Below, piece after piece: positions 1 through 64,000 of a stretch of 64,000 nucleotides of DNA. The DNA lies in contig NZ_CP147520.1 of NCBI RefSeq assembly GCF_037201975.1, forward strand, positions 5,952,001-6,016,000, given 5' to 3'. A program made the translations under genes and the position numbers. Every line of letters begins with the position of its first letter. Position 1 is the stretch's first letter. The stretch comes from Streptomyces sp. TG1A-60. Its GTDB lineage: Bacteria; Actinomycetota; Actinomycetes; Streptomycetales; Streptomycetaceae. A model generated the notes under the pieces. It had not been told where the DNA came from. It searched no databases and saw only the letters and a program-made list of their open reading frames with translations.

Positions 1-606
1 TGGCTGTTCGAGTACGTGATCAACGGCGCCGACGCCTACGCGGACCTGCACAGCGGCGGCATCGACCAGCGTCTGCTCGACTTCGTCGGCTACCGCCTGA
101 CCTCCGACGCCGAGCTGGACGCGAAGATCAAGGGAATGGCCCACGCCGTCGGATACGAGCGGGTCATCTTCGGCACCAGCCCGGACGGCGGCAACAGCCA
201 CGCCGCGGCAAACCGGCAGGGCATCCCCGCCGTCCTCATCGAGACCGGGCAACTCGGCGACCGGGACTCCGTCACCGTGCGCAGACTCCTCGACGGCCTG
301 TACCGGCTCCTGCACCACCTCGGTGTCATCGAGGCCCCGCAGCACGTCGACCCGGTGGCCGCACAGCCGCGCGACTGGATCTGGACGGGCGACGTCGTCT
401 CCCCGGCCACCGGCCTGTGGTACCCGGACGCGATCACCGGCGACGAGGTGACCGAAGGACAGACCATCGGCCGCGTCATCGACCCGGTCGACGGCACCGA
501 ACACAAGGTCGCCGCCCCCGCCACCGGAAAGATCATCTACGACATGGACGGGCTCACCGTCCGCCCCGGCACGGAGCTCTCCGCCATCGCCGCCCCGCAC
601 GGCTGA
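1..606 (+). CDS. AstE/AspA-type deacylase, C-terminal part (5' cut by window)
   Basis: The frame is open from base 1 and ends in TGA at 604-606, giving 201 visible residues. The visible part carries the ADLHSGG segment, whose His is the third zinc ligand in the succinylglutamate desuccinylase/aspartoacylase (M14-like) family. It also has the VLIETGQLGD segment and a C-terminal beta-rich domain (WTGDVVSPATG onward). The first zinc motif lies outside the window. The family cleaves N-acyl bonds on amino acids or amines. A full-length relative sits in the same operon at 6099. Substrate inferred only from context: an acylated amine brought in by the adjacent ABC importer. It is the first visible gene of a forward operon that continues to 11487. 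Confidence 0.85.
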   Translation, partial: WLFEYVINGADAYADLHSGGIDQRLLDFVGYRLTSDAELDAKIKGMAHAVGYERVIFGTSPDGGNSHAAANRQGIPAVLIETGQLGDRDSVTVRRLLDGLYRLLHHLGVIEAPQHVDPVAAQPRDWIWTGDVVSPATGLWYPDAITGDEVTEGQTIGRVIDPVDGTEHKVAAPATGKIIYDMDGLTVRPGTELSAIAAPHG

Positions 607-683
607 CGGGCCGTCGAGCCCGCCACCCACCCCGATCCCCACACGTCCCCACCCCCCCGCCCAGCTGGTCCCGACGCGCCAAT

Positions 684-1803
684 ATTCAGGAGATTTGTCA
701 TGAGTGATCCCACGATCGGTCGCAGAGCGCTCCTGCGCGGAGCCGGCGGCCTGGCCGCCATAGCCGCCCTGCCCGCCCTCTCAGCGTGCGGCACCGGCAC
801 CAGCCGCACCCCGGCCGGTGGCGGCAAGGGCGGCGGCAAGACGGTGATCGTCCGCGACAGCGGCGGTTCCTTCGGCGCGGCCCTCCAGAAGGCGATCTAC
901 ACGCCGTTCACCCAGGAGACCGGCATCAAGGTCCAGGTCGTCAACATGAACGACGCCCCGCTGCTCGCACAGATCAAGCAGGGCCGCCCGCAGGCCGACC
1001 TCATCAACAACTCGATGATGTCCCACGCCAAGTACGTGACCCAGGACGCCCTGGAGACCCTGGACCGCGACCGGATCAAGAGCCTGAAGGCCGCCGAGAT
1101 CCCCGAGAACCAGATCACCGAACACGCCGTCGCCAACAGCTTCTACGGCGCGTGCATGGGGTACCGCACCGACGCCTTCGGCGGCAAGAAGCCCGAGTCG
1201 TGGGCGGACTTCTGGGACACCAAGGCCTTCAAGGGCGGCCGCTCGATGTGCAACCCGGACGGCGACCTGCCGGAGCTGGAGTTCGCGCTGCTGGCCGACG
1301 GCGTCCCGATGGACAAGCTGTACCCGCTCGATGTGGACCGTGCCTTCAAGGCGCTGACCCGGCTGCGGTCCGACATCAAGAAGTTCTGGGACAGCGGCCC
1401 GCTCCCCGGTGTGCTGCTCAGCCGCGAGGAGGTGACGCTGTCCACCGTCTGGGACGGCCGGCTTGCCGATCTGCAGAAGCAGGGCGCCCCGGTGGCGCGG
1501 CAGCTCAACGGCATGCGCCGCCAGTTCCAGGGCTACGCCATCGCCAAGGGCGCGGCCCACGTGGACGCCGCCTACCGGCTCATGGACTTCTCGTTGCGTC
1601 CGGAGTCGCAGGCCGCCCTGGCCAAGGCCTTCCCGTCGAACCCGTCGTCCCCGGTGGCCTACAAGAAGCTCACCCAGGAGGAGCGCAACGCGCTCGCCGG
1701 TGCGCCGAAGTACTACGACAAGGGCTTCGACGCCGACATCGACTGGTGGCTGAAGAACGAAGAGGCCGTCAGCAAGCGCTGGCTGGAGTGGGCTCGTGGC
1801 TGA
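684..1803 (+). CDS. ABC transporter substrate-binding lipoprotein, PotD-like
   Basis: The coding region begins at ATG 700 (367 aa); an AGGAGA ribosome binding site lies at 684-689, included here. The N-terminus carries a twin-arginine motif (R8-R9-A-L-L-R) and a lipobox LSAC with Cys30, so it should be exported folded by Tat and lipid-anchored outside the membrane. The mature part has the extracellular solute-binding family 1 (spermidine/putrescine, PotD) layout, starting VIVRDSGGSFG and followed by IKQGRPQADL. It delivers substrate to the permeases encoded just downstream. The last 8 nt overlap the ATPase gene, which suggests translational coupling. The ligand cannot be read from sequence; polyamine or related cationic compounds are plausible. 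Confidence 0.9.
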
Positions 1804-2935
1804 ATTCGGTGTCGCCACACCGTCCGTCGAGGTGGCCGGCGTCGCGCCGGCCAGCGCGACCGGCAAAGCGCTGTCGGTAGTGGCCCTGCGCAAGACATAC
1901 GGAGACGTCGTCGCGGTCGACGAGGCGTCCATGGAAATCGCGGCGGGGGAGTTCGTCACCTTCCTCGGCGCCTCCGGGTCGGGCAAGACCACGACCCTGA
2001 TGATGATCGCCGGTTTCTGCGAACCCGACTCCGGCACCATCACCGTCGGGGACCGTGACGTCACGCGGCTCGCCCCGCAGAAACGCAACCTCGGCTTCGT
2101 CTTCCAGCAGTACCTGCTCTTCCCGCACATGACGGTCAGTGAGAACGTCGCCTTCCCGCTCACGCTGCGCGGCGTGCCGAAGAGCGAGATCCGCAGGCGG
2201 GTCGGGGAGACCCTGGAGATCGCCGGCCTGTCCGGCTTCGGCGGCCGCAAGCCGCGCGAGCTGTCCGGCGGCCAGCAGCAGCGCGTCGCCCTGTGCCGCG
2301 CGCTGGTCTACCGCCCGCCGGTGATCCTCATGGACGAGCCCCTCGGCGCGCTGGACAAGAAGCTCCGCGACCAGCTCCAGGTCGAGATCAAGGCCGTCCA
2401 GCAGGAACTCGGCCTGACCGTCATCTATGTGACGCACGATCAGGAAGAGGCGCTGGTCCTGTCGGACCGCATCGCGGTGATGCGCAACGGCCTGATCGAG
2501 CAGTTCGACACCCCGCGGGAGCTGTTCGAGCGGCCGAGGACGCCGTTCGTGGCGGACTTCCTCGGCGCGGCCAACTTCATCCCAGGCCGCGTGGAAGAGC
2601 ACACCGACGAGCACACCCTGGTCCGCCTCGACCAGTGCGGGAGCCTGCTGAAGGCGCGGCGCCAGGATGTGGCCATCGGCGCCCCGGTCAAGGCCGCCGT
2701 CCAGCCGGGCCGACTGCGGGCCTGCGCCCCCGGCGACGGTTTCTGTACCGGCACGGTCGAGATCGCCACCTACGTCGGCACCCTGGTCCGCGCCGGGGTG
2801 CGGATCGCCGACGGCGACGCGCCGCTGTTGCGCCTCGAAGTACCGGCCGGCCGCGGACCCGTCTCCGGTGAGCGGGTCGGGATCACCATCGATCCCGACG
2901 ACGTCAACCTCTTCCCCACCGAACAGGGCGGGTGA
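1796..2935 (+). CDS. ABC transporter ATP-binding protein, PotA-like
   Basis: 379 aa from GTG 1796. Walker A GASGSGKT is at residues 58-65, Q-loop FVFQQYLLF near 101-109, signature LSGGQ at 156-160 and Walker B VILMDEP at 176-182. The C-terminal 90 residues form a TOBE-like domain, as in PotA/MalK ATPases of importers. It powers the two permeases that follow. The start overlaps the binding-protein stop by 8 nt, and the stop lies 3 nt before the first permease, so all four transporter parts are co-transcribed and in the usual order. Confidence 0.93.
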   Translation: MAEFGVATPSVEVAGVAPASATGKALSVVALRKTYGDVVAVDEASMEIAAGEFVTFLGASGSGKTTTLMMIAGFCEPDSGTITVGDRDVTRLAPQKRNLGFVFQQYLLFPHMTVSENVAFPLTLRGVPKSEIRRRVGETLEIAGLSGFGGRKPRELSGGQQQRVALCRALVYRPPVILMDEPLGALDKKLRDQLQVEIKAVQQELGLTVIYVTHDQEEALVLSDRIAVMRNGLIEQFDTPRELFERPRTPFVADFLGAANFIPGRVEEHTDEHTLVRLDQCGSLLKARRQDVAIGAPVKAAVQPGRLRACAPGDGFCTGTVEIATYVGTLVRAGVRIADGDAPLLRLEVPAGRGPVSGERVGITIDPDDVNLFPTEQGG

Positions 2936-2938
2936 GCC

Positions 2939-3829
2939 ATGGCCGCCACCCTGACCGCCAACGCCCCCGCCCGTCCGCGCAGGCTCCTGGCCTCCCGCAG
3001 GACCCGGGTCGGGATCCTGTACGCGCTGCCCGTCGTCGTGTACCTGCTGGCGCTGTTCGTCTACCCGATCTTCAGCACGCTCTTCCTCAGCCTGAAGAAC
3101 GCCGACGGATCGCTCACCCTGCACTGGTACGTCGAGGCGCTGACGGGCATCAACCTCTCCGTGCTGTTCACCACGGTGCGGATCTCGGCGGAGACGGCGC
3201 TGTTCAGTCTGGTCTTCGGGTTCGTTCTGGCGAACGCGATCTCCCGGCTCAAGCCCCTGTGGGCCGGAGTGGCCATGCTGATCGTGGTCGTCCCGCACTT
3301 CATCAGCGCCCTGGTCCGCACCTACGGGTGGATCATCATGCTCGGCGACAAGGGCCTGGTGAACGAGAGCCTGGTGTGGGCGCCGGGTGCGCCGTTCCAG
3401 CTGCTCTACAACGAGCTGGGTGTGGTCATCGGCACCACCTCCGTGATGCTGCCCTACACCGTGCTGCTGCTGTACGGCGTGATGCGCGGTGTGGACCGAA
3501 GGCTCCTGGCCGCAGCGGCCAGCATGGGCGCCGGGCGCGTGACGATCTTCCGCCGGGTCTACCTGCCGCTGGTCGCCCCCGGCCTGGTCAGCGCCGGACT
3601 GCTCAGCTTCATCCTCTCGCTGGGCTACTACATCACCCCGGCCCTGATGGGCGGTCCCGACCAGACGATGATCGCCTCCCTCATCAACCAGCAGGTGATG
3701 AAGCAGAACCAGTGGAACGGGGCGGCCGCCGAGGGCGTCGTCCTGCTGCTGATGACCTTCGCCGGACTGCTGCTGGTCAAGCTCGTCACCTCCCTCGGCG
3801 CCAGCCGTAAGAGGAGGAGCACGTCATGA
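2939..3829 (+). CDS. ABC transporter permease, PotB-like
   Basis: 296 aa with about six membrane segments; the first is LYALPVVVYLLALFVYPIF. The EAA-type cytoplasmic loop, which contacts the ATPase, reads AASMGAGRVTIFRRVYLPL. Length and order match the PotB/PotH subunit of polyamine-type importers. Its stop overlaps the next permease start (ATGA at 3826). Confidence 0.92.
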   Translation: MAATLTANAPARPRRLLASRRTRVGILYALPVVVYLLALFVYPIFSTLFLSLKNADGSLTLHWYVEALTGINLSVLFTTVRISAETALFSLVFGFVLANAISRLKPLWAGVAMLIVVVPHFISALVRTYGWIIMLGDKGLVNESLVWAPGAPFQLLYNELGVVIGTTSVMLPYTVLLLYGVMRGVDRRLLAAAASMGAGRVTIFRRVYLPLVAPGLVSAGLLSFILSLGYYITPALMGGPDQTMIASLINQQVMKQNQWNGAAAEGVVLLLMTFAGLLLVKLVTSLGASRKRRSTS

Positions 3830-4692
3830 TGGAGCTGCGCAGCACCCTCGCCGGGCGGATCGCCCTGACCGCCATCGCCACCGTGATCCTGCTGTTCCTG
3901 GCCCTGCCGATCGTCGTCATCCTCGTCACCTCCTTCAGCAGCAACGCCTTCGGCTCGTTCCCGCCGGAAGCCTGGACGCTCAACTGGTACACGTCGCTGT
4001 TCGCCGACGGCAGCAAGTGGCCGGCCGCGATGTCGACGAGCGCGCTGGTGGCCTGCCTCAGCACCGTGTTCTCGCTGATCATCGCTGTGACCGCGGCGAC
4101 CGCCCTGACCCGCAGCGAACTCCCGCTGCGCTCCGCGGTCTACGCCCTGGTCCTCGGACCGCTGCTCATCCCGCAGATCGTCACCGCCCTCGGCCTGTTC
4201 CTGCTCTTCGAGCCCGCCTCGATGCTGGGCAGCCCGCTGGCGATCGCCCTGGGGCACACCGTGCTGGCCTCACCGATCGCGATCCTGATCCTGATCGCGA
4301 CCCTGCGCGGGATCGACGAACGCCTCGAGGACGCCGCAGCCAGCATGGGCGCGAACCGGCTGACCATCGCCCGCAGGATCACCTTCCCCCTGGCCGCCCC
4401 CGGAATGATCGCGGCAGCGATCTTCTCCTTCATCACCAGCTTCGACGAGTTCTACATCTCCCAGTTCCTGTCCTCGGTCGACACCGTCACCCTGCCGGTG
4501 CAGATCTACAACTCCCTGACCTTCGACATCGACCCCAGTGTGACCGCGATCAGCGCGCTCCTCACCGCCTTCGCGATCCTCGCCCTCGGCCTGGTGGCCC
4601 TGGTGCGCTGGCTCGGCTCCGGCCGGCAGGGCTCCCTGCTGTCGGTCGAGAACACGGCAGGGGTCGCCAACCCCGGAGGCGAGACGGTATGA
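3826..4692 (+). CDS. ABC transporter permease, PotC-like
   Basis: 288 aa, about six membrane segments. The EAA loop reads AASMGANRLTIARRITFPL, matching PotC/PotI subunits; the FDEFYISQF segment after it is typical of this branch. It pairs with the permease encoded upstream to form the membrane channel. Start and stop both use 4-nt ATGA overlaps, so it is translationally coupled to its neighbours on both sides. Confidence 0.92.
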   Translation: MMELRSTLAGRIALTAIATVILLFLALPIVVILVTSFSSNAFGSFPPEAWTLNWYTSLFADGSKWPAAMSTSALVACLSTVFSLIIAVTAATALTRSELPLRSAVYALVLGPLLIPQIVTALGLFLLFEPASMLGSPLAIALGHTVLASPIAILILIATLRGIDERLEDAAASMGANRLTIARRITFPLAAPGMIAAAIFSFITSFDEFYISQFLSSVDTVTLPVQIYNSLTFDIDPSVTAISALLTAFAILALGLVALVRWLGSGRQGSLLSVENTAGVANPGGETV

Positions 4693-6068
4693 CCACCGAC
4701 ACCGCTCAGCTGACCACCGCCACCGCTCAGCGGCACCTGCTGCTGAACATGACCGCCAACGGGTCGCTCGCGAAACCGGGCAAGGAACTCTTCGTCGTAC
4801 GCCACGGCGAGGGACCGTACGTCGACGACGCGGCCGGCAACCGCTACATCGACGGCCTCTCCGGGCTGTACTGCTGCCAGATCGGCTACTCCTACGCCGA
4901 CGAGATCGCCGAAGCGGCCCAGAAGCAACTGCGTGAACTCTGCTACAGCCCTCTGTGGTCGGAGTCCGCACATCCCACCGGCCTGGCTCTCGCGGAGCGT
5001 CTCGCCGCCCTGGCCCCCGACGGCATCGAGCACGTCTTCTTCAGCGGCGGCGGCGCCGAGGCGGTGGAGACCGCCTGGAAGATCGCCCGCAGGTACCACA
5101 CCCTGCGCGGCGAAGCGGGCCGGACCAAGGCCATCTCCCGGCGCGGCGCCTACCACGGGCTGACGCTCGGGGCGCTGTCCTTCACGGACGACCCCGGCCT
5201 CACCGAGCCGTACGGGCCGCCCGCCGTGGAGACCCACTTCGTCGCCAACACCAACCGGACCGCCCTGCAACAGCCCCTCGACGAGGCGGCCTTCACCGAG
5301 TACCTGCTCGCCGACGTGGAGGCCACGGTCCTCGCCGCGGGACCGGAGAGCGTCGCCATGCTCATCGCCGAGCCGGTGCAGAACCGGGGCGGCTGCATCA
5401 CCCCGCCCGAGGGCTACTGGCAGGGGCTGCGGGCGCTGGCGGACCGTTACGGCTTCCTTTTGGTCGCCGACGAGGTGATCACCGCGTTCGGCCGGCTGGG
5501 GGAGTGGTTCGGCGGCGAGTGCTACGGCGTCCGCCCGGACATCGTCACCGTCGCCAAGGGCATCACCGCCGGCTACGCCCCCATGGGCGCGACCCTGGTC
5601 TCGGACCGCGTCGCCGAGGTGATCAACCAGCCCGGCGAGGTCCTCAACCACGGCTACACCTTCAGCGGCCACCCTCTGAGCGCGGCCATTGCCCTGCGCA
5701 GCCTGGACATCATGGAGCGGGACCGGATCCTGGAGAACGTCCGCGGCCACCAGGGCCACCTGGCCCAGCGCATGGCGTCCCTGGGCGAGCTGCCGATCGT
5801 GGGTGACGTCCGCGGCGCCGGATTCTTCTACGCCCTCGAACTCGTCGGCGACCTCGACGGCGGCGGCTTCGGCGACACCGCCCGCGCCACGCTCGTCGCC
5901 GACCTCATCCCGCGCCGGCTGCGCGAGGCCGGGCTGCTCGCCCGCGTCTACAACCGCGCCGCCCCACTGGTCCAGATCGCGCCCCCACTGATCAGCGACC
6001 GCGACCTCCTGGACCGTGTCGCCGACATCATCGCGGACACCCTCGACGAGGCCTCCGCCCGCCTGTGA
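4689..6068 (+). CDS. class III PLP-dependent aminotransferase
   Basis: 459 aa from ATG 4689, which overlaps the permease stop (ATGA). The reading frame stays open far upstream but there it only shadows the permease gene. Fold-type I class III features: FFSGGGAEAVETAWK near residues 117-131, ADEVITAFGR with the cofactor-binding Asp, and PLP Lys290 in TVAKGITAGY. Relatives are omega-amino-acid:pyruvate, putrescine and diaminobutyrate/ectoine-pathway aminotransferases. Next to a PotABCD-like importer and an aldehyde dehydrogenase, the likely job is to convert a terminal amine to an aldehyde. The exact substrate is not determined. Confidence 0.93.
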   Translation: MTTDTAQLTTATAQRHLLLNMTANGSLAKPGKELFVVRHGEGPYVDDAAGNRYIDGLSGLYCCQIGYSYADEIAEAAQKQLRELCYSPLWSESAHPTGLALAERLAALAPDGIEHVFFSGGGAEAVETAWKIARRYHTLRGEAGRTKAISRRGAYHGLTLGALSFTDDPGLTEPYGPPAVETHFVANTNRTALQQPLDEAAFTEYLLADVEATVLAAGPESVAMLIAEPVQNRGGCITPPEGYWQGLRALADRYGFLLVADEVITAFGRLGEWFGGECYGVRPDIVTVAKGITAGYAPMGATLVSDRVAEVINQPGEVLNHGYTFSGHPLSAAIALRSLDIMERDRILENVRGHQGHLAQRMASLGELPIVGDVRGAGFFYALELVGDLDGGGFGDTARATLVADLIPRRLREAGLLARVYNRAAPLVQIAPPLISDRDLLDRVADIIADTLDEASARL

Positions 6069-6098
6069 TCCACGCATTCGCGTATTGAAAGGAACGAC

Positions 6099-7052
6099 AT
6101 GTACTCCATCGGTCCCCTGACCGTCGCCCCCGGCGAGCGCGCCCAGGGTCTGATCCCGGTCGGCACCAGCACCTACGGCGTGGAGCTCGGCATCCCGCTC
6201 ATTGTCATCAACGGCACCGAGGACGGCCCGGTCCTGTGCGTGGACGCCGGTGTCCACGGCGACGAGTACGACGGCCAGGAGGCCATCCGCCGCGTCCTCG
6301 CCGCGATCGACCCGGCCGGCCTGCGCGGCACCATCGTCGGCATCCCCTGCATGAACACCCCCGCCTTCGAGGCGGCGGCCCGCACCAGCGGCCTGGACTA
6401 CCTCAACCTCAACCGGATCTTCCCGGGTGACGCGGACGGCTCGTACTCGCTGCGCCTGGCCGCCACCTTCGTCGAGCAGGTCGTCCCCGCCATCGACGCC
6501 CTCGTCGACCTGCACACGGGCGGCACCTTCGGCGAGATCGCACCGCTCGTCATCCTCCAGGGCGGCTACGAGGACCTGGCCACGGACCTCGCCCTCGCGG
6601 CCGGGCACGAGCTTGTCTGGAAGGGCGGCAAGTGGGGCGGCACGGTCCGCCACCCCACCCTCGCGGCCGGCAAGCCCGCGATCACCATCGAGGTCGGCGG
6701 CGCCACCTACCGCGAGCAGAACGTAGCCGTGCACGTCCAGTCGATCCGCAACATCCTGCGGCAACTCGGCATGATCGACGGCGAGGTGGAGCTGCGCGAC
6801 AGCTACACGACCGTCTCCGGCACCTTCGCCCGCTCGGACGCCGGCGGCTTCTTCGTCGCGCACGCCGAGCCGGGGGAGACGTGCAAGGAAGGCGACCTGA
6901 TCGCCCACGTCGTGGACCACTACGGCAACACGCTGGAGGAGGTCCGCGCCCCGCAGGACGGCATCGTGCTCTGGGTGCGCCGCATCCGCACCGTGCGGCC
7001 CGGCGACGAGGTGGTCATCTTCGGTGAGGTGCAGGGGGAGATCCAGCCATGA
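6099..7052 (+). CDS. succinylglutamate desuccinylase/aspartoacylase family hydrolase
   Basis: 317 aa. The first zinc motif is DAGVHGDEYDG near residues 48-58 (His and Glu ligands) and the third ligand is in VDLHTGG near 141. A C-terminal beta domain ends the protein, as in DoeB/AstE-like enzymes. The family hydrolyses N-acyl amino acids or amines, for example N-acetyl-diaminobutyrate (DoeB) or N-succinylglutamate (AstE). A GAAAGGAACG ribosome binding site lies just before the ATG. It is the second such deacylase in the operon and only about 30 nt after the aminotransferase, as in ectoine-degradation loci. No ectoine hydrolase is visible in the window, so that assignment is tentative. Confidence 0.9.
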   Translation: MYSIGPLTVAPGERAQGLIPVGTSTYGVELGIPLIVINGTEDGPVLCVDAGVHGDEYDGQEAIRRVLAAIDPAGLRGTIVGIPCMNTPAFEAAARTSGLDYLNLNRIFPGDADGSYSLRLAATFVEQVVPAIDALVDLHTGGTFGEIAPLVILQGGYEDLATDLALAAGHELVWKGGKWGGTVRHPTLAAGKPAITIEVGGATYREQNVAVHVQSIRNILRQLGMIDGEVELRDSYTTVSGTFARSDAGGFFVAHAEPGETCKEGDLIAHVVDHYGNTLEEVRAPQDGIVLWVRRIRTVRPGDEVVIFGEVQGEIQP

Positions 7053-8512
7053 GCGGCGAACTCCCGCTGACCGGGCTGCTGCTGATCGACGGCAAGCAGA
7101 TTCCTGCCGCCGACGGCCGGAGCCTCACGGTCTTCGACCCGTCGGAGGGGACGGCCGTCGCCGAGGTCTCCCACGCCGGCCCGGCCGACGTGGACCGGGC
7201 GGTGGCCGCGGCCCGCGCGGCCTTCACAGCACCCGAGTGGTCCCGGATGCGCGCCGCGGACCGGGGCCGGCTCCTCCACCGCATCGCGGAGGCGATCCGG
7301 CGCGAGGGCGAGTGGCTGGCGCGTCTGGAGTGCCAGGACGTCGGCAAGCCGCTCAGCCAGGCGAAGGCCGATGTCGAGTCCGCCGCCCGCTACTTCGAGT
7401 TCTACGCGGGCATCGCCGACAAGCTCGGCGGCACCACGATCCCCCTCGGCCCGGGCCTGATCGACTACACCGTCCGCGAGCCGATCGGGGTCTCCGGCCA
7501 GATCATCCCGTTCAACTACCCGCTCCAGAACACGGCGCGGGGTTCGGCACCCGCACTGGCCGCGGGTTGCACGGTGGTGCTCAAGCCCTCCCCGGAGGCA
7601 CCGCTCACCCCGCTGGAGATCGGCCGTATCGCGCTGGAGTGCGGGCTGCCGCCGGGCGTGCTGAACGTCGTACCCGGTGACGGCGAGACCGGCGCCGCCC
7701 TCGCCGGGCACCCCGGCATCGACCAGGTCACCTTCACCGGCTCGGTGCCGACCGGCATCAAGGTCGCCCAGGCCGCCGCCGCCAACGTGGTGCCCTCCGT
7801 GACCGAGCTCGGTGGCAAGTCGCCGTTCGTCGTCTTCGCGGACGCCGACTTCGACCTGGCGCTGAAGGCCGTCCTGGGGGCGTCGTTCAGCAACGCCGGG
7901 CAGATGTGCTCGGCGGGCACCCGGCTGCTGCTCCAGCGCGGTGCCGAGGAGTTCCTGGACCGGCTCGTCGAGAAGATCGCGGGCCTGCGCGTCGGGCCGG
8001 GTCTCACGGACCCGGACATCGGCCCGCTGGTCGCCGCCCGGCAGCGCGACCGGGTCCTCGGGTACCTGGAACTCGCCCGGCAGGAAGGCGCCGTGGCGCG
8101 GGCCGGGGGAGGCGCACCGTCCGACCCGGCCCTGGCCGACGGCTACTACATCGAGCCGACCGTCCTCACCGGGCTGACCAACCAGGCCCGCTGCGCCCGT
8201 GAGGAGATCTTCGGCCCGGTCGTGACCGTCATTGACTTCGATGACGCCGAGGAGGCCCTTCAGATCGCCAACGACAGCCCGTACGGCCTGTCCTCCTACG
8301 TCTGGACGCGCGACATCGACAAGGCGATGCGCCTGGCCGAGGGGATCCGGGCCGGCCAGGTCTACGTCAACGCCACCGGTGTCGGCACCGGCGTCGAACT
8401 CCCCTTCGGCGGCTACAAGCACAGCGGCTGGGGCCGGGAGAAGGGCCTGGAGGCGCTGGCGAGCTATACGCAGACCAAGAACGTCTGCATCGGATTCGGT
8501 GACCGGTCATGA
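7049..8512 (+). CDS. NAD(P)-dependent aldehyde dehydrogenase
   Basis: 487 aa, the full length for the ALDH superfamily. General base Glu253 lies in TELGGKSPF and nucleophile Cys287 in NAGQMCSAGT; IPFNYPL and FTGSVPTG mark the cofactor-binding part. It resembles betaine-aldehyde and aminobutyraldehyde dehydrogenases. The ATGA overlap with the deacylase and the aminotransferase just upstream suggest it oxidises the aldehyde made by transamination to an acid. Confidence 0.93.
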   Translation: MSGELPLTGLLLIDGKQIPAADGRSLTVFDPSEGTAVAEVSHAGPADVDRAVAAARAAFTAPEWSRMRAADRGRLLHRIAEAIRREGEWLARLECQDVGKPLSQAKADVESAARYFEFYAGIADKLGGTTIPLGPGLIDYTVREPIGVSGQIIPFNYPLQNTARGSAPALAAGCTVVLKPSPEAPLTPLEIGRIALECGLPPGVLNVVPGDGETGAALAGHPGIDQVTFTGSVPTGIKVAQAAAANVVPSVTELGGKSPFVVFADADFDLALKAVLGASFSNAGQMCSAGTRLLLQRGAEEFLDRLVEKIAGLRVGPGLTDPDIGPLVAARQRDRVLGYLELARQEGAVARAGGGAPSDPALADGYYIEPTVLTGLTNQARCAREEIFGPVVTVIDFDDAEEALQIANDSPYGLSSYVWTRDIDKAMRLAEGIRAGQVYVNATGVGTGVELPFGGYKHSGWGREKGLEALASYTQTKNVCIGFGDRS

Positions 8513-9447
8513 GATACCGCACGCTCGGTGACCGCGGCCCGACCGTCTCCGTCGTCGGCGTCGGCGGCAACAACTTCGGCTCCCGTCTCGACGAGGACGG
8601 AACGAAGGCGGTCGTCCACGCGGCCGTCGACGCGGGGATCACCCTGTTCGACACCGCCGACATGTACGGCGGGTTCGGTGAGCGGGGCGGCTCGCGCGGC
8701 GACGGCGAACGCCTCCTCGGCGCCGCCCTCAAGGGACACCGCGACCAGGTCGTCCTGGCCACCAAGTTCGGCATGGAGATGGGGCCCGCCGCGGACCTGT
8801 ACGGCCGGCGCGGAGCGCGTCCCTACATCCGGTACGCCGTCGAGGCATCGCTGCGCCGCCTGGGCACCGACCGGATCGACCTGTACCAGTACCACGAGCC
8901 GGACGGCGTGACCCCGCTGGAGGAGACCGTCGCCGCCCTGCAGGAGCTCGTGGACAAGGGCAAGATAGGCCACATCGGCTGCTCCAACCTCCCGGCCGAG
9001 CAGCTCACGGACGCCTTCGTCAGCACTCAGGCCCGCTACCACCTGCTCGACCGCAGCGTGGAGGCCGACCTGATCCCCGCCTGCTTGCGCCACGGCATGG
9101 GTCTCCTGCCGTACTACCCGCTGGCCAACGGCCTGCTCAGCGGCAAGTACCGGCGTGGCCAGGAACCCCCGCCCGGCAGCCGGCTGTCCTGGCGGCAGGG
9201 CTGGCTCACCGACGCGGCCCTCGACCGCGTCGAGGCCCTCACGGCGTACGGCGCCGAACGAGGGCTCACCCTCCTCCAGGTCGCCGTGGGCGGACTGGCC
9301 GCACTGCCCGCGGTCGGCTCGGTCATCTGCGGCGCCATGACCCCGGCCCAGGTCACCGCCAACGCGGCGGCGGCCGACTGGATCCCCGACGCGGCCGACC
9401 TGGCCGCCCTCGACGCGATCGTCACCCCCGGCGAACGCATCGTCTGA
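8509..9447 (+). CDS. aldo/keto reductase
   Basis: 312 aa. Aldo/keto reductase tetrad: Asp and Tyr in DTADMYGGFG, Lys in LATKFGMEMG and His in LYQYHEPDG. The C-terminal SVICGAMTPAQV segment fits the NADPH-binding part of the family. The ATGA overlap couples it to the aldehyde dehydrogenase. It may give a reductive outlet for the same aldehyde or act on another carbonyl in the pathway; the sequence does not tell which. Confidence 0.9.
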   Translation: MRYRTLGDRGPTVSVVGVGGNNFGSRLDEDGTKAVVHAAVDAGITLFDTADMYGGFGERGGSRGDGERLLGAALKGHRDQVVLATKFGMEMGPAADLYGRRGARPYIRYAVEASLRRLGTDRIDLYQYHEPDGVTPLEETVAALQELVDKGKIGHIGCSNLPAEQLTDAFVSTQARYHLLDRSVEADLIPACLRHGMGLLPYYPLANGLLSGKYRRGQEPPPGSRLSWRQGWLTDAALDRVEALTAYGAERGLTLLQVAVGGLAALPAVGSVICGAMTPAQVTANAAAADWIPDAADLAALDAIVTPGERIV

Positions 9448-9488
9448 AACCCAACATCTCGCCAACGCACATGAATTGAGGATGACCC

Positions 9489-10154
9489 GTGAGAGAGATC
9501 GTCACCTTCGACGCTTATGCAACACTGATCAACTTCGAGCTCGGCCCCACGACCCTGAAGGCCATCGAGGACCGGCTGGACCTGGACAACCTGGACGTCG
9601 ACGAGTTCCTCGACGACTTCCGTGTCATGCGCTTCCAGGCCGTCCTGGAGGCCTACCGCCCGTACCACGAGATCCTGCACTCCAGCCTGCGCAACGCCAT
9701 GCGCCTGCACGGTCTGGAGTACCGCGAGTCCGACGGCGACGCCCTCGTCGAGGCCGTCCCCACCTTCGGTCCCTTCCCGGAGGTCCCGGACGCGCTGCGC
9801 GCCCTGAAGACCAAGTACGAGATCGCCATCATCTCCAACACCGACGACAACCTGATCGCTCGGAACGTCGAGAACATCGGCGTCGAGTTCGACTACGTCA
9901 TCACCGCCCAGCAGGCCGGCGCCTACAAGCCGGACCGCCAGACCTTCGAGCACGCCTTCAAGACCATGGGCGTCGAGCCGTCCCAGGTCATCCACACCGC
10001 CCAGGGCTGGGAGTACGACCACATCCCGACCCGCGACCTCGGCCTGAAGCGCCGCGTGTGGATCAACCGCTACGGCCGCCCCGGCAGCGCCGACTACCAG
10101 CCGTACGACGAGCTGCCCGACCTGTCGGGCCTGCCGAAGCTGCTCGGCTGCTGA
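9489..10154 (+). CDS. HAD-superfamily hydrolase (haloacid dehalogenase type II-like)
   Basis: 221 aa from GTG 9489, with a GAGGATGA ribosome binding site. Motif I is TFDAYATL with nucleophile Asp8, in the position of the DxYGT of type II dehalogenases. Motif II is IISNTDD, and motif III YKPDRQTF supplies the Lys. The length matches L-2-haloacid dehalogenases, but many proteins of this shape are phosphatases or act on other substrates. Its place between catabolic oxidoreductases suggests a side-product or repair role rather than halide chemistry. That is inference. Confidence 0.85.
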   Translation: MREIVTFDAYATLINFELGPTTLKAIEDRLDLDNLDVDEFLDDFRVMRFQAVLEAYRPYHEILHSSLRNAMRLHGLEYRESDGDALVEAVPTFGPFPEVPDALRALKTKYEIAIISNTDDNLIARNVENIGVEFDYVITAQQAGAYKPDRQTFEHAFKTMGVEPSQVIHTAQGWEYDHIPTRDLGLKRRVWINRYGRPGSADYQPYDELPDLSGLPKLLGC

Positions 10155-10203
10155 CCGACGGCGCAACGGCGAAACAGACCGAGAACACAAGAGGACGCAC
10201 GCC

Positions 10204-11487
10204 ATGAAGCAGATCCCCTACTGGCTGGACACAGCCCCCGCCTTCCCCGACCGTTCCGGAAAGGACCTGCCCGACGAGGCGGACGTGGTGGTGATCGGCG
10301 GCGGCCTCACCGGACTGTCCACCGCCTACCACGCCGCCCGAAAGGGCGCCCGGGTCGTCCTGGTCGAGAAGGACAAGGTGGGCTCGGGCGCCTCCGGGCG
10401 CAACGGCAGCATGTGCACCCAGGGCATCACCATCAGCCCCGCCGAGGCCCGCAAGCGCTATGGGCAGGAGCGGGCCCGTGAGCTGTACGACGCCTTCCGC
10501 GAAGCGGTCGACGTCGTCGAGGAGCTCACCCACACCGAGAACATCGACTGCGACTTCCACCGCGCCGGGCGCCTCGGCGCGGTCTGCAAGCCCCAGCACT
10601 TCGACGGCCTGCGGGCCAAGCAGCGCGACCTGGCCGAGAACTTCGGCCACGAGACGATCGTCCTGAGCAAGAGCGAACTGCGGGCCGAGCTCGGCACGGA
10701 CTATTACCACGGCGCCCTGCTCGACCCGCTCAGCGCGGGCCTGCACGTGGGCAAGTTCGTCGGCGGCCTGGCGGACGCCGCCGAGCGGGCCGGCGCCGAG
10801 ATCCACGAGCGCAACGCCGCCACCGGCCTCACCCGCCTCCCCGGCGGCGGCTTCCTGGTCGAGACCTTGCACGGCACCATCCGTGCCAAGCAGGTCATGG
10901 CGGCGACGGACGCCTACACCGACAAGTCGATGCCGTGGTTCCGCAAGCGGCTGATCAACGTCGGCAGCTTCATCATCGTCACCGAGCCGCTGGGGGAGGC
11001 ACGCGCCAAGGAGCTCATCCCGAACGGCCGACTGCTGGTCGCCCACAAGAACGTCGGCCACTACGTCCGTCTCACCCCGGACAACCGCCTCGCCTTCGGC
11101 GGCCGGGCCCGCTTCGCCCCCTCCAACCCGGCCTCCGACGTCAAGAGCGGCGACATCCTCAAGCGGGAGATGACCGAGATCTTCCCGCAGCTGGCCGGGA
11201 CGCGGATCGACTACGTCTGGGGCGGCATGGTCGGCTTCTCCTGGGACCGCATCCCGCACGCCGGTGAGGTCAACGGCCTGTACTACTCCATGGGTTACTG
11301 CGGTCACGGCGTCCAGATGGCCACGTACATGGGCCGCGCGGTGGCCGAAATGATGGACGGCAAGCCGGAGGCCAACCCGCTGCGCGGCTTCGGCTTCCCG
11401 AAGGTGCCCGTCCCCTTCTACAACGGCACGCCCTGGTTCCTGCCGTTCGGCGGCGCCTACTACAAGGCGAAGGACAAGCTGCTCTGA
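10204..11487 (+). CDS. FAD-dependent oxidoreductase, DAO / PuuB-like
   Basis: 427 aa. The N-terminal dinucleotide fold VVVIGGGLTGLSTAYHA is at residues 28-44, followed by LVEKD and GSGASGRNGS, as in D-amino-acid-oxidase family enzymes such as gamma-glutamylputrescine oxidase. The C-terminal VWGGMVGFSWDRIPHAG segment is the usual second FAD-contact region. It would oxidise a C-N bond to an imine or aldehyde plus ammonia and peroxide, feeding the aldehyde dehydrogenase. It is the last gene of the operon, with a strong hairpin just downstream. Confidence 0.92.
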   Translation: MKQIPYWLDTAPAFPDRSGKDLPDEADVVVIGGGLTGLSTAYHAARKGARVVLVEKDKVGSGASGRNGSMCTQGITISPAEARKRYGQERARELYDAFREAVDVVEELTHTENIDCDFHRAGRLGAVCKPQHFDGLRAKQRDLAENFGHETIVLSKSELRAELGTDYYHGALLDPLSAGLHVGKFVGGLADAAERAGAEIHERNAATGLTRLPGGGFLVETLHGTIRAKQVMAATDAYTDKSMPWFRKRLINVGSFIIVTEPLGEARAKELIPNGRLLVAHKNVGHYVRLTPDNRLAFGGRARFAPSNPASDVKSGDILKREMTEIFPQLAGTRIDYVWGGMVGFSWDRIPHAGEVNGLYYSMGYCGHGVQMATYMGRAVAEMMDGKPEANPLRGFGFPKVPVPFYNGTPWFLPFGGAYYKAKDKLL

Positions 11488-11496
11488 GTCGGTGGT

Positions 11497-11541
11497 ACTG
11501 CGGGGGCTCCCCGGGAGGTTGGCGTGGTGAGCCCCCACAGT
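11497..11541 (+). terminator. hairpin ending the amine-catabolism operon
   Basis: Arms ACTGCGGGGGCTC (11497-11509) and GAGCCCCCACAGT (11529-11541) pair over 13 positions with one mismatch and a 19-nt loop. It starts 10 nt after the FAD enzyme stop. No clear U-tract follows, which is usual in streptomycetes. Confidence 0.75.
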
Positions 11542-11744
11542 TCGGGGACAGGAGTACTCCCGTGGATGTTCACTGCGGCGGCTGGGACCCGGTGACCGCG
11601 ATGCGCCCCTCTTCTCGATGAACCCGTCGGCAGCGTTCCCGGGCTTTGGCTCGTGCGCTCGACCCGCTCCCGCAACTTGCGTACACCCACGACTGACCTC
11701 TTACACCCTCGTCTCACATCGCACGGGAGAAGGCCCGCACCGCG

Positions 11745-12026
11745 ATGACCGCCGCAGCCACCCGCAGCGAGCACGCCATGATCGGCGACCGAGACGTTCC
11801 CGCCGACGTGTACCGGGGCGGGCACACCCTGCGCGCCACGGAGAACTTCCCCATCACCGGGACGCCGATCTCCGCCTACCCGCACCTGATCGACGCCCTC
11901 GCCGCCGTCAAGGAGGCCGCTGCCCTCGCCAACGAGGAACTCGGCCTGCTGGAGGCGAAGAAGGCCGCCGCCATCGTCGCCGCCTGCAACAAGCGGTCAC
12001 TCCCGCAGAGAAGTCCCACCTGCTGA
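11745..12026 (+). pseudogene. aspA: aspartate ammonia-lyase N-terminal remnant
   Basis: A good ribosome binding site (GGGAGAAGG) precedes ATG 11745. The first 80 or so residues match the N-terminus of aspartate ammonia-lyase: VPADVYRGGHTLRATENFPI, then TGTPISAYPHLIDALAAVKEA. The resemblance stops at about 11990 (AAIVAAC) and ten unrelated residues lead to a stop. The fumarase/aspartase family is normally about 470 aa, so over 80% of the gene, including all catalytic parts, is missing. It probably marks a deletion junction with the SDR gene that follows. Confidence 0.85.
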
Positions 12027-12042
12027 CTCTTGAGGAACGAAC

Positions 12043-12777
12043 ATGAGACTCCAGGACGTCAACGCCGTGATCACCGGAGCGTCGAGCGGGATCGGTCAGG
12101 CAGTCGCCTCCCACTTCCGCCGCGAGGGCGCCAACCTCCTGCTCACCGGGCGGCGCCCCGAGCTGCCCGAGGACCATCCGGACGATCTCTACCTCCCGGG
12201 GGACCTCAACGACGAGACCTTCGTCTCCGAGCTCGCCGCCCGAGCCACGGAGCACTTGGGGGACGTGGGCGTGGTCGTCCTCTGCCACGGGCTCCAGGCG
12301 TCCAGCCCGATCGCGGAGATGACCTACGACGACGCACGCGACGTGCTCCACGGCAACCTCCTGAGCGCGTTCCTGGTCATGAAGCACCTGATGCCGCTGG
12401 CTCCCGAGTCGGGCGCGTCGATGGTGTGCGTCAGCTCGCGCCTCGGCATGGTCGGTATGCCGAATCAGACCATGTACTCCGCAGCCAAGGGCGGCCTCAT
12501 CGCTCTCGCGCGCGGCGCCGCCATCGAATGGGCACCCCGCAACATCCGCGTCAACGTGGTGGCGCCCGGCCTGACCGCGACGCTGATCATCGAGGCCGGC
12601 TTCCAGCGGCGCCCCGATCCCGCCGCGTACCGGCAGATGAAGGAGGACTCCATCCCGCTGCGCCGGCTCGCCACACCCGAAGAGGTCGCCGACGCGGTTC
12701 TCTTCCTCGCCTGCCCGGAGTCGTCGTACATCACCGGTGCCGTGCTTCCCGTGGACGGAGGCTACACAGCGTTCTGA
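12043..12777 (+). CDS. SDR family oxidoreductase
   Basis: 244 aa with a GAGGAACG ribosome binding site. Classical short-chain dehydrogenase: cofactor motif TGASSGIG at residues 11-18, catalytic Tyr145 and Lys149 in YSAAKGG, and a C-terminal end TGAVLPVDGGYTAF typical of the FabG-like group. It is intact and full length. It stands alone between the aspA remnant and a broken region, so nothing nearby points to a substrate. Confidence 0.9.
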   Translation: MRLQDVNAVITGASSGIGQAVASHFRREGANLLLTGRRPELPEDHPDDLYLPGDLNDETFVSELAARATEHLGDVGVVVLCHGLQASSPIAEMTYDDARDVLHGNLLSAFLVMKHLMPLAPESGASMVCVSSRLGMVGMPNQTMYSAAKGGLIALARGAAIEWAPRNIRVNVVAPGLTATLIIEAGFQRRPDPAAYRQMKEDSIPLRRLATPEEVADAVLFLACPESSYITGAVLPVDGGYTAF

Positions 12778-13029
12778 ATGGGCCATGTTGAAGTTTGCCG
12801 AGGAGACGCCGGTTCACGCCTGGGCCGCGTTGACCTCCTGCGTCCGAGGTCGTGGAGGGCGCTGTCAGGCCCGGTCCGCTCACCGACCGGCTCGCCCGCC
12901 ACGCCGACATGTGCATCGAACGGAGCCCGGCCAGTCGCGGCTGCGCGCCTGGCCGGCCTCAAGCGGCACGCCTCGTACTCCAGTCGAGTTCGCTACCGCC
13001 CCTGGTCAGGGGCGTGTTCTTGGCTGATT

Positions 13030-13374
13030 GGTGAAGGTGTTGTGGCCGGGGCCGTACTGGCCGGTCGCGGCGTTGCTCCTGAACACCGGCGTGGGGGTCT
13101 TCGTCCAGGAGGCCGGGTTCATGAGGTCGGCGGTGGCGTCGGCGGTCAGCAGACCGAGGCAGTAGTTGGCGTCGGTGGCGCTGGCCGAGAAGGTCATGAA
13201 GACCCTGCCGTTGCGCTGGATGACGGCCGGGCCCTCGTTGACGCGGTGGCCGACGGTCTCCCAGGAGTGGGTGGGCGTGGAGATCCGCACCGGGGTGCCG
13301 CTGATGGTCCAGGGGTTGGACATCGGGGCGAGGTAGATGTTCGTACCGCTGCCGACGGCGGGGTCGTTCTGGGC
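13030..13374 (-). pseudogene. internal fragment of GH43 arabinofuranosidase (copy of 59331-59675)
   Basis: The reverse strand encodes AQNDPAVGSGTNIYLAPMSN and continues to YGPGHNTFT. It is nearly identical to an internal piece of the intact GH43 gene at 58801, including the NEGPAVI segment with the catalytic Glu. Only a few substitutions separate them (for example TPTP versus NPNP). Both ends of the match are abrupt: neither the signal peptide nor the C-terminal domain is present. It lies in inverted orientation relative to the parent, about 46 kb away. Confidence 0.92.
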
Positions 13375-13380
13375 ACACAA

Positions 13381-13420
13381 CGTCGGCCTTCACGACCACA
13401 ACGGGTCATGAAGGCCGACG
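13381..13420 (-). terminator. hairpin downstream of the carboxylesterase
   Basis: Arms 13381-13397 (CGTCGGCCTTCACGACC) and 13404-13420 pair over 17 positions with a single mismatch and a 6-nt loop. It lies about 100 nt after the stop of the reverse-strand carboxylesterase and borders the GH43 fragment, so it may act as that gene's terminator. Confidence 0.7.
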
Positions 13421-13522
13421 TCACGTTCGCCCCCAGGAGTCGCCAACGGTTACCCGGCGGGCTGTCCCTGCTTGCCAAGGGCGCCGGACGGGCGCGGCGC
13501 AGCCGGGACGGTGTCCGCCGGT

Positions 13523-15115
13523 TCAGCCGGTGGCCGCGACCTTGTCCCACAGCGCGCAGTGGTGGGCGGCGGTGAAGTCACCGGCCGGGCGCGGGCCGCC
13601 GGCCGACGTGGTCTGCAGGACCATTACCTCGCCTGGACGGAGGCGCTGGTCGGCCATGTCGGGGAGGCCGGGGGCACGGGGGACTCCGTGTGCGACGAAC
13701 GACGACCAGTACTGGATCATCTGCCGGGACAGCTGCCGCTCCTCGGCGTTGAACGGCGCCTCGCGTCCGTTGTGCCGGAAGAGGTACTGAAGGTCGTTGG
13801 TGTGCGTGGCCCCGAAGTCGTAGTCGGTGTTCTGGTTACGGAGATTCTCGGCGGGCGGACCGGTCACGTCCGCGAACTCGTACTGGTACACCGGGGCACC
13901 CTGGGCGAGTTGCCGACTGACCCGGGCGGTCGGGCAGGAGTAGTCCCGGTCGCCGCGGGCGGCGGCGTGCGCGAGCGTCGGGGTCGGGTGCCCGGTCAGC
14001 GGATAGCGCGCCAGCACCTCGTCGGCTATGTCCTCGCCGAACCAGTCGCGCATGGTCCGGGGGTACTGCTCCGCCGTCAGCGGCTGTCCCCTGCCGTCGA
14101 AGTCGAAGTAGTCGAAGTACCGTCCCTCGGTGCGGGTGGTGCCGAAGAGGGTCGGCACCTTGGCCTGCTGGCCGGCCGCGAAGGCCTCGGCAGGCTGGCG
14201 CGGCAGCACGCGGTCGCCGACGATTGGTCCCCAGCCGTGACCGGACTGTGCGGCGAGAAGTTCCTGCGGGGTTTTGGTGCGCAGGCAGTCCAGCACGGCG
14301 TCCGAGTTGGTGTCCGTGCAGCCCAGAGCGTCGGCGTAGGCGCGACCGGTGGTCTCAGCACTCTTGACGGGGATGGCCGCGCAGTCGCGGTAGGAGGCGG
14401 ACTGGCTGATCGCGGCCCGGAACAGCCCACGTGCGGTGGGAGAGGCCAGCTGGGTGCACACGGCACGGCCGCCCGAGGACTCACCGGCGATGGTGACCGC
14501 GTGCGGGTCGCCGCCGAAGCGAGCGATGTTGGCGCGTACCCAGCGCAGAGCCGCCTGCTGGTCGAGCAGGCCGTAATTGCCCTGCACACCGGGCAGGGTG
14601 AGGAAGCCGGAGGCGCCGAGACGGTAGTTGATGGTCACCACGATCACGTTGCCGTCCGCGGCGAAACGGTCGGCGACGTAGTCTTTGCCGCCGCCCTGGA
14701 TCATGCCGCCGCCATGGATCCACACCATCACAGGCAGCCGCCGCGGGCTCGCCGGAGTGTAGACGTTCAGGTTCAGGCAGTTCTCGGTGTAGGTGCCCTG
14801 TTGGGGGTTCGTGCCCTGCAGGCAGCGGGGGCCGAACGCCGTGGCGTCGCGTATGCCCTTCCAGGCCGGGTGGGGCTGTGGCGGACGCCAGCGCAGCGCG
14901 CCGACCGGATCGGCGGCGTATGGAACGCCGAGGAACTGCCGCCCCTCGACGGTCGCCTGGCCCCGGAGCGGGCCGGCGGTGGTCTGTATCACCGGGGACT
15001 TGCCTAAAGCGGTCCGCGCGGGATCGGCGCCAGAGGCAGAGGCAGAGGCAGGGGTGAGCACAGCCAGCAGGGTCGCGAGACACGCTACGGCAGCTGTGCG
15101 ACGGGCTCGGAACAT
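13523..15115 (-). CDS. secreted type B carboxylesterase
   Basis: 530 aa from ATG 15115, chosen because a GGAAGGA ribosome binding site precedes it and a signal peptide follows at once (RARRTAAVACLATLLAVLT, then an A-rich cleavage region). The carboxylesterase/para-nitrobenzyl esterase fold is clear: oxyanion-hole motif WIHGGGM, nucleophile elbow GESSGG, and the early-Cys segment EDCLNLN-like TENCLNLNVYTP. It hydrolyses carboxylic esters outside the cell. It is transcribed alone, with a hairpin about 100 nt past its stop. Confidence 0.93.
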   Translation of the reverse strand: MFRARRTAAVACLATLLAVLTPASASASGADPARTALGKSPVIQTTAGPLRGQATVEGRQFLGVPYAADPVGALRWRPPQPHPAWKGIRDATAFGPRCLQGTNPQQGTYTENCLNLNVYTPASPRRLPVMVWIHGGGMIQGGGKDYVADRFAADGNVIVVTINYRLGASGFLTLPGVQGNYGLLDQQAALRWVRANIARFGGDPHAVTIAGESSGGRAVCTQLASPTARGLFRAAISQSASYRDCAAIPVKSAETTGRAYADALGCTDTNSDAVLDCLRTKTPQELLAAQSGHGWGPIVGDRVLPRQPAEAFAAGQQAKVPTLFGTTRTEGRYFDYFDFDGRGQPLTAEQYPRTMRDWFGEDIADEVLARYPLTGHPTPTLAHAAARGDRDYSCPTARVSRQLAQGAPVYQYEFADVTGPPAENLRNQNTDYDFGATHTNDLQYLFRHNGREAPFNAEERQLSRQMIQYWSSFVAHGVPRAPGLPDMADQRLRPGEVMVLQTTSAGGPRPAGDFTAAHHCALWDKVAATG

Positions 15116-15468
15116 GGGGGGTTTGTCCTTCCACCGCTCGACGTACTGCAGTTGTGCAGTAGGCAGCACTGGAAGGATATTGAAGACTCAAGGTCTTGTG
15201 CTCGAAAAAGCGGAACTGCCCACTCACCGGGAGAGCGGTTGGTCCAGGTGTTGCCGACGGACACCGTCGATGGCGCCAGCTCGACCGGGCCCCCTTGTTG
15301 CCCGCGGCGCGGTTCCCCCTCGGAGCCGCGCCTTGCCCGTGACGAAGAAGAAACCAGTGCCGACGTAAGCGGTACTGCGGTGGAGGGCGCCGGTGTTGGC
15401 GTTCTCGGTGAAGCCGTTGCCTTTGCCCTCGCGCCGAGTAGACCCTCAACGGGCCGGATTCGCCAACA
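15116..15468. other. intergenic stretch, no supported gene
   Basis: 353 bp between the carboxylesterase start and the cyclase/FAH remnant. It must hold the esterase promoter on the reverse strand. Short open frames exist on both strands but none resembles a family I recognise. Confidence 0.6.
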
Positions 15469-15800
15469 GTGTCGCTGACTTGCCGGGGACGAGTCGGCCG
15501 CGGCGACCTGCTGCTGGTCCGCACCGGCCAGCTCACCCGGGCCCGGCGCGGCATCGCCCCTGGTCTGTCGTTCACCACCGCCGACTGGCTGCACGCCAGC
15601 GAGTTCGCCGGTATCGCCACCGACACCTGGGGCTTCGAGGTCCGCGCCGGGGACGTCCTCGGCCCGGGCACCTGTGGCATTGGCGGTTGCCTGGCCGAGC
15701 TGTGAGGCCGCCGTGGCCGCCTGGCCCCGCCGCCGCTGCAGCCCGGCGACGTCGTGGAGATGACCGTCGAGGGTATCGGTACCATCCGCTGCACAAGGAA
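15469..15800 (+). pseudogene. cyclase-family piece joined to a fumarylacetoacetate-hydrolase-family C-terminus
   Basis: Residues from about 15505 read RGDLLLVRTGQLTRARRG and then FTTADWLHASEFAGIATDTW, matching the middle of cyclase (kynurenine-formamidase-like) proteins. The frame continues as RAGDVLGPGTCG..GGCLAEL, which is the C-terminal part of FAH-family hydrolases. It is broken by TGA at 15703-15705 where the family has Trp, and resumes in frame as LQPGDVVEMTVEGIGTIR to about 15790. So two partial genes are joined and a nonsense codon has been added. Both families often sit with alcohol dehydrogenases in aromatic-degradation loci, which may be what once stood here. Confidence 0.7.
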
Positions 15801-15811
15801 AGGTGAACTTC

Positions 15812-16837
15812 ATGAAGGCAGCCGTGATACCCGAGGTCAACGGCAGGTGGGAACTGCGCGAGGTGCCTACTCCGGAGCCGGGGCCCGGCGAGGTGCTGAT
15901 GCGGGTGCGCGCCTCCGGCGTATGCGTCAACGACGTCTTGGCCACCACCGGGGCGATCCGGTTCCCTTCGGTCAACCCTGCGATCACCGGGCACGAGCCT
16001 GCGGGCGAGGTCGTCGCGGTCGGGCCGGGGGTCACCACGCGCCGCGTCGGCGACCGGGTGGGCACCCACTGGGTCCGGGCCGCCTGTGGACGGTGCGACT
16101 ACTGCCGTCTGGGGCTGCCGGTGACCGGGCAGGCCGCCTTCGCGTGCGCGGCACCCACCACGACCGGTTTCAGCGTGCAGGGCGGGCACGCCGAGTACAT
16201 GGTCGTGGGCGCCGACGAGACCGTGCTCCTGCCCGACGGGCTCGCCTTCGAGTCGGCCGCGCCCATGTTGTGCGCGGGCTACACGGGCTGGTCCGCCCTG
16301 CGCGCCGGGCAGCCTGAGCCGCACGAGCGGGTCGCCGTGCTTGGCATCGGCGCGGTGGGCCATCTGGCGGTGCAGTTCGCGCACGCCTGCGGCCTCGAGA
16401 CGATCGCGATGACGCGCTCGCCGGACAAACGCGACGTGGCACGGCGGCTGGGCGCGGACGAGGTCGTGGCGAACGGCGCCGAGCTGCGCGCAGCGGGCGG
16501 CGCCGACGTCATCCTGGCGACCGCCAAGTCGTATCCGGCCGCGGCGGAGGCGATGACGGGCCTGCGGCCCGGCGGACGACTGGTCCTGTCGGGCATCGAC
16601 CCCACCGACCCCTTCACCGTCCCGCCCGCCAGCAGGGGCCTTCCGTTCATCGGCATGCGGCTCCAGGTGATCGGGTCCACCCACAACGGGCCGCAGTACC
16701 TCCGGGAGGCCCTCGACCTCGCCGCCACGGGAAAGGTCACCCCCATGGTCGAGACGTTCCCGAAGGAGGAGGTGGCCACCGCGGTCGACAGGGTCGCCAA
16801 GGGCTCCGTCCGCTTCCGTGCCGTGGTCACCTATTAA
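15812..16837 (+). CDS. zinc-dependent alcohol dehydrogenase
   Basis: 341 aa from ATG 15812. This start is preferred over GTG 15803 because AAGGAAAGG lies at 15795-15803 and family members begin MKAAV. Catalytic-zinc ligands: CVND and GHEPAGEV. Structural-zinc cysteines: CGRCDYC, with the fourth Cys further on (AFAC). The NAD(P)-binding fold is VAVLGIGAVGHLAVQFA. It belongs to the medium-chain dehydrogenase/reductase superfamily. Substrate unknown. Confidence 0.92.
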   Translation: MKAAVIPEVNGRWELREVPTPEPGPGEVLMRVRASGVCVNDVLATTGAIRFPSVNPAITGHEPAGEVVAVGPGVTTRRVGDRVGTHWVRAACGRCDYCRLGLPVTGQAAFACAAPTTTGFSVQGGHAEYMVVGADETVLLPDGLAFESAAPMLCAGYTGWSALRAGQPEPHERVAVLGIGAVGHLAVQFAHACGLETIAMTRSPDKRDVARRLGADEVVANGAELRAAGGADVILATAKSYPAAAEAMTGLRPGGRLVLSGIDPTDPFTVPPASRGLPFIGMRLQVIGSTHNGPQYLREALDLAATGKVTPMVETFPKEEVATAVDRVAKGSVRFRAVVTY

Positions 16838-16917
16838 CAGACCGTTTTCCTCCGTGCGCCCGGTGCTCACGCTGTCCGTCCATTCGGGGCGTAGCTGCGT
16901 GGGTTTCCCGGACGCGG

Positions 16918-16947
16918 AGGCCCCGGAGGCTCGGCCTGCCGGGGCTT
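16918..16947. terminator. hairpin between convergent genes
   Basis: AGGCCCCGG (16918-16926) pairs with CCGGGGCTT (16939-16947), eight strong pairs and a 12-nt loop. It lies downstream of the alcohol dehydrogenase (+) and of the CBM35 remnant (-), so it could serve both strands. Confidence 0.6.
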
Positions 16948-16986
16948 CCTCACCCGGATTCTCGATTCAGGTCCCGGTCCCGACCG

Positions 16987-17505
16987 TCAGGCGGCACCGG
17001 GCGTGACGTCCAGGTAGTCGATGTTCGGCAGGCCGTCGGAACCGGTCGCGGTCAACGAGATCGCGTTGTCGCCCGCCTTCAGCCGCAGGGTGACCGTCGC
17101 GGTCGCCCAGTCCGCCCACGCTCCGGTGGCCTTGAACGAGATGGACTGCGCCCTCGCGCCGTTGACGACGATGTCGGCAGGTCGGTCGGACGAGCCACCG
17201 TTGGCGTAGCGGATCTTCACCGTGGCCGTGCCGGAACCGGCGGCTTCGACAGTGAACCGCGCGGCCGCACCGGAGGCACTGTCGGTGTTGCAGAATCCGG
17301 TCCCGGAGTATCCGGCGTGGTTGGCGTCGATAGAGCCGGCGCAAGCGGCCGGAGCGTTCTCGGCCTCGTAGCGGGCAGGGCCGCCCGGGTTGCCACCGTC
17401 GCCGCTGAAGTCGGCACCGAGGCCCGAATGGTCCCGCGGGAGCAGGAAGTCCGTGGCGGGAATCGAGCCGTCGGCCTCGCGCGGGCCCTGGATGGTCGAA
17501 GTGCC
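16987..17505 (-). pseudogene. 3' remnant of a polysaccharide lyase with CBM35
   Basis: The reverse-strand frame ending at 16987 begins near 17505 with IQGPREADGSIPATDFLLPR, the usual end of a right-handed beta-helix pectate-lyase-type catalytic domain. It continues with a complete carbohydrate-binding module family 35: ARYEAENA at its start, NHAGYSGTGFCNTD, and NIDYLDVT at its end. The rest of the gene is absent; upstream bases belong to an ABC permease in another frame. It would have bound plant cell-wall polysaccharide. No start codon or signal peptide remains. Confidence 0.8.
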
Positions 17506-17509
17506 GGTG

Positions 17510-18251
17510 CTGAGAACAGCGCGACCACCACCGCGGCCAGGGCGACCAGCGGTCCCACGGTCCACAGCCAGTCGCCGCGGGCGGCCGCCTCGACGGCGAG
17601 CAGGCCCCAGCTGGACGGCAGCGCCCGCACCACCGTGGAGAAGGTGGGTGGGAAGCCGTATTCCAGCAGCAGGTAGACCCCGATGATCAGGACCCAGGAG
17701 AACGAGCACAGCGACACCATCGCCGCAGTGACGGTCGCGGTGACGGCTCCGCCGATGCGGGACCTGGCCAGGCTGCGGAACAGCAGCGTGACCACTCGGG
17801 ACAGCAGCAGCAGCACCACCAGCAGTAGGAGCAGCACCACCGCGGGCACCGACACCACGACGGCCACCCAGTTCAGCCGGGCGGCGAAGACGATGAGCGC
17901 GCCGAAGGCCACCAGGGTGATGGCGGTGGTGGTGGCGACCAGGGCGGCGGCGAGCAGGCCCATGGCCAGGGTGCGGCGCGGGATCGGCTGGCGGTGGAAG
18001 TGCTCCCCGTTGAGCGCGGGTTCGCCGGCGAAGATCGGGCCGGCCATCCAGCCGAGCGCCCACAGCGCGAACGTCACCGCGAGCAGGTCCATCAGCAGCC
18101 GCGGGTGGGAGAAGTCGAAGGACGCCAGGACGAGGGTGGTGATGGCGAGGCAGATTCCGGCGGTCCAGCCGAGGCCGCTGAGGGCCATCTTGGCGTCGGT
18201 CGTGCTGTGGCGCAGCACGGCCAGTTTCATCCGGATCAGGACGCCAACCAC
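17510..18251 (-). pseudogene. ABC-2-like permease, C-terminally truncated
   Basis: Begins GTG 18251 (or ATG 18230) and overlaps the ATPase remnant stop by 16 nt, as in an operon. It encodes about 245 residues with several membrane segments, such as WTAGICLAITTLVLASF, LLMDLLAVTFALWALGWM and a long V/L-rich helix. At about 17510 the membrane sequence stops (VVVALFSA) and the frame runs on through the pectate-lyase remnant in the wrong phase to 17217. The ABC-2 family usually has six or more further-spaced helices, so the protein is incomplete and probably non-functional. Confidence 0.7.
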
Positions 18252-18454
18252 GACAGCCCCTCCCCGCCGCCGATCTTGACGCCGACCAGGCCGACGAAGG
18301 TGTCCTCCAGCGAGCGGCCGCCGCGGACCTCGTCGAGGGGGCCTTCCGCGACGACACGTCCCCGGGCCATCACACCGACGGTGTCGCAGAGCTCTTCGAC
18401 GAGGGCCATGACGTGGCTGGAGATCAGTACCGAGCCGCCGCGTTCCACGAGCAG
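18236..18454 (-). pseudogene. ABC transporter ATPase, C-terminal remnant
   Basis: The reverse strand reads VERGGSVLISSHVMALVEEL, the H-loop region of an ABC exporter ATPase, then MARGRVVAEGPLDEVRGGRS and an ordinary C-terminus at 18236. Walker A, signature and Walker B are missing. The break is exactly at 18455, the edge of a 104-bp repeat also found inverted at 21620-21723. Upstream bases in this frame translate the repeat backwards and are not part of the protein. Confidence 0.8.
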
Positions 18455-18558
18455 TACCGGGAGGATGCCGAGGCCGGGCACCCTGACGCCGCGGCCTGGC
18501 AGCAGGCCCTGGAAGAGGCCACCGGCGGCACGCCCGGAGCCGCCGGCCAGCTGCTGAT
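18455..18558 (+). repeat. 104-bp inverted repeat, left copy
   Basis: Identical, base for base, to the reverse complement of 21620-21723. On this strand it encodes a piece of the gene fragment at 21391 (EDAEAGHPDAAAWQQALEEA). Its outer edge cuts the ABC ATPase remnant and its inner edge precedes the HTH cassette. The two copies enclose 3.06 kb carrying the HTH cassette and the transposase. Confidence 0.95.
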
Positions 18559-18616
18559 GGCTACCCGTGGTCAGCCTGTGGCTGAACGAGGTCCGAGCGG
18601 GCCTTGACACCAACGA

Positions 18617-18666
18617 GGTGACAAGTTTCCTTGACATCCACTGGAGTGACAAGGAAACTTGTCACC
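18617..18666 (+). promoter_or_regulatory. palindromic operator over the HTH gene start
   Basis: Perfect 17-bp inverted arms GGTGACAAGTTTCCTTG (18617-18633) and CAAGGAAACTTGTCACC (18650-18666), separated by 16 bp. The right arm ends at the base before the GTG of the HTH gene. TTGACA elements occur at 18604-18609 and 18631-18636, each followed by a GTGACAAG block, so the region is also a direct repeat. This layout fits a binding site for the encoded HTH protein (autoregulation). That is inference. Confidence 0.65.
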
Positions 18667-18870
18667 GTGCGAAGCCATGTGCGGGAGTACCGACTCGAGC
18701 GACGGATCTCTCAGGCCGAGCTGGCTGAGGCCGTGGGTGTGTCGCGGCAGACCATCAACGCCATCGAGACCGGGCGCTATCTCCCCTCGCTCCCGCTCGC
18801 GTTCGCGCTGGCCGGCTTCTTCGGCACGGTCATCGAGCAGCTGTTCACACCGAGCGAAGGTGACGCGTGA
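18667..18870 (+). CDS. small XRE/YozG-like HTH regulator
   Basis: 67 aa from GTG 18667; earlier in-frame TTG/GTG codons lie inside the palindrome. The family start (xxxxREYRLERxISQ) fits this choice. The protein is a single helix-turn-helix: LAEAVGVSRQTINAIETGRY near residues 22-41, then a hydrophobic C-terminus ending IEQLFTPSEGDA. Such 65-75-aa regulators often sit in front of small membrane proteins of the DUF2178 kind, as here. Its stop overlaps the next start. Confidence 0.88.
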   Translation: MRSHVREYRLERRISQAELAEAVGVSRQTINAIETGRYLPSLPLAFALAGFFGTVIEQLFTPSEGDA

Positions 18871-19262
18871 TGATGGACGTAGATCCCGTGACGGCGTGGC
18901 GGGCCGACATGGCCTGGTACCTGGGCATCGCCGTCGCGTCAGGGCTGGCTTTCGGATTAGGCCAGGGGCTGGTGGCCGGGCTGCTGGCCGGTACGAGCAT
19001 GCTGGTCTTCGCCCTTGTCCTGGCGCTGGGCCGCCGCCGCATCGACGCCATCCGGGCCGTCGGGGGCGCCGGCGACGAGCGCAACCGCGCTCTGTACATG
19101 CGCTCGTTGGCGGTAGCCGGTGGCGTTCTCGGCCTGGTCGTCACCGGGTGGTACCTGGTCAGTGTGGCCCGGGGCGAGCCCGACGGGACACTGCTCGCCC
19201 TCACCCTGCTGTTCGCGGGCGTGTTCGTCGGCGCTGGCGTGGTCAGCTCGTGGCGGGGGTGA
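18867..19262 (+). CDS. small membrane protein, DUF2178-like
   Basis: 131 aa, starting at GTG 18867 or one of the two ATG codons just after it. Four hydrophobic segments in two hairpins: WYLGIAVASGLAFGLGQGL, LLAGTSMLVFALVLALG, VAGGVLGLVVTGWYLVSV and LLALTLLFAGVFVGAGVV. A charged loop (DAIRAVGGAGDERNRALYMR) sits between pairs, as in DUF2178 proteins found beside YozG-type regulators. Function unknown; probably controlled by the regulator encoded upstream. Confidence 0.75.
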   Translation: MMMDVDPVTAWRADMAWYLGIAVASGLAFGLGQGLVAGLLAGTSMLVFALVLALGRRRIDAIRAVGGAGDERNRALYMRSLAVAGGVLGLVVTGWYLVSVARGEPDGTLLALTLLFAGVFVGAGVVSSWRG

Positions 19263-20335
19263 CGCCAGCCGAGGTGCCGAGGGCCGGCACGCCCGACCGC
19301 CGACGGCGCCGTCGTCTCGCCTGGGCGCTGGTGGCCACAGCGCCGCTGGTGGCCGAGTTCGCCTCGGGCAACTTGCCGGTCATCTACGTATGGCTGCTGG
19401 TGATCTACGCGCCCCTGTACGGCGGCGCCGCCGTGTTCATCCGCGACTTGGGCCGTCGCTCCGCGCGGCCCTGGCCGGTCATCTTCACTCTGGGCTTGGC
19501 CTACGGCGTGGTCGAGGAGTCGTTCATCAGCTTCTCGCTGTTCAACCCCGACTATGCTGACCTGCGGCTGCTCGACTTCGGGTGGATCCCGGCGCTCGGT
19601 ATCGGGTCGTGGTGGACGACGTTCGTCGTACTGCTCCACGCCGTGTGGAGCATCTGCGTGCCCATCGCTCTGGTGGAGGCCCTGGCCGGCGACCTCGCCG
19701 ATCGCCCCTGGCTCACCCCCCGCGGCCTTGCCTGGGCCGTGCTGGCCATCGGCCTGGGCGGAGCGGCGACGGCCGGTATCACCTTGTCCGAGGACGATTT
19801 CATGCCGTCGTCCGCACACCTGGCCGGCGCCGCGGTGGCGGTGACGGCACTTATCGCGCTCGCCGGGTGGCTGGCCCGCACGCCGCGCCGTCCGTCCCGA
19901 GCCGCAGGTGACGGCGCTGCCCCTCCCGCGGCGTCACCCGAGCTCGCTGCCTCAGGTCAGCCCGTGGTTCCCGCCGGGGCGGCGCCCACGCCTCAACGGG
20001 CCACAGCAGCTGCGGTGAGCGCCACGCTCCTCTTCGTCGCCGGCGCGGCCCAGGTCGGGCCCGCGCCGGCGGTGGTGACGGTCTACCTGGTCCTCGTCGC
20101 CTGGGGCGTGACAGCGGTCAGACGATGGTCGGCCCGCCCCGGCTGGTCGCCACGCCACCGCCTCGCCCTGGCCGCCGGCGCACTGGTGCCCCACCTGGCT
20201 TTCGCCGTGGCGCAGCGGTCGCTGGTCGAGGTCCCACTGTGGCTGGACCTGCTCGGCAACCTGATCTTCATCTCCGGCACAACCACCCTGGTGATGGCCG
20301 GCTGGCGGGCCGTCGGTCGCTCCGCCACCCCTTGA
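19250..20335 (+). CDS. polytopic membrane protein of unknown function
   Basis: 361 aa from GTG 19250 (GTG 19259 also possible); the start overlaps the previous stop. About nine hydrophobic segments, for example PVIYVWLLVIYAPLYGGAAV and WWTTFVVLLHAVWSICV. A conserved-looking YGVVEESFISFSLF segment recalls the paired Glu of CPBP/ABI intramembrane proteases, but the other motifs are not clear. Three-gene cassette: HTH regulator, small membrane protein, large membrane protein, with overlapping frames. Confidence 0.7.
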   Translation: MAGVTPAEVPRAGTPDRRRRRRLAWALVATAPLVAEFASGNLPVIYVWLLVIYAPLYGGAAVFIRDLGRRSARPWPVIFTLGLAYGVVEESFISFSLFNPDYADLRLLDFGWIPALGIGSWWTTFVVLLHAVWSICVPIALVEALAGDLADRPWLTPRGLAWAVLAIGLGGAATAGITLSEDDFMPSSAHLAGAAVAVTALIALAGWLARTPRRPSRAAGDGAAPPAASPELAASGQPVVPAGAAPTPQRATAAAVSATLLFVAGAAQVGPAPAVVTVYLVLVAWGVTAVRRWSARPGWSPRHRLALAAGALVPHLAFAVAQRSLVEVPLWLDLLGNLIFISGTTTLVMAGWRAVGRSATP

Positions 20336-20421
20336 CACTGGCCCAAGCGGCCCTGCTGGTGTGGTCAAACACCATCATTGAGGAAGTTTCATCGTGATTC
20401 GTACAGGTCAACGGTCCTGGT

Positions 20422-20457
20422 GTGATGAGCCGTTGGGGTGCTCGCGCAGCTCATCAC
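20422..20457. terminator. hairpin at the 3' side of the transposase
   Basis: GTGATGAGC (20422-20430) pairs with GCTCATCAC (20449-20457) around an 18-nt loop. It lies between the convergent membrane protein gene and the transposase gene. Confidence 0.5.
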
Positions 20458-20483
20458 GGTGATCATTGCGGGGAGATTACCGG

Positions 20484-21346
20484 TCACCGAGCCACCTGGT
20501 GGTGCGTCAGCACCAGCAGGGCCCGCACCAGCGCGGTCGCGTGCCGCGGATGCATGCGCACCTTGGTCAGGATCCGGAAGGTCTTCAGGCTCGCGAAGCC
20601 GTGCTCGACCGACGCCCGCAGGCTGCTGACCAGCCGGTTCACGACCTTCTTCGGTGACGACAGGCGCTTGCCGCCGCTCGCCTTGAACCCCGTGATGACC
20701 GCCGGCTGTTCCTCGGTCCCCTCGTCCAGACCGACGAACCCCAGGTCGGCCACCGCTGCAAGCTCCAGCTCGCGCAGTCGCGCGCACAGCTTCTCGTAGC
20801 GGGCCGCCGTGATCTCGCTGCAGGCGCCGCGGCGGGCCGGGGAGATCCACAAAAGCCGCCCCTTCGCATCGGTCAGGGCGAGAAACAGCAGGCCATGCGC
20901 CTTGTGCTTCCCCGAGTAGTTCTTCCGGTTCGCCCGCCCACTGCGCCGCCGGGTGTGGATCAGCGTCCCGTCCAGCAGGACATCGCAGCCGCTGTCCTTG
21001 GCCACCTTGGCCAGCGCGCGGTCCAGGCGGGGGAACGTGCGGCCAGCAGGCCGAGCACCTCCAGCACCCAGCGCCGCACCGTGGAGGCCGAGACCGCGTT
21101 CCCGCCGGCCAGGTCGGCCAGGCGCTCGTCGTTGCGCAGGTGGGCCAGCACGATCAGCGCTATCTGCCCGGCGTCGAGCTTGCGCCACCGGGAGCGGATC
21201 TGTCTGCGGTGGGCGCGGATCAGGTCGGCCACGCGGTTGACGGTCGCGCTGGACAGCGGCAGGCGGACGGAGCAGACAAGGCCGGTGTCGCCCTCGGCGG
21301 GGCTGGTCTTCTTGTTCACGCATGGACCAACACCCGCCGGGGGCAC
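20484..21346 (-). mobile_element. IS5-family-like DDE transposase, two frames joined by a -1 shift
   Basis: The N-terminal part runs from GTG 21346 (or GTG 21319) to about 21035: HTH region QIALIVLAHLRNDERLADLAG and SASTVRRWVLEVLGLL. The rest continues in the -1 frame: first Asp in DVLLDGTLIHT, second Asp in AAVADLGFVGLDEG, Glu in VEHGFASLKTFR, ending at 20484. The shift is at a run of five C (G at 21029-21033 on the plus strand): AARSP then RLDRALAK. Either a base is missing or this is programmed -1 frameshifting as known in some IS5-family groups. I could not define terminal inverted repeats or target duplications. Confidence 0.82.
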
Positions 21347-21390
21347 TTGCGTTGCGGCCCGAATCGGCCGTTGTGGCAGTCGGCCGCAGG

Positions 21391-21723
21391 TTAACGGGGC
21401 AGGTAGCGTCCGGCGGGGGTGCGGGTGATCCAGCCGCGCTCGGCCAGCTTGCGCAGCTTCCCGCGCACCGGCTCCGCCATCGCCGGCACCGCATCCAGTC
21501 CCAGCTCGCGGGCCACGTCCTTGGCCTGCAGCGGGCTGTCGCCGCCCGCGACGATCTCCATGATCTTCTGGTAGTCGGCGGGCAGGTCGTCCGTGCCGGT
21601 GTCGGGGCCGTGGTGGGGAATCAGCAGCTGGCCGGCGGCTCCGGGCGTGCCGCCGGTGGCCTCTTCCAGGGCCTGCTGCCAGGCCGCGGCGTCAGGGTGC
21701 CCGGCCTCGGCATCCTCCCGGTA
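21391..21723 (-). pseudogene. C-terminal fragment of an unrecognised gene, holding the right repeat copy
   Basis: The reverse-strand frame reads EDAEAGHPDAAAWQQALEEA, AAGQLLIPHHGPDTGTDDLP, then DYQKIMEIVAGGDSPLQAKD and a winged-helix-like end (KLRKLAERGWITRTPAGRYL). The C-terminal 60 residues look like a DNA-binding HTH domain that follows a longer lost region. The frame is open further upstream but that part has no coding look. I do not recognise the family; fragments of this type occur near streptomycete transposases. Confidence 0.55.
21620..21723 (-). repeat. 104-bp inverted repeat, right copy
   Basis: The exact reverse complement of 18455-18558. It forms the N-terminal end of the gene fragment that runs on to 21391, so this copy is probably the source and the left one a transposed or recombined duplicate. 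Confidence 0.95.
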
Positions 21724-21937
21724 TCCAACTCGACACACGGTAAGGGCAACATCACCCACCGTCGAGAGGGTCTTCAAGGCTGGTACTCCAGTTGCGCTTC
21801 GCGACTCTCAGCTGCGAAGGCCACGCGGCCCACACCGCCCCTCGCATACAATTCCGCTTCGTGTCCCGGGCGGTGGAGCGGACGGTCCGGCCGGGGTCCG
21901 GCAGAGATCACACCACGCAGGGGGAGGCCCGCGGCCC

Positions 21938-23125
21938 GTGGAGCCACTGAGGGACGACGACCCGCGGAGCGTCGGCGGATACACCCTGGTGTGCCGGCTC
22001 GGCTCGGGCGGGATGGGCCAGGTCTATCTCGGTGAGTCGGCCGCCGGTTTCCAGGTCGCCGTCAAGGTCATCAAGCCGTCGGTGCTCGACGAGGACGGCA
22101 GGGCGCGTTTCCTGCTCGAAGTGGACAGCCTCAAGACGGTGTACGGGCCGTTCATCGCGTCGTTCGTCGCGGCGGACGCCCATGCGGACAGGCCTTGGCT
22201 GGTGGTCGAGTTCGTCGCCGGTCCCGACCTGCTGACGTATGTGAGCGGGCACGGGCCGCTGCCGCTCGTCGAGACCGCCAGTCTCGGCGCTCTGCTCGCC
22301 GAGGGGCTCGGCACGGTGCACGAGGCCGGGCTGCTGCACCGTGACCTCAAGCCGCAGAACATCCTCCTCTCCTCCTACGGCCCCAAGGTGATCGACTTCG
22401 GTCTGGCCGTGCTCGCGGAGCGGCGCTCCACCCTGACCGCGACCGGCGTGGTGGTCGGCTCGGTCCTGTGCATGCCGCCGGAGCAGGCCCGGGGCGAACA
22501 CCAGCTCGACCACCCGGCCGACGTCTACGGTCTCGGCGCCGTCCTGCTGTACGCCGCCACCGGCCACTACCCCTACACCGGGCCCAGTTGGCAGGCGGTC
22601 GCGCTCAGGATCGAGGACCCGGCCACTCCGCCCGACCTGAGTGGCCTGCCGTCCGAGCTCGTGCCGCTGGTCTCCGCGATGCTCGCGCTCGACCCCGCCG
22701 ACCGACCGACGCTGGAGCAGGTCACCCAGCGGTTGGTGGGCGTCATCGCCGACCGTGGCCTGACCGCTGCCCAGGCCAAGCGCCGGCTGACCGACCGCAC
22801 CCCCGCTGTCGAACTGCCCGAGCCGTCCACGACGAATGACCTCCCGGAGGGGTGGACCGGCTACACGCCGACCGTCGTGGACGTGGCATCGCGGGAGGAC
22901 GACGAGGCGCAGTGGGGCGAGCGGTCCGACGCCGAGCACGATGCCGAACCGGACGACTACTGGTCCGCTGCCCCGTCCGATGCCCCGCCTGCCGAGGTTC
23001 CGGTGCCGTCGGCCGCTTCGGCGCCGGGAGACGCCGCCTCCGCGCGCACCGGCGTCCGTCCCTCCGCACCGCTGCGGATCGCCGAGCAGCTGCGGGCGGC
23101 CTACGCGCGGGAGGCGCGTTTCTGA
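21938..23125 (+). CDS. Ser/Thr protein kinase, soluble (defence island)
   Basis: 395 aa from GTG 21938, with GGGGGAGG upstream. Complete Hanks-type kinase domain in the first 275 residues: Gly-rich loop LGSGGMGQVYLG (21-32), Lys43 in VAVKVIK, HRDLKPQN (134-141) with catalytic Asp, and DFG (153-155). The remaining 120 residues are acidic and Pro/Ala-rich with no membrane helix or sensor domain, unlike PknB-type kinases. It lies 219 nt before an SNF2 helicase and adenine methyltransferase. Kinases occur in the Pgl/BREX type 2 phage systems (PglW) and other defence loci, so a regulatory role in this island is inferred. Confidence 0.9.
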   Translation: MEPLRDDDPRSVGGYTLVCRLGSGGMGQVYLGESAAGFQVAVKVIKPSVLDEDGRARFLLEVDSLKTVYGPFIASFVAADAHADRPWLVVEFVAGPDLLTYVSGHGPLPLVETASLGALLAEGLGTVHEAGLLHRDLKPQNILLSSYGPKVIDFGLAVLAERRSTLTATGVVVGSVLCMPPEQARGEHQLDHPADVYGLGAVLLYAATGHYPYTGPSWQAVALRIEDPATPPDLSGLPSELVPLVSAMLALDPADRPTLEQVTQRLVGVIADRGLTAAQAKRRLTDRTPAVELPEPSTTNDLPEGWTGYTPTVVDVASREDDEAQWGERSDAEHDAEPDDYWSAAPSDAPPAEVPVPSAASAPGDAASARTGVRPSAPLRIAEQLRAAYAREARF

Positions 23126-23344
23126 ACGGGCCCGTCCCCGAACGGCTCCGGCAGGCCCGTCCCGCACGTGACCTGGCATATCGGCACGGCCCTCGCGGAC
23201 CGCGTGAAACACTTGCGGCGCACTGATCGCGACGCGTTCTCCACGTGCCCGACGGCACGCGCAAGGCATGTGCATGCCGGGTGACCCAGCCGGCGACGGC
23301 GGGACCCGCAGCGCGGCGGGCGGTAAAAAGGCGGGGCGTACGGC

Positions 23345-26300
23345 ATGACGACGGCAGGGACGATGGAGGGGACACCGGTGGCACAGCAGGGGGAGACCCG
23401 GTATCCGCCCGGCGCGCAGATTCTCGTACGGGACGAGGAGTGGCTGGTCAGGACCGCTGTTCGGGCCGGCCATCCGGACGACGGTGACCAGATCGAGGCG
23501 ATCGGTGTCTCGGAGTTCGTCCGGGACGAGGAGGCCGTCTTCTTCACCGGGATCGACAAGGTCGAGCTCCTGGAGCCGGAGAAGACGCTTCTGGTGCCCG
23601 ACACCTCCTCCTACTTCCGCCGGGGCCGGCTGTTCCTCGAAGCGGTTCTGCGCAAGACGCCGCTGCCGCAGTCCGAGCGCGGTCTCGCCCTGACCGACCG
23701 TTTCCTCCTGGACCCGCTTCCCTACCAGCAGCGCCCGGCGGAACTCGCCCTCTCGATGCGCAACCTCCGTCCGCGCATCCTGATCGCCGACGTCGTCGGC
23801 CTGGGCAAGACGCTGGAGATCGGGCTGACCCTCGCCGAGCTGATCCGGCGCGGCCGGGGCGAGCGCATCCTGGTGGTCACCCCGCAGAGCGTTCTGGAGC
23901 AGTTCCAGCACGAGCTGTGGACCCGTTTCTCGATTCCGCTGGTGCGGCTCGACTCCCTGGGCATCCAGCGCATCCAGCGGGAGATCCCCGCCGGCCGCAA
24001 CCCCTTCACGCACTACAAGCGCGTCATCATCTCCGTCGACACGCTGAAGAACATCGGCCAGTACCGGCACCACCTGGAGCGTATCCAGTGGGACGCCGTC
24101 GTCATCGACGAGTCGCACAACCTGATCAACCAGGGCAGTCAGCGCCGCGCCCTCGCCGAGACCCTCGCCCCGCGCACGGACGCCCTGCTGCTGGCCAGCG
24201 CCACCCCGCACAACGGTGACAAGCGGTCCTTCGCCGATCTCATCACCCTCCTCGACCCGGCGGCGATCGCCGACCCGGACCACTACGACCCGGCCGCCGA
24301 CCTCGGCCATCTCTTCATCCGCCGTACGAAGATCAGCCCCGAGGTCCGCAACGGCATCGGCACCGAGTGGGCGGACCGGGGCCCCACCAGGTCCCTGCAC
24401 TGTGCCGCCACCGAGGCCGAGGAGAAGATCTTCGCGGAGCTGACCGAGCACTGGCTGCCCGCGCCGTCCGGCAGCACCGAGTTCGGCACGGCGGACCAGG
24501 ACCCGGGCGGCTCGGTGAGCACCGACCCGCTGTTCGCGTACAACGTCCTGAAGACGTTCCTGTCGTCCCATGTCGCTCTCGCCGAGACGGTCACCCGCCG
24601 TATCGCCGCACTGGAGGAGCGGGTGCGCAAGGCCGGGGAGAAGGGCCTGCGCCCTGACCCGGCGATCGGCCCGGAACAGGCCGCCCTGGCCCGCCTGCGC
24701 GCCCTCACCGCTTCCATGGGCGACGGCACGGCGCAGGGCGACTCCGCCAAACTGGACGCGCTGGTCGAGCAGTTGAGGGAGATCGGGGTGGGCCCGCGCA
24801 GCGACACCCGCGTCGTCGTCTTCTCCGAGCGGGTGCCCACCCTCAAGTGGCTGGCGAAGGTGGTGCCCCCACGGCTCGGCTTCCGCGCCGACAAGGCCGA
24901 CAAGGGCGTGGTGAAGGCCGTACGGGTCATGCACGGCGGCCTGAGCGAGGAGGAGCAGCGGCTGTGCCGGGAGGCGTTCGGCCTCGCGGGCGATCCGGTG
25001 CGGCTGCTGTTCACCGGCGACGTCGCCTCCGAGGGCGTCAACCTGCACCGCCAGTGCCACCAGCTCATCCACTACGACATCCCGTGGTCCCTGATCCGTA
25101 TCGAACAGCGCAACGGCCGTATCGACCGCTACGGGCAGCGCCACGAGCCGCAGTTCCGGGCGCTGATCCTCACCTCCTCCCAGCCTGGCGCGAAGGACGA
25201 CCGGACCGTCGCCGAGAAGCTCCTCGCGCGCGAGGAGGAGGCCCACAAGCTGAACGGCACCGCCGAGGCGGAGACCGGCTACTACCGGGCCGACGAGGAG
25301 GAGCGGCGCCTGATCCGCGAGCTGGTCGAGGGCGGCACCGTCGAGGACTTCCTCGCCTCCGCGCCCGCCGCCGACGACACCGACCTCGCCGGGCTCTTCG
25401 GACAGGTCGACACCATCACCGAGGAGGAGCTGCCGCCGCGCGCGGAGGTCCCCTCGCTGTTCGGCGGTGACACGGCGGCGTTCGTGAACACCGCGTTCGC
25501 GGAGCTGTACGCGGACCGGGCGGAGGACGCCATCGGCCTCTCGTACGCCGAGGACGCGAAGCGGCGCCCCTCCTTCTCCCTCTCCCCGGACAAGGCGCCC
25601 GACCTGCTGCGCCGGCTCAAGGCGCTCCCGCCGTCCTACCTCAAGGAGCAGGGCGTCGCCGAGCGCATGATCCTCACCTTCGACCGGGAGCTGGCGCAGG
25701 ACAAGCTGACGGAGGCCCGCGAGGCCACGGACTCCATGTGGCCCACGGTCTCCCACCTGAGCGACATCCACCCGGTGGTCGAGTGGCTCACCGACAAGGT
25801 CCTGGTGCAGTTCGGGCGGCAGGAGGCCCCCGTCATCACCTCGCCCCATGTCACCCACCCCACGTTCCTCATCCAGGGCATCTACTCCAACGCCCTCGGC
25901 CGCCCCACCGTCGTGCGCTGGATGGCCGTCAGCTCCGAACCCGGCGCCCCCGTCGAGCCGATGACCGACGCCCTGGCCGCGGCCCGGGTGGGTCCCGCGC
26001 TCGCCCGCACCGGCGGCCCCCGCGATCTCGCCCGCCTCCAGTCGCTGGTCCCGGCGGTGGTGGCGGCGGCACGCGACCACCTGGAGAAGTACAAGGCCGA
26101 GTGGGCGGAGCAGATCAGCGGCCCGCTCACCGAGTACCGCGACCGGCTGAAGGAGTGGCGCCAGGATTCCCTGCCCGGCGCGAGTGCCCGGCGGGAGCGG
26201 CAGATCGAGGAGACCGCCGACGAACAGGCCCACCTCCTGGAGCAGTTGAACACCACGGGCCTGCCGCTGCTGCGGGTCCTGGCGGTCCTGGACAAGCCGG

Positions 26301-26365
26301 CGCCCGACGGCGCGCTGCCGGAGGCACCCGGTGGCGAAGAGTGCGGAGAGGGAGAACCGACGTGA
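23345..26365 (+). CDS. SNF2-type helicase, DrmD-like
   Basis: 1006 aa from ATG 23345 (ATG 23363 or GTG 23381 are possible alternatives). SF2/SNF2 motifs in order: ADVVGLGKT (148-156), VIDESHNL (253-260), ASATPHNG (284-291), FTGDVASEGVNL (555-566) and IEQRNGRIDRYGQ (585-597). The last 300 residues show no known domain. Size and motifs match the SNF2 helicase of class 1 DISARM (DrmD) and similar proteins placed beside methyltransferases. The stop overlaps the methyltransferase start (GTGA). It probably moves on DNA or remodels DNA-protein contacts for the methyltransferase or a nuclease partner. Confidence 0.9.
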   Translation: MTTAGTMEGTPVAQQGETRYPPGAQILVRDEEWLVRTAVRAGHPDDGDQIEAIGVSEFVRDEEAVFFTGIDKVELLEPEKTLLVPDTSSYFRRGRLFLEAVLRKTPLPQSERGLALTDRFLLDPLPYQQRPAELALSMRNLRPRILIADVVGLGKTLEIGLTLAELIRRGRGERILVVTPQSVLEQFQHELWTRFSIPLVRLDSLGIQRIQREIPAGRNPFTHYKRVIISVDTLKNIGQYRHHLERIQWDAVVIDESHNLINQGSQRRALAETLAPRTDALLLASATPHNGDKRSFADLITLLDPAAIADPDHYDPAADLGHLFIRRTKISPEVRNGIGTEWADRGPTRSLHCAATEAEEKIFAELTEHWLPAPSGSTEFGTADQDPGGSVSTDPLFAYNVLKTFLSSHVALAETVTRRIAALEERVRKAGEKGLRPDPAIGPEQAALARLRALTASMGDGTAQGDSAKLDALVEQLREIGVGPRSDTRVVVFSERVPTLKWLAKVVPPRLGFRADKADKGVVKAVRVMHGGLSEEEQRLCREAFGLAGDPVRLLFTGDVASEGVNLHRQCHQLIHYDIPWSLIRIEQRNGRIDRYGQRHEPQFRALILTSSQPGAKDDRTVAEKLLAREEEAHKLNGTAEAETGYYRADEEERRLIRELVEGGTVEDFLASAPAADDTDLAGLFGQVDTITEEELPPRAEVPSLFGGDTAAFVNTAFAELYADRAEDAIGLSYAEDAKRRPSFSLSPDKAPDLLRRLKALPPSYLKEQGVAERMILTFDRELAQDKLTEAREATDSMWPTVSHLSDIHPVVEWLTDKVLVQFGRQEAPVITSPHVTHPTFLIQGIYSNALGRPTVVRWMAVSSEPGAPVEPMTDALAAARVGPALARTGGPRDLARLQSLVPAVVAAARDHLEKYKAEWAEQISGPLTEYRDRLKEWRQDSLPGASARRERQIEETADEQAHLLEQLNTTGLPLLRVLAVLDKPAPDGALPEAPGGEECGEGEPT

Positions 26366-29300
26366 CGTACGACTCGCTGGTCAACCACGGCGACTACCTC
26401 TCGGCGCACTACCTCGCCGAGGTCCTGCCGAAGGACCTGAAGGCCAAGGACGGTCTCCTCGCACGCTGGGCGACGGCCGAGGACGACGCGCGCCGCGCCC
26501 ACTCCGCCGCCGTGGCCGCGGCGAAGGCGGCGGGCGCCGACCCGGCCACCGTCCCGCCCCGCGCCCGCACGCCCCGCGAGGGCCTGCGCGCCCTGCACGG
26601 CCCCTACTTCGCGAGCCGGGCCGACTTCGCGCAGGACGCCGCCGCCCTCGCCGAACCGGACGCGCCCGTCCCCGCCGACTGGGCCAAGCGCCTCACCGAC
26701 CTCCACCTGGCCACTCTCCGCGCTCTCGGTTACGGCGACGCGCACGAGCAGACCGTCACCGTCCACCGTGCCGGACACGAGTACAGCGTCCAGGCCGCGC
26801 ACGCCGAGCCGGGCCTCATCGCGGTCTCCTGCGGCTGGACCGCCGAGCCCGACGCCGCCCTCGACCCGGACGGCGCGGGCCGCCTGCTGCACCCGGTGGC
26901 ACTGGAGGCGTCCGGCCGCCTCACCGACGCCAAGGCGGTCACCGACTTCCTCTTCGAGGGCGAGGAGCCGCCGCGTTACGTCCTTCTCCTCGCCGGTGGC
27001 GTCATCGTCCTCGCGGACCGGCTCGCCTGGCACGAGGGCCGCTATCTCGCCGCCGACCTGGACGCCGCGCTCAACCGCCGCGACGACCGTAACGGAGGCG
27101 AACTCGACACTCTGGCCGCCCTGTTCGGCGCGGACTCGCTGCGCGTACCCGAGGAGGGCGGCGCCTCGCCGCTCGCCGGGTTCGTCGACAAGTCCGGCAA
27201 GCACGCCGTCGGCGTCTCCACCGAACTGCGCGAGGGCCTGCGGCTGTCCGTCGAGTGGATCGCCAACGAGGTCCTGGCCCGCCTCCGCTCGCCCGAGAAC
27301 GGCGTCTCCCCGCAGCAGCTCGACGACCCGGCGCGCCTCGCCAAGGAACTCAGCCGCGAGTCGCTGCGCTACCTCTACCGCATCCTGTTCCTGCTGTACG
27401 CGGAGGCCCAGCCCGCGCTCGGCATCCTGCCCGCCGACTATCCGGAGTACGCGCGCGGCTACGGCCTCCAGCGCCTCGGCGACCTCGTCGTACGCGACCT
27501 GGTCGGCGAGCGCTCCCGCCGCGGCTTCCACCTGTACGAGTCCCTCGACCTCCTCTTCCGGAAGGTCGAGGAGGGCCACCGGGAGTACGGCAGCGAGCCC
27601 GAGGACCTGATCGCCGAGGAGGCAGACCGGGCCGCGACGAAGGCGGAGCAGGAGGCCGCCGCACAGCTCGCCGCCGGAGCCGTCACCCGGGCCGAGTACA
27701 CCGACCTGATCCGCGAGGCCGACCGTGCCCGCCGCGCCGCCGCCCGCAGCGCCGACGTGGGCCTGCGCTTCGAGCCGCTGAAGTCGGAGCTGTTCCAGAA
27801 GGACGCCGTACGCCTCATCTCGTCGGGCCTCATCGAGAACCCCTCCTACGAGGGGGAAGCCGAGGGTGCGGACGAGGGCGGGAGCGGGGGCCCGAAGCGC
27901 GGCGAGTTCCTGGACACGCGGCTGCGCAACGAGACACTGCACAAGGTGCTGCGCCGCCTGATGCTCACCAAGGGCAAGGGGCGCGAGCGCGGCGGCTTCA
28001 TCTCGTACGCCCAGCTCGGCATCAACCAACTGGGCGCCGTCTACGAAGGGTTGATGTCGTACTCCGGCTTCATCGCCGAGGAGGACCTGTACGAGGTCGC
28101 CAAGGGCGGGGACGCGTCCGGCGGCAGCTGGATGATCCCGGCGTCACGGGTCCAGGACTACCCGGAGTCGGTGTTCGTCGAGCGCGCCCACGAGGAGACC
28201 GGCCGGCCCATCCGTGTGGTCCACCCGAAGGGCTCGTTCGTCTACCGCCTGGCGGGCCGCGACCGCCAGACCTCGGCCTCGTACTACACCCCGAAGTCCC
28301 TCACCGAGGTCACCGTCGAACTGGCCCTCAAGCACCGCCTGGACCAGGACGGCACCACCACCCCGGCGCGCGAACTCCTGGAGTGGAAGATCTGCGAGCC
28401 CGCGCTCGGCTCGGGCGCGTTCCTCAACGAGGCCATCGACCAGGTGGCGGCGGAGTACCTGCGGCGCCGCGAGACCGAGTTGGCGCCACGCCGTGTCGAC
28501 GCCGAGCAGCGCCAGATCGAACTCCAGAAGGTCAAGGCGTACATCGCCCTCCACAACGCGTACGGCGTCGACCTGAACGCCACCGCCGTGGAGCTGGCGG
28601 AGGTGTCCCTCTGGCTCAACTCCATGCACCCCGGCATGCGGGCCCCCTGGTTCGGCCTGCACCTGCGGCGCGGCAACTCGCTGATCGGCGCGGGCCGGAA
28701 GGTGTACGCGGCGGATGCGCTGCCGCACGGCGACTGGCTGTCCAAGAAGTCGCCGCTGCCGCCGACCGAACTCCCCTTCCGCGCAGGGCCGTTGCCCGAG
28801 GGCTCCGTTCACCACTTCCTCCTCCCGGCGATCGGCTGGGGCGCGGTCGCAGCCGAACCGGAGGCGAAGAAGCTCGCGGAGGATCAGGCGAAGGCGCTGG
28901 GGCAGTGGCGCAGGGGCGTCCAGCGGGCGCCGAAGGCATACAAGCCCTTCGAGGAGCAGGAAGAGGAGCCGAGGGAGAAGCGGCAGAAACGGTACGACCG
29001 CTGGGCCAAGGCGGCGGAGAAGACGGAGATGTGGCGCGTCCAACGGGTCGCCCGCCGGGCCGAGTTCCTGTGGAGCCTGGTCGCCAAGCGCCTGGAACTG
29101 TCGGAGCGGAAGGTGTCCCGGCGGATCGACGTCTGGGGCGCCGACTGGCTCGAACCGTCCGCCGAGGCGACCGACAAGCAGAAGGTCCTCGACGACCTGA
29201 CCGCCCTCGGCACACCGTACTGGCGGCTGAAGACCGTCATGGACGCCTGGTGCGCGCTGTGGTTCTGGCCGCTGGACAAGGTGGCCGACCTCGACGGTAC

Positions 29301-31971
29301 GAGTCCGGACTACGCGGCGGGCGGGGGCGTCGTCCGCGAAGAGGAAGTGGCGGCGCTGCTGGCCGGGGCGGCGCCGGCCGCTCCCGCAGAGGCCCCCGTG
29401 CCGACCGGGCCCGCACCGGGGGACCTCGCCTGGCAGGCGGCGGGGCTGTTCGACGATCCGGATGGCGAGCAGGGGGAGTTGGGTGAGGTGAACGCCCTTG
29501 CCGCCGACGGCGGGAAGGGCCTGAAGAGCCGTACCCGCCGGGCCGGTGAGAAGGGCGGGCGCGAGGCGCAGATCGGGGCGGACAGGTGGCGTGAGGTCAT
29601 CCCGCTGAAGACGTTCGCGGACTGGCTGGACTTCCTGGAGACGACGCTCGGCACCAACGACGCGGACGGGTCCTTCCTGGACGGCCTGGACGACCTCCCC
29701 GTGGACGAGGCGCTGCCCATCCTGGAGGACTTCGAGCGCGACATGGACGGCGCGCTGGGCATGGACCGCGCGTTCAACCTCCGGTCGCGGTTCCCGTGGC
29801 TCCACGTGGTGGAGGACATCGCGGGCACGACCGAGAAGGACATAAAGGCGGAGGACGGGCACGGGTTCTTCCACTGGGAGCTGCACTTCGCGCATGTTTT
29901 TCGGGGGTCTGGTGGGGGGTTCGACCTTCAGGTGGGGAATCCGCCTTGGGTCAGGCCGGACTGGAACGAGGGCGTGGTGCTCGCCGAGTTCGAGCCCTGG
30001 TTCCAGCTCTCGGAGAAGCCGTCGGCGACGACGTGGCGCGAGCGGAAGGCCGACGTACTGTCAGATCCCGGCCAGCGAACGTCCTACTTGCACGACTTGG
30101 TCGCCACAAGTGGCACGGCCATGTACCTGAGCAACTCGGTGACGTATTCGCTGATCGCGGGTACGAGACCGGACCTCTACCGGGCGTTCATGTGCGCCAC
30201 ATGGGCTCACACGGCTGGCAGGGGAACGGTGGGCCTCGTCCACCCTGACTCGCACTTCAGCGGTGACAAGGAAGCGCGACTGAGGGAGGCGGCCTACGAA
30301 CGGCTTCTGATTCATGGAGACTTCGTCAATGCGGGCAACCGGTTCTTCCCGCCGCCGGTTGGGCGATCCAGTCACTTCGGGGTGCACATCTACGGACAGC
30401 CCGGCGAGATCGGCTTCGACCACCTGTCTTGGTTGTTTTCTGTGGATGCCCTACGCAATTCGGAGCACGACGACGGCACAGCGCCGGATCCAGGAGTTCG
30501 GTACGGCAGCACGTGGGACGAACGGCCTCATCAAAAGCGCATCGTGCGGGTGGACGAAGAGACTCTTGCCCGGTGGCAGCGCCTGACGGGTGAGGAGGAT
30601 CAACCTGTCCGGCAGGCCCGGCTGTTGTCACCCGTGAGCACGGCAGAAGCTCAGGCAATCAACGCCCTAGCGGACTATCCGGTTCGGCTGGATGCCTACT
30701 CTCCACAGATCAGCAGCGGCTACAACGAGAAGATCGCCAAGGACGATGGCCTCATTGGCTACAACAGGCCAGACGAGCGCGGCTTGGTTCATAGTCCAGC
30801 CGATTGGTCCGAGGTGATCCTCAAGGGGCCTCAACTCGGCCTGGCAAACCCGATGTTCAAGCAGCCGAGCCAGGGCGGGGGCGAGGTCCTGGGTCTCAAC
30901 CCGATGACGCTCGCTGATGACGCCGTGCCAGAGTCCGAATACGTGTACGTGGCGGAGAAGGCCGTCTACCGCGCGGCGCAGGACAAGTGGAGCGACGGCC
31001 GGACCTTGGACCAGCTGAAGGCTTCGGCGCGCGAGGTGGCGAAGACGCGGATCGCTGTCGCCAAGGGTCGGGAGATTGCGCCGGAGAAGGTTACGGAGGA
31101 GGAAGTCGAGGGGCAGCTGGTGAGGCAATTGCGGCGGCCTTATACGGAGTTCTATCGGGTGATGTGGCGGGAATTTATCGCCCCCGATACTGAGCGTAGC
31201 CTGTATGTCGTATTGGCGCCCCCCGGACCTGCTCACATCCACGCTGTGCGGAGTGCGGCACTGGTGGACAATCGGAATACTGCGCTGACAGCGGGCTTTT
31301 GGTCAGGAATTCCTATTGACTATCTCTTGCGGACGACGCGTGTTAGGCATCTTGATGCAGCGTCGGCTCGGCGACTTCCAGTTCCGTCAGAAGGGCATCC
31401 GCTAGCTTCTGCGCTACTTCTGCGAACGCTACGACTTAACTGTCTTACCTCTGCTTACTCGGACCTATGGGCCGAGCTATACGATCCCTCGTGGCCTGGA
31501 TACGAGCCGTGGGCGGTGGGCTGGTCGGGCATGCAGGCACTCCACGACGTGGGCCCAGCCTGGCAGCGTGGTACTCCGTTGCGCAGCGAGAGAGCCCGGA
31601 GGGCGGCACTTGTTGAGATTGACGCCATTGTTGCAGTCTGGCTTGGGGTGAGTGCTGACGCGCTGGTAGCAATGTACAAGTCACGCTTTCCGATCATGCA
31701 AGACTTCGATGCCTCCACTTGGTTCGACGCGAACGAACGTAAGGTCGCCGGTGATCGCTACACCTATGGCCACGGACAAACTAAAGAGGACTACGAGCAG
31801 TTCCTTACTTACGAGAAGGGTGAGCGGCCTGAGCCCCCTGCGGGTTACGCAGCGCCTTTCTTTAAGGCGAATCGTGAGCAGGAAATGCGTGCAGCACATG
31901 CGTACTTCGCTGACCGTCTTCCAGGGGCAACGAACAAGGGTGAACGGGTGTCCGACAGTGCGTCAGGGTGA
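26362..31971 (+). CDS. giant N6-adenine DNA methyltransferase, Eco57I/PglX/DrmMI-like
   Basis: 1869 aa from GTG 26362, overlapping the helicase stop; the frame is open upstream but only shadows the helicase. AdoMet motif I PALGSGAF is at residues 680-687 and catalytic motif IV NPPW at 1193-1196, giving gamma-type N6-adenine specificity. The gap of about 500 residues between them holds a charged insert (EEPREKRQKRYDRWAK). The C-terminal 600 residues should be the target-recognition part and end with the ALVAMYKSRFPIM / STWFD segments usual in Eco57I-like enzymes. Base composition falls in the last 1.9 kb (from about 30060). No nuclease motif was seen, so it would modify host DNA or tag phage DNA. 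Confidence 0.92.
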   Translation: MTYDSLVNHGDYLSAHYLAEVLPKDLKAKDGLLARWATAEDDARRAHSAAVAAAKAAGADPATVPPRARTPREGLRALHGPYFASRADFAQDAAALAEPDAPVPADWAKRLTDLHLATLRALGYGDAHEQTVTVHRAGHEYSVQAAHAEPGLIAVSCGWTAEPDAALDPDGAGRLLHPVALEASGRLTDAKAVTDFLFEGEEPPRYVLLLAGGVIVLADRLAWHEGRYLAADLDAALNRRDDRNGGELDTLAALFGADSLRVPEEGGASPLAGFVDKSGKHAVGVSTELREGLRLSVEWIANEVLARLRSPENGVSPQQLDDPARLAKELSRESLRYLYRILFLLYAEAQPALGILPADYPEYARGYGLQRLGDLVVRDLVGERSRRGFHLYESLDLLFRKVEEGHREYGSEPEDLIAEEADRAATKAEQEAAAQLAAGAVTRAEYTDLIREADRARRAAARSADVGLRFEPLKSELFQKDAVRLISSGLIENPSYEGEAEGADEGGSGGPKRGEFLDTRLRNETLHKVLRRLMLTKGKGRERGGFISYAQLGINQLGAVYEGLMSYSGFIAEEDLYEVAKGGDASGGSWMIPASRVQDYPESVFVERAHEETGRPIRVVHPKGSFVYRLAGRDRQTSASYYTPKSLTEVTVELALKHRLDQDGTTTPARELLEWKICEPALGSGAFLNEAIDQVAAEYLRRRETELAPRRVDAEQRQIELQKVKAYIALHNAYGVDLNATAVELAEVSLWLNSMHPGMRAPWFGLHLRRGNSLIGAGRKVYAADALPHGDWLSKKSPLPPTELPFRAGPLPEGSVHHFLLPAIGWGAVAAEPEAKKLAEDQAKALGQWRRGVQRAPKAYKPFEEQEEEPREKRQKRYDRWAKAAEKTEMWRVQRVARRAEFLWSLVAKRLELSERKVSRRIDVWGADWLEPSAEATDKQKVLDDLTALGTPYWRLKTVMDAWCALWFWPLDKVADLDGTSPDYAAGGGVVREEEVAALLAGAAPAAPAEAPVPTGPAPGDLAWQAAGLFDDPDGEQGELGEVNALAADGGKGLKSRTRRAGEKGGREAQIGADRWREVIPLKTFADWLDFLETTLGTNDADGSFLDGLDDLPVDEALPILEDFERDMDGALGMDRAFNLRSRFPWLHVVEDIAGTTEKDIKAEDGHGFFHWELHFAHVFRGSGGGFDLQVGNPPWVRPDWNEGVVLAEFEPWFQLSEKPSATTWRERKADVLSDPGQRTSYLHDLVATSGTAMYLSNSVTYSLIAGTRPDLYRAFMCATWAHTAGRGTVGLVHPDSHFSGDKEARLREAAYERLLIHGDFVNAGNRFFPPPVGRSSHFGVHIYGQPGEIGFDHLSWLFSVDALRNSEHDDGTAPDPGVRYGSTWDERPHQKRIVRVDEETLARWQRLTGEEDQPVRQARLLSPVSTAEAQAINALADYPVRLDAYSPQISSGYNEKIAKDDGLIGYNRPDERGLVHSPADWSEVILKGPQLGLANPMFKQPSQGGGEVLGLNPMTLADDAVPESEYVYVAEKAVYRAAQDKWSDGRTLDQLKASAREVAKTRIAVAKGREIAPEKVTEEEVEGQLVRQLRRPYTEFYRVMWREFIAPDTERSLYVVLAPPGPAHIHAVRSAALVDNRNTALTAGFWSGIPIDYLLRTTRVRHLDAASARRLPVPSEGHPLASALLLRTLRLNCLTSAYSDLWAELYDPSWPGYEPWAVGWSGMQALHDVGPAWQRGTPLRSERARRAALVEIDAIVAVWLGVSADALVAMYKSRFPIMQDFDASTWFDANERKVAGDRYTYGHGQTKEDYEQFLTYEKGERPEPPAGYAAPFFKANREQEMRAAHAYFADRLPGATNKGERVSDSASG

Positions 31972-32288
31972 TCTGGCACAGGGGTGTCGCTGTCATGAGG
32001 CCCTTGAGCGCACGCTGTGAGGGGGCAAGCCCCTCCCGTCAATCCTGACGCGGATTGGCTCGCGCATTTGTGGGCAGGCGGTCGAGATCCGCTGACACCT
32101 CTGCTGGCGAGGTCTCAACCCTCAGGGAATCAGTGCTGCGAAGTGGATCAATTCACTCCGGATGTGTGGATTGATCTGCATCTCTTGACCTGCTGGCGGT
32201 CCACCATCAGTCTTACGAGGGCAGACGAGGTCGCATGGCCTTGTCTGCCCTCGTTCAGTCTTGGACGAGGTCGGAATGGGGAGGGTTC
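31972..32288. other. intergenic stretch with two hairpins
   Basis: 317 bp of lower GC than its surroundings. It holds a small hairpin at 32019-32035 (GAGGGG / CCCCTC) just after the methyltransferase and a stronger one at 32215-32254. No gene is supported. Confidence 0.6.
32215..32254 (+). terminator. perfect 12-bp hairpin before the RAMA gene
   Basis: ACGAGGGCAGAC (32215-32226) and GTCTGCCCTCGT (32243-32254) pair perfectly around 16 nt. It lies over an upstream in-frame ATG (32235), which argues that translation of the next gene begins later. It may be a terminator or attenuator separating the RAMA gene from the methyltransferase. Confidence 0.6.
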
Positions 32289-32687
32289 GTGGTGACCGAG
32301 ACTGTCCAGGTGTCCATAGGTACGGGGCGTACCTTGCGTTCGATGGCGGCCATTCGTGGCTGCTCCGCAGGCGAGGTGATCGATTGGCTTCTGGAAAGAG
32401 GGGTTGGGAGCGCTCAGGGGGTGGAGGGGACGCGAAGTCTGCTGCCCGGAGAAGTCGCCGTTTTCGCTACGTACAAAGGCGAACGAGTATCTGGGGTCCT
32501 GGATAAGACGAGTCGTAGGGTTCAGGTGACCTCTGGTTCGCTCGCTGGCAGTTGGTTCGGGTCCCCGAGCGGAGCGGCGAAGTCCGTTGTGGGTGCACTC
32601 AATCCTGGCCGTCGGCATTCAGAGCAGAACGGTCTGACGTTTTGGAGGACTGAGGATGGGCGGCAGGTGAAGGAGATTCTCAACTGA
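32289..32687 (+). CDS. small RAMA-domain protein beside the methyltransferase
   Basis: 132 aa from GTG 32289 (GTG 32292 equally likely). The N-terminal 40 residues form a short helical part (RSMAAIRGCSAGEVIDWLLE). The rest matches the RAMA (Restriction enzyme Adenine Methylase Associated) pattern: LLPGEVAVFATYKGERVSG, a basic strand, WFGSPSGAAKSVVG and NGLTFWRTEDG. RAMA domains usually form the C-terminus of adenine methylases or accompany them; here one stands as a separate gene 317 nt after the methyltransferase. Likely role: recognising DNA or modified bases for the system. That is inference. Confidence 0.7.
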   Translation: MVTETVQVSIGTGRTLRSMAAIRGCSAGEVIDWLLERGVGSAQGVEGTRSLLPGEVAVFATYKGERVSGVLDKTSRRVQVTSGSLAGSWFGSPSGAAKSVVGALNPGRRHSEQNGLTFWRTEDGRQVKEILN

Positions 32688-32696
32688 CGCTTGATA

Positions 32697-32750
32697 CGTA
32701 CCGCGCCCGCGCCCGCGCCTGGCTCGTGGTCTCGGTGCGGGCGCGGTACG
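32697..32750. terminator. bidirectional terminator-like hairpin
   Basis: CGTACCGCGCCCGC (32697-32710) and GCGGGCGCGGTACG (32737-32750) pair perfectly over 14 bp. It lies between the convergent RAMA (+) and DUF397 (-) genes. Confidence 0.8.
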
Positions 32751-32774
32751 GCGCGCACTGAAGGAACGGAGGGG

Positions 32775-33019
32775 TCAGGCCCGGGCAGCGTGCGCGAGGA
32801 AGGCAGTCCAGGTTGCCGAGGTGAGGGCGAGTTGCGGTCCCCCCGCACCTTGGAGTCCCGGACATGGACGGTATCGGGGCAGGACGCCACCTCGACGCAG
32901 GCGTCCTCGAAGTCGCTGCTGTGGCTGGACTTGTGCCAGCAGAGGGCCACCTCGACGCAGCTGTCGCCGTCGGAGCCGCTGTAGCTGCTCTTGAACCAGG
33001 CCAGTTCGTACGTGCTCAT
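32775..33019 (-). CDS. DUF397 protein, apparently frameshifted
   Basis: Starts at ATG 33019, overlapping the XRE regulator stop by 4 nt. Two DUF397 repeats are visible: FKSSYSGSDGDSCVEVALC and HKSSHSSDFEDACVEVASC, then VHVRDSKV. The family next reads GGPQLALTSATWTAFLAHA, which is present but in the neighbouring frame, ending at 32775. The shift falls at six C on the plus strand (32839-32844). As sequenced, the open frame runs on to 32522 with no domain likeness. DUF397 proteins pair with XRE-DUF5753 regulators in streptomycetes. Confidence 0.85.
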
Positions 33020-33867
33020 AGCGCTCCTCGCAATCGCTTCAGCAGGCTCCGGGAGTCCTCAGGGGGCAGAGCCTGTGAGCGCATCCTGGCATACCGCTGG
33101 AGCATGATGCTGACCTCCTTGGAGTCGGAGACCAACATCCCGCCGCGCTGGCCTTCGGCATAGCCGAGCCACTTATTGTCGGAAGTTTCCAGAAGCTGCA
33201 TGGGCCCGTCGAACCCCGCATGATCCGGCTGCCGCAGCGGCATGATCTGAAGCTCGACGTTGAACTCGGCCGCCCGCTCCAGCAGATGGTCGATCAGATT
33301 CCGAGTCGCCTCCACGCCACCCGTACCACGCTCGATGAGTGCCTGCTCGACGATGAAGCTGAATGCGATCGGCGGCCTGCGCCGGAACAGTTCCTGGCGC
33401 TCCAGCCGGGAAGCCACTTGCCGGTCGACCTGCTCCTCGTCCTTGACCGGAGGGACGCTCTCGGTCACCGAGCGCGCGTACGCCTCCGTCTGCAACAGGC
33501 CCGGGATCACTCGGCATTCGTACGTCCACAAAGTGATCGCCTCCGCCTCCAGCCGAGCCCACTGCCTGAACCAACTCGCCAGCCCCGGCTGACGTGACAG
33601 ACGCCGTGACGCGGCCCGCAGGATGCCGAACGCGTCCAGGATCTCCTCCGCCCTGTCCACGAATGCCGCAGGCGGGAAGCGGCGGCCCTGTTCGATGGAG
33701 GCGACCGTCGGCACCGAGTACTGCACCCTCAGCGCGAACTCCTCCTGCGTCACGCCCGCCCGCTTACGGAACCCCTTGACGACCTCGCCGAACGTCCTGA
33801 GACTGTCCGACACCTCGGGCTCGCCGCCGCCCGAACCGGCCCCCGTCCCACCCGTACCGTCCGCCAT
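33016..33867 (-). CDS. XRE regulator with DUF5753
   Basis: 283 aa. N-terminal helix-turn-helix near residues 25-80 (KRAGVTQEEFALRVQYSVPT, SIEQGRRFPP) followed by the DUF5753 domain, with WARLEAEAITLWTYE, VIPGLLQTEAYARS and the end MLQRYARMRSQALPPEDS. This pair with DUF397 and the divergent HATPase at 34027 is a very common streptomycete set linked to development and secondary metabolism control. It is probably not specific to the defence genes around it. Confidence 0.93.
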   Translation of the reverse strand: MADGTGGTGAGSGGGEPEVSDSLRTFGEVVKGFRKRAGVTQEEFALRVQYSVPTVASIEQGRRFPPAAFVDRAEEILDAFGILRAASRRLSRQPGLASWFRQWARLEAEAITLWTYECRVIPGLLQTEAYARSVTESVPPVKDEEQVDRQVASRLERQELFRRRPPIAFSFIVEQALIERGTGGVEATRNLIDHLLERAAEFNVELQIMPLRQPDHAGFDGPMQLLETSDNKWLGYAEGQRGGMLVSDSKEVSIMLQRYARMRSQALPPEDSRSLLKRLRGAL

Positions 33868-33955
33868 GCCAGGACACCTCCCACACGTCCGCCCCGCTGC
33901 TCGCGCCCAACGCGACCATGGTCACGTTCAGTTACCCATACTGTCCACCCTGCGT

Positions 33956-33982
33956 ACCCGTACGCTGACACGGCGTACGGGT
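33956..33982. promoter_or_regulatory. inverted repeat in the divergent promoter region
   Basis: ACCCGTACGC (33956-33965) and GCGTACGGGT (33973-33982), perfect 10-bp arms with a 7-bp spacer, midway between the divergent XRE and HATPase genes. Position suggests a regulator-binding site. Confidence 0.5.
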
Positions 33983-34026
33983 CGCTGACCTGGTGAACAG
34001 ACCCCTGACCACGTCAGATTGGGGCC

Positions 34027-34485
34027 ATGAGGCCCATCTCCACTCTCCAAAGCCCCGTTACCGTACGTGTGTTCGCTCAACGATTCAGCTCCACCCCGCT
34101 GGGCGCCCGCCTGGCCCGCCACCTCGCGGTGCACCGGCTGCACGACTGGGGCATCCCGTACGGCTCGGGCACCTCCGACACCGCCGCCCTCCTCGTAGCC
34201 GAACTCGCCAGCAACGCCGTCACGCACGGGCGCGTACCGGGCTGGGACTTCGAACTCCGGCTCAGTCTCGACACGTACGCGTACGCGCGCACCCTGCGCG
34301 TCGACGTCTCCGACGCGCGCGGTGAGCGCAGGCCTCTCCGGCCCGACGAGATCACCGTCCCGGAGGCAGGTTCCGAGGACGGGCGAGGGTTGCTGCTCGT
34401 CGCGGAGCTGGCCGACCGCTGGGCCGTCCTGGACCGCGTACCGGTCGGCAAGACCGTCCGCGTCGAAGTGGACCTGCCGCACTGA
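34027..34485 (+). CDS. HATPase-domain protein, anti-sigma-factor-kinase-like
   Basis: 152 aa. GHKL/HATPase_c fold of the RsbW/SpoIIAB type: N-box VAELASNAVTHG near residues 58-69, a DARG turn and the G-box EDGRGLLLVAELAD. It lacks a histidine-kinase dimerisation domain. Such single-domain proteins are numerous in streptomycetes and often stand opposite an XRE/DUF397 pair, as here. Its last 54 bp are repeated, with a few changes, at 37029-37082. Confidence 0.88.
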   Translation: MRPISTLQSPVTVRVFAQRFSSTPLGARLARHLAVHRLHDWGIPYGSGTSDTAALLVAELASNAVTHGRVPGWDFELRLSLDTYAYARTLRVDVSDARGERRPLRPDEITVPEAGSEDGRGLLLVAELADRWAVLDRVPVGKTVRVEVDLPH

Positions 34486-34487
34486 CG
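34434..34487 (+). repeat. HATPase-tail direct repeat, left copy
   Basis: 54 bp covering the last codons and stop of the HATPase gene. It matches 37029-37082 at about nine positions in ten, in the same orientation. The two copies bracket 2.5 kb holding the CorA-like and phosphotransferase genes. Confidence 0.85.
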
Positions 34488-34567
34488 TGTTCGCCCGTCG
34501 TCCACGGTGGTCGAAGACCAGCTCAGCCGGGTCGTCCGCTGCGCGGGCGCCCCACGCGAGCGGTCCA

Positions 34568-34601
34568 CTTGCGGCGCCCGGACAGGTCCGGACGCCGCAA
34601 G
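34568..34601. terminator. strong hairpin between convergent genes
   Basis: CTTGCGGCGCCCGGAC (34568-34583) pairs with GTCCGGACGCCGCAAG (34586-34601) with one mismatch and a very short loop. It separates the HATPase gene (+) from the CorA-like gene (-). Confidence 0.75.
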
Positions 34602-34611
34602 AAGTGGTGAA

Positions 34612-36117
34612 CTACCGAGTGGGAGTGCCGGAAGGCTGTGGTTCCTCATCCGGCGGGCGGGTCCTGGTGCCGGGGACCGTTGGGGTTGGCGGAGAAGTCG
34701 CCATGCGAGCCGGGTCGAGAATGACGGCGCCGAACTCGCGGGCCAGAAGACCGTGGATGGTCTCCCAGGTGCGGATACGGCTGCGCTCGCGCCGTTCAGT
34801 CCAGCGTTCGTGCAGTCGCATCCCGCCGAAGATCCCCATGGCGCAGGCCAGTATGAGGGCGATGAGCGCGTAGATCGGCGTGTAGCTGTCGTCGAACATC
34901 GACCGGTGTTCGTCCACCTGTCGAGCGTTGATGCCGAAGAAGCCGAAGAGCAGGCTGAGGGTACCGGTGACCGTGGTGACGAAGGTGACCGCCACGACCG
35001 TCCGAATCCGACGGCGGTCACCGGCTCGCTGCTCGGTGCTCTCGACCGAGGTCAGTTCGGCGGCGATGGCGTTGCTCAGTCGGCTCAGCATCTGTCCGAT
35101 GGTGGTGGAGCGCTCGGTGAGCCCCATCGCGGCGTAGAGGGCGTTGTGGAAACTCTCCACTCGTAGCGCCGGAACGAGAGTTCCGATGTCGCCGCCGGCC
35201 TCCACGCTGTAACTGAGCTCCAGTTCGAGGTGGCTCAGTCCTTCGGAGATGGACTCCAGCATGGTGCGGCGGCGGTGCATGTCGCGTTCGTCGTCGGACC
35301 GGGCTCGGAAACGGTGCCCGTAGGCGTAGGCGACTTCTCGGATCTCCCGCAGACGTGCTGCTGATCCCACGGTCTGCACGGCGGAGAGCAGGGCGCAGTT
35401 CTCTATGTAGTCCTGATGGCCGCAGATGAGGCTCGCGTACGGCCCGAGAGCACCCACGGTTGTGGGCCGTCTGTTGAGTTCGGCCGGATAGGTGATGGAG
35501 CTGTGCTCCGGTCGGTACGGGAGGTCGGAACGGTAGATGACCCGCTGGATGGTGTCGTCGTCAGGGGCGTCCTCTGGGGACGCGACGCTGCGGAAGACCA
35601 GCTGGTGCCGCTCGGGGAGAAAGCCGGGGGTTCGCCCCTCCGTACGCTCCGGGCGGTAGCCGACGCGCTCACCCGCGAGCCGCTCCAGTGGCACGCCCGA
35701 GCATTGGATACTCGCGTAGTAGAGATCTTCCATCAGCGGAACGGATTCGACGAGGCTCAGCGGGACGTCCATCGTCAGGGCGACCAGAACCTGGCCCGAA
35801 GGATGCAGGAAATGCCAGAGCGTGGCGGCCGTGGGTGCGCCTGGTTGCCAGCGTTGGCATACGAGAGACGCGCAGTCGAGGGATTCCTTCCGAAGAACCC
35901 TTGGTAACTGATTTCCGGCCATCTCGTAGAACGGTGCCAGACGCCCGAAGGCGAGCGCGTCCGTCGGAGCGTGGCCATTCGGAGGCAGCCGGGCCGGGTC
36001 GCAGACCCAGGACGTCGAGTAGACCGTCGTGATACGGAGATGAGGTCGGGAGGCATAAGGGGCGAAGAGGTCGCCGCCCGAGCCATTAGAGCGCGTGCCA
36101 GCGCCGTTCAAGGTCAC
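34612..36117 (-). CDS. CorA-like membrane protein
   Basis: 501 aa from GTG 36117, overlapping the phosphotransferase 3' end by 32 nt. About 390 residues are cytoplasmic, ending in a helical, charged stretch (RRRTMLESISEGLSHLELEL). Two membrane helices follow near the C-terminus: VVAVTFVTTVTGTLSLLFGF and YTPIYALIALILACAMGIFG. The first ends FFGIN, in the place where CorA channels have the YGMN signature, so Met is replaced by Ile. The two-helix C-terminal layout fits the CorA superfamily, but the N-terminal domain is not one I recognise. CorA-like proteins serve as membrane effectors in some defence systems; here that is only inference. Confidence 0.6.
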   Translation of the reverse strand: MTLNGAGTRSNGSGGDLFAPYASRPHLRITTVYSTSWVCDPARLPPNGHAPTDALAFGRLAPFYEMAGNQLPRVLRKESLDCASLVCQRWQPGAPTAATLWHFLHPSGQVLVALTMDVPLSLVESVPLMEDLYYASIQCSGVPLERLAGERVGYRPERTEGRTPGFLPERHQLVFRSVASPEDAPDDDTIQRVIYRSDLPYRPEHSSITYPAELNRRPTTVGALGPYASLICGHQDYIENCALLSAVQTVGSAARLREIREVAYAYGHRFRARSDDERDMHRRRTMLESISEGLSHLELELSYSVEAGGDIGTLVPALRVESFHNALYAAMGLTERSTTIGQMLSRLSNAIAAELTSVESTEQRAGDRRRIRTVVAVTFVTTVTGTLSLLFGFFGINARQVDEHRSMFDDSYTPIYALIALILACAMGIFGGMRLHERWTERRERSRIRTWETIHGLLAREFGAVILDPARMATSPPTPTVPGTRTRPPDEEPQPSGTPTR

Positions 36118-36984
36118 CCTTTCGCAGAGACTCCATACGCACCGCGAACTCGTCCGCCGCCGGACCGGACTGGGCGTTCTGCATGAGCCAGGTCGTCATA
36201 CCCAGTTCCCGCGTCGTGCGGAGCACCGGATAGCCGTGCCACTCGGTGACATCGGTGCCGTAGGTGTGGACGAAGTCCGCATAGTCGTCTGGTGGCAGGC
36301 CGAACCGGTCCACGGCCATGGCGGTGGGGACCAGGTCCCAGGCCCGTGGACCGATCGCCACCGCCTCGTAGTCGATGAGCAGGGCGCGGTCGCCGTCGCA
36401 CAAAACGTTGCCGCGATGGGCGTCGCCGTGCACCAAGTGTCGGGGTGAGGAGTCGACAAGGGCGCGGAAGTCGTCTTCCGCGTTGTCGCAGGCTTCGGCG
36501 AGGAAGCGGACGTCCTCGCGTCTGATCCCGGAGACGACCTCAAGACGACGGCGCATGATGGGGAACGGATCAAGGACGGGCAGCGGGAAACCTGGATCCG
36601 GCAGGGCGTGCAGGTCGCGGAGAAGTGCGGCCAGAACAGTGAAGGAGGCGGGGGAGAGCTGTCCGGCACGTATTCCCAGAACGTCACCAGTCGGCCGTCG
36701 GCCTCGATGGGCTGTGGGGCTCCCGTCGGGTGCACGGACGGGAATGCGTGCCCTGCGAGCCAGTGGGCTACAGCCAGTTCCTTGGCTACTTTGTCGGCCA
36801 TCTCCGTCGAGCGGGCGACCCTGACAACGACGCCGACCTCGGGGAGAGCGAACAAGGCGTTCTCTCCGAGCCGCAGGAGATCCGCGTCCGGGAACTGGGG
36901 CAGTCCGGCAGAGTTGCACGCGGCAAGCATGGCCCGCCGCGCGTTGTCCTCGGTTAACCCTTCACGGGCTTGGTGGGAGTCCAT
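36086..36984 (-). pseudogene. aminoglycoside-phosphotransferase-family protein, frameshifted
   Basis: From ATG 36984 the first frame encodes the N-lobe (LGENALFALPEVGVVVRVAR, LVTFWEYVPDS). After the five-G run at 36650-36654 the family sequence goes on in the -1 frame: SFTVLAALLRDLHALPDPGF, catalytic loop HLVHGDAHRGNVL and LLIDYEAVAIGPRAWDL, to the stop at 36086. Together about 300 aa, normal for the APH/choline-kinase-like fold. All catalytic residues are present, so one missing base is the only defect. Resistance cannot be inferred; many such kinases act on other small molecules. Confidence 0.85.
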
Positions 36985-37028
36985 CCCGGCCAGCCTCCCG
37001 AGGTGGCTGATCAACTGTCAAGACAGCG

Positions 37029-37082
37029 CCGCGTACCGGTCGGCAAGACCGTACGCGCCGAGCTGGACCTGCCGCGCTGACG
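37029..37082 (+). repeat. HATPase-tail direct repeat, right copy
   Basis: Encodes the HATPase C-terminal end (YRVPVGKTVRAELDLPR, then TGA) without the rest of the gene. Compare 34434-34487. It is either a duplicated integration target or the tail of a second HATPase gene whose body was replaced. Confidence 0.85.
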
Positions 37083-37153
37083 GGCGCGTACGCCGTCTAT
37101 AGGGTGACCGGAGGAGTTGCGAGGTCACGGATGAGGGGCGGCGACGCGGAGAC

Positions 37154-38461
37154 ATGGCGGGCCTGGAGGACAGCGGCAGCAGGCGGCGGACCGGCGGGGG
37201 CGAGCGCCCCAGCAGGTTCCAGCGGTATCTGCCGCTCGACGAGAGTGACGACCCGGAGCTGTCCGGGCTCTTCCCGTCGCTGTTCGCCCCTGTCGAGGTC
37301 GGTGACGACGGGCGGCCGACCGGAGTCGAGCTGGAGGAGCCCGCCGACGAGGCCGACTCCGAAGACGGGGACCAGGACGACGGACCCGACGCGATCTCCG
37401 CTCCCTTCCGACCCGAGAGCATCAAGATCGAGACGCAGGCGACCACCGTCGACCTGCTGCTGTCCCGGATGCGGGAGGAGATGATCGATCTCGCTCCCGA
37501 CTTCCAGCGCCGCGCCGGAATCTGGAGCGACGTCGACCAGAGCCGCCTCATCGAGTCGCTGCTCCTGCGCATCCCCATCTCGTCGTTCCACATGGCGCAG
37601 GACGCCGACGACAACTGGGCGGTCGTGGACGGCATCCAGCGGCTCACCGCGATCGCCCGCTTCATGGCCCCCGGGGCTCTCGGGATGCGTCCGCTGACCC
37701 TGCGCGGGCTCGACTACCTCCACCAGTACCACGGCTGCGGATACGAGGAACTGTCCGGACGGCTGAAGATCCGGCTGCGCGAGACCCAGCTCGTGGTGCA
37801 CATCATCCAGCAGGGGACTCCGGAGACCGTCAAGTTCAACGTCTTCTCCCGGATCAACACCGGCGGTATGCCCCTGAAGCCGCAGGAGATCCGGCACGCA
37901 ATGATCAAGGGGCCCGCCAGGACGTACCTGGCCGACCTGGCGGAGGACCCCGCGTTCATCACCGCCACCGGCGAGAGCGTGTCGAACGAGCGGATGGCCG
38001 ACCGCGAGATGGTCCTGCGCTTCATGGCGTTCCGGCTGACCGACCCGTCCGAGCACAGGGAACGGGACTTCGACCAGTTCCTCGTCGACTCCATGCACCG
38101 CGTCAACCGGCTCAGCCTCGGCCGGCGCTACGACCTGGCAGTGGAGTTCAAGAAGGCCATGTGGTGCGCCACCGAACTGTTCGGTGATCACGCGTTCCGG
38201 AAATGGCGTGGCGGCAAGGGCAAGTCGCCCATCAACAAAGCCCTGTTCGAGGCTGTCGCGGTCAATCTCGCCATCCTGGACGATCACAGGCGTGAGGCTT
38301 TGGTAACGTCCCGTGACAGGGTGCTCGAAGGGTTCTTCGAGCTGATGAAGGACTGGGACTTCGACCGCGCCATCTCCGTCGCCACCGGCGACCCGAAGAA
38401 GGTGCGGACCCGGTTCGGCATGCTGAACGAGCTCTTCTCGGGGGTGGCGAGCGGTGATTGA
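37154..38461 (+). CDS. DUF262 domain protein (defence module B)
   Basis: 435 aa from ATG 37154. The N-terminal 90 residues are acidic and low-complexity. DUF262 (ParB/Srx-like fold, as in GmrS-type subunits) follows: LAPDFQRRAGIWSDVDQSRL, IPISSFHM, the key motif VVDGIQRLTAI near 157-167, and FNVFSRINTGGMPLKPQEIR. The usual DGQQR appears as DGIQR, one glutamine changed. DUF262 proteins use nucleotide hydrolysis to control DNA cleavage in type IV restriction systems. No DUF1524 nuclease domain is attached. The stop overlaps the next gene by 8 nt. Confidence 0.88.
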   Translation: MAGLEDSGSRRRTGGGERPSRFQRYLPLDESDDPELSGLFPSLFAPVEVGDDGRPTGVELEEPADEADSEDGDQDDGPDAISAPFRPESIKIETQATTVDLLLSRMREEMIDLAPDFQRRAGIWSDVDQSRLIESLLLRIPISSFHMAQDADDNWAVVDGIQRLTAIARFMAPGALGMRPLTLRGLDYLHQYHGCGYEELSGRLKIRLRETQLVVHIIQQGTPETVKFNVFSRINTGGMPLKPQEIRHAMIKGPARTYLADLAEDPAFITATGESVSNERMADREMVLRFMAFRLTDPSEHRERDFDQFLVDSMHRVNRLSLGRRYDLAVEFKKAMWCATELFGDHAFRKWRGGKGKSPINKALFEAVAVNLAILDDHRREALVTSRDRVLEGFFELMKDWDFDRAISVATGDPKKVRTRFGMLNELFSGVASGD

Positions 38462-39632
38462 CCGGCTGACGCTGACGAACTTCAAGGCGTTCCAGCACGC
38501 GGACCTGGAGTTGGGGCCGCTCACTCTGCTGACCGGTCTGAACTCCTCCGGCAAGAGCAGCGTCCTGCAGGCGTTAGCCATGCTGCACCAGTCGTACACG
38601 GCGGGGGATCTCGACCGGGCGGGCGAGGCGGCCCGCGAGGGACAGCTGAAGATCGGGACCGTCCCCGGCAACGGCTTCCTGCTCAACGGCGAACTCGTCG
38701 GCCTCGGCACCGGCCGGGACGTCCTGCACGAGAACTTCACCGAGGACGAGCCGGAGATCACGCTCGCCGTGAACGAGGGCGCGTACCGCTACTCCTGGAC
38801 CGTCGCCTACGAGCCCGAACAGAACCTGCTGCCGCTGAGCGCCGTCGACCTGCCGCTCACCAGCGAGGGTGCCACTCCGCCGGTCGGAGACGCCGCCGTC
38901 ATCCCCGGCTACTTCACCGCGGGCTTCCAGTACCTGCACGCCGACCGGATCTCCCCGGCCGAGTTCTACCCGCGCGACCACCACACGGCCATCGGCCGCG
39001 GCTTCCTCGGCGTACGCGGCGAACACACCGTCAACTTCCTTCGCCACCACGCCACCGACGAGGTCCCCGAGGGGCCGCTGCGGCACCGGAGCACCGCCGC
39101 GAAGGGGCTGCTCGCGCAGGCCGCCGCCTGGGTGGGGGAGCTGTGCCCGGGGGTGGACATCCAGGCCGCCGCCATCGACGGCACGGACGTGGTGCGGCTG
39201 TCGTACGGCTTCTCGGGCCCGAACGGTACGCGCCGGCGCCCGACCAACGTCGGTTTCGGGCTGACGTACGCCCTGCCGATCGTCGTGGCCTGCCTGACCG
39301 CGCGGCCCGGCTCGCTCGTCCTCCTGGAGAACCCCGAGGCGCATCTGCACCCGCAGGGGCAGACCCGCATGGCGGGGCTCGCCGCCGCTGCCGCGGCACA
39401 GGGCGCGCAGCTCGTCGTCGAGACACACAGCGACCATGTGCTGAACGGTGTTCGCCTCGCGGTGAAGCGAGGGGTGCTCGCCCCTGAGCAGGCCGTCCTG
39501 CACTACTTCCGGGGCGACGGTGAGGGCGTCGACGTCGTCAGCCCGAGCATCGACCGGGACGGCCGGCTCGACCAGTGGCCCGAAGGGTTCTTCGACGAGC
39601 TGGAGAACACGCTCGACCAGCTGCTCAGCTGA
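38454..39632 (+). CDS. AAA ATPase with DUF3696 (OLD/RecF-like), module B
   Basis: 392 aa from GTG 38454. ABC/SMC-like ATPase: LTNFKAF, Walker A GLNSSGKSS (residues 28-36), a GFGLTYALPIVVACL signature region, Walker B VLLENPEAHLHPQGQ and ETHSDHVLNGVR with the switch His. The C-terminal DUF3696 part (LHYFRGDGEGVDV to the end) is complete. DUF262 and DUF3696 ATPases are commonly neighbours, and this overlap indicates co-translation. No TOPRIM nuclease domain is seen, so a nuclease would have to come from elsewhere in the island. Confidence 0.9.
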   Translation: MIDRLTLTNFKAFQHADLELGPLTLLTGLNSSGKSSVLQALAMLHQSYTAGDLDRAGEAAREGQLKIGTVPGNGFLLNGELVGLGTGRDVLHENFTEDEPEITLAVNEGAYRYSWTVAYEPEQNLLPLSAVDLPLTSEGATPPVGDAAVIPGYFTAGFQYLHADRISPAEFYPRDHHTAIGRGFLGVRGEHTVNFLRHHATDEVPEGPLRHRSTAAKGLLAQAAAWVGELCPGVDIQAAAIDGTDVVRLSYGFSGPNGTRRRPTNVGFGLTYALPIVVACLTARPGSLVLLENPEAHLHPQGQTRMAGLAAAAAAQGAQLVVETHSDHVLNGVRLAVKRGVLAPEQAVLHYFRGDGEGVDVVSPSIDRDGRLDQWPEGFFDELENTLDQLLS

Positions 39633-39703
39633 CCGTCCGGTCACCGGACCGCCGGGATCCCACCGGCCACGAAAGCGCGCGTACGCCATCACGAGGGGGA
39701 GAT

Positions 39704-40654
39704 GTGCCGCTGCTGTTCCTGAACGAGAGATCCTGCGGAACCGGATGCGACCCGGCGCGCGCCGAGCGTGCCATGACCGGGCTCGCCGAGGCGGTGCTCG
39801 CGGTGTTGCTGGCCGACCGACCCGGCACGGTGCTGGTCAGCCGGGAGCCCATCACCGGGCTCCAGATCGCCGACGGTCATCCGATCGGCAAGTGGCACGG
39901 GGCGCCGCGCAACAAGGAACTGTGGCAGCGGCTGCTCCTGATGCAGAGCAAGTGGCCGTACCGGACCGTCTTCCCGGAGGGGGAGAGCTACTTCGACGTC
40001 GAGTACCGCCACCGGGGCGAGACGGTCGACGGGCTCGGCGCGGCCCACCTGATGGACGGGCTCGGCGTCTCCTTATTGGTGGACGCGTGCTGGAGTGAGC
40101 ACCAACTGACGCTGGAGCGCGAGCAGTTGGTGGAGAACGACGACGGGGAGTCGGACGAGTCCGAGACCAGCGAGGTCTCCGTCCGGCACATGGCGGAGCA
40201 GGATCACTTCGAAGCGCACCGGGCCTGGATCAAGGACGGCGTAGAGGCGGTCCGCAGGGGTGGGCTGAACGCCGTACGGCGGGGCGAGGAGTTGTGGGAG
40301 GGGCGGGCGTCCCTCTTCCCGCACCTTCGGTTCCTGCCCAGGGTCGAGGCGGATCTGCGGCAGCTGCGTGAGGCATGGGTGAGGCCGCTCGGCATCCGGC
40401 TGGCCGAGCTGGACCAGACGGTGGCCGCCTGGAATCCGGCGACCGAGCCCGACGGTCCGCAGTGGCGGTCGAAGATCACGCCGGAAGGCCAGAACCGCAG
40501 GAAGCTGTGCGTGTTCGAGGACTTCGACGGCAGGTCGCGACACTTCGACACGCATGCCCGTTTCACTCCCGGGCCGGGGCGCGTGTACTTCCGTGTCGTG
40601 GCCGAGCCGAAGACGCTGCACGTCGCCCACGTCGGCCTCAAGATCGGCATCTGA
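39704..40654 (+). CDS. unknown 316-aa protein, third gene of module B
   Basis: 316 aa from GTG 39704, with a GAGGGGGAG ribosome binding site. Not a family I recognise. Visible features: N-terminal LLFLNERSCGTG, IGKWHGAPRNKELWQRLLLM, a central acidic stretch (VENDDGESDESETSEVS), the segment AEQDHFEAHRAWIKDGVEAV and a C-terminal KITPEGQNRRKLCVFEDFDG. It contains no membrane helix. It lies 71 nt after the ATPase and 113 nt before the giant helicase in the same direction, so it is very probably part of the defence operon. Confidence 0.8.
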   Translation: MPLLFLNERSCGTGCDPARAERAMTGLAEAVLAVLLADRPGTVLVSREPITGLQIADGHPIGKWHGAPRNKELWQRLLLMQSKWPYRTVFPEGESYFDVEYRHRGETVDGLGAAHLMDGLGVSLLVDACWSEHQLTLEREQLVENDDGESDESETSEVSVRHMAEQDHFEAHRAWIKDGVEAVRRGGLNAVRRGEELWEGRASLFPHLRFLPRVEADLRQLREAWVRPLGIRLAELDQTVAAWNPATEPDGPQWRSKITPEGQNRRKLCVFEDFDGRSRHFDTHARFTPGPGRVYFRVVAEPKTLHVAHVGLKIGI

Positions 40655-40767
40655 CCCCAGGAGAGCCGTCGACGCTGGTCGTGGCCCTCCCGGAGGGACC
40701 GGAGTGCCAGCCCCGCCGACTACCTTTGGTGCGAGGAAGAAGCAGACGGAACGAAGGAGGAGCCGGG

Positions 40768-43700
40768 GTGCGACCGACCCTCGCCGCCGAACAGGTACGC
40801 GACAGCCTGAGCCAGTACCTGTCGACGACGTACGCCCTGGCGGACGAAAGCACCCGCGGCGCCCTGGAGCGGTTCCTCGGCGACGCCGAGGACGGGATCT
40901 TCCGCGGGCCCTATCTGCGGATCCGTACGCCCTTCAGGGCGGCCGAGGGCGACGACTGGCAGCGGCACCTGACCTGGTGGCCGCGCCCCCCTTCCACCCG
41001 CACCGCCACCAGGAGGCGGCCTGGGAGCGGCTGTCCACGCTGCACGGGCCGGCGAGGCCCACCCTGGTGACCACCGGCACCGGCTCCGGCAAGACCGAGT
41101 CCTTCCTGGTGCCGATCCTCGACCACTGCCGCCGCGAGCGCGAGGCCGGGCGGGACGGGGTCAAGGCCGTCCTGCTGTACCCGATGAACGCCCTGGCCAC
41201 CGACCAGGCCCACCGCATCAACAACCGCCTCGACGACCCCAGGGACGCGCGGCTCAGGGACGCGGGCGTACGGGCGGGCCTCTACATCGGTGACCAGGCG
41301 TCCAAGGAGTTCAAACAGGCCAACCCGCGCGTGGCCGTCGACCGCGACGAGATCCGCCGCACCCGCCCCGACATCCTGATCACCAACTACAAGATGCTCG
41401 ACCTGCTGCTCCAGCGGCCCGAGGACCAAAGGCTGTGGCAGTCGGAAGGCGGCGGAGCCGGCGGATCGGCCCTGGCCTACGTCGTCCTGGACGAGTTCCA
41501 CACCTACGACGGGGCGCAGGGCACCGACGTGGCGATGCTGCTGCGCCGGCTCGGCGCCATCACCGGCCTCGCCGAGCCGGGCCGGCCGCTCGGCAAGGTG
41601 TGCCCCGTCGCCACCTCGGCCACCCTGGGCGAGGGCGCGCCCGGCATCGGCGGCAGCTCCATGCTGGACGTCGCGGAGCAGGTCTTCGGAGTGCCGTTCC
41701 CGCCGGACGCAGTGGTGGGCGAGAGCCGGCGCGGTGTTCAGGACTTCGCAGGGGACAGCGACTTCACGCTGCCGTTCCCGCCGCCGCACGAGGTGGCCGC
41801 GCTCGGCGACCCCACCCGGGACCGGGAGGCGCTGGACCAGCTCGCGGCGGCCTTCACCGGCAAAAGCGGACTGAGCCCGGAGCAGCTCGGCCGGCAACTG
41901 CGCCGCCACCGGCTGACCGCCGCCGTCCTGGAGATCCTGGACGGCAGCCCGCGCACCATGGCCGAGGTGATGGAGGTCCTGCCGCGCTACGCCTACCACT
42001 GGGGCATGGCCGTGCAGCAGAACCCGGCCGTCGCGGCCCGCGCCCTGGCCCGGTACGTGGCACTGCTGTCGACCGCGCGCGACCCGAAGAATCCGGGCAG
42101 CCCGCTGCTGTCCATCGAGATCCACCACTGGGTGCGGTCCGTGTCGCGGGTGCTGCGCGGAATCAGCGCCGCGCGCGCGGAGTTCCGCTGGGACGACGAG
42201 CGGGTGGTCTCGGGCGGGAAACTGGCCCGGAGCTCAAGTGGCGGTGCGTCCAAGCCGGACGGCGGCGCCTCCGGGCCGGACCAGGCCGCGGACGCGGCGG
42301 ACGCGGTGCCCGCGGGCGACAGTGCCGTGCCGCCCGCCCAGGTGTTCCTGCCCGCCGTCTTCTGCCGCGAATGCGGGCGCTCCGGCTGGGCGGCGCTCTC
42401 CCCGGAAGCAGACCCGGCGGAGCTCGACATGACCGCCACGAAGATCCGCCGCGCCTCGGTGAGCCGGGACAAGCGCCGCGTACGCAACATGATCGCCGCC
42501 ACCCCGACCCAGGCCCACGACGCGGCCTTCGCCACCGAGAAACCCCGCAGCGGGCCGATCGTGATGGTGCTCGACGGGACGAGCGGACGGCTGCGGCCCG
42601 TCTCGCCCGAAGCGGACTTCGAGACGGATCAGGGCGACGGCGCACCGCGCGCGCCGAAGGCGCTGCACGACAGCGCGTTCGTGCTCACCGACCTGGCCGA
42701 CGACCGGGCGGCGCAGGGCGACCAGTGCCCGGCCTGCCGCACCTTCAACTCCATCCGCTACCTCGGTACCGGCCTCGCCGCGCTCGCCGCGGCCTCGATC
42801 ACCCAGCTGTTCACCGGCGGCGAGCTCGACAAGAACCTCCGCGAGGACAAGACCCTCCTGTTCAACGACTCGGTGCAGGACGCCGCCCACCGCGCCGGTT
42901 ACGTCGCCAGCCGCTCGTACACCTTCTCCTTCCGCTCGCTGCTCGCCAGCCGCATCGACGAGGACGAACCGGTCGCGCTCAGCGATCTGGCGGCCGACCT
43001 CATCGCGGACGTCGTCGACAGCAGGGCCGTACAGGCCGCCGTCATCCCGCCCGACCTGCACGTCGTGCGCGGCGTGGACGCCCTCCTGTCCGGGCGCGGC
43101 CACGGCACCGAGCCCACCTGGGAACTCATCGCCCAGCGCCTCGCGTTCTCGGCCGTCCTGGAGTTCGGACTCCGCTCCCGGCGGGGCCGCACCCTGGAAC
43201 TGACCCGTACGGTCGCGGCGGACGTCCCCCTCTCCGACCCCGGCGCCGTCGCCGAGATCGTCCGCGAACTGCTGCACACCACGCCCGGCGACATCGCCCT
43301 GCCGGACGGCTCCCTGCCCGGACCCGACGACTGGATCGGTCACGTCCGGGGCCTCCTGGAGCGGTTGCGGACCCGTGGCGCCGTCCGGCACGCCTGGCTC
43401 GACGACTGGATCAACGAGGCCGGTGTGCGGCGCTGGCTGATCTGGGGCGGACGCAGGACCGGCATGCCCGCCTTCCCGCCCGGCGTCTCCGCCCCCGGCT
43501 TCCTCCTCGGCAGCCCCAAGCAGGGCAGCGCCGACTTCGACGTGGTGACCGGACGCCTCGGCTGGTACCAGGACTGGACCCGGCGCAGCCTGGGCCTGCG
43601 CCCCGACGCGGCGAACGCCTTCCTCGTCCGGCTGCTGCCCGCCCTCGTCGACGCAGGTGTGCTCTCGGCCCGCACCGCCAGGGACGGCACGACCCGCGTG

Positions 43701-46700
43701 TTCGGACTCCAGCCCGGCCACATCCAGGTCCGCAAACTGGCGGACGACCTCGTGGCCGACGCCTCCGCGCACTGCCCGGACTGCTCCTGGCAGCAGACCG
43801 TCCACCCCGACCTGGCCGACCAGTGGCACGGCCGGCCCTGCCCGCGCTACCGCTGCGGCGGCCGGCTGCGCACCGGACAGGACCTCGAAAGCGGCGTACG
43901 GCGACGGGACTTCACCGAGGACTTCTACCGGCGGATGTACCGCGACGCCGGAGTGTTCACCATCAACACCGCCGAGCACACCAGCACCCTCAGCCGCCCC
44001 AAGCGCGAAGCCGTCGAGAAGGCGTTCCGGGCGGGCACCGAAGCGCACTACGCCAACCCGCAGGTCCTCTCCTGCACCCCGACGCTGGAACTGGGCATCG
44101 ACATCGGTGACCTGTCCGCAGTCGTCCTCGCCTCGTTGCCCAAGGGACCGGCCAACTACGTCCAGCGCGTCGGCCGCGCGGGCCGCGCCACCGGCAACGC
44201 CTATCTGCTCACCATGGTCGACCGGGGCCCCAGAGACCGCTACTACCTGGACGACCCCCGGCAGATGATCGCCGGTGACATCCAGCCGCCCGGCTGCTAC
44301 CTGTCCGCCATCGAGATCCTGCGCCGCCAGTACCTCGCGCATCTCCTCGACCTCGCGGGCGCCGGACGCCTGCCCTCGGCACCGGAGGACGGCGGCGCCC
44401 CGATCCACCCGACGCCGCACCTGGCCACCGCCCTGTTCGGACCGTCCGGCTGGCTGGCCGAGTTCCGGCGGGCCGCGCTCGCCGACGGAGCCCGCCTCGT
44501 CGAGATCTTCCTCGGGCTCTTCCCGCCGTACGACGAGAAGAAGGGCACCGGCGTCAGCCCGCAGGCCGCCGACGAACTGCGCGCCTACGCGACCGGCGGC
44601 CTGGCCGACGCCCTGGACGGCGCCCGAACCCAGTGGGACAGCCGGCGCGACGAGATGCGGCGCCGGATGGAAGCCATCGACGCGGCACACCGGGCCCTGG
44701 TCGCCGGTGACCCCGAACACGACCGGCAGGGAAGGGAGTTGAGGGCCGAGCGGCGTGCCGTCGCCTACCGGGCGGGCGACATCAGCCGCGGTACGGCGCA
44801 CGGCACGCTCGTCGACCTCGGTCTGCTGCCCAACTACAGCCTCGTCGACTCCGTGACCGAGCTGGAGGCCACGCTCACCTGGCGGGAGGAGCAGACCGGC
44901 GCGCGTGCGCGTGCGGAGACGGGTGCGGGTGCCCGCGGCGAGCACCGGAGCAAGGTGCTCAAGTACGACCGTTCGGCGCGCCTGGCCCTGGAGGACTTCG
45001 CGCCCGGCAACCACTACTACGTACAGGGCTACAAGCACCGCATCACCGGCCTCGACATCGGCAGCCCCGGCCGCCCGTCCTGGCTGTGGTGGCGGATCTG
45101 CCCCGACTGCGGACACGTGCGCACCCACCAGGCACGGCAGGACTCCAGCGCCTGCCCGCGCTGCCGCTCGGCCGCCATCGGCGACGTCGGCTGCCTGCAC
45201 AAGGTGCTCGTACCCCACCGCGTCCTGGCCCGGGACGAGCGCGACGACGTACGCGTACGGGACGACACCGACGAACGGGAGCGCCGCCACTACACCGTCG
45301 TACCGGCCGTGGACATCCCCCAGGAACACGTCGAGTCGGGGTGGAAGCACCAAAAGGCCACCTTCGGCTGGGAGTTCACCCGGCAGGCGGTGATCCGGCA
45401 CATCAACGTGGGCGCGTCCCGCGTGGACGGCGGGGCGGACGACGCCTTCGCGGGGCGCCGGGTGCGGCTCAACCCCTTCTGGGTCTGCGACTCCTGCGGC
45501 TACGCCGACCCCGACGGCGGGCCCGACCGGCAACAGGAGACGCTCGTCCCGGTCCGGGCCGCCAAGTACCACCGGCCGTGGTGCCCGAGACTGCGGGACG
45601 GGCTCGACGAGAGCAGGGCCGCACAACAGGGCGTGAAACTGCTCCTCGCGCACGAACTGCGCAGCGAGGCACTGCGCATCCTCATCCCCGCCGTCACCGC
45701 CCACACCGCGGAACGGCTCGCATCCTTCAAAGCGGTGCTCCTCGCGGGCATCGCCCGCAGCTACGGCGGCGACCCCGACCACCTGGCCGTGGTCACCGAC
45801 TCGATGCCCGAACCCGGCGGCGACGGGGACGTCCGCAGACACTTCCTCGTGCTGTACGACACCCTGCCCGGCGGCACCGGCTATCTGCACCGGCTGGCGG
45901 GACCGGACGGGCTGCACGACGTGCTCACCCGGGCCCGGCAGGTCATCGAATCCTGCGTCTGCGTCGCCGAGGGGCGGCCCGCCTGCCACCGCTGCCTGCT
46001 GCGGCACGTCGGCAACAGCGAGTACGAACTGGTCTCCCGCGAGCACGCCCTGGACATGCTCGGCGAACTGCTCGGCCGGGCCGGCGACGGCTGGCACGTC
46101 GAAGAGGCCGCCACCACCAGGGACATCTCCCTGGTGCAGCAGGTCGAGAGTGAACTGGAGGCCCTGTTCCGGCGGGGACTGCTGGCCTGGGCGGAACGTG
46201 ACGACGAGGTCAGCGTGCGCACCGCGCTCACCCCGGACGGGGAACGCGACACCACGCTGCGGTTCACCGCACCCGACGGCACGGTCTGCGGCTGGCGCAT
46301 GGAGACACAGACCGACCTCGGCTTCACCGTGCCCGACGTCGTATTCCGCAGCCTCGACGACGACCGGCGGCGCGTCGCCGTCTACCTCGACGGCTACCGC
46401 TACCACGCGAGCCCCCACCACAACCGGATCGCGGACGACGCGACGAAACGCACCCGGCTGCGCTCCGAACACGGCTGGCAGGTCTTCCAGTTGACCTGGG
46501 ACGACGTGAGGGCCTGGACCGGGCAGTCGAAGCCGGCCGCCGACCCCGCCTGGGTGCCCTACCAGAACACGGCGCAGAAGACCGCTTCGGACATTCACCG
46601 GAGGATGCACGGCAGCGACCCCCGCGACCTGCCGAATTTCGTCTGGGCCAACCCCGTCGAGACCCTGATCGGCTACCTCACCAGCCCGGACGCCGGTGTG

Positions 46701-47615
46701 TGGCGGCGGCGCACACAGAGCGCGCTGGCCGGGTTCGCGGCGGTCTCGGCGACGAGCAGAGCCCTGGCGGACGGCACGGAGACCGCAGACCGCCTCGTCG
46801 AGGCACTGACAGGCAGGAGGCTGTCCGGAGGACGTGGCGGAGTACAGGTCATGGCGACGAAGGACAGCAGCGGCTGCCCCCTCACCATCGCGCTCGACCT
46901 GCGCAAGGGGCAGGCCGGCGCGGCCTGGACCGGGCTCACCGTCCTGGACGACAGCCCGGAGACGATCAGCGGCGACGAGAACGCGCACCGCAGACGCTGG
47001 CAGGCCTGGCTGTACTGGTCCAACCTGCTCCAGTTCCTCAACGAGGGCGACGGCGACGGCGTGCAGCTCGCGGCCAGCCAGGTACCCGGCTTCGACCCGG
47101 TCGAACTGGCGGTGACCGGCGGCGCCGGGTGGCTGGAATCGCGGCGACGCGGACACGAGCGGGAAGCGGACGGCGCCGAGCAGACGAGTGAGGTCACGTC
47201 CGTGCGCGCCGAAGCGGTGCGCGACCCCGCCTGGGACGAGGTCATCGCCTATCTCGTCGAGGAGGCCGGTCTGGCCGAACTCGCCGAGGGCCTGGCCGCC
47301 CTCGGAGTCCCCGCACCGGAAGCCGGCTTCGAACTGGGCGACGCGGCCTGGCCCGCCGAACTGGCCTGGCCCGCGCACCGCATGGGCGTCGTCCTGGCCC
47401 CGGACCGGGACGCCGACGGCACCCCGGACCGCGATGCGGAGGACCGCGACCGGGCGTACGCGCGAGCGGGCTGGCTGGTGCGCCCCGCGGCCGAGTGGGA
47501 TGTCCGGGAACTGGCGGACGCACTGGCAGGACCGGCCGCGACGGACAACCGTCCGGACAACGACAACGACAACGACAACGACGACGGCACCGACGACGAG
47601 GAGCGAGCACGATGA
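40768..47615 (+). CDS. giant DEAD helicase - DUF1998 - PD-(D/E)XK protein, one apparent frameshift
   Basis: Starts GTG 40768 behind AAGGAGGAG. The first 73 residues (YLSTTYALADESTRGALERF, GIFRGPYLRIRTPFR) are in one frame. The rest continues in the -1 frame after six C at 40986-40991, so one base seems to be missing. Total about 2282 aa. Order: Walker A TGTGSGKTES (about 100), DEFHTYDG (240), TSATLGEG (282), an 800-residue insert with Zn-knuckle cysteines, motif V LELGIDIGDL (1105), VI QRVGRAGRATG (1130), CPDCGHV..CPRC (1444), DUF1998 (1617-1750: DTLPGGTGYLHRL, CHRCLLRHV), then nuclease motifs PDVVF and YLDGYRYH (1857-1880). It resembles DrmA plus DrmB, or MrfA, fused to a nuclease. Confidence 0.88.
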
Positions 47616-49903
47616 CCGGCACCGGCACGCCGACCAAGGGCGTGACGCTCCGCCTGCTCGACAAGGCGGACAAGGAGATCGTCAAGCTGGACCGGGCGAT
47701 CGTCGGCGCGGTCTACAAGTTCCAGCACGAGTTCCGCAAGAACCCCGACGCGGGCGGCTTCGACCTCAAGCAGCTCAAGGGACACGAGCGGCTGTGGTCC
47801 GCGCGCGTCAACCGCGAATACCGGGCTCTGCTGCTCCGCCTCGGCGGCGACGACTGGCTCCTGGTCTCGGTCAAGCACCGCGGACACGTCCACCGGAACC
47901 TGGACCGCCTCGCCTACGGCATCAACCAGGTCACCGGTGCGATCGAGTACGTGGATCTCCAGGTCGTCGAGGAGGACGTCCTGCGCCGATCGGCCTCCAC
48001 GGCACCGGCGCCCCCGTCCACCCGTCCCGACGCCCCGGCCGCGCGGACGGAGGACGCGACGACGCTCTTCGCCCGGTTCAGCGCCCAGCAACTGGCCGAC
48101 CTGGGCGTGGCCGAGCCGCTCATCCCCATCGTCCTGAAACTGACCACGGACGACGAGCTGCTCGGCCTCGCCGAGTACGCGCCGCGGCACACCGGTGAAG
48201 TTCTGCTCCGGCTGCGCGACGGGATCCCGTACGAGCTGGTGAAGGAGCAGGTCACAGCGCCGGTCTCCGTCAAGGGCGACGAAGGCCCGGACGGGTCCCC
48301 CGCCGACGACTGGCAGGCGGCCGTCGACCGTTCGGGGGCCGTGGTGATCACGGACGACGCATCGCTGCGGAGCATCATCGAGGAAAGCGACTTCGGCCGG
48401 TGGAAGGTCTTCCTGCACCCCACGCAGGAGAAACTGGTGCATCGCACCTACTCGGGGCCGACCCGGGTCGGCGGTGGCCCCGGCACCGGGAAGACGATCG
48501 TCGCCCTGCACCGGGTGAAGCATCTCGTCGACCAGTTGCCCCCGGGCCACACCAAGCCCGTGCTGCTCACCACGTTCAACAAGAACCTGGCCGCCGACCT
48601 GCGTACCCGTCTGATGTCGCTGGGCGGCCCCGAGACGCTGGCCCGTGTCGACATCACGCACGTCGACCAACTGGCCACGCGTGTCGTCAGCGAGTCCGAC
48701 CCCGGCAACAGCAAGCGCAGGATCGACGACACCCAGGCCCTGCGTGAATGGCGGCAGCTCCTGGTGGAGGCGGGCGACAACCGTTGGGACGCGGAATTCC
48801 TGAGCGACGAGTGGAACCAGGTGATCCTGGGGCAGGCCGTCGCCTCCCGCGTCGACTACTTCAAGGTCCGGCGGGCCGGCCGGGGCCGCAGCATCACCCG
48901 TGCCGACCGTGCCGAGGTCTGGCAGCTCGCCGAGCGCTTCACCCAGCGGCTCGACGTCAAGGGTCTGGAAACCCACCGCCAAGTCGCCGAGCGGGCAGCC
49001 CAGTTGGAGATCGCCCGCAAGCACAAGATCGAGGAGCGCCGGCGGGACGAGGAGGAGCGCGGCGGCCCCGGCAACATCCACGCCGAGTCGGGCACCGGAG
49101 CCTGGCTGCGCTATCGCTACCGTCACATCGTCGTCGACGAGGCCCAGGACCTCAGCCCCGCGCACTGGAAGATGCTGCGCGCCATGGCGCCGCAGGAGCC
49201 GAACGACCTCTTCCTTGTCGGCGACACCCACCAGCGTATCTACGACAACCAGGTCACTCTCGGCAGCCTGGGCGTTCATATCCGGGGCCGATCCTCGAAG
49301 CTGACACTCAGCTACCGCACGACGCGCGAGATCCTGAAGTCGGCGATCCACCTGCTGGACGGGACTGAGTACGACGACCTCGATGGCGAGACCGACGACC
49401 TGGCGGGCTACCGGTCGGTGCTGCATGGACCGCGGCCGCTGCTGCGCCGTGCCGAAAGCTGGGAGCAGGAACTCGACCTGGTGGCGGATCAGGTGCAGGC
49501 GTGGCACGACGTAGCACGCGAGTCGGTTGCGATCTGCGTTCCGACGAATGACATGGCCGATGACGTGGTGGCCCGGCTCGCCAAACGAGGCATCATGTCC
49601 GCGAAGATCACCGGTGACGGGCCGCGACGGGACGAGGGCGTGCACGTCGGCACCATGTACCGCTTCAAGGGGCTGGAGTACCGGCGCATGATCATCGCAG
49701 GGGTCAGTGAGGGGAAAGTCCCGCGCTCCTCCGTGGATGCCTGGGAGCAGAGCGACCGGACACGCCACCAGCGCGAACTGCAACGGGCACGGTCTCTTCT
49801 CTTCGTAGCGGCGACCAGGGCTCGCGACGCCCTGGCCATCACCTGGAACGGGGAACCGAGCCGCTTCCTGCGCCCGCTGAGGGCGCAGAGTACGGGTGCT
49901 TGA
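47612..49903 (+). CDS. RelE-like domain fused to UvrD-like SF1 helicase
   Basis: 763 aa from ATG 47612, overlapping the giant helicase stop (ATGA). Residues 15-100 look like a RelE/ParE-fold unit (AVYKFQHEFRKNPDAGGFDL, LWSARVNREYRALLL, LLVSVKHRGHVHRNLDRL). After a linker comes an SF1 helicase: Walker A GGGPGTGKTIVA (about 285), TTFNKNLAADL, DEAQDLSP (508), VGDTHQRIYDN, LSYRTTREI and the late VHVGTMYRFKGLEYRRMII and VAATRARDAL. The ends and spacing fit the UvrD/Rep family, with a shortened 2B region. The toxin-like domain may bind RNA or ribosomes, or serve as a dimer or DNA contact. Last gene of the defence operon. Confidence 0.88.
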   Translation: MTGTGTPTKGVTLRLLDKADKEIVKLDRAIVGAVYKFQHEFRKNPDAGGFDLKQLKGHERLWSARVNREYRALLLRLGGDDWLLVSVKHRGHVHRNLDRLAYGINQVTGAIEYVDLQVVEEDVLRRSASTAPAPPSTRPDAPAARTEDATTLFARFSAQQLADLGVAEPLIPIVLKLTTDDELLGLAEYAPRHTGEVLLRLRDGIPYELVKEQVTAPVSVKGDEGPDGSPADDWQAAVDRSGAVVITDDASLRSIIEESDFGRWKVFLHPTQEKLVHRTYSGPTRVGGGPGTGKTIVALHRVKHLVDQLPPGHTKPVLLTTFNKNLAADLRTRLMSLGGPETLARVDITHVDQLATRVVSESDPGNSKRRIDDTQALREWRQLLVEAGDNRWDAEFLSDEWNQVILGQAVASRVDYFKVRRAGRGRSITRADRAEVWQLAERFTQRLDVKGLETHRQVAERAAQLEIARKHKIEERRRDEEERGGPGNIHAESGTGAWLRYRYRHIVVDEAQDLSPAHWKMLRAMAPQEPNDLFLVGDTHQRIYDNQVTLGSLGVHIRGRSSKLTLSYRTTREILKSAIHLLDGTEYDDLDGETDDLAGYRSVLHGPRPLLRRAESWEQELDLVADQVQAWHDVARESVAICVPTNDMADDVVARLAKRGIMSAKITGDGPRRDEGVHVGTMYRFKGLEYRRMIIAGVSEGKVPRSSVDAWEQSDRTRHQRELQRARSLLFVAATRARDALAITWNGEPSRFLRPLRAQSTGA

Positions 49904-49989
49904 GTCTGGGACGCACTGGCCGGCAACCGCATGCGTCAGTGGGCGGAAACCAGACAGCCTACGAGGGGGTGCGGTGGCAGCACCCCGTC

Positions 49990-50183
49990 TTGCTCACCGC
50001 AGCCGGGGCGCCGGCCGCCAGCCGGGACTGCGAGGTCCTCGCCGATGTCGGCGGGGTTGAATCTGATCACTGGTACATCGCGCCGGTTGAGTTCGGTGAT
50101 CACCATGTCGGCGGTGATGTCGTCCGCTTCGGTGATCACCAGAACCGGCCTCTCCGAGAACGGCGAAGCCCCCGTGCGGACTG
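49990..50183 (-). pseudogene. ATP-grasp peptide maturase (TgmB-like) N-terminal remnant
   Basis: On the reverse strand: SPFSERPVLVITEADDITAD, then MVITELNRRDVPVIRFNPAD, the typical N-terminus of ATP-grasp ribosomal-peptide maturases (MvdD/TgmB group). The likeness stops after IGEDLAVPAG at about 50010. The ATP-grasp domain itself and the precursor peptide are absent. Confidence 0.75.
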
Positions 50184-50269
50184 CCTCCGGCGCGGGGCGC
50201 CTCCCTGCGTAGCCATCCAGGTAGCCACGAAACGCCCACCCTACACGTTTGCCCAGGTCATAGCGCTAC

Positions 50270-50780
50270 GGCGACTCTTCCCGGCGGACAGCCCGACTCG
50301 TCTGCCGCCATCTGCGGCTTTGCCTGGGAAAGGGCCTCTGACCTGCGACGTAGGCCCTTTCCGGTCTTTCGGGGGCTTGCCGCGAGAAACTACGGTCCTT
50401 CAGGTCGGACCGCACCTCGTCGAGGAAGACCTCAACCCCTTGCCCGTCCTCAACGGAGCGAGCGGTCTGCCCGTCCACTCCGGCCGAGCGAGCGCCCCTG
50501 TTCCTTCGCACCCGATCCCACGCGACCAGCAAGAACGCGGGATCGGCCCTCGATCTTCCGGACCGGGTGCCGGGAGAGCGGGGGCGACCGCAGGCGGTTC
50601 CCACGTTCACCATGTGCCGATCGGCCAGGTCGGCGCCCCGCTACTACCCCGGCAGCATCACCACGCCTACGCCGCAGACCTTCAGCGTGGCCTCCCCACC
50701 GGCAGTTGGAGACCGGCTTCGGAGTTGACCACCCCTGTCGAAGCGAGCGGTCACGCACCAGGCATGAGACGCCAAGAATT
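50270..50780 (-). pseudogene. group II intron remnant with reverse-transcriptase fragment
   Basis: The reverse strand encodes ADPAFLLVAWDRVRRNRGAR, SAGVDGQTARSVEDG and VFLDEVRSDLKDRSF, the N-terminal part of the group II intron RT (LtrA type). The catalytic YADD region is missing; the likeness ends near 50390. The bases from about 50610 to 50780 look like the RNA leader that precedes such ORFs. The element is therefore deleted at its 3' side and cannot move by itself. Confidence 0.7.
50327..50362. terminator. hairpin in the remnant region
   Basis: GGAAAGGGCCT (50327-50337) and AGGCCCTTTCC (50352-50362) pair perfectly over 11 bp. It is the first strong hairpin after the defence operon on the plus strand, though 420 nt past its last stop. 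Confidence 0.5.
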
Positions 50781-50899
50781 CACTTCTGCTTCGAAGGGAA
50801 TTCGCCTCTCCGCACCTCGGCCGATGCCGTTCCCTTAAGGGGCGTAGTTAGCCTGTTCAGGCTGCCCCAATCTCCAACCTTCGAGCGTGAGAGGCCCGC

Positions 50900-51865
50900 G
50901 TGCCGAAACTGTCCGTTGTCGTGCCCATGTACAATGTGGGAGCCTTCGCCGCGAGTACTCTGAAAAGTCTCGCCAACAACGCGGACCCCGACTTCGAGTT
51001 CCTGCTCGTCGATGACAACTCCACGGATTCCACTCCATGGGTGGTCGATCGCTGGGCGGACAGGCTTCTCAACGCTACGGTGATCCGACACGAGAGGAAC
51101 ATGGGCATCGCCGAGGCACGCAACAGCGGTATCGACGCGGCCAACGGCGAGTTCATCACGTTCCTCGACGGCGACGACTGGTACGGACCGGGCCATCTTG
51201 CCGAACTGGTATACGCGATCAAGGAGTTGGGCTGCGACTTCGCCCGCACCGATCATGTCCAGGCAACCGGCACCGAGCGGGTGATCAAGCGGCCCCCGGC
51301 CCGGGTGCGCAATACCGTGATGGATCCGCGCGATGGAATAGCGCCGGCCCACATGGAGACGATGGTCGATTACCCCTTCGTCTGGGCGGGAATCTACAGT
51401 CGGCACCTCTTCACGGACGGGGGAATGCGATTCGCGACCGAACTCCGTACGGCCGAGGACCGGCTGTGGATCTGGCGCCTGCACCTGAAGGCCAAGACGT
51501 GCGCGTCCCTCGGTCTGCACAGGGTGTTCTACCGGCGGGGAGTCGCGACCTCGCTCACACAGATCAGGGACTCCCGTCAGCTGGATTTCATCCCGGCGTA
51601 CGACGCGCTGCTGCAGGACGTGCTGAAGGACCCGGAGACCGAGCGTTTCCTCCCCAAGGCCGTGCGGACCTACTGCGCCATGATCGCCTTCCACATCGGC
51701 AAGGTGAACGAGTACGAGGCCTCGGTGGCCCAGCGGCTGCGGCGTGAGGCGAGGGCCGCGCTCCACCGTATGCCCGAGCATGCGCTCGAGGAGACCCTCA
51801 GAACCATCGACATGACTCGGAGCAGGTTGCTCAGCCGCCTGCGTGACGGGCGGAAGGCTGCTTGA
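50900..51865 (+). CDS. family 2 glycosyltransferase
   Basis: 321 aa from GTG 50900. GT-A fold, family 2: LSVVVPMYNVG at the start, LLVDDNSTDST, MGIAEARNSGIDAANGEFI and the DXD-like FLDGDDWYG near residues 89-97. The C-terminal 100 residues are helical. It transfers a sugar from a nucleotide donor, probably during synthesis of a surface glycopolymer together with the next gene, which starts 3 nt later. Confidence 0.92.
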   Translation: MPKLSVVVPMYNVGAFAASTLKSLANNADPDFEFLLVDDNSTDSTPWVVDRWADRLLNATVIRHERNMGIAEARNSGIDAANGEFITFLDGDDWYGPGHLAELVYAIKELGCDFARTDHVQATGTERVIKRPPARVRNTVMDPRDGIAPAHMETMVDYPFVWAGIYSRHLFTDGGMRFATELRTAEDRLWIWRLHLKAKTCASLGLHRVFYRRGVATSLTQIRDSRQLDFIPAYDALLQDVLKDPETERFLPKAVRTYCAMIAFHIGKVNEYEASVAQRLRREARAALHRMPEHALEETLRTIDMTRSRLLSRLRDGRKAA

Positions 51866-51868
51866 TCC

Positions 51869-53242
51869 ATGCTCCACAAGACCCAGATCTTCCAGGTCTC
51901 GACCCTGTACGGAGCGGCCACTCTCGCCGCGGCCCTCGACGCGGGCCTGTTCGGACCGCGCGACGAGGCCCGGCGCATCCTGCTGGTCTCCAACAATGCC
52001 GCCATACCGGAGACCGCGCTGCGCCTCGACGAGATGCACGGATACGAGCGCCTGGCCGACCGGTTCGACTCGGTGGTCAGCTGGAACGAGGCGATCAGCC
52101 CGCACCACCCCAGCACCTGGGGTCCGCGTGGGAACGACACGGCGATGTGGCAGAAGGCGTTCCGTCTCGCCTGGGGCATCGACACACGGGACCTGATCGA
52201 GATCGCCGTCGAGTCGGTCCAGGTCAACCCGGCCCGCGGGTTGGCGGCGATCTTCTCCGAGAGCGCCATCCACGTGTACGCCGACGGCCTCATGAGCTAC
52301 GGCCCGACCCGGGAGAAGCTGCCGCTGACCATCGCGTGCCGCATCCAGCGACTGCTCCACCTCGACCTGGTCCCCGGCATGAAGCCGCTGCTTCTGTCCG
52401 AGTACGGCGTCGGGCCCGTGATCGTCCCGGATGAGGCGTTCCGCAGGGTGCTCGACCAGATCTCCCAGGACGCGGCGGACGACCCGCAGTTTGCGCCCGT
52501 CCTGACGGAGGAGCCGACGGCCGTGCTACTGGGCCAGTACCTGGCGGCGATCAACATCCTGAGCCCGGCGGAGGAGGAGGACCTCCACGTCCGCATGCTC
52601 ACCGGAGCCGCACGCGCCGGGCACCGCTCAGTGGTCTTCAAGCCCCACCCGACGGCCCCCGCCAGCTACTCGGCGGCGCTGAGCAAGGCGGCGGCGGACG
52701 CGGGCGTCCGGCTCACCGTGCTGGACGCGCCGCTGCTGGCCGAGACGCTGTACCACCACTGCAGACCCGAACTCGTCGTCGGCTGTTTCTCGACGGCGAT
52801 GGTGACCGCCTCCGCCTACTACGGCGTGCCCATCGCCCGGGTGGGGACCGCGCTGGTGATGGAGCGTCTCAAGCCGTACGCGAACAGCAACCGCGTGCCT
52901 CTGGCCGTCGTCGACCATCTGGTGCCCGATCTGGAGCGCGGGCAGACCCCGGCTCTCGTCGGTGCAGCCCCCGAGACGTTGTCACCCCTGGTCCGGGCGA
53001 TCGGTTTCTGCATGCAGCCCAAGACGTACACGGAACTGCGGGAGTCGACGGCGACCTGGCTGCAGAGCAACCTGGACGGCAGCCCCGGCTACTACTTCCC
53101 CGAGCTGCGGCTGACCGAGCTCGGCCTTCCCGGCAGCCGCCCGGGGGCACGCGCGAAGCTCCAGGTGAGCCGTGCGAAGCGCGTGGTGCGCAGGGCGGTA
53201 CGGCGCGGCGCCCGGAAGACCCGGGCTGAAGACCGGAGCTGA
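51869..53242 (+). CDS. polysialyltransferase-like glycosyltransferase
   Basis: 457 aa. It resembles the polysialyltransferase/GT52-type family: N-terminal QIFQVSTLYGAATLAAALDA, a central VVFKPHPTAPASY with the conserved HP, and VVGCFSTAMVTASAYYGVPI. In streptomycetes such genes lie in loci for sialic-acid-like (Kdn/teichulosonic acid) cell-wall polymers. It is translationally close to the GT2 upstream. The basic C-terminal tail (KRVVRRAVRRGARKTR) may bind the membrane. Confidence 0.82.
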   Translation: MLHKTQIFQVSTLYGAATLAAALDAGLFGPRDEARRILLVSNNAAIPETALRLDEMHGYERLADRFDSVVSWNEAISPHHPSTWGPRGNDTAMWQKAFRLAWGIDTRDLIEIAVESVQVNPARGLAAIFSESAIHVYADGLMSYGPTREKLPLTIACRIQRLLHLDLVPGMKPLLLSEYGVGPVIVPDEAFRRVLDQISQDAADDPQFAPVLTEEPTAVLLGQYLAAINILSPAEEEDLHVRMLTGAARAGHRSVVFKPHPTAPASYSAALSKAAADAGVRLTVLDAPLLAETLYHHCRPELVVGCFSTAMVTASAYYGVPIARVGTALVMERLKPYANSNRVPLAVVDHLVPDLERGQTPALVGAAPETLSPLVRAIGFCMQPKTYTELRESTATWLQSNLDGSPGYYFPELRLTELGLPGSRPGARAKLQVSRAKRVVRRAVRRGARKTRAEDRS

Positions 53243-53562
53243 CGGCAGCGGCGCCCCGCTCGGCCCAGCCGGCCGCAGCCGCGTCCGTAGCAGCAAGGCG
53301 ACGAAGGACGGCCCGACCGTGGCCACCGTCAGCCCGGCGGGCTCGCCGACACCACATGCACGGCGGCGCTGCCAGGAACTTCAACACGCGGGCCTGCGTT
53401 CGGCCGCGCCCCTGGATCGGACAGTCGCGTGGTCTGTCGACTCTCCCGAAAGAACTCCCCCTTTGTATTCACCTGATCCGGTCGGCCAGCCGGCACTCAC
53501 CAGTCATGGGGAATCGACCCACTCTTCAACTCCTGTCCATCGAATACCAAGAGAGTTGCGCG
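53243..53562. other. intergenic stretch, no supported gene
   Basis: 320 bp between the polysialyltransferase-like and acyltransferase genes. The acyltransferase frame is open through part of it, from ATG 53506 and earlier, but the composition does not look coding. It probably holds the acyltransferase promoter. Confidence 0.5.
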
Positions 53563-54645
53563 GTGCCGAATAACATAGCCGCAAGCCTGCCCCAGCAGTG
53601 CAGCGCTCCTTCCGGACAGATCGCCGAACCGCGGGAACACCGCCTTGACATCGATCTGATGCGGCTGATCTGCTCCGCCACCATCATGCTGGGCCACGTA
53701 GGCGCCCAGTTCATCCGCTCGACCGGGAACACCCCCGCCAACGGCACAGGGTCGTACTGGGCAGGACACGTGGCCGAGGCGATCAACCCGTTCGCTGTTC
53801 CCATGTACTTCGCCATCGCCGGCTGGGCCGTGCTGGTCGGCGCACCCCCGCGAGACAGCGACAGGATGTGGAAGAGGATCGTCCGCAATATCGTTCCGCT
53901 CTTCGCGTGGACGGCGATCTACCTGGTCTGGGCCTGGCTGCGGAACCGCAACGACCGGCCCATGACCGAGCTGGCGGCAGACTCCTTCTTCGGTTCTGTA
54001 CAGCCCGCCTACCACCTGTGGTTCATGTACAACTACATCCCGATCATCGCGCTGCTTGCCTTCGCGATGCTGATCAAGGCCGGGAAGCGGCCCTGGGGGC
54101 TGGGAGCCGCACTGCTCGGGATCGCGGTCCTGCCGAGCGTGTTGACCACCTTCTCCGAGGTCACGGGTCGGGAAATGCCGTCCGTGGCCTGGGGATTCGG
54201 TACCTATTCGCTGGTGTACGCGGTCGGGGGCGCGATGTTGTTCGCCATCCCGGCCGGGGCCGTACGGTTGCGCTGGCCGCTGTTCGCTCTGCTGCCGATC
54301 ACGATGGCCGCGTCCCTCTGGTACAACACGCAGGTCCATTACGTGATGCCCAACGCTCACCTGTTCGTCGCCGTCATGAGCATCTGCATGCTGCTCCTGA
54401 TCAGCAGGATCCGGATCCCGGAGAAACGGCGGCCACTCCTGCAGAAGCTGGCCGGCGCCGCGCTCGGCGCGTACATGGTGCATGTGCTGTTCGTCGAGGA
54501 ACTCGTCACCCCCCTGGTGTCGCCGGACCTGAGCGGACCGGTGGCGGGGCTACTTCTGATCAGTCTGGTGCTCACGGTCATGGCGCTGTCGTTCGCCACC
54601 AGCCTGCTGTGGGGCAAGCTGAACCTGCGGCGCCTGCTTGGCTGA
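53563..54645 (+). CDS. acyltransferase 3 family membrane protein
   Basis: 360 aa from GTG 53563 (ATG 53506 is an alternative). About ten membrane helices. Family hallmarks: an early RLDIDLMRLICSATIMLGHV, where catalytic His sits near residue 43, and AINPFAVPMYFAIAGWAVL. Later helices include YHLWFMYNYIPIIALLAFAM and GAYMVHVLFVEEL. Such enzymes O-acylate (usually acetylate) extracellular sugars. It stands with two glycosyltransferases and a methyltransferase, which fits polymer decoration. Confidence 0.88.
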   Translation: MPNNIAASLPQQCSAPSGQIAEPREHRLDIDLMRLICSATIMLGHVGAQFIRSTGNTPANGTGSYWAGHVAEAINPFAVPMYFAIAGWAVLVGAPPRDSDRMWKRIVRNIVPLFAWTAIYLVWAWLRNRNDRPMTELAADSFFGSVQPAYHLWFMYNYIPIIALLAFAMLIKAGKRPWGLGAALLGIAVLPSVLTTFSEVTGREMPSVAWGFGTYSLVYAVGGAMLFAIPAGAVRLRWPLFALLPITMAASLWYNTQVHYVMPNAHLFVAVMSICMLLLISRIRIPEKRRPLLQKLAGAALGAYMVHVLFVEELVTPLVSPDLSGPVAGLLLISLVLTVMALSFATSLLWGKLNLRRLLG

Positions 54646-55091
54646 CCGGCCGGGCATGCATGCGCCACGAGCCCTGCCCCGCCGAGTCGATCGGACTCGC
54701 GAGGGGCGGGCCTCTGCGCATCCGGCGGCCGGGCGCGTCCAGCCCGGAAGGCACCCCACGGCACATACGCCCCCGACACCTCCCGCAGCGCGTTGCACAC
54801 TTCGCGCACCGTCGCCCGGGCCTTCAGCGCCTCCTTCATCGGGCAGAGGACAGGCCATGGGCGGCACAAGACTTTCGACACGGCGCGGGCCGGACCGTGC
54901 CCGCCGGGAGGCGGCCCGGCGGCCTTCGGCACACCGGGACCACGTGGCTCCGCCATGCGGAGTTCGCCACTTGTTCGTGCTCCGATCAATTCCGCACCCC
55001 TTCCCCGCAGGAGACGCACACCTAGCCTGTCCCCGACCCGCGAACCGCACCACTGCGAATCGACTCCCGATGGATTGAGGTCTTCGGTTCC
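54646..55091. other. intergenic stretch with a mutase remnant
   Basis: 446 bp. On the reverse strand it contains the C-terminal remnant described at 54735. The rest shows no gene. The bases before 55092 should contain the methyltransferase promoter. Confidence 0.6.
54735..54850 (-). pseudogene. methylmalonyl-CoA mutase-like C-terminal remnant
   Basis: The reverse strand reads PMKEALKARATVREVCNALR and EVSGAYVPWGAF, the usual end of methylmalonyl-CoA mutase catalytic subunits and MeaA-like proteins. Only about 35 residues remain, with no start or stop in family position. Confidence 0.55.
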
Positions 55092-56030
55092 ATGAATAGC
55101 CGCCCCCTGCTCACCAGTTCGGCTTCCCGACGTCTGCTGCGCCCGGTCACCGACCTCATCGACCAGCGCATCGAGCGGCGGATCCGCTCGGCGGCCGCTG
55201 CGAAAGAGGCAGAGGACGCCGTGGAGAAGAAGCAACTCCGTGACGCCGTCGAACTGATGAAGCACCATCAGCTCACCCTCGAACTACTGCTCGGCCCTCG
55301 CGCTCGCGGGCTCTCGCGGATCGTGAGCCATGGCCCCCTGAACCGCCTGTACTCCGAGGTGGAGGCACTGTCCGGAGACCGGGACGCCGCCGTCCGCAAT
55401 GTCGCCACCGCGTTCCGCCTGCTGGTCGCGCTGGAGTCACTCGGGGTCGGCCGGATCGCCGGCGGCACCATGAACATCTGCGGCAAGCTCGGCACGATTC
55501 CCCTGCTCGACCCGCCGAACGACGAGATACTCGAGATCGGCACGCTATACGGCATGTTCTCCGCCGGGCTGGTCCGGATGATGGAGCGCGACGGCCGCAG
55601 CCCGAGCGTGACAATCGTCGACCCGTTCGCCGGCGTGCAGCTCCAGCCCGGCTCTCCCGAGCGGCCCGACCCCTCCGGCGCCCCGGTCGACGAGCACGCC
55701 GTCCGCACCAACCTCGCCCTGGCCGGCCCGGCGGGCGTGGGCGCCCGGATCCAGCGGGGCTTCTCCGAGAACGCCGACACCCGCGCGGCCGTCTCGGACC
55801 GCAGCTACGGCGTGATCGTCGTCGACGGCGACCACTCGGCCGAGGGCGTCCTCGCCGACCTCCAGTGGGCCGAGCAGGTCGCCGCGCCGGGCGCGGTGAT
55901 CGTCCTCGACGACTACGGCGACCCCAAGTGGCCCGGTATCAAGGACGCGCTCGACAAGCACCTGACCGGCGAGACGCGCTTCACCTACCTGGGCAAGGCC
56001 GCCCTCTCGGCCTATCTGCGCGCCTCCTGA
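55092..56030 (+). CDS. class I SAM-dependent methyltransferase (Methyltransf_24-like)
   Basis: 312 aa. N-terminal helical, charged part (RRIRSAAAAKEAEDAVEKKQ), then a Rossmann methyltransferase: motif I ILEIGTLYGMFSAGL near 151-165, VTIVDPFAG, VIVVDGDHSAEGVLADL and VIVLDDYGDPKWPGI. These DGDHS and DDYG segments are typical of the O-methyltransferases attached to glycan or rhamnosyl loci. It follows the surface-glycan genes in the same direction. Substrate unknown. Confidence 0.85.
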   Translation: MNSRPLLTSSASRRLLRPVTDLIDQRIERRIRSAAAAKEAEDAVEKKQLRDAVELMKHHQLTLELLLGPRARGLSRIVSHGPLNRLYSEVEALSGDRDAAVRNVATAFRLLVALESLGVGRIAGGTMNICGKLGTIPLLDPPNDEILEIGTLYGMFSAGLVRMMERDGRSPSVTIVDPFAGVQLQPGSPERPDPSGAPVDEHAVRTNLALAGPAGVGARIQRGFSENADTRAAVSDRSYGVIVVDGDHSAEGVLADLQWAEQVAAPGAVIVLDDYGDPKWPGIKDALDKHLTGETRFTYLGKAALSAYLRAS

Positions 56031-56178
56031 GCTTGAGATCTAACCCATCGGATTCGAACGCCTCTGACCGGCGCTTTCGGATGCGATCAACGCTCCTGCG
56101 GCAGCCCTGAATCGGGCGAAAACGCCCAGCTCGTACGGCGGAGGGTCGTGTTCGAACGGCGAGGATGAATCTCAAGCT
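56030..56178. repeat. 149-bp MITE-like inverted-repeat element
   Basis: Ends AGCTTGAGAT (56030-56039) and ATCTCAAGCT (56169-56178) are exact inverted copies; 12-13 bp further in, both arms have TTCGAAC. A GGGCG-AAAA-CGCCC hairpin lies in the middle. It begins on the last base of the methyltransferase stop. It may be a small non-autonomous element or simply a compound terminator. Confidence 0.4.
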
Positions 56179-56389
56179 GAGGGCCCGTTGGGCAGCGCGG
56201 CCGCGAATCGTGTCACGGGAAACGGGAGCTCGCCGTCCACCGCCTTGGGGTTGACGGGTACGGCCGTTCCTCCGGCCCGGTGCACCCGGTGACGGGTGCG
56301 CCGGATTCAGCCCACAGCGCCTACGAGGAGTGCCCGCACGACCCCGACTGTCATGAGCACATCCATATCGCGACGCGGCGCGACCGTGC
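56179..56389. other. intergenic stretch, no supported gene
   Basis: Together with the inverted-repeat element above, it makes a 360-bp gap after the methyltransferase. The reverse-strand frame of the luciferase-like remnant stays open here but has no family likeness. Confidence 0.5.
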
Positions 56390-57012
56390 ACGCCGACGGG
56401 GTCGGTCTCCGTGATCACCTTCAGGTCGGGTGCCAGCAGCGGGCCCGCGCCCAGGGTCTCGCGGGCCTCGGCGGTGTGTTCCGGGGTCACGGGATACGGG
56501 TGGGAGCCGGCGGCGCGGTCGCGGGACAGCCGGAGCATCTTCGGGCCGAGCGCGGCGAGCACCCGGCGGTCGGCGGGGACTCCGGCCGCGTCCAGGGCGT
56601 CCAGATGGTCGACCATGGCGGCGTACGGGCGCCGGTACTGCTCCGCGCGCTTGGCGTGGCTCACGCCGAGGCCGAGCAGGAAGCGTCCGGGGTGGGCGGC
56701 CTCCAGCTCGGCGAAGCGCCGGGCCGTGTCGGCGGGCTCGTGCTGCCAGACGCCCTGGATGCCGGTGGCGACGGTGATATGTGCCGTCGCCTCGATGAGG
56801 GGCGCGGCGTGGTGCGCCGCGGTGCTGCCGCCGAGCCAGATGGCACCGAAGCCGAGCCCCTCCAACTCGGCTGCCGCATCCATCAGTTCACCTCTTCTGG
56901 CCGGGTCCTCGCTGCGCAGGCCGACGCTCCAGACGCCGTACCGCCCCACCTGTTTCGCCGGCCCTGTCCGCCCCGGCCGTTCCGCCCGTCCCGCGCTCTT
57001 CGGTTCCACCAT
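56390..57012 (-). pseudogene. LLM-class F420-dependent oxidoreductase, C-terminally truncated
   Basis: From ATG 57012, about 205 residues match luciferase-like F420 enzymes: GRYGVWSVGLRSEDPA, GFGAIWLGGS, ITVATGIQGVW, GRFLLGLGVSHA and YRRPYAAMVDHLDALD, then TLGAGPLLAPDLKVITETDP. At about 56395 the likeness ends, where the family has a further 80-90 residues. The frame stays open on non-family sequence to 55981. It is probably inactive. Confidence 0.78.
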
Positions 57013-57201
57013 GCAAACGCCAACCCGCCCGCCTGCGCGATCTACTCCTGACAACCCGTCGACAAAAAACGTGTCGCATCCATTGACGCCCCTCCCACCT
57101 CGCCTTTACGTTCTGGCCGAAGTTACGCACAGTGTTCGCAATATCGAACGTATCGAGTGAGCAGAATTCCTGACAACGAGCCGCTCCCGGAGGGACTAGT
57201 C

Positions 57202-58731
57202 GTGTTCCCCATCCGTGCCCGCCGCCGGCGGACCCCCCGCCGCAGTCTGATGCTGGGGGCAGCGCTGCTGGCCCTGTTCGCCTCGCTCCTCTCCGTGCAG
57301 ACCGTCCAGACCGCGCCGCCCGCCGCCGCGGCCGACGGCAAGCCGTACACCAACCCGGTCAAGTCCCAGAAGGGCGCCGACCCGTGGCTGGAGTACCACG
57401 ACGGCAACTACTACCTGGTGACGACCTCGTTCACCGGTGAGCTGACCATGCGGAAGTCGCCGACGCTGGCCGGGCTGAGCACCGCGCCCAGCGTGCAGGT
57501 GTGGTCCGACAGCACCAGCAGCCGCAACTGGAACATGTGGGCCCCGGAGATCCACTTCTTCGACGGCAAGTGGTACCTGTACTACTCCGCCGGGCCGCGC
57601 ACATCCGACTGCTGTGACGATCAGCGCACTCACGTGCTGGAGAGCGCCGGGTCCGACCCGATGGGCCCGTACACCTTCAAGAACACCCTCACCGGGTCCA
57701 ACCTGAACCCGAACGGCTGGCTGATCGACGTCAGCGTGCTCAAGCACGACAACAAGCTGTACCTGGCGGGCAGTGGTTCGGTGGGCGGCAGCAGGCAGAG
57801 CCTCGTCATCGCGCCGCTCAGCAACCCGTACACGCTCGCCGGCTCCACCTTCACCGTCATCTCCAGCCCGACCCTGAGCTGGGAGAGGCAGAGCGGGGAC
57901 GTCAACGAAGCGCCCGAGCCGCTCTACCGCAACGGCCGCACCTTCCTCATCTACTCCGCGAGCGCCTGCTGGGGCCCCGACTACAAGCTCGGGCAGCTGG
58001 AGCTGACCGGCTCCGACCCGCTGCTCGCCTCCTCGTGGACGAAGAAGCAGACGCCGGTCTTCCAGCGCAGCGACGCCAACAGCGTGTACGCGCCCGGCCA
58101 CAACGGGTTCTTCACCTCGCCCGACGGCACGGAGAACTGGATCGTCTACCACGCCAACGACTCGGCGAGCGACGGCTGCGACAACGGCCGTACGACGCGT
58201 GCCCAGAAGTTCACCTGGAACGCGGACGGCACCCCGAACTTCGGCACCCCCGTCGCCCTCGGCACGACGCTCGCCGGCCCCTCCGGTGAGACGGCGACGA
58301 CGCCGAACGCGTACACGATCGTCAACCGCAACAGCGGCAAGTGCCTGGACGTCAACGGCGGCAACACCGCAGACGGCACCGACATCTTCCAGTGGACCTG
58401 CAACGGCGGGGCCAACCAGAAGTGGCGCGTCGAGGACCGCGCCGACGACACCAGCCGGCTGGTGAACGTGGCCACCGGCAAGGTCGCCGATGTCGCCGAC
58501 TGCGCGAGCGCCGACGGCGCCGACATCCGGCAGTGGTCCTGGCTGAACAACGACTGCCAGAAGTTCCGCATGGTCTACCTGGGCGGCGACCACGTGCGGA
58601 TCGTGAGCGCCGCCACCGGCAAGGTCATGGACGTCGCCGACTGCGGTACCGCCAACGGCGTCGACGTACGTCAGTGGTCCTGGCTCAACAACGACTGCCA
58701 GCAGTGGAAGCTCGTCCCCACAACCGCCTGA
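57202..58731 (+). CDS. secreted GH43 arabinofuranosidase with ricin-type (CBM13) domain
   Basis: 509 aa from GTG 57202, preferred over GTG 57157 because GGAGGGA at 57189-57195 sits 6 nt before it. Signal peptide: RRRRTPRRSLMLGAALLALF followed by Ala-rich cleavage region. GH43 five-bladed propeller with catalytic residues in KGADPWLEY (Asp), GWLIDVSVL (Asp) and VNEAPEPL (Glu). From about residue 385 a ricin B-like lectin domain follows (CLDVNGGNTADGT, two further VADC/QWSWLNNDCQ repeats). It releases arabinose from arabinan or arabinoxylan outside the cell. Confidence 0.93.
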   Translation: MFPIRARRRRTPRRSLMLGAALLALFASLLSVQTVQTAPPAAAADGKPYTNPVKSQKGADPWLEYHDGNYYLVTTSFTGELTMRKSPTLAGLSTAPSVQVWSDSTSSRNWNMWAPEIHFFDGKWYLYYSAGPRTSDCCDDQRTHVLESAGSDPMGPYTFKNTLTGSNLNPNGWLIDVSVLKHDNKLYLAGSGSVGGSRQSLVIAPLSNPYTLAGSTFTVISSPTLSWERQSGDVNEAPEPLYRNGRTFLIYSASACWGPDYKLGQLELTGSDPLLASSWTKKQTPVFQRSDANSVYAPGHNGFFTSPDGTENWIVYHANDSASDGCDNGRTTRAQKFTWNADGTPNFGTPVALGTTLAGPSGETATTPNAYTIVNRNSGKCLDVNGGNTADGTDIFQWTCNGGANQKWRVEDRADDTSRLVNVATGKVADVADCASADGADIRQWSWLNNDCQKFRMVYLGGDHVRIVSAATGKVMDVADCGTANGVDVRQWSWLNNDCQQWKLVPTTA

Positions 58732-58745
58732 TCCCCGTCCGCCGA

Positions 58746-58787
58746 CTCCCCGACCTCGACTCCCCGACCTCGACTCCCCGACCTCGA
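58746..58787 (+). repeat. three tandem 14-bp repeats
   Basis: CTCCCCGACCTCGA occurs three times without gap between the two GH43 genes; AAGGA, the ribosome binding site of the second gene, follows directly. Confidence 0.9.
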
Positions 58788-58800
58788 AGGACCGCACACA

Positions 58801-60248
58801 TGAGACGTCTCGTCAGACGCGTCGTGGTGGCCGCGGCGGCAGCGTTCGCCGTCCTCACCACCGTGACCACGCCCGCCCAGGCGGCGGCCCCCGCATCCCC
58901 GGCCGTGACCTTCACCAACCCGATAGCCGAACAGCGGGCCGACCCGCACATCTACAAGCACACGGACGGCTACTACTACTTCACCGCCACCGTGCCCGCA
59001 TACGACAGGATCGTCATGCGGCGGGCCACCACCCTCCAGGGCCTCGCCACGGCCGCCGAGACCACCATCTGGACCAAGCACGCCAGCGGTGAGATGGGCG
59101 CCCACATCTGGGCCCCGGAGATCCACTTCATCGACGGCAAGTGGTACATCCACTTCGCGGCCGGCGCCTCCAACGACATCTGGAAGATCCGCCCGTACGT
59201 CCTGGAGACCGGCGCCGCCAACCCGCTCACCGGCACCTGGACCGAGAAGGGCCGCATCGCCCTGCCGCTGGACACCTTCTCGCTCGACGCGACGACCTTC
59301 GTCCACAACGGCACCCGCTACCTCAGCTGGGCCCAGAACGACCCCGCCGTCGGCAGCGGTACGAACATCTACCTCGCCCCGATGTCCAACCCCTGGACCA
59401 TCAGCGGCACCCCGGTGCGGATCTCCACGCCCACCCACTCCTGGGAGACCGTCGGCCACCGCGTCAACGAGGGCCCGGCCGTCATCCAGCGCAACGGCAG
59501 GGTCTTCATGACCTTCTCGGCCAGCGCCACCGACGCCAACTACTGCCTGGGCCTGCTGACCGCCGACGCCACCGCCGACCTCATGAACCCGGCCTCCTGG
59601 ACGAAGAACCCGAACCCGGTGTTCAGGAGCAACGCCGCCACCAGCCAGTACGGCCCCGGCCACAACACCTTCACCACGTCCGAGGACGGCAAGTCGGACA
59701 TCCTCGTCTACCACGACCGCAGCTACAAGGACATCAGTGGCGACCCGCTCAACGACCCCAACCGCCGCACCCGCTACCAGAAGCTGTACTGGAACGCCGA
59801 CGGCACCCCGAACTTCGGCATCCCCGTCGCCGACGGCACGACCCCGGTCCGCCTCTCCTCGTACAACTTCCCGGACAGGTTCATCCGGCACTGGGAGTAC
59901 CGCGCGAAGCTGGAGGCCGACGTCACCAACCTCGCCGACTCGCAGTTCCGGGTCGTCACCGGCCTGGCCGGCAGCGGCACGGTCTCGCTGGAGTCGGCGA
60001 ACTTCCCCGGCTACTACCTGCGCCACAAGAACCACGAGCTGTGGGTGGAGAAGGACAACGGCACGGCCCTCTTCGACGCCGACGCCTCCTTCCACCAGCG
60101 CGCCGGTCTCGCCGACTCCGCGGCCGGGGTGTCGTACGAGTCGTACAACTTCCCTGGTCGCTACATCCGGCACTACGAGAACCTGCTCTACAGCCAGCCG
60201 GTGAGCACGACCCTCGACCGGCAGGACGCCACCTTCTACAAGGAGTAG
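58801..60248 (+). CDS. secreted GH43 exo-arabinofuranosidase with CBM42
   Basis: 482 aa. Signal peptide LVRRVVVAAAAAFAVLTTVT with AQAAA cleavage region. GH43 residues: EQRADPHIY (Asp), FSLDATTF (Asp) and VNEGPAVI (Glu). The C-terminal 150 residues are an AbfB/CBM42 arabinose-binding trefoil (SSYNFPDRFIRH, ESANFPGYYLRH, ESYNFPGRYIRHYE). This GH43-CBM42 plan is known from the exo-1,5-alpha-L-arabinofuranosidase of S. avermitilis. It is 69 nt after the ricin-type paralog, probably co-transcribed. Bases 59331-59675 recur inverted at 13030-13374. Confidence 0.94.
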
Positions 60249-60264
60249 GGCTCAGGGATCATCA

Positions 60265-60311
60265 GTCAGCCGCCTGCGCGTCGCCCATAAGGTGGCGCGC
60301 AGGCGGCTGAC
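60265..60311. terminator. strong bidirectional hairpin
   Basis: Perfect 16-bp arms GTCAGCCGCCTGCGCG (60265-60280) and 60296-60311, 15-nt loop. It lies 16 nt after the GH43-CBM42 stop and before the convergent LuxR remnant. Confidence 0.9.
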
Positions 60312-60375
60312 CGTCACGAAGTGACAGCCGCGGTCCGCGAGTCGTCGTGGCCGGCCGCGCGGTCCCCCGCGCCCC

Positions 60376-60725
60376 TCACGGGCCGCCCCGATCCGGCGGT
60401 GCCACCTGGACCAGCCCCGACCGGTACGCCGTCACCACCAGTTGCGCCCTGGCCCGGGCCCTCAGCTTCGTCATCGCCCGGTGGACGTGGGTACGGACCG
60501 TCAGCGGGCTGACGTACAGCTTCTCGGCTATCTCGTCGTTGGAGCGGCCCTCGGCGGCCAGGGACATGACCTCGCGTTCCCGGGTGGTGAGGGTGGTCAG
60601 CCGGTCGGGGGTGGCGAGGCGCTGCCCAGGGGCGGGCGCGGCGAGGAAGCGGGTGATGACGGTGCGGGTGGCGGCGGGGGAGAGGGGGGTGTCACCGGCG
60701 GCCACGGTGCGGATGCGTCGCTCAG
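60376..60725 (-). pseudogene. NarL/LuxR-type response regulator, receiver domain missing
   Basis: Ends with a complete LuxR helix-turn-helix: LTTREREVMSLAAEGRSNDE and LYVSPLTVRTHVHRAMTKLR. Upstream only the tail of the receiver linker remains (RIRTVAAGDTPLSPAATRTV). At about 60725 it joins, in another frame, the small membrane protein remnant. An ATG inside (60705) could still express the HTH alone (109 aa). Confidence 0.8.
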
Positions 60726-60727
60726 CC

Positions 60728-60916
60728 GCTGCGCCTGCTCGACGAACTCCGCGTACACCGTCCGCCGCGTCTCCCGCAGCCGTCCACCCGCTGCGCGCCC
60801 GCCGTCGTGTCCGCCTGTATCCGCGCCGCCCGCGCGGTCCCCTGGCTGGTCACCCAGCTCGCGAGCACGGCGGTGCCGGCGGTGAGCGAGGCGATCCAGA
60901 ACGCGCTGTCAGCCAC
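60728..60916 (-). pseudogene. small membrane protein remnant, frameshifted
   Basis: From ATG 60916: DSAFWIASLTAGTAVLASWV, one membrane helix, then RAARIQADTTAGAQRVDG. One missing base near 60784 moves the sensible continuation (LRETRRTVYAEFVEQAQRLS) into the next frame, where it runs into the LuxR remnant. It starts 8 nt inside the 3' end of the MazG-like gene. Confidence 0.6.
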
Positions 60917-61253
60917 GGCGGGCGCCCAGGGAGCGTTCGGTCACCCGGGCCAGGTGGGTGGCGAAGACCGCGCGGGCGTCCGGGGTGAGGGTACGCAGGG
61001 CGACCAGGGCCGTGATGACGACGTCGCACAGCTCCGACCGGACGTCGTCCCACGTGTGGGTGGTGCCCTTGCGCGGGTTCTGGCCGGTCGCGCCGATGAC
61101 CGCCTGGGCGACCTCGCCGACCTCCTCCTGGAGCTTCGGCATCCGCAGGAGCACGCCCTCCTGGCCGCCGTGCGGTCGGTCCGCCTCCAGCCAGGCGTGG
61201 AGGAGGGTGATGGAGTGCCAGAGGTCGTCGGGGGAGTGGGACTGCTCGCTCAT
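60909..61253 (-). CDS. MazG-like nucleotide pyrophosphohydrolase
   Basis: 114 aa from ATG 61253. The all-alpha NTP-PPase pattern is visible: LQEEVGEVAQAVIG near residues 41-54 (Glu-Glu-x-x-Glu) and DDVRSELCDVVITALVAL near 69-86 (Glu-x-x-Asp). It hydrolyses nucleoside triphosphates, probably as house-cleaning. Gap of 55 nt to the DoxX gene in the same direction. Confidence 0.88.
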   Translation of the reverse strand: MSEQSHSPDDLWHSITLLHAWLEADRPHGGQEGVLLRMPKLQEEVGEVAQAVIGATGQNPRKGTTHTWDDVRSELCDVVITALVALRTLTPDARAVFATHLARVTERSLGARRG

Positions 61254-61308
61254 GGGCGCAGCTTGCCACGCCCCTACGACAGTGACGGTCGTTCCTCGAA
61301 AGTGACGG

Positions 61309-61854
61309 TCACTCCTCGAACAGGGCCTCCTGCTCGCCCTCCTTCTCCTTGCGCACCCTCTGGTTCCGCGCGCCCACGACCACGGCCGTGACGGCGGCCG
61401 TACCGGCGAGCGCCACCGGGACCATCCAGCCCCGGTCGACGACATGGCGCAGTGCGTGGTCGAGGGAGAGCCGGCCGGGGCCGGCGACCGCGAGTCCCGC
61501 GGCGGCCAGGCCCAGGGTCGCGGCGTACTCGTAGCCGCCACCGGCGTTGAAGAAGCCGTTGGGCGCGTGGACCGCCGCCGCGCCGCCCATCGCGCCCGCC
61601 GCGGCGGCACCGGCCGCGGGCGTCGCGAGCCCCAGCGCGAGCAGCGTGCCGCCGCCCGTCTCGGCCAGCCCGGCCGCCGTGGCACTCGCCTTGCCGGGCG
61701 TGTACCCGACGGACTCCATGAACGCGCCGGTCCCCTCGATCCCGCCCCCGCCGAACCAGCCGAACAGCTTCTGCGTGCCGTGCGCGGCGAGTACACCGCC
61801 CGCGCCAAGCCGGAGCAGCAGCAGTCCCAGATCACGTCGGTCGAACGAAGCCAT
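61309..61854 (-). CDS. DoxX family membrane protein
   Basis: 181 aa from ATG 61854. Four membrane helices in the DoxX arrangement: LGLLLLRLGAGGVLAAHGTQ followed by KLFGWFGGGG, the family hallmark, then Ala/Gly-rich helices and a last one (WMVPVALAGTAAVTAVVVGA). The tail is charged (RVRKEKEGEQEALFEE). Linked to redox or thiol stress in actinobacteria; precise role unknown. Confidence 0.9.
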   Translation of the reverse strand: MASFDRRDLGLLLLRLGAGGVLAAHGTQKLFGWFGGGGIEGTGAFMESVGYTPGKASATAAGLAETGGGTLLALGLATPAAGAAAAGAMGGAAAVHAPNGFFNAGGGYEYAATLGLAAAGLAVAGPGRLSLDHALRHVVDRGWMVPVALAGTAAVTAVVVGARNQRVRKEKEGEQEALFEE

Positions 61855-62012
61855 GAGCACTCCCGGACAGCCTGTACGTAGGTCCCCTCCCGCCTGTCCA
61901 CCGTCGCACCGATCACACGTGTCCGGGCCGCCCGCGCGCCCGTTCGGGTGGCGCCGTGGCCTCGCCGCGCTTCCGGTGGCGTACGTGTCCGAACGGTGTG
62001 AGGCTGACCGCC

Positions 62013-62339
62013 ATGACGATCGCACCCGCCAAACTCAGCGACCCGGCCGTCCGGGCCTTCGTCGCCGCGGTGAACGCCCACGACCAGGACGCGTTCTTCG
62101 CGCTCCTCACGGAGGACGCGACCATGTCGGACGACGGCTCCGACCGGGACCTCGCGGACTGGACCGACCGGGAGATCTTCTCCTCGCGCGCCCACATGGA
62201 GGTCCGGCGCGAGTCCGACGGCGGCCGTTCGCTGATCGCCGACTACCGCAACGACACGTGGGGCGAGATGCGCACCGCCTGGCGCTTCACGGTGTCGGAG
62301 GACGGCAGGATCAGCCGGTTCGAGACGGGCCAGGCCTGA
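62013..62339 (+). CDS. SnoaL/NTF2-like small protein
   Basis: 108 aa from ATG 62013. Cone-shaped alpha+beta barrel pattern: VRAFVAAVNAHDQDAFFALL, LTEDATMSDDGSDRDL and the end WRFTVSEDGRISRFETGQA. Members bind or isomerise small molecules. Single gene, divergent from DoxX. Confidence 0.85.
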   Translation: MTIAPAKLSDPAVRAFVAAVNAHDQDAFFALLTEDATMSDDGSDRDLADWTDREIFSSRAHMEVRRESDGGRSLIADYRNDTWGEMRTAWRFTVSEDGRISRFETGQA

Positions 62340-62358
62340 CGACGGGCCCCAGGGGGTC

Positions 62359-62389
62359 TTGCCTTCGTGCGCACTCCAACTCCTAGGGT
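62359..62389 (+). promoter_or_regulatory. putative promoter for a leaderless aldo/keto reductase mRNA
   Basis: TTGCCT (62359-62364) and TAGGGT (62384-62389) with a 19-bp spacer. The ATG lies 8 nt after the -10 box, so transcription would start at or next to it. No ribosome binding site is seen, which is consistent with a leaderless message. Confidence 0.6.
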
Positions 62390-62397
62390 CCCGGGGC

Positions 62398-63399
62398 ATG
62401 GAGACGAACAGCCACACGCACACACGGCGGCTCGGCCGCAGCGGTATCCAGGTCAGCGCCCTCGGCTTCGGCTGCTGGGCGATCGGTGGCGAATGGCAGG
62501 CCCCCGACGGGCAGCCGCTCGGCTGGGGGACGGTGGACGACGAGGAGTCCGTACGGGCGATCCACCGCGCCCTCGACCTCGGCGTCACCTTCTTCGACAC
62601 GGCCGACGTGTACGGCACCGGCCACAGCGAACGCGTGCTCGGGCGCGCCCTCGGCAAGCGCCGCGCGGACGTCGTCGTGGCGACCAAGTGGGGCAACCTC
62701 TTCGACGAGTCCACCCGCACCGCCGACGGCCAGGACGACACCCCGGCCCACGCCCGCCGCGCCCTCACCGCCTCCCTCGACCGCCTCGGCACGGACCACG
62801 TCGACCTGTACCAGCTCCACCTCTCCGACGCAGACCCCGAGCGAGCGGCCGAACTCCGCGACACCTGCGAGGAGTTCGTGCGGGAGGGCCTGATCCGGGC
62901 CTACGCGTGGAGCACCGACGACCCGGGCCGCGCCGCCGTGTTCGCGCGGGGAGCGCACTGCGCGGCCGTACAGCACCGCCTGAACGTCCTGCAGGACGCG
63001 CCCGGACTCCTCGCGCTCTGCCAGGAGTCCGACCTCGCGAGCATCAACCGCAGCCCTCTCGCCATGGGCCTGCTCACCGGCAAGCACACCGCCGGGCGCG
63101 CCCTGGCGGCCGGTGACATCCGCAGCGCCCCGCCCGCCTGGCTGCCGGGATTCACCGCGGATGCCGGTGCCGACCCGGAGTGGCTCGGCCGGGTCGAGGC
63201 GCTGCGCGACATCCTCACCAGCGAAGGCCGCACCCTCGCGCAGGGCGCTCTCGCCTGGATCTGGGCCCGCAGCCCGCGGACCGTCCCCATCCCCGGCTTC
63301 CGCTCGCCAGCCCAGGCCGAGGAGAACGCGGGCGCTCTCGCGAAGGGGCCGCTGACCGCGGACCAGGTGGCCGAGGTCGACCGGATCCTGGGCCGCTGA
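62398..63399 (+). CDS. aldo/keto reductase
   Basis: 333 aa from ATG 62398. Catalytic Asp and Tyr in FFDTADVYGTGHSE, Lys in VATKWGNLF and His in LYQLHLSD. The C-terminal WIWARSPRTVPIPGFRSPAQ binds NADPH. It belongs to the AKR11/12-like group of streptomycete oxidoreductases and is only distantly like the one at 8509. Monocistronic. Confidence 0.92.
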   Translation: METNSHTHTRRLGRSGIQVSALGFGCWAIGGEWQAPDGQPLGWGTVDDEESVRAIHRALDLGVTFFDTADVYGTGHSERVLGRALGKRRADVVVATKWGNLFDESTRTADGQDDTPAHARRALTASLDRLGTDHVDLYQLHLSDADPERAAELRDTCEEFVREGLIRAYAWSTDDPGRAAVFARGAHCAAVQHRLNVLQDAPGLLALCQESDLASINRSPLAMGLLTGKHTAGRALAAGDIRSAPPAWLPGFTADAGADPEWLGRVEALRDILTSEGRTLAQGALAWIWARSPRTVPIPGFRSPAQAEENAGALAKGPLTADQVAEVDRILGR

Positions 63400-63666
63400 C
63401 CCGCCCCGATCGCCGTCGGCCGCGGCGGGCAGCCGTTCCGCGCTCCGGTGCTCACCTCGCGGTCCCACGCGAGGTCCGCCCCCACCCGGACCATGGAACG
63501 GCTGCCGCTCCCCCCTCGGGTTGGCCGCGGAAGCCACCGTCTCCAAGTGTGAAGCTCTCGTGGAGACGCGACATGAGCATATGTCTGCCACGTGCTCGAA
63601 TGGCCCGGAGTGAAGCCCTCCGTTTGTGCAGATTGAGTCCTGCGCGAGTGGCGCCGGCACTCGTAT
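63400..63666. other. intergenic stretch, no supported gene
   Basis: 267 bp. The SDR-remnant frame stays open here on the reverse strand, but it carries no family likeness. Confidence 0.5.
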
Positions 63667-63704
63667 GGCCGTGCCCTGCGGCGTCTTCGCGGCAGGGCAC
63701 GGCC
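63667..63704 (-). terminator. hairpin at the end of the SDR remnant
   Basis: GGCCGTGCCCTGC (63667-63679) and GCAGGGCACGGCC (63692-63704), perfect 13-bp arms and 12-nt loop. It directly follows the family end of the SDR remnant, as a terminator would. Confidence 0.75.
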
Positions 63705-63941
63705 GCGTCCGACGTACGGCGGCGTCGTCGTCGCCGTCGCGAACCGCACGTTCGCCTCCAGCGGCAGCTCCGCCATGTGCCGTACGGTGCGGGCCACGTC
63801 GGTCGCGTCCGTCACCGGCTCGGGTACGAGCTGCCCATGGGGCTGCGGGACCCCTTTCGCCATGCGCTCGGTCATGTCATTCATGCGCTCGCAGCGCAGG
63901 GGAGGCGGCGCGCCCGGCCGCGCGGGAAGGGGGTCCGCCAT
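63705..63941 (-). pseudogene. C-terminal remnant of an SDR
   Basis: The reverse strand reads MTERMAKGVPQPHGQLVPEP, DATDVARTVRHMAELPLEAN and VRFATATTTPPYVGRG. This is the C-terminal end of a group of actinobacterial SDR enzymes that normally stop after VGRG. Here the stop is lost and the frame runs through the hairpin. Catalytic and cofactor parts are absent, and upstream sequence to the window edge does not resume the gene. Confidence 0.7.
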
Positions 63942-64000
63942 CCGGATCTCACCATCCCGCCATCTGACTGTTGCACCTCCCCGCGGCGGGAGCCGCAGCC

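Follow-up and report, generated by a model that had tools for sequence, protein, structure and literature searches.

A probable kinase-bearing subtype of the ARMADA Type II defence system in Streptomyces, with Menshen and a regulator cassette between armB and armC

Gene content of the locus

The locus belongs to Streptomyces sp. TG1A-60 and lies within a 64,000-nt stretch of contig NZ_CP147520.1, here called the window; its genes and features are collected in Table 1. A preliminary description had named a Ser/Thr kinase, an SNF2 helicase, a 1869-aa N6-adenine methyltransferase, a DUF262 protein, a DUF3696 ATPase and an unknown protein, and all six genes are present as ORFs or profile matches. 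Three further proteins held up in part. The giant DEAD-DUF1998-nuclease has the DEAD and MZB (DUF1998) domains, but its nuclease-like region is without a Pfam match and shows up through alignment with E. coli ArmC. The RelE-like/UvrD fusion has the UvrD helicase, but its RelE part gives a ParE_like match (E=0.0087) below cut-off, and the RAMA protein exists as an ORF with sub-threshold domain matches.

The genes had also been placed on the plus strand throughout, many with overlaps of 4-8 nt. Such overlaps are found at armA/armB (4 nt), nsnA/nsnB (8 nt) and armC/armD (4 nt), but the kinase gene is separated from armA by 219 nt, a gap that allows a separate kinase transcript. Four minus-strand genes stand between the methyltransferase and DUF262 genes, contrary to the strand claim; with minus-strand regulators in mid-locus, a single co-directional operon is rejected. 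An Rfam search gave no match at gathering scores.

Table 1. Genes and other features of the locus (window positions)
Feature	Position	Strand	Evidence
Ser/Thr protein kinase, fifth gene of the ARMADA clade	21938..23125	+	Pkinase E=7e-38; C-terminal motif LR..YA
armA, SNF2/RapA (BrxHII-like) helicase	23345..26365	+	SNF2-rel_dom, Helicase_C
armB, N6-adenine methyltransferase, PglX/IIG-like, 1869 aa	26362..31971	+	Eco57I/MmeI_Mtase; PADLOC IIG 870 bits
Small RAMA/DUF4357-like ORF	32235..32687	+	Pfam DUF4357 (E 0.001) and RAMA (E 0.003), below cut-offs
bldB-like DUF397 small protein gene	32522..33019	-	KSSYSG/CVEVA/VRDSK; tail apparently disrupted, overlaps RAMA ORF
whiJ-like XRE-HTH/DUF5753 regulator	33016..33867	-	DUF5753 E=3e-46, HTH_31
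Divergent intergenic region (candidate promoter of abaA, cargo and armCD)	33868..34026	.	Position only
abaA-like HATPase_c_2 protein	34027..34485	+	HATPase_c_2 E=9e-10
Further gene in slot	34612..36117	-	ORF
Further gene in slot	36086..36919	-	ORF
nsnA (Menshen, DUF262/GmrSD_N)	37154..38461	+	PADLOC NsnA 425 bits
nsnB (Menshen, AAA_21 + DUF3696 ATPase)	38454..39632	+	PADLOC NsnB 386 bits
nsnC (Menshen)	39704..40654	+	PADLOC NsnC 337 bits
armC, YprA/DruE-like DEAD helicase + MZB + C-terminal nuclease-like region	40768..47615	+	DEAD, Helicase_C, MZB
ArmC nuclease-like region	~46113..46526		Aligns with E. coli ArmC; LDG..H block kept (by eye)
armD, UvrD/GajB-like helicase, putative RelE-like N-terminal domain	47612..49903	+	UvrD-helicase E=7e-23

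Assignment to ARMADA Type II and Menshen

ARMADA Type II is a relative of DISARM named in 2025 (Bell et al. 2025 preprint, PMC12458937). The Results of that preprint give its proteins in the order armA-armB-armC-armD, and for the E. coli system it reports that all four genes are required and that protection is non-abortive. The window keeps this gene order and the same domains, tentatively so for the ArmC nuclease and the RelE-like part of ArmD, with ~8.8 kb interrupting armB-armC. An E. coli plasmid locus has the exact residues mutated in PMC12458937 (K136, D236, N971, G605, K110, D234, K266 and D454), and the window proteins retain every one of the eight. Among them, K155/D255 of ArmA (Walker A/B) match K136/D236, the asparagine of the ArmB NPPW motif (N1193) and its SAM-motif glycine (G683) are kept, and K294/D509 of ArmD correspond to K266/D454. 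Identity to the E. coli proteins is 37% for ArmA, 28% for ArmC across nearly all of its length (E=1e-180) and 32% for ArmD over residues 23-753; the ArmD N-terminus gave a single-sequence fold of too low quality for use (pLDDT 56).

The order kinase-armA-armB-armC-armD recurs in relatives, with and without Menshen, so the modules that the preliminary description proposed to look for in other genomes do occur together there. The kinase-SNF2-methyltransferase linkage is preserved down to ~40% identity, far beyond what chance would give. The window differs from the published ARMADA Type II in the kinase always found upstream in this clade, in an insert in ArmB, and in the cassette and second system between armB and armC.

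That second system is complete. NsnA, NsnB and NsnC, which make up Menshen, are encoded by three adjacent genes with strong profile scores, the difference here being their position inside another defence operon. Judged by homology, the locus is two known defence systems, Menshen nested within ARMADA Type II. The earlier suggestion of two or three systems packed together thus comes down to two, its DUF262, DUF3696 and unknown proteins being Menshen.

The other earlier suggestion, a DISARM variant, was right in that the system is related to DISARM, combines the DrmA and DrmB functions in a single protein with a nuclease-like fusion, and has an added kinase, but the locus fails as DISARM proper. 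Class 1 DISARM shares the pair of SNF2 helicase and adenine methyltransferase and the YprA-type helicase; the window lacks a separate DrmB, DrmC was not found, and scores fall under curated cut-offs. The window SNF2 protein reaches 274 bits against a cut-off of 610 with the DrmD model, and ArmC scores 298 bits with DruE3 against 52 with the best DrmA model (PADLOC). With one fused protein, a sub-threshold DrmD, a weak DrmA and absent partners, membership in DISARM was rejected. DruE of Druantia III is the closest PADLOC model of ArmC, and the DruE of Druantia has type-specific partners. Among the 25 top families listed for each of ten scanned proteins there was no DrmB, DrmC, DruH or DruABCD model, and Druantia membership was rejected for want of a partner match. 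DruE is described in PMC13192584 as a helicase-nuclease that loads on ssDNA and cuts, its substrate being DNA with single-stranded parts; the nuclease region here aligns with that of ArmC, whose type according to PMC12458937 is Vsr, not PLD. A true variant of DISARM or Druantia could account for the DrmD-like and DruE-like scores, but with armD, the gene order and the eight functional residues all fitting ARMADA Type II we regard it as very improbable. BREX-2/Pgl (PglW) and MADS (MAD6) also combine methyltransferase defence with a Ser/Thr kinase; membership in either was rejected, the kinase giving 41 bits with PglW (cut-off 990) and 109 bits with MAD6 (cut-off 460).

The window copy of armC has a flaw near its start: at ~40,970-41,000 its frame switches against all 13 relatives compared, so this genome's copy may be inactive or mis-assembled. 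The first ATG of the giant ORF does not mark the real N-terminus, and the start was inferred from relatives. It is possible, on balance somewhat improbable, that the window locus is a decaying remnant without function, as would also fit the truncated bldB-like gene, whose DUF397 tail overlaps the foreign-looking RAMA ORF, and the additional minus-strand genes in the slot. Yet armA, armB and armD are full length with intact catalytic residues, and the single break in armC could be an assembly error. Decay would in any case concern this copy only, since relatives have armC as a single ORF.

A Ser/Thr kinase associated with one ArmA clade

In one ArmA clade all 61 informative loci have the kinase gene, detected by BLAST thresholds, immediately ahead of armA, against 0 of 48 loci outside this clade. 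The clade spans at least nine actinomycete genera, and on the ArmA tree one change suffices for the association (support 99). Four rows were dropped from this tree: L163 for its short match, L168 for its length (<700 aa), and L130 and L137 as presumed duplicates of the L051 and L058 contigs. The background density of kinases is about one per 290 kb (210 kinases in seven genomes). Sphaerisporangium album has the kinase and S. cinnabarinum, with the other ArmA clade, does not; the kinase thus tracks the lineage of the ArmA protein, not that of the host. The words 'kinase' and 'Menshen' are absent from the main text of PMC12458937, and the association with one ArmA clade, as read from genomes, appears to be new.

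In the kinase tree (L137 and, unnecessarily, L144 dropped), 54 of the 61 armA-adjacent kinases fall in one clade, apart from 32 others (support 95; 93 in a second tree). Their C-terminal motif is present in 52/61 adjacent versus 0/27 non-adjacent kinases, with a pattern relaxed after the sequences were viewed (the first form, too strict, found 35/61) and with comparison kinases that were among the best-scoring of the 210. A single origin of all armA-adjacent kinases is rejected for a group of six (AU p=0.010; group picked after the tree was viewed, long-branch row L143 dropped), which suggests that the kinase was probably retained even where its gene was exchanged. No sensor domain was recognised in the window kinase.

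ArmB of this clade has a specific insert near residues 976-1075, and its C-terminal region is mosaic. Among the 91 proteins from loci with an ArmB ORF of at least 1300 aa, the insert measures 21-119 aa in the 48 from the kinase clade, 7 in the six with the other kinase and 5-18 in the 37 without a kinase. Because the kinase association is one event on the tree, insert and kinase make a single coincidence, not repeated evidence.

The kinase might be a neighbour controlling only transcription of the arm operon, by an AfsK/CapK-like input on a repressor, and no part of the defence complex. It lies 21-308 nt from the aligned ArmA start and may have its own transcript, and its top NCBIfam match is AfsK (203 bits, far under the cut-off of 1300). 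A precedent is the kinase-repressor control of immune operons by CapK/CapS described in PMC13373217, regulators that likewise stand beside immune operons and share the GHKL/HATPase fold of the abaA-like gene; as described there they belong to other families than the XRE-DUF5753 and DUF397 proteins found here. A WhiJ-type HTH gene does occur upstream of the kinase in L118 and in the uninterrupted locus L056, but these are only 2 of 62 loci (WhiJ-type family searched, within the available stretch). The kinase also follows the ArmA protein lineage rather than the host and has a private C-terminal motif, and we consider purely transcriptional control unlikely. Ser/Thr kinases kept with a restriction-type system are likewise seen in the TerY-P triads of CoCoNuT; in the account of PMC11090510 these differ in that the kinase comes with zinc ribbon + VWA and phosphatase genes in a McrBC-like, not ARMADA, context.

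The armB-armC junction as a recurrent slot

A WhiJ/BldB/AbaA-type cassette occupies the armB-armC junction in 30 of 62 kinase-clade loci, a count in which HTH and DUF397 genes were sought on the antisense strand only and BLAST thresholds may misclass partial cassettes. With both strands scored, 29 of the 30 HTH matches in the slot are antisense and one is sense. The junction is uninterrupted in 23/62 loci, where a split between marking and attack genes would not apply. Slot WhiJ-type copies are dispersed among other paralogues in the tree, with at least six changes forced; a single origin of the cassette is unsupported, and acquisition or exchange apparently took place several times. Each of six genomes has 14-27 matches to DUF5753 regulators, an abundance that would allow those in the slot to be hitch-hiking.

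The three motifs of the bldB-like gene are DUF397 marks named in PMC10294661. The same source describes WhiJ9 as binding the iosA-whiJ9 intergenic region and activating iosA, and bldB loss as raising abaA paralogues. WhiJ9-like direct repeats were sought in the divergent intergenic region of the window; the longest was 7 nt, which gives no support. The RAMA ORF was not called in the nearest relatives, and tblastn listed no match to it in the loci compared.

The slot cargo is often defensive (Menshen, HEC-01, caspase-helicase), although 7 of the 20 slot proteins scanned matched no family, and of 10 submitted to PADLOC only 4 matched a defence model. On the NsnA tree the slot position needs four changes, at least two of them forced. 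A single origin of nested Menshen is unsupported, and by this tree Menshen appears to have entered the slot at least twice; the slot/alone labels were no more clustered than many shuffles (79/500 as low). One could see here an ordinary defence island, with ARMADA, Menshen and regulators independent at a hot spot and the armB-armC insertion accidental. Menshen does occur without ARMADA genes in six other stretches (L101-L105 and L107), the cargo is diverse and partly unmatched, and WhiJ-type genes are very common. We find this rather unlikely, since inserts sit at the same junction in many loci, with armC-armD following in most (exceptions are L035, with a fragmented armC, and L040, where no armC was found), Menshen came to the junction at least twice, and the orientation of the HTH gene is nearly constant. 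A parallel is BREX with BrxU on pEFER, where PMC8565348 places brxU between brxC and pglX, likewise a GmrSD-family gene that separates two core genes in a system based on methylation; by that account the host is BREX, not ARMADA, and the insert a single type IV enzyme, whereas here a three-gene system comes with regulators.

Proposed mechanism and significance

We consider it fairly probable that the locus represents a kinase-bearing subtype of ARMADA Type II, with Menshen and a WhiJ/BldB/AbaA-type cassette between armB and armC, acting by marking and attack. Gene content and order, homology to the tested ARMADA Type II, catalytic residues, the one-clade kinase association and the recurrent cassette and cargo support it at the level of sequence. 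The best reading is of a subtype under kinase control in which the marking genes (armAB) and the attack genes (armCD) may be switched separately.

ArmB, aided by the SNF2 motor ArmA, would mark self DNA by adenine methylation, with its C-terminal region determining the site. The helicase-nuclease ArmC and the helicase ArmD would engage replicating phage DNA that is unmarked or aberrant, unwinding and cutting it; the cell would not be killed. For the kinase we infer a role as the switch between marking and attack. It probably phosphorylates an Arm protein contacted through its conserved C-terminal helix, the foremost candidate being ArmB at its clade-specific insert. Where the cassette occurs, its whiJ/bldB pair lies in antisense at the armB-armC junction, so that transcription of armCD and the cargo would be expected to begin at the divergent promoter next to abaA. 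Controller proteins of restriction-modification systems time the expression of attack and marking genes separately; attack genes and cargo may in the same way be expressed apart from the marking genes, perhaps tied to development, and Menshen might cooperate with ARMADA. A bolder proposal, which we put forward as speculative and unlikely in full, makes the kinase an indispensable fifth subunit whose phosphorylation of the ArmB insert licenses attack, with repeatedly captured WhiJ/BldB-type regulators placing armCD and a changeable second system (Menshen, HEC-01 or caspase-helicase) under Streptomyces life-cycle control.

Little is understood of how phosphorylation controls methylation-based defence, and with a kinase tied to one ARMADA lineage its function can be tested directly in Streptomyces, which is genetically tractable. 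The armB-armC junction is a natural slot into which developmental-type regulators and defence genes have repeatedly been inserted. It offers a concrete example of the assembly of composite immune operons, and it may point to a link between Streptomyces development and phage defence.

ARMADA Type II and Menshen genes in the window

The genes listed in the preliminary description, among them a Ser/Thr kinase, a SNF2 helicase and an N6-adenine methyltransferase of 1869 aa, are all present in the window (G000:C1:5952001-6016000; genome of 7.83 Mb in one contig), as shown by the list of ORFs, the GC content at third codon positions and profile searches. Judged by sequence, the core of the locus is ARMADA Type II, which comprises, in order, the SNF2 helicase ArmA, the PglX-like methyltransferase ArmB, YprA-like ArmC with DUF1998 and Vsr nuclease fused on, and RelE-UvrD ArmD (PMC12458937). 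The yardstick was the E. coli plasmid locus NZ_CP074049.1 (L095), in which the numbering of the eight residues mutated in PMC12458937 agrees exactly with that paper; the window Arm proteins conserve every one of the eight. In BLAST comparisons with E. coli, window ArmC has 28% identity (E=1e-180, residues 6-1824 of the segment compared) and ArmD 32% (residues 23-753, E=3e-110). The DUF262 protein, the DUF3696 ATPase and the unknown protein of the preliminary description can now be named NsnA, NsnB and NsnC of Menshen (425, 386 and 337 bits, respectively).

Features of the locus and its surroundings, in window positions
Feature	Positions	Remark
Kinase	21938-23125	upstream of armA
armA	23345-26365	SNF2 helicase
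armB	26362-31971	PglX-like methyltransferase
armB 3' part	29960-31971	codes for the mosaic C-terminal region
RAMA/DUF4357-like ORF	32235-32687	overlaps disrupted tail of DUF397 gene
Slot gene	34612-36117	minus strand
Slot gene	36086-36919	minus strand
nsnA, nsnB, nsnC	37154-40654	Menshen
armC	40768-47615	YprA-like
armC frame break	40970-41000	after ~75 codons
armD	47612-49903	UvrD-type, putative RelE-like N-terminus
Polysialyltransferase-like gene	51869-53242	PF07388; downstream

Compared with 13 of 13 relatives, the start of the window armC is out of frame with the rest, and the window copy may therefore be inactive or mis-assembled. In another locus, L035, armC is seemingly in several pieces. 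On the flanks, 8 of the 10 ORFs scanned had matches, none out of the ordinary: short-chain and zinc dehydrogenases, carboxylesterase, glycosyltransferase, polysialyltransferase-like protein, acyltransferase, methyltransferase and GH43. The neighbours of the polysialyltransferase-like gene are the glycosyltransferase and acyltransferase genes. tRNA and Rfam family searches of the window found none.

Two plasmid loci are arranged differently. On a Tsukamurella plasmid (L096), ARMADA-like genes come directly after genes for a helicase, a DUF1998 protein and a further UvrD protein; this may be a DISARM-like set combined with ARMADA. On a Cylindrospermopsis plasmid (L100), annotation gives an apparent armC-armD-armA-armB order, with the modules reversed relative to the window.

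A kinase tied to one ArmA clade

ArmA matched at 1e-30 in 37 of 199 genomes of the genus, strongly (over 600 bits) in 30 genomes (32 places) and only weakly in seven. A kinase gene stands directly upstream of armA in all 31 strong places with upstream sequence, the window counted; the 32nd, L051, starts at a contig end. A scan of species genomes with the ArmA alignment confirmed at least 539 relatives. In a tree of 114 ArmA proteins, with scan relatives limited to the best 80 of these, one clade (the kinase clade) has the kinase at all 61 of its loci with data, against 0 of 48 loci outside it; five loci are without upstream sequence. One change on the tree is enough for this distribution (SH-aLRT 99). 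Seven genomes, ~62 Mb in total, hold 210 kinases at 1e-20, so that chance would be expected to place a kinase on the same strand and at most 1.5 kb upstream in ~0.3% of loci.

The kinase clade spans Streptomyces, Micromonospora, Frankia, Planomonospora, Sphaerisporangium, Actinomadura, Nocardiopsis, Saccharothrix and Glycomyces. ArmA of Sphaerisporangium album falls within it, whereas that of S. cinnabarinum falls in the other clade, which suggests that the kinase tracks ArmA and not the host. Two genomes each have two different kinase-ARMADA loci: G169 (L046, L058) and G057 (L047, L061). A plasmid of S. cellulosae (NZ_CP109251.1) has an uninterrupted kinase-armABCD locus in which every gene is annotated at full length.

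A tree built from the 61 adjacent kinases and 32 non-adjacent ones puts 54 of the adjacent kinases in one clade (support 95, or 93 once the long row L143 is removed), whose inner order resembles, by eye, that of ArmA. A second clade contains six adjacent kinases (L055-L058, L134 and L150). A single clade for all 60 was rejected (p=0.010, for a group picked post hoc from the tree); thus one or more exchanges of the kinase probably took place, yet a kinase was retained in place. A C-terminal motif, [LMI]R..YA, lies behind a low-complexity tail in 52/61 adjacent kinases and in 0/27 non-adjacent ones; those adjacent kinases without it are the group of six, L143, L040 and L184. Strict HRD and DFG patterns occur in 55 and 58 of the 61; of the six kinases missed for HRD, five have the sequence HRDLKAQN.

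The words 'kinase' and 'Menshen' are absent from the main text of the ARMADA paper (PMC12458937), and excerpts of PMC12904381 and PMC11090510 do not describe the linkage, though ARMADA or YprA appears beside kinases there. By literature searches, this main text and these excerpts, the kinase-ARMADA linkage would be new.

Variable regions of ArmB

Between the conserved ALWFWP and D-W-L blocks, upstream of the NPPW motif, ArmB has an insert region of 21-119 residues (median 92) in 48 kinase-clade proteins, the group of six excluded; the region has 7 residues in the group of six and 5-18 in 37 proteins without kinase. One event on the tree can explain this distribution, so the insert is no more than a lead, although it would be an obvious place for contact with the kinase.

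The window ArmB has a mosaic C-terminal region. In blocks of 100 residues starting at 1201, identity is 32-57% to L031, 29-57% to L036 and 50-88% to L032-L034; ArmA identity between the window and L031 is 85%. GC drops in the armB 3' part from ~70-76% to 58-60%, which together with the mosaic identity suggests exchange of target specificity in ArmB.

Regulator cassette and cargo at the armB-armC junction

At this junction (the slot), armC is directly behind armB in 23 of 62 kinase-clade loci, and 30 carry a cassette of whiJ-like HTH/DUF5753, bldB-like DUF397 and abaA-like HATPase genes (all three in 23, abaA undetected in 6, partial in 1). Four others have an insert without cassette, armC was not found in two and three are too short. 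The slot HTH gene is antisense in 29/30 hits (both strands counted), the sole sense hit being a second copy in L039. In a quick tree with 30 slot rows, among them the Nocardia non-kinase locus L185, slot WhiJ-type proteins are mixed among other paralogues, with eight changes, six forced by starred branches; this scatter indicates that the cassette arrived or was exchanged several times. In the uninterrupted ARMADA locus L056, it is upstream of the kinase (L056:667-1507), not at armB-armC, that a WhiJ-type HTH gene is found with small partner genes.

For the RAMA/DUF4357-like ORF of the window, no match is listed in the related loci compared. Neither of the two minus-strand slot genes is called in L031, the nearest relative; one encodes an unknown protein whose C-terminus is hydrophobic (CorA-like by eye), the other a phosphotransferase of the APH family.

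Slot cargo is Menshen in 12 loci (the window, L031-L036, L038, L039, L042, L114 and L127). Elsewhere it includes HEC-01A (L041, L118), HEC-01B (also in L118), an AAA_21 ATPase (L120), EACC1 with a caspase-helicase (L044), EACC1 slightly below the cut-off (L167), a WXG100/Tox-REase-2 protein (L043) and an IS transposase (L042). Of 20 slot proteins scanned with Pfam, 10 of them with PADLOC (4 matches), 13 had any match. Outside the kinase clade, genes behind armB include GmrSD (L170), AAA_21 (L192) and a GTPase (L191), with armC not within reach.

In the NsnA tree, with 13 slot rows (L106 included), slot position needs four changes, at least two of them forced, and slot labels are not significantly clustered (79/500 shuffles as low). 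The eight nearest NsnA, the window among them, form one slot-only clade roughly tracking ArmA. In L106 (G131:C13), armB is followed by the whiJ/bldB cassette and then Menshen, with no armC seen behind in the stretch examined.

Implications for the system

In E. coli, ARMADA II depends on every one of its four genes, and its protection does not kill the cell (PMC12458937). The PADLOC models nearest to ArmC are those of DruE of Druantia, which, as stated in an excerpt of PMC13192584, is loaded onto 3' ssDNA-containing DNA and cuts. The kinase may play a part in ARMADA. As armB is followed by antisense bldB-whiJ, and these by abaA-cargo-armCD, the cargo and the attack half may be transcribed from a separate promoter, for which the divergent region at window positions 33868-34026 would be a candidate. 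Menshen is also found on its own together with this cassette (L101); recombination at the cassette would thus allow exchange.
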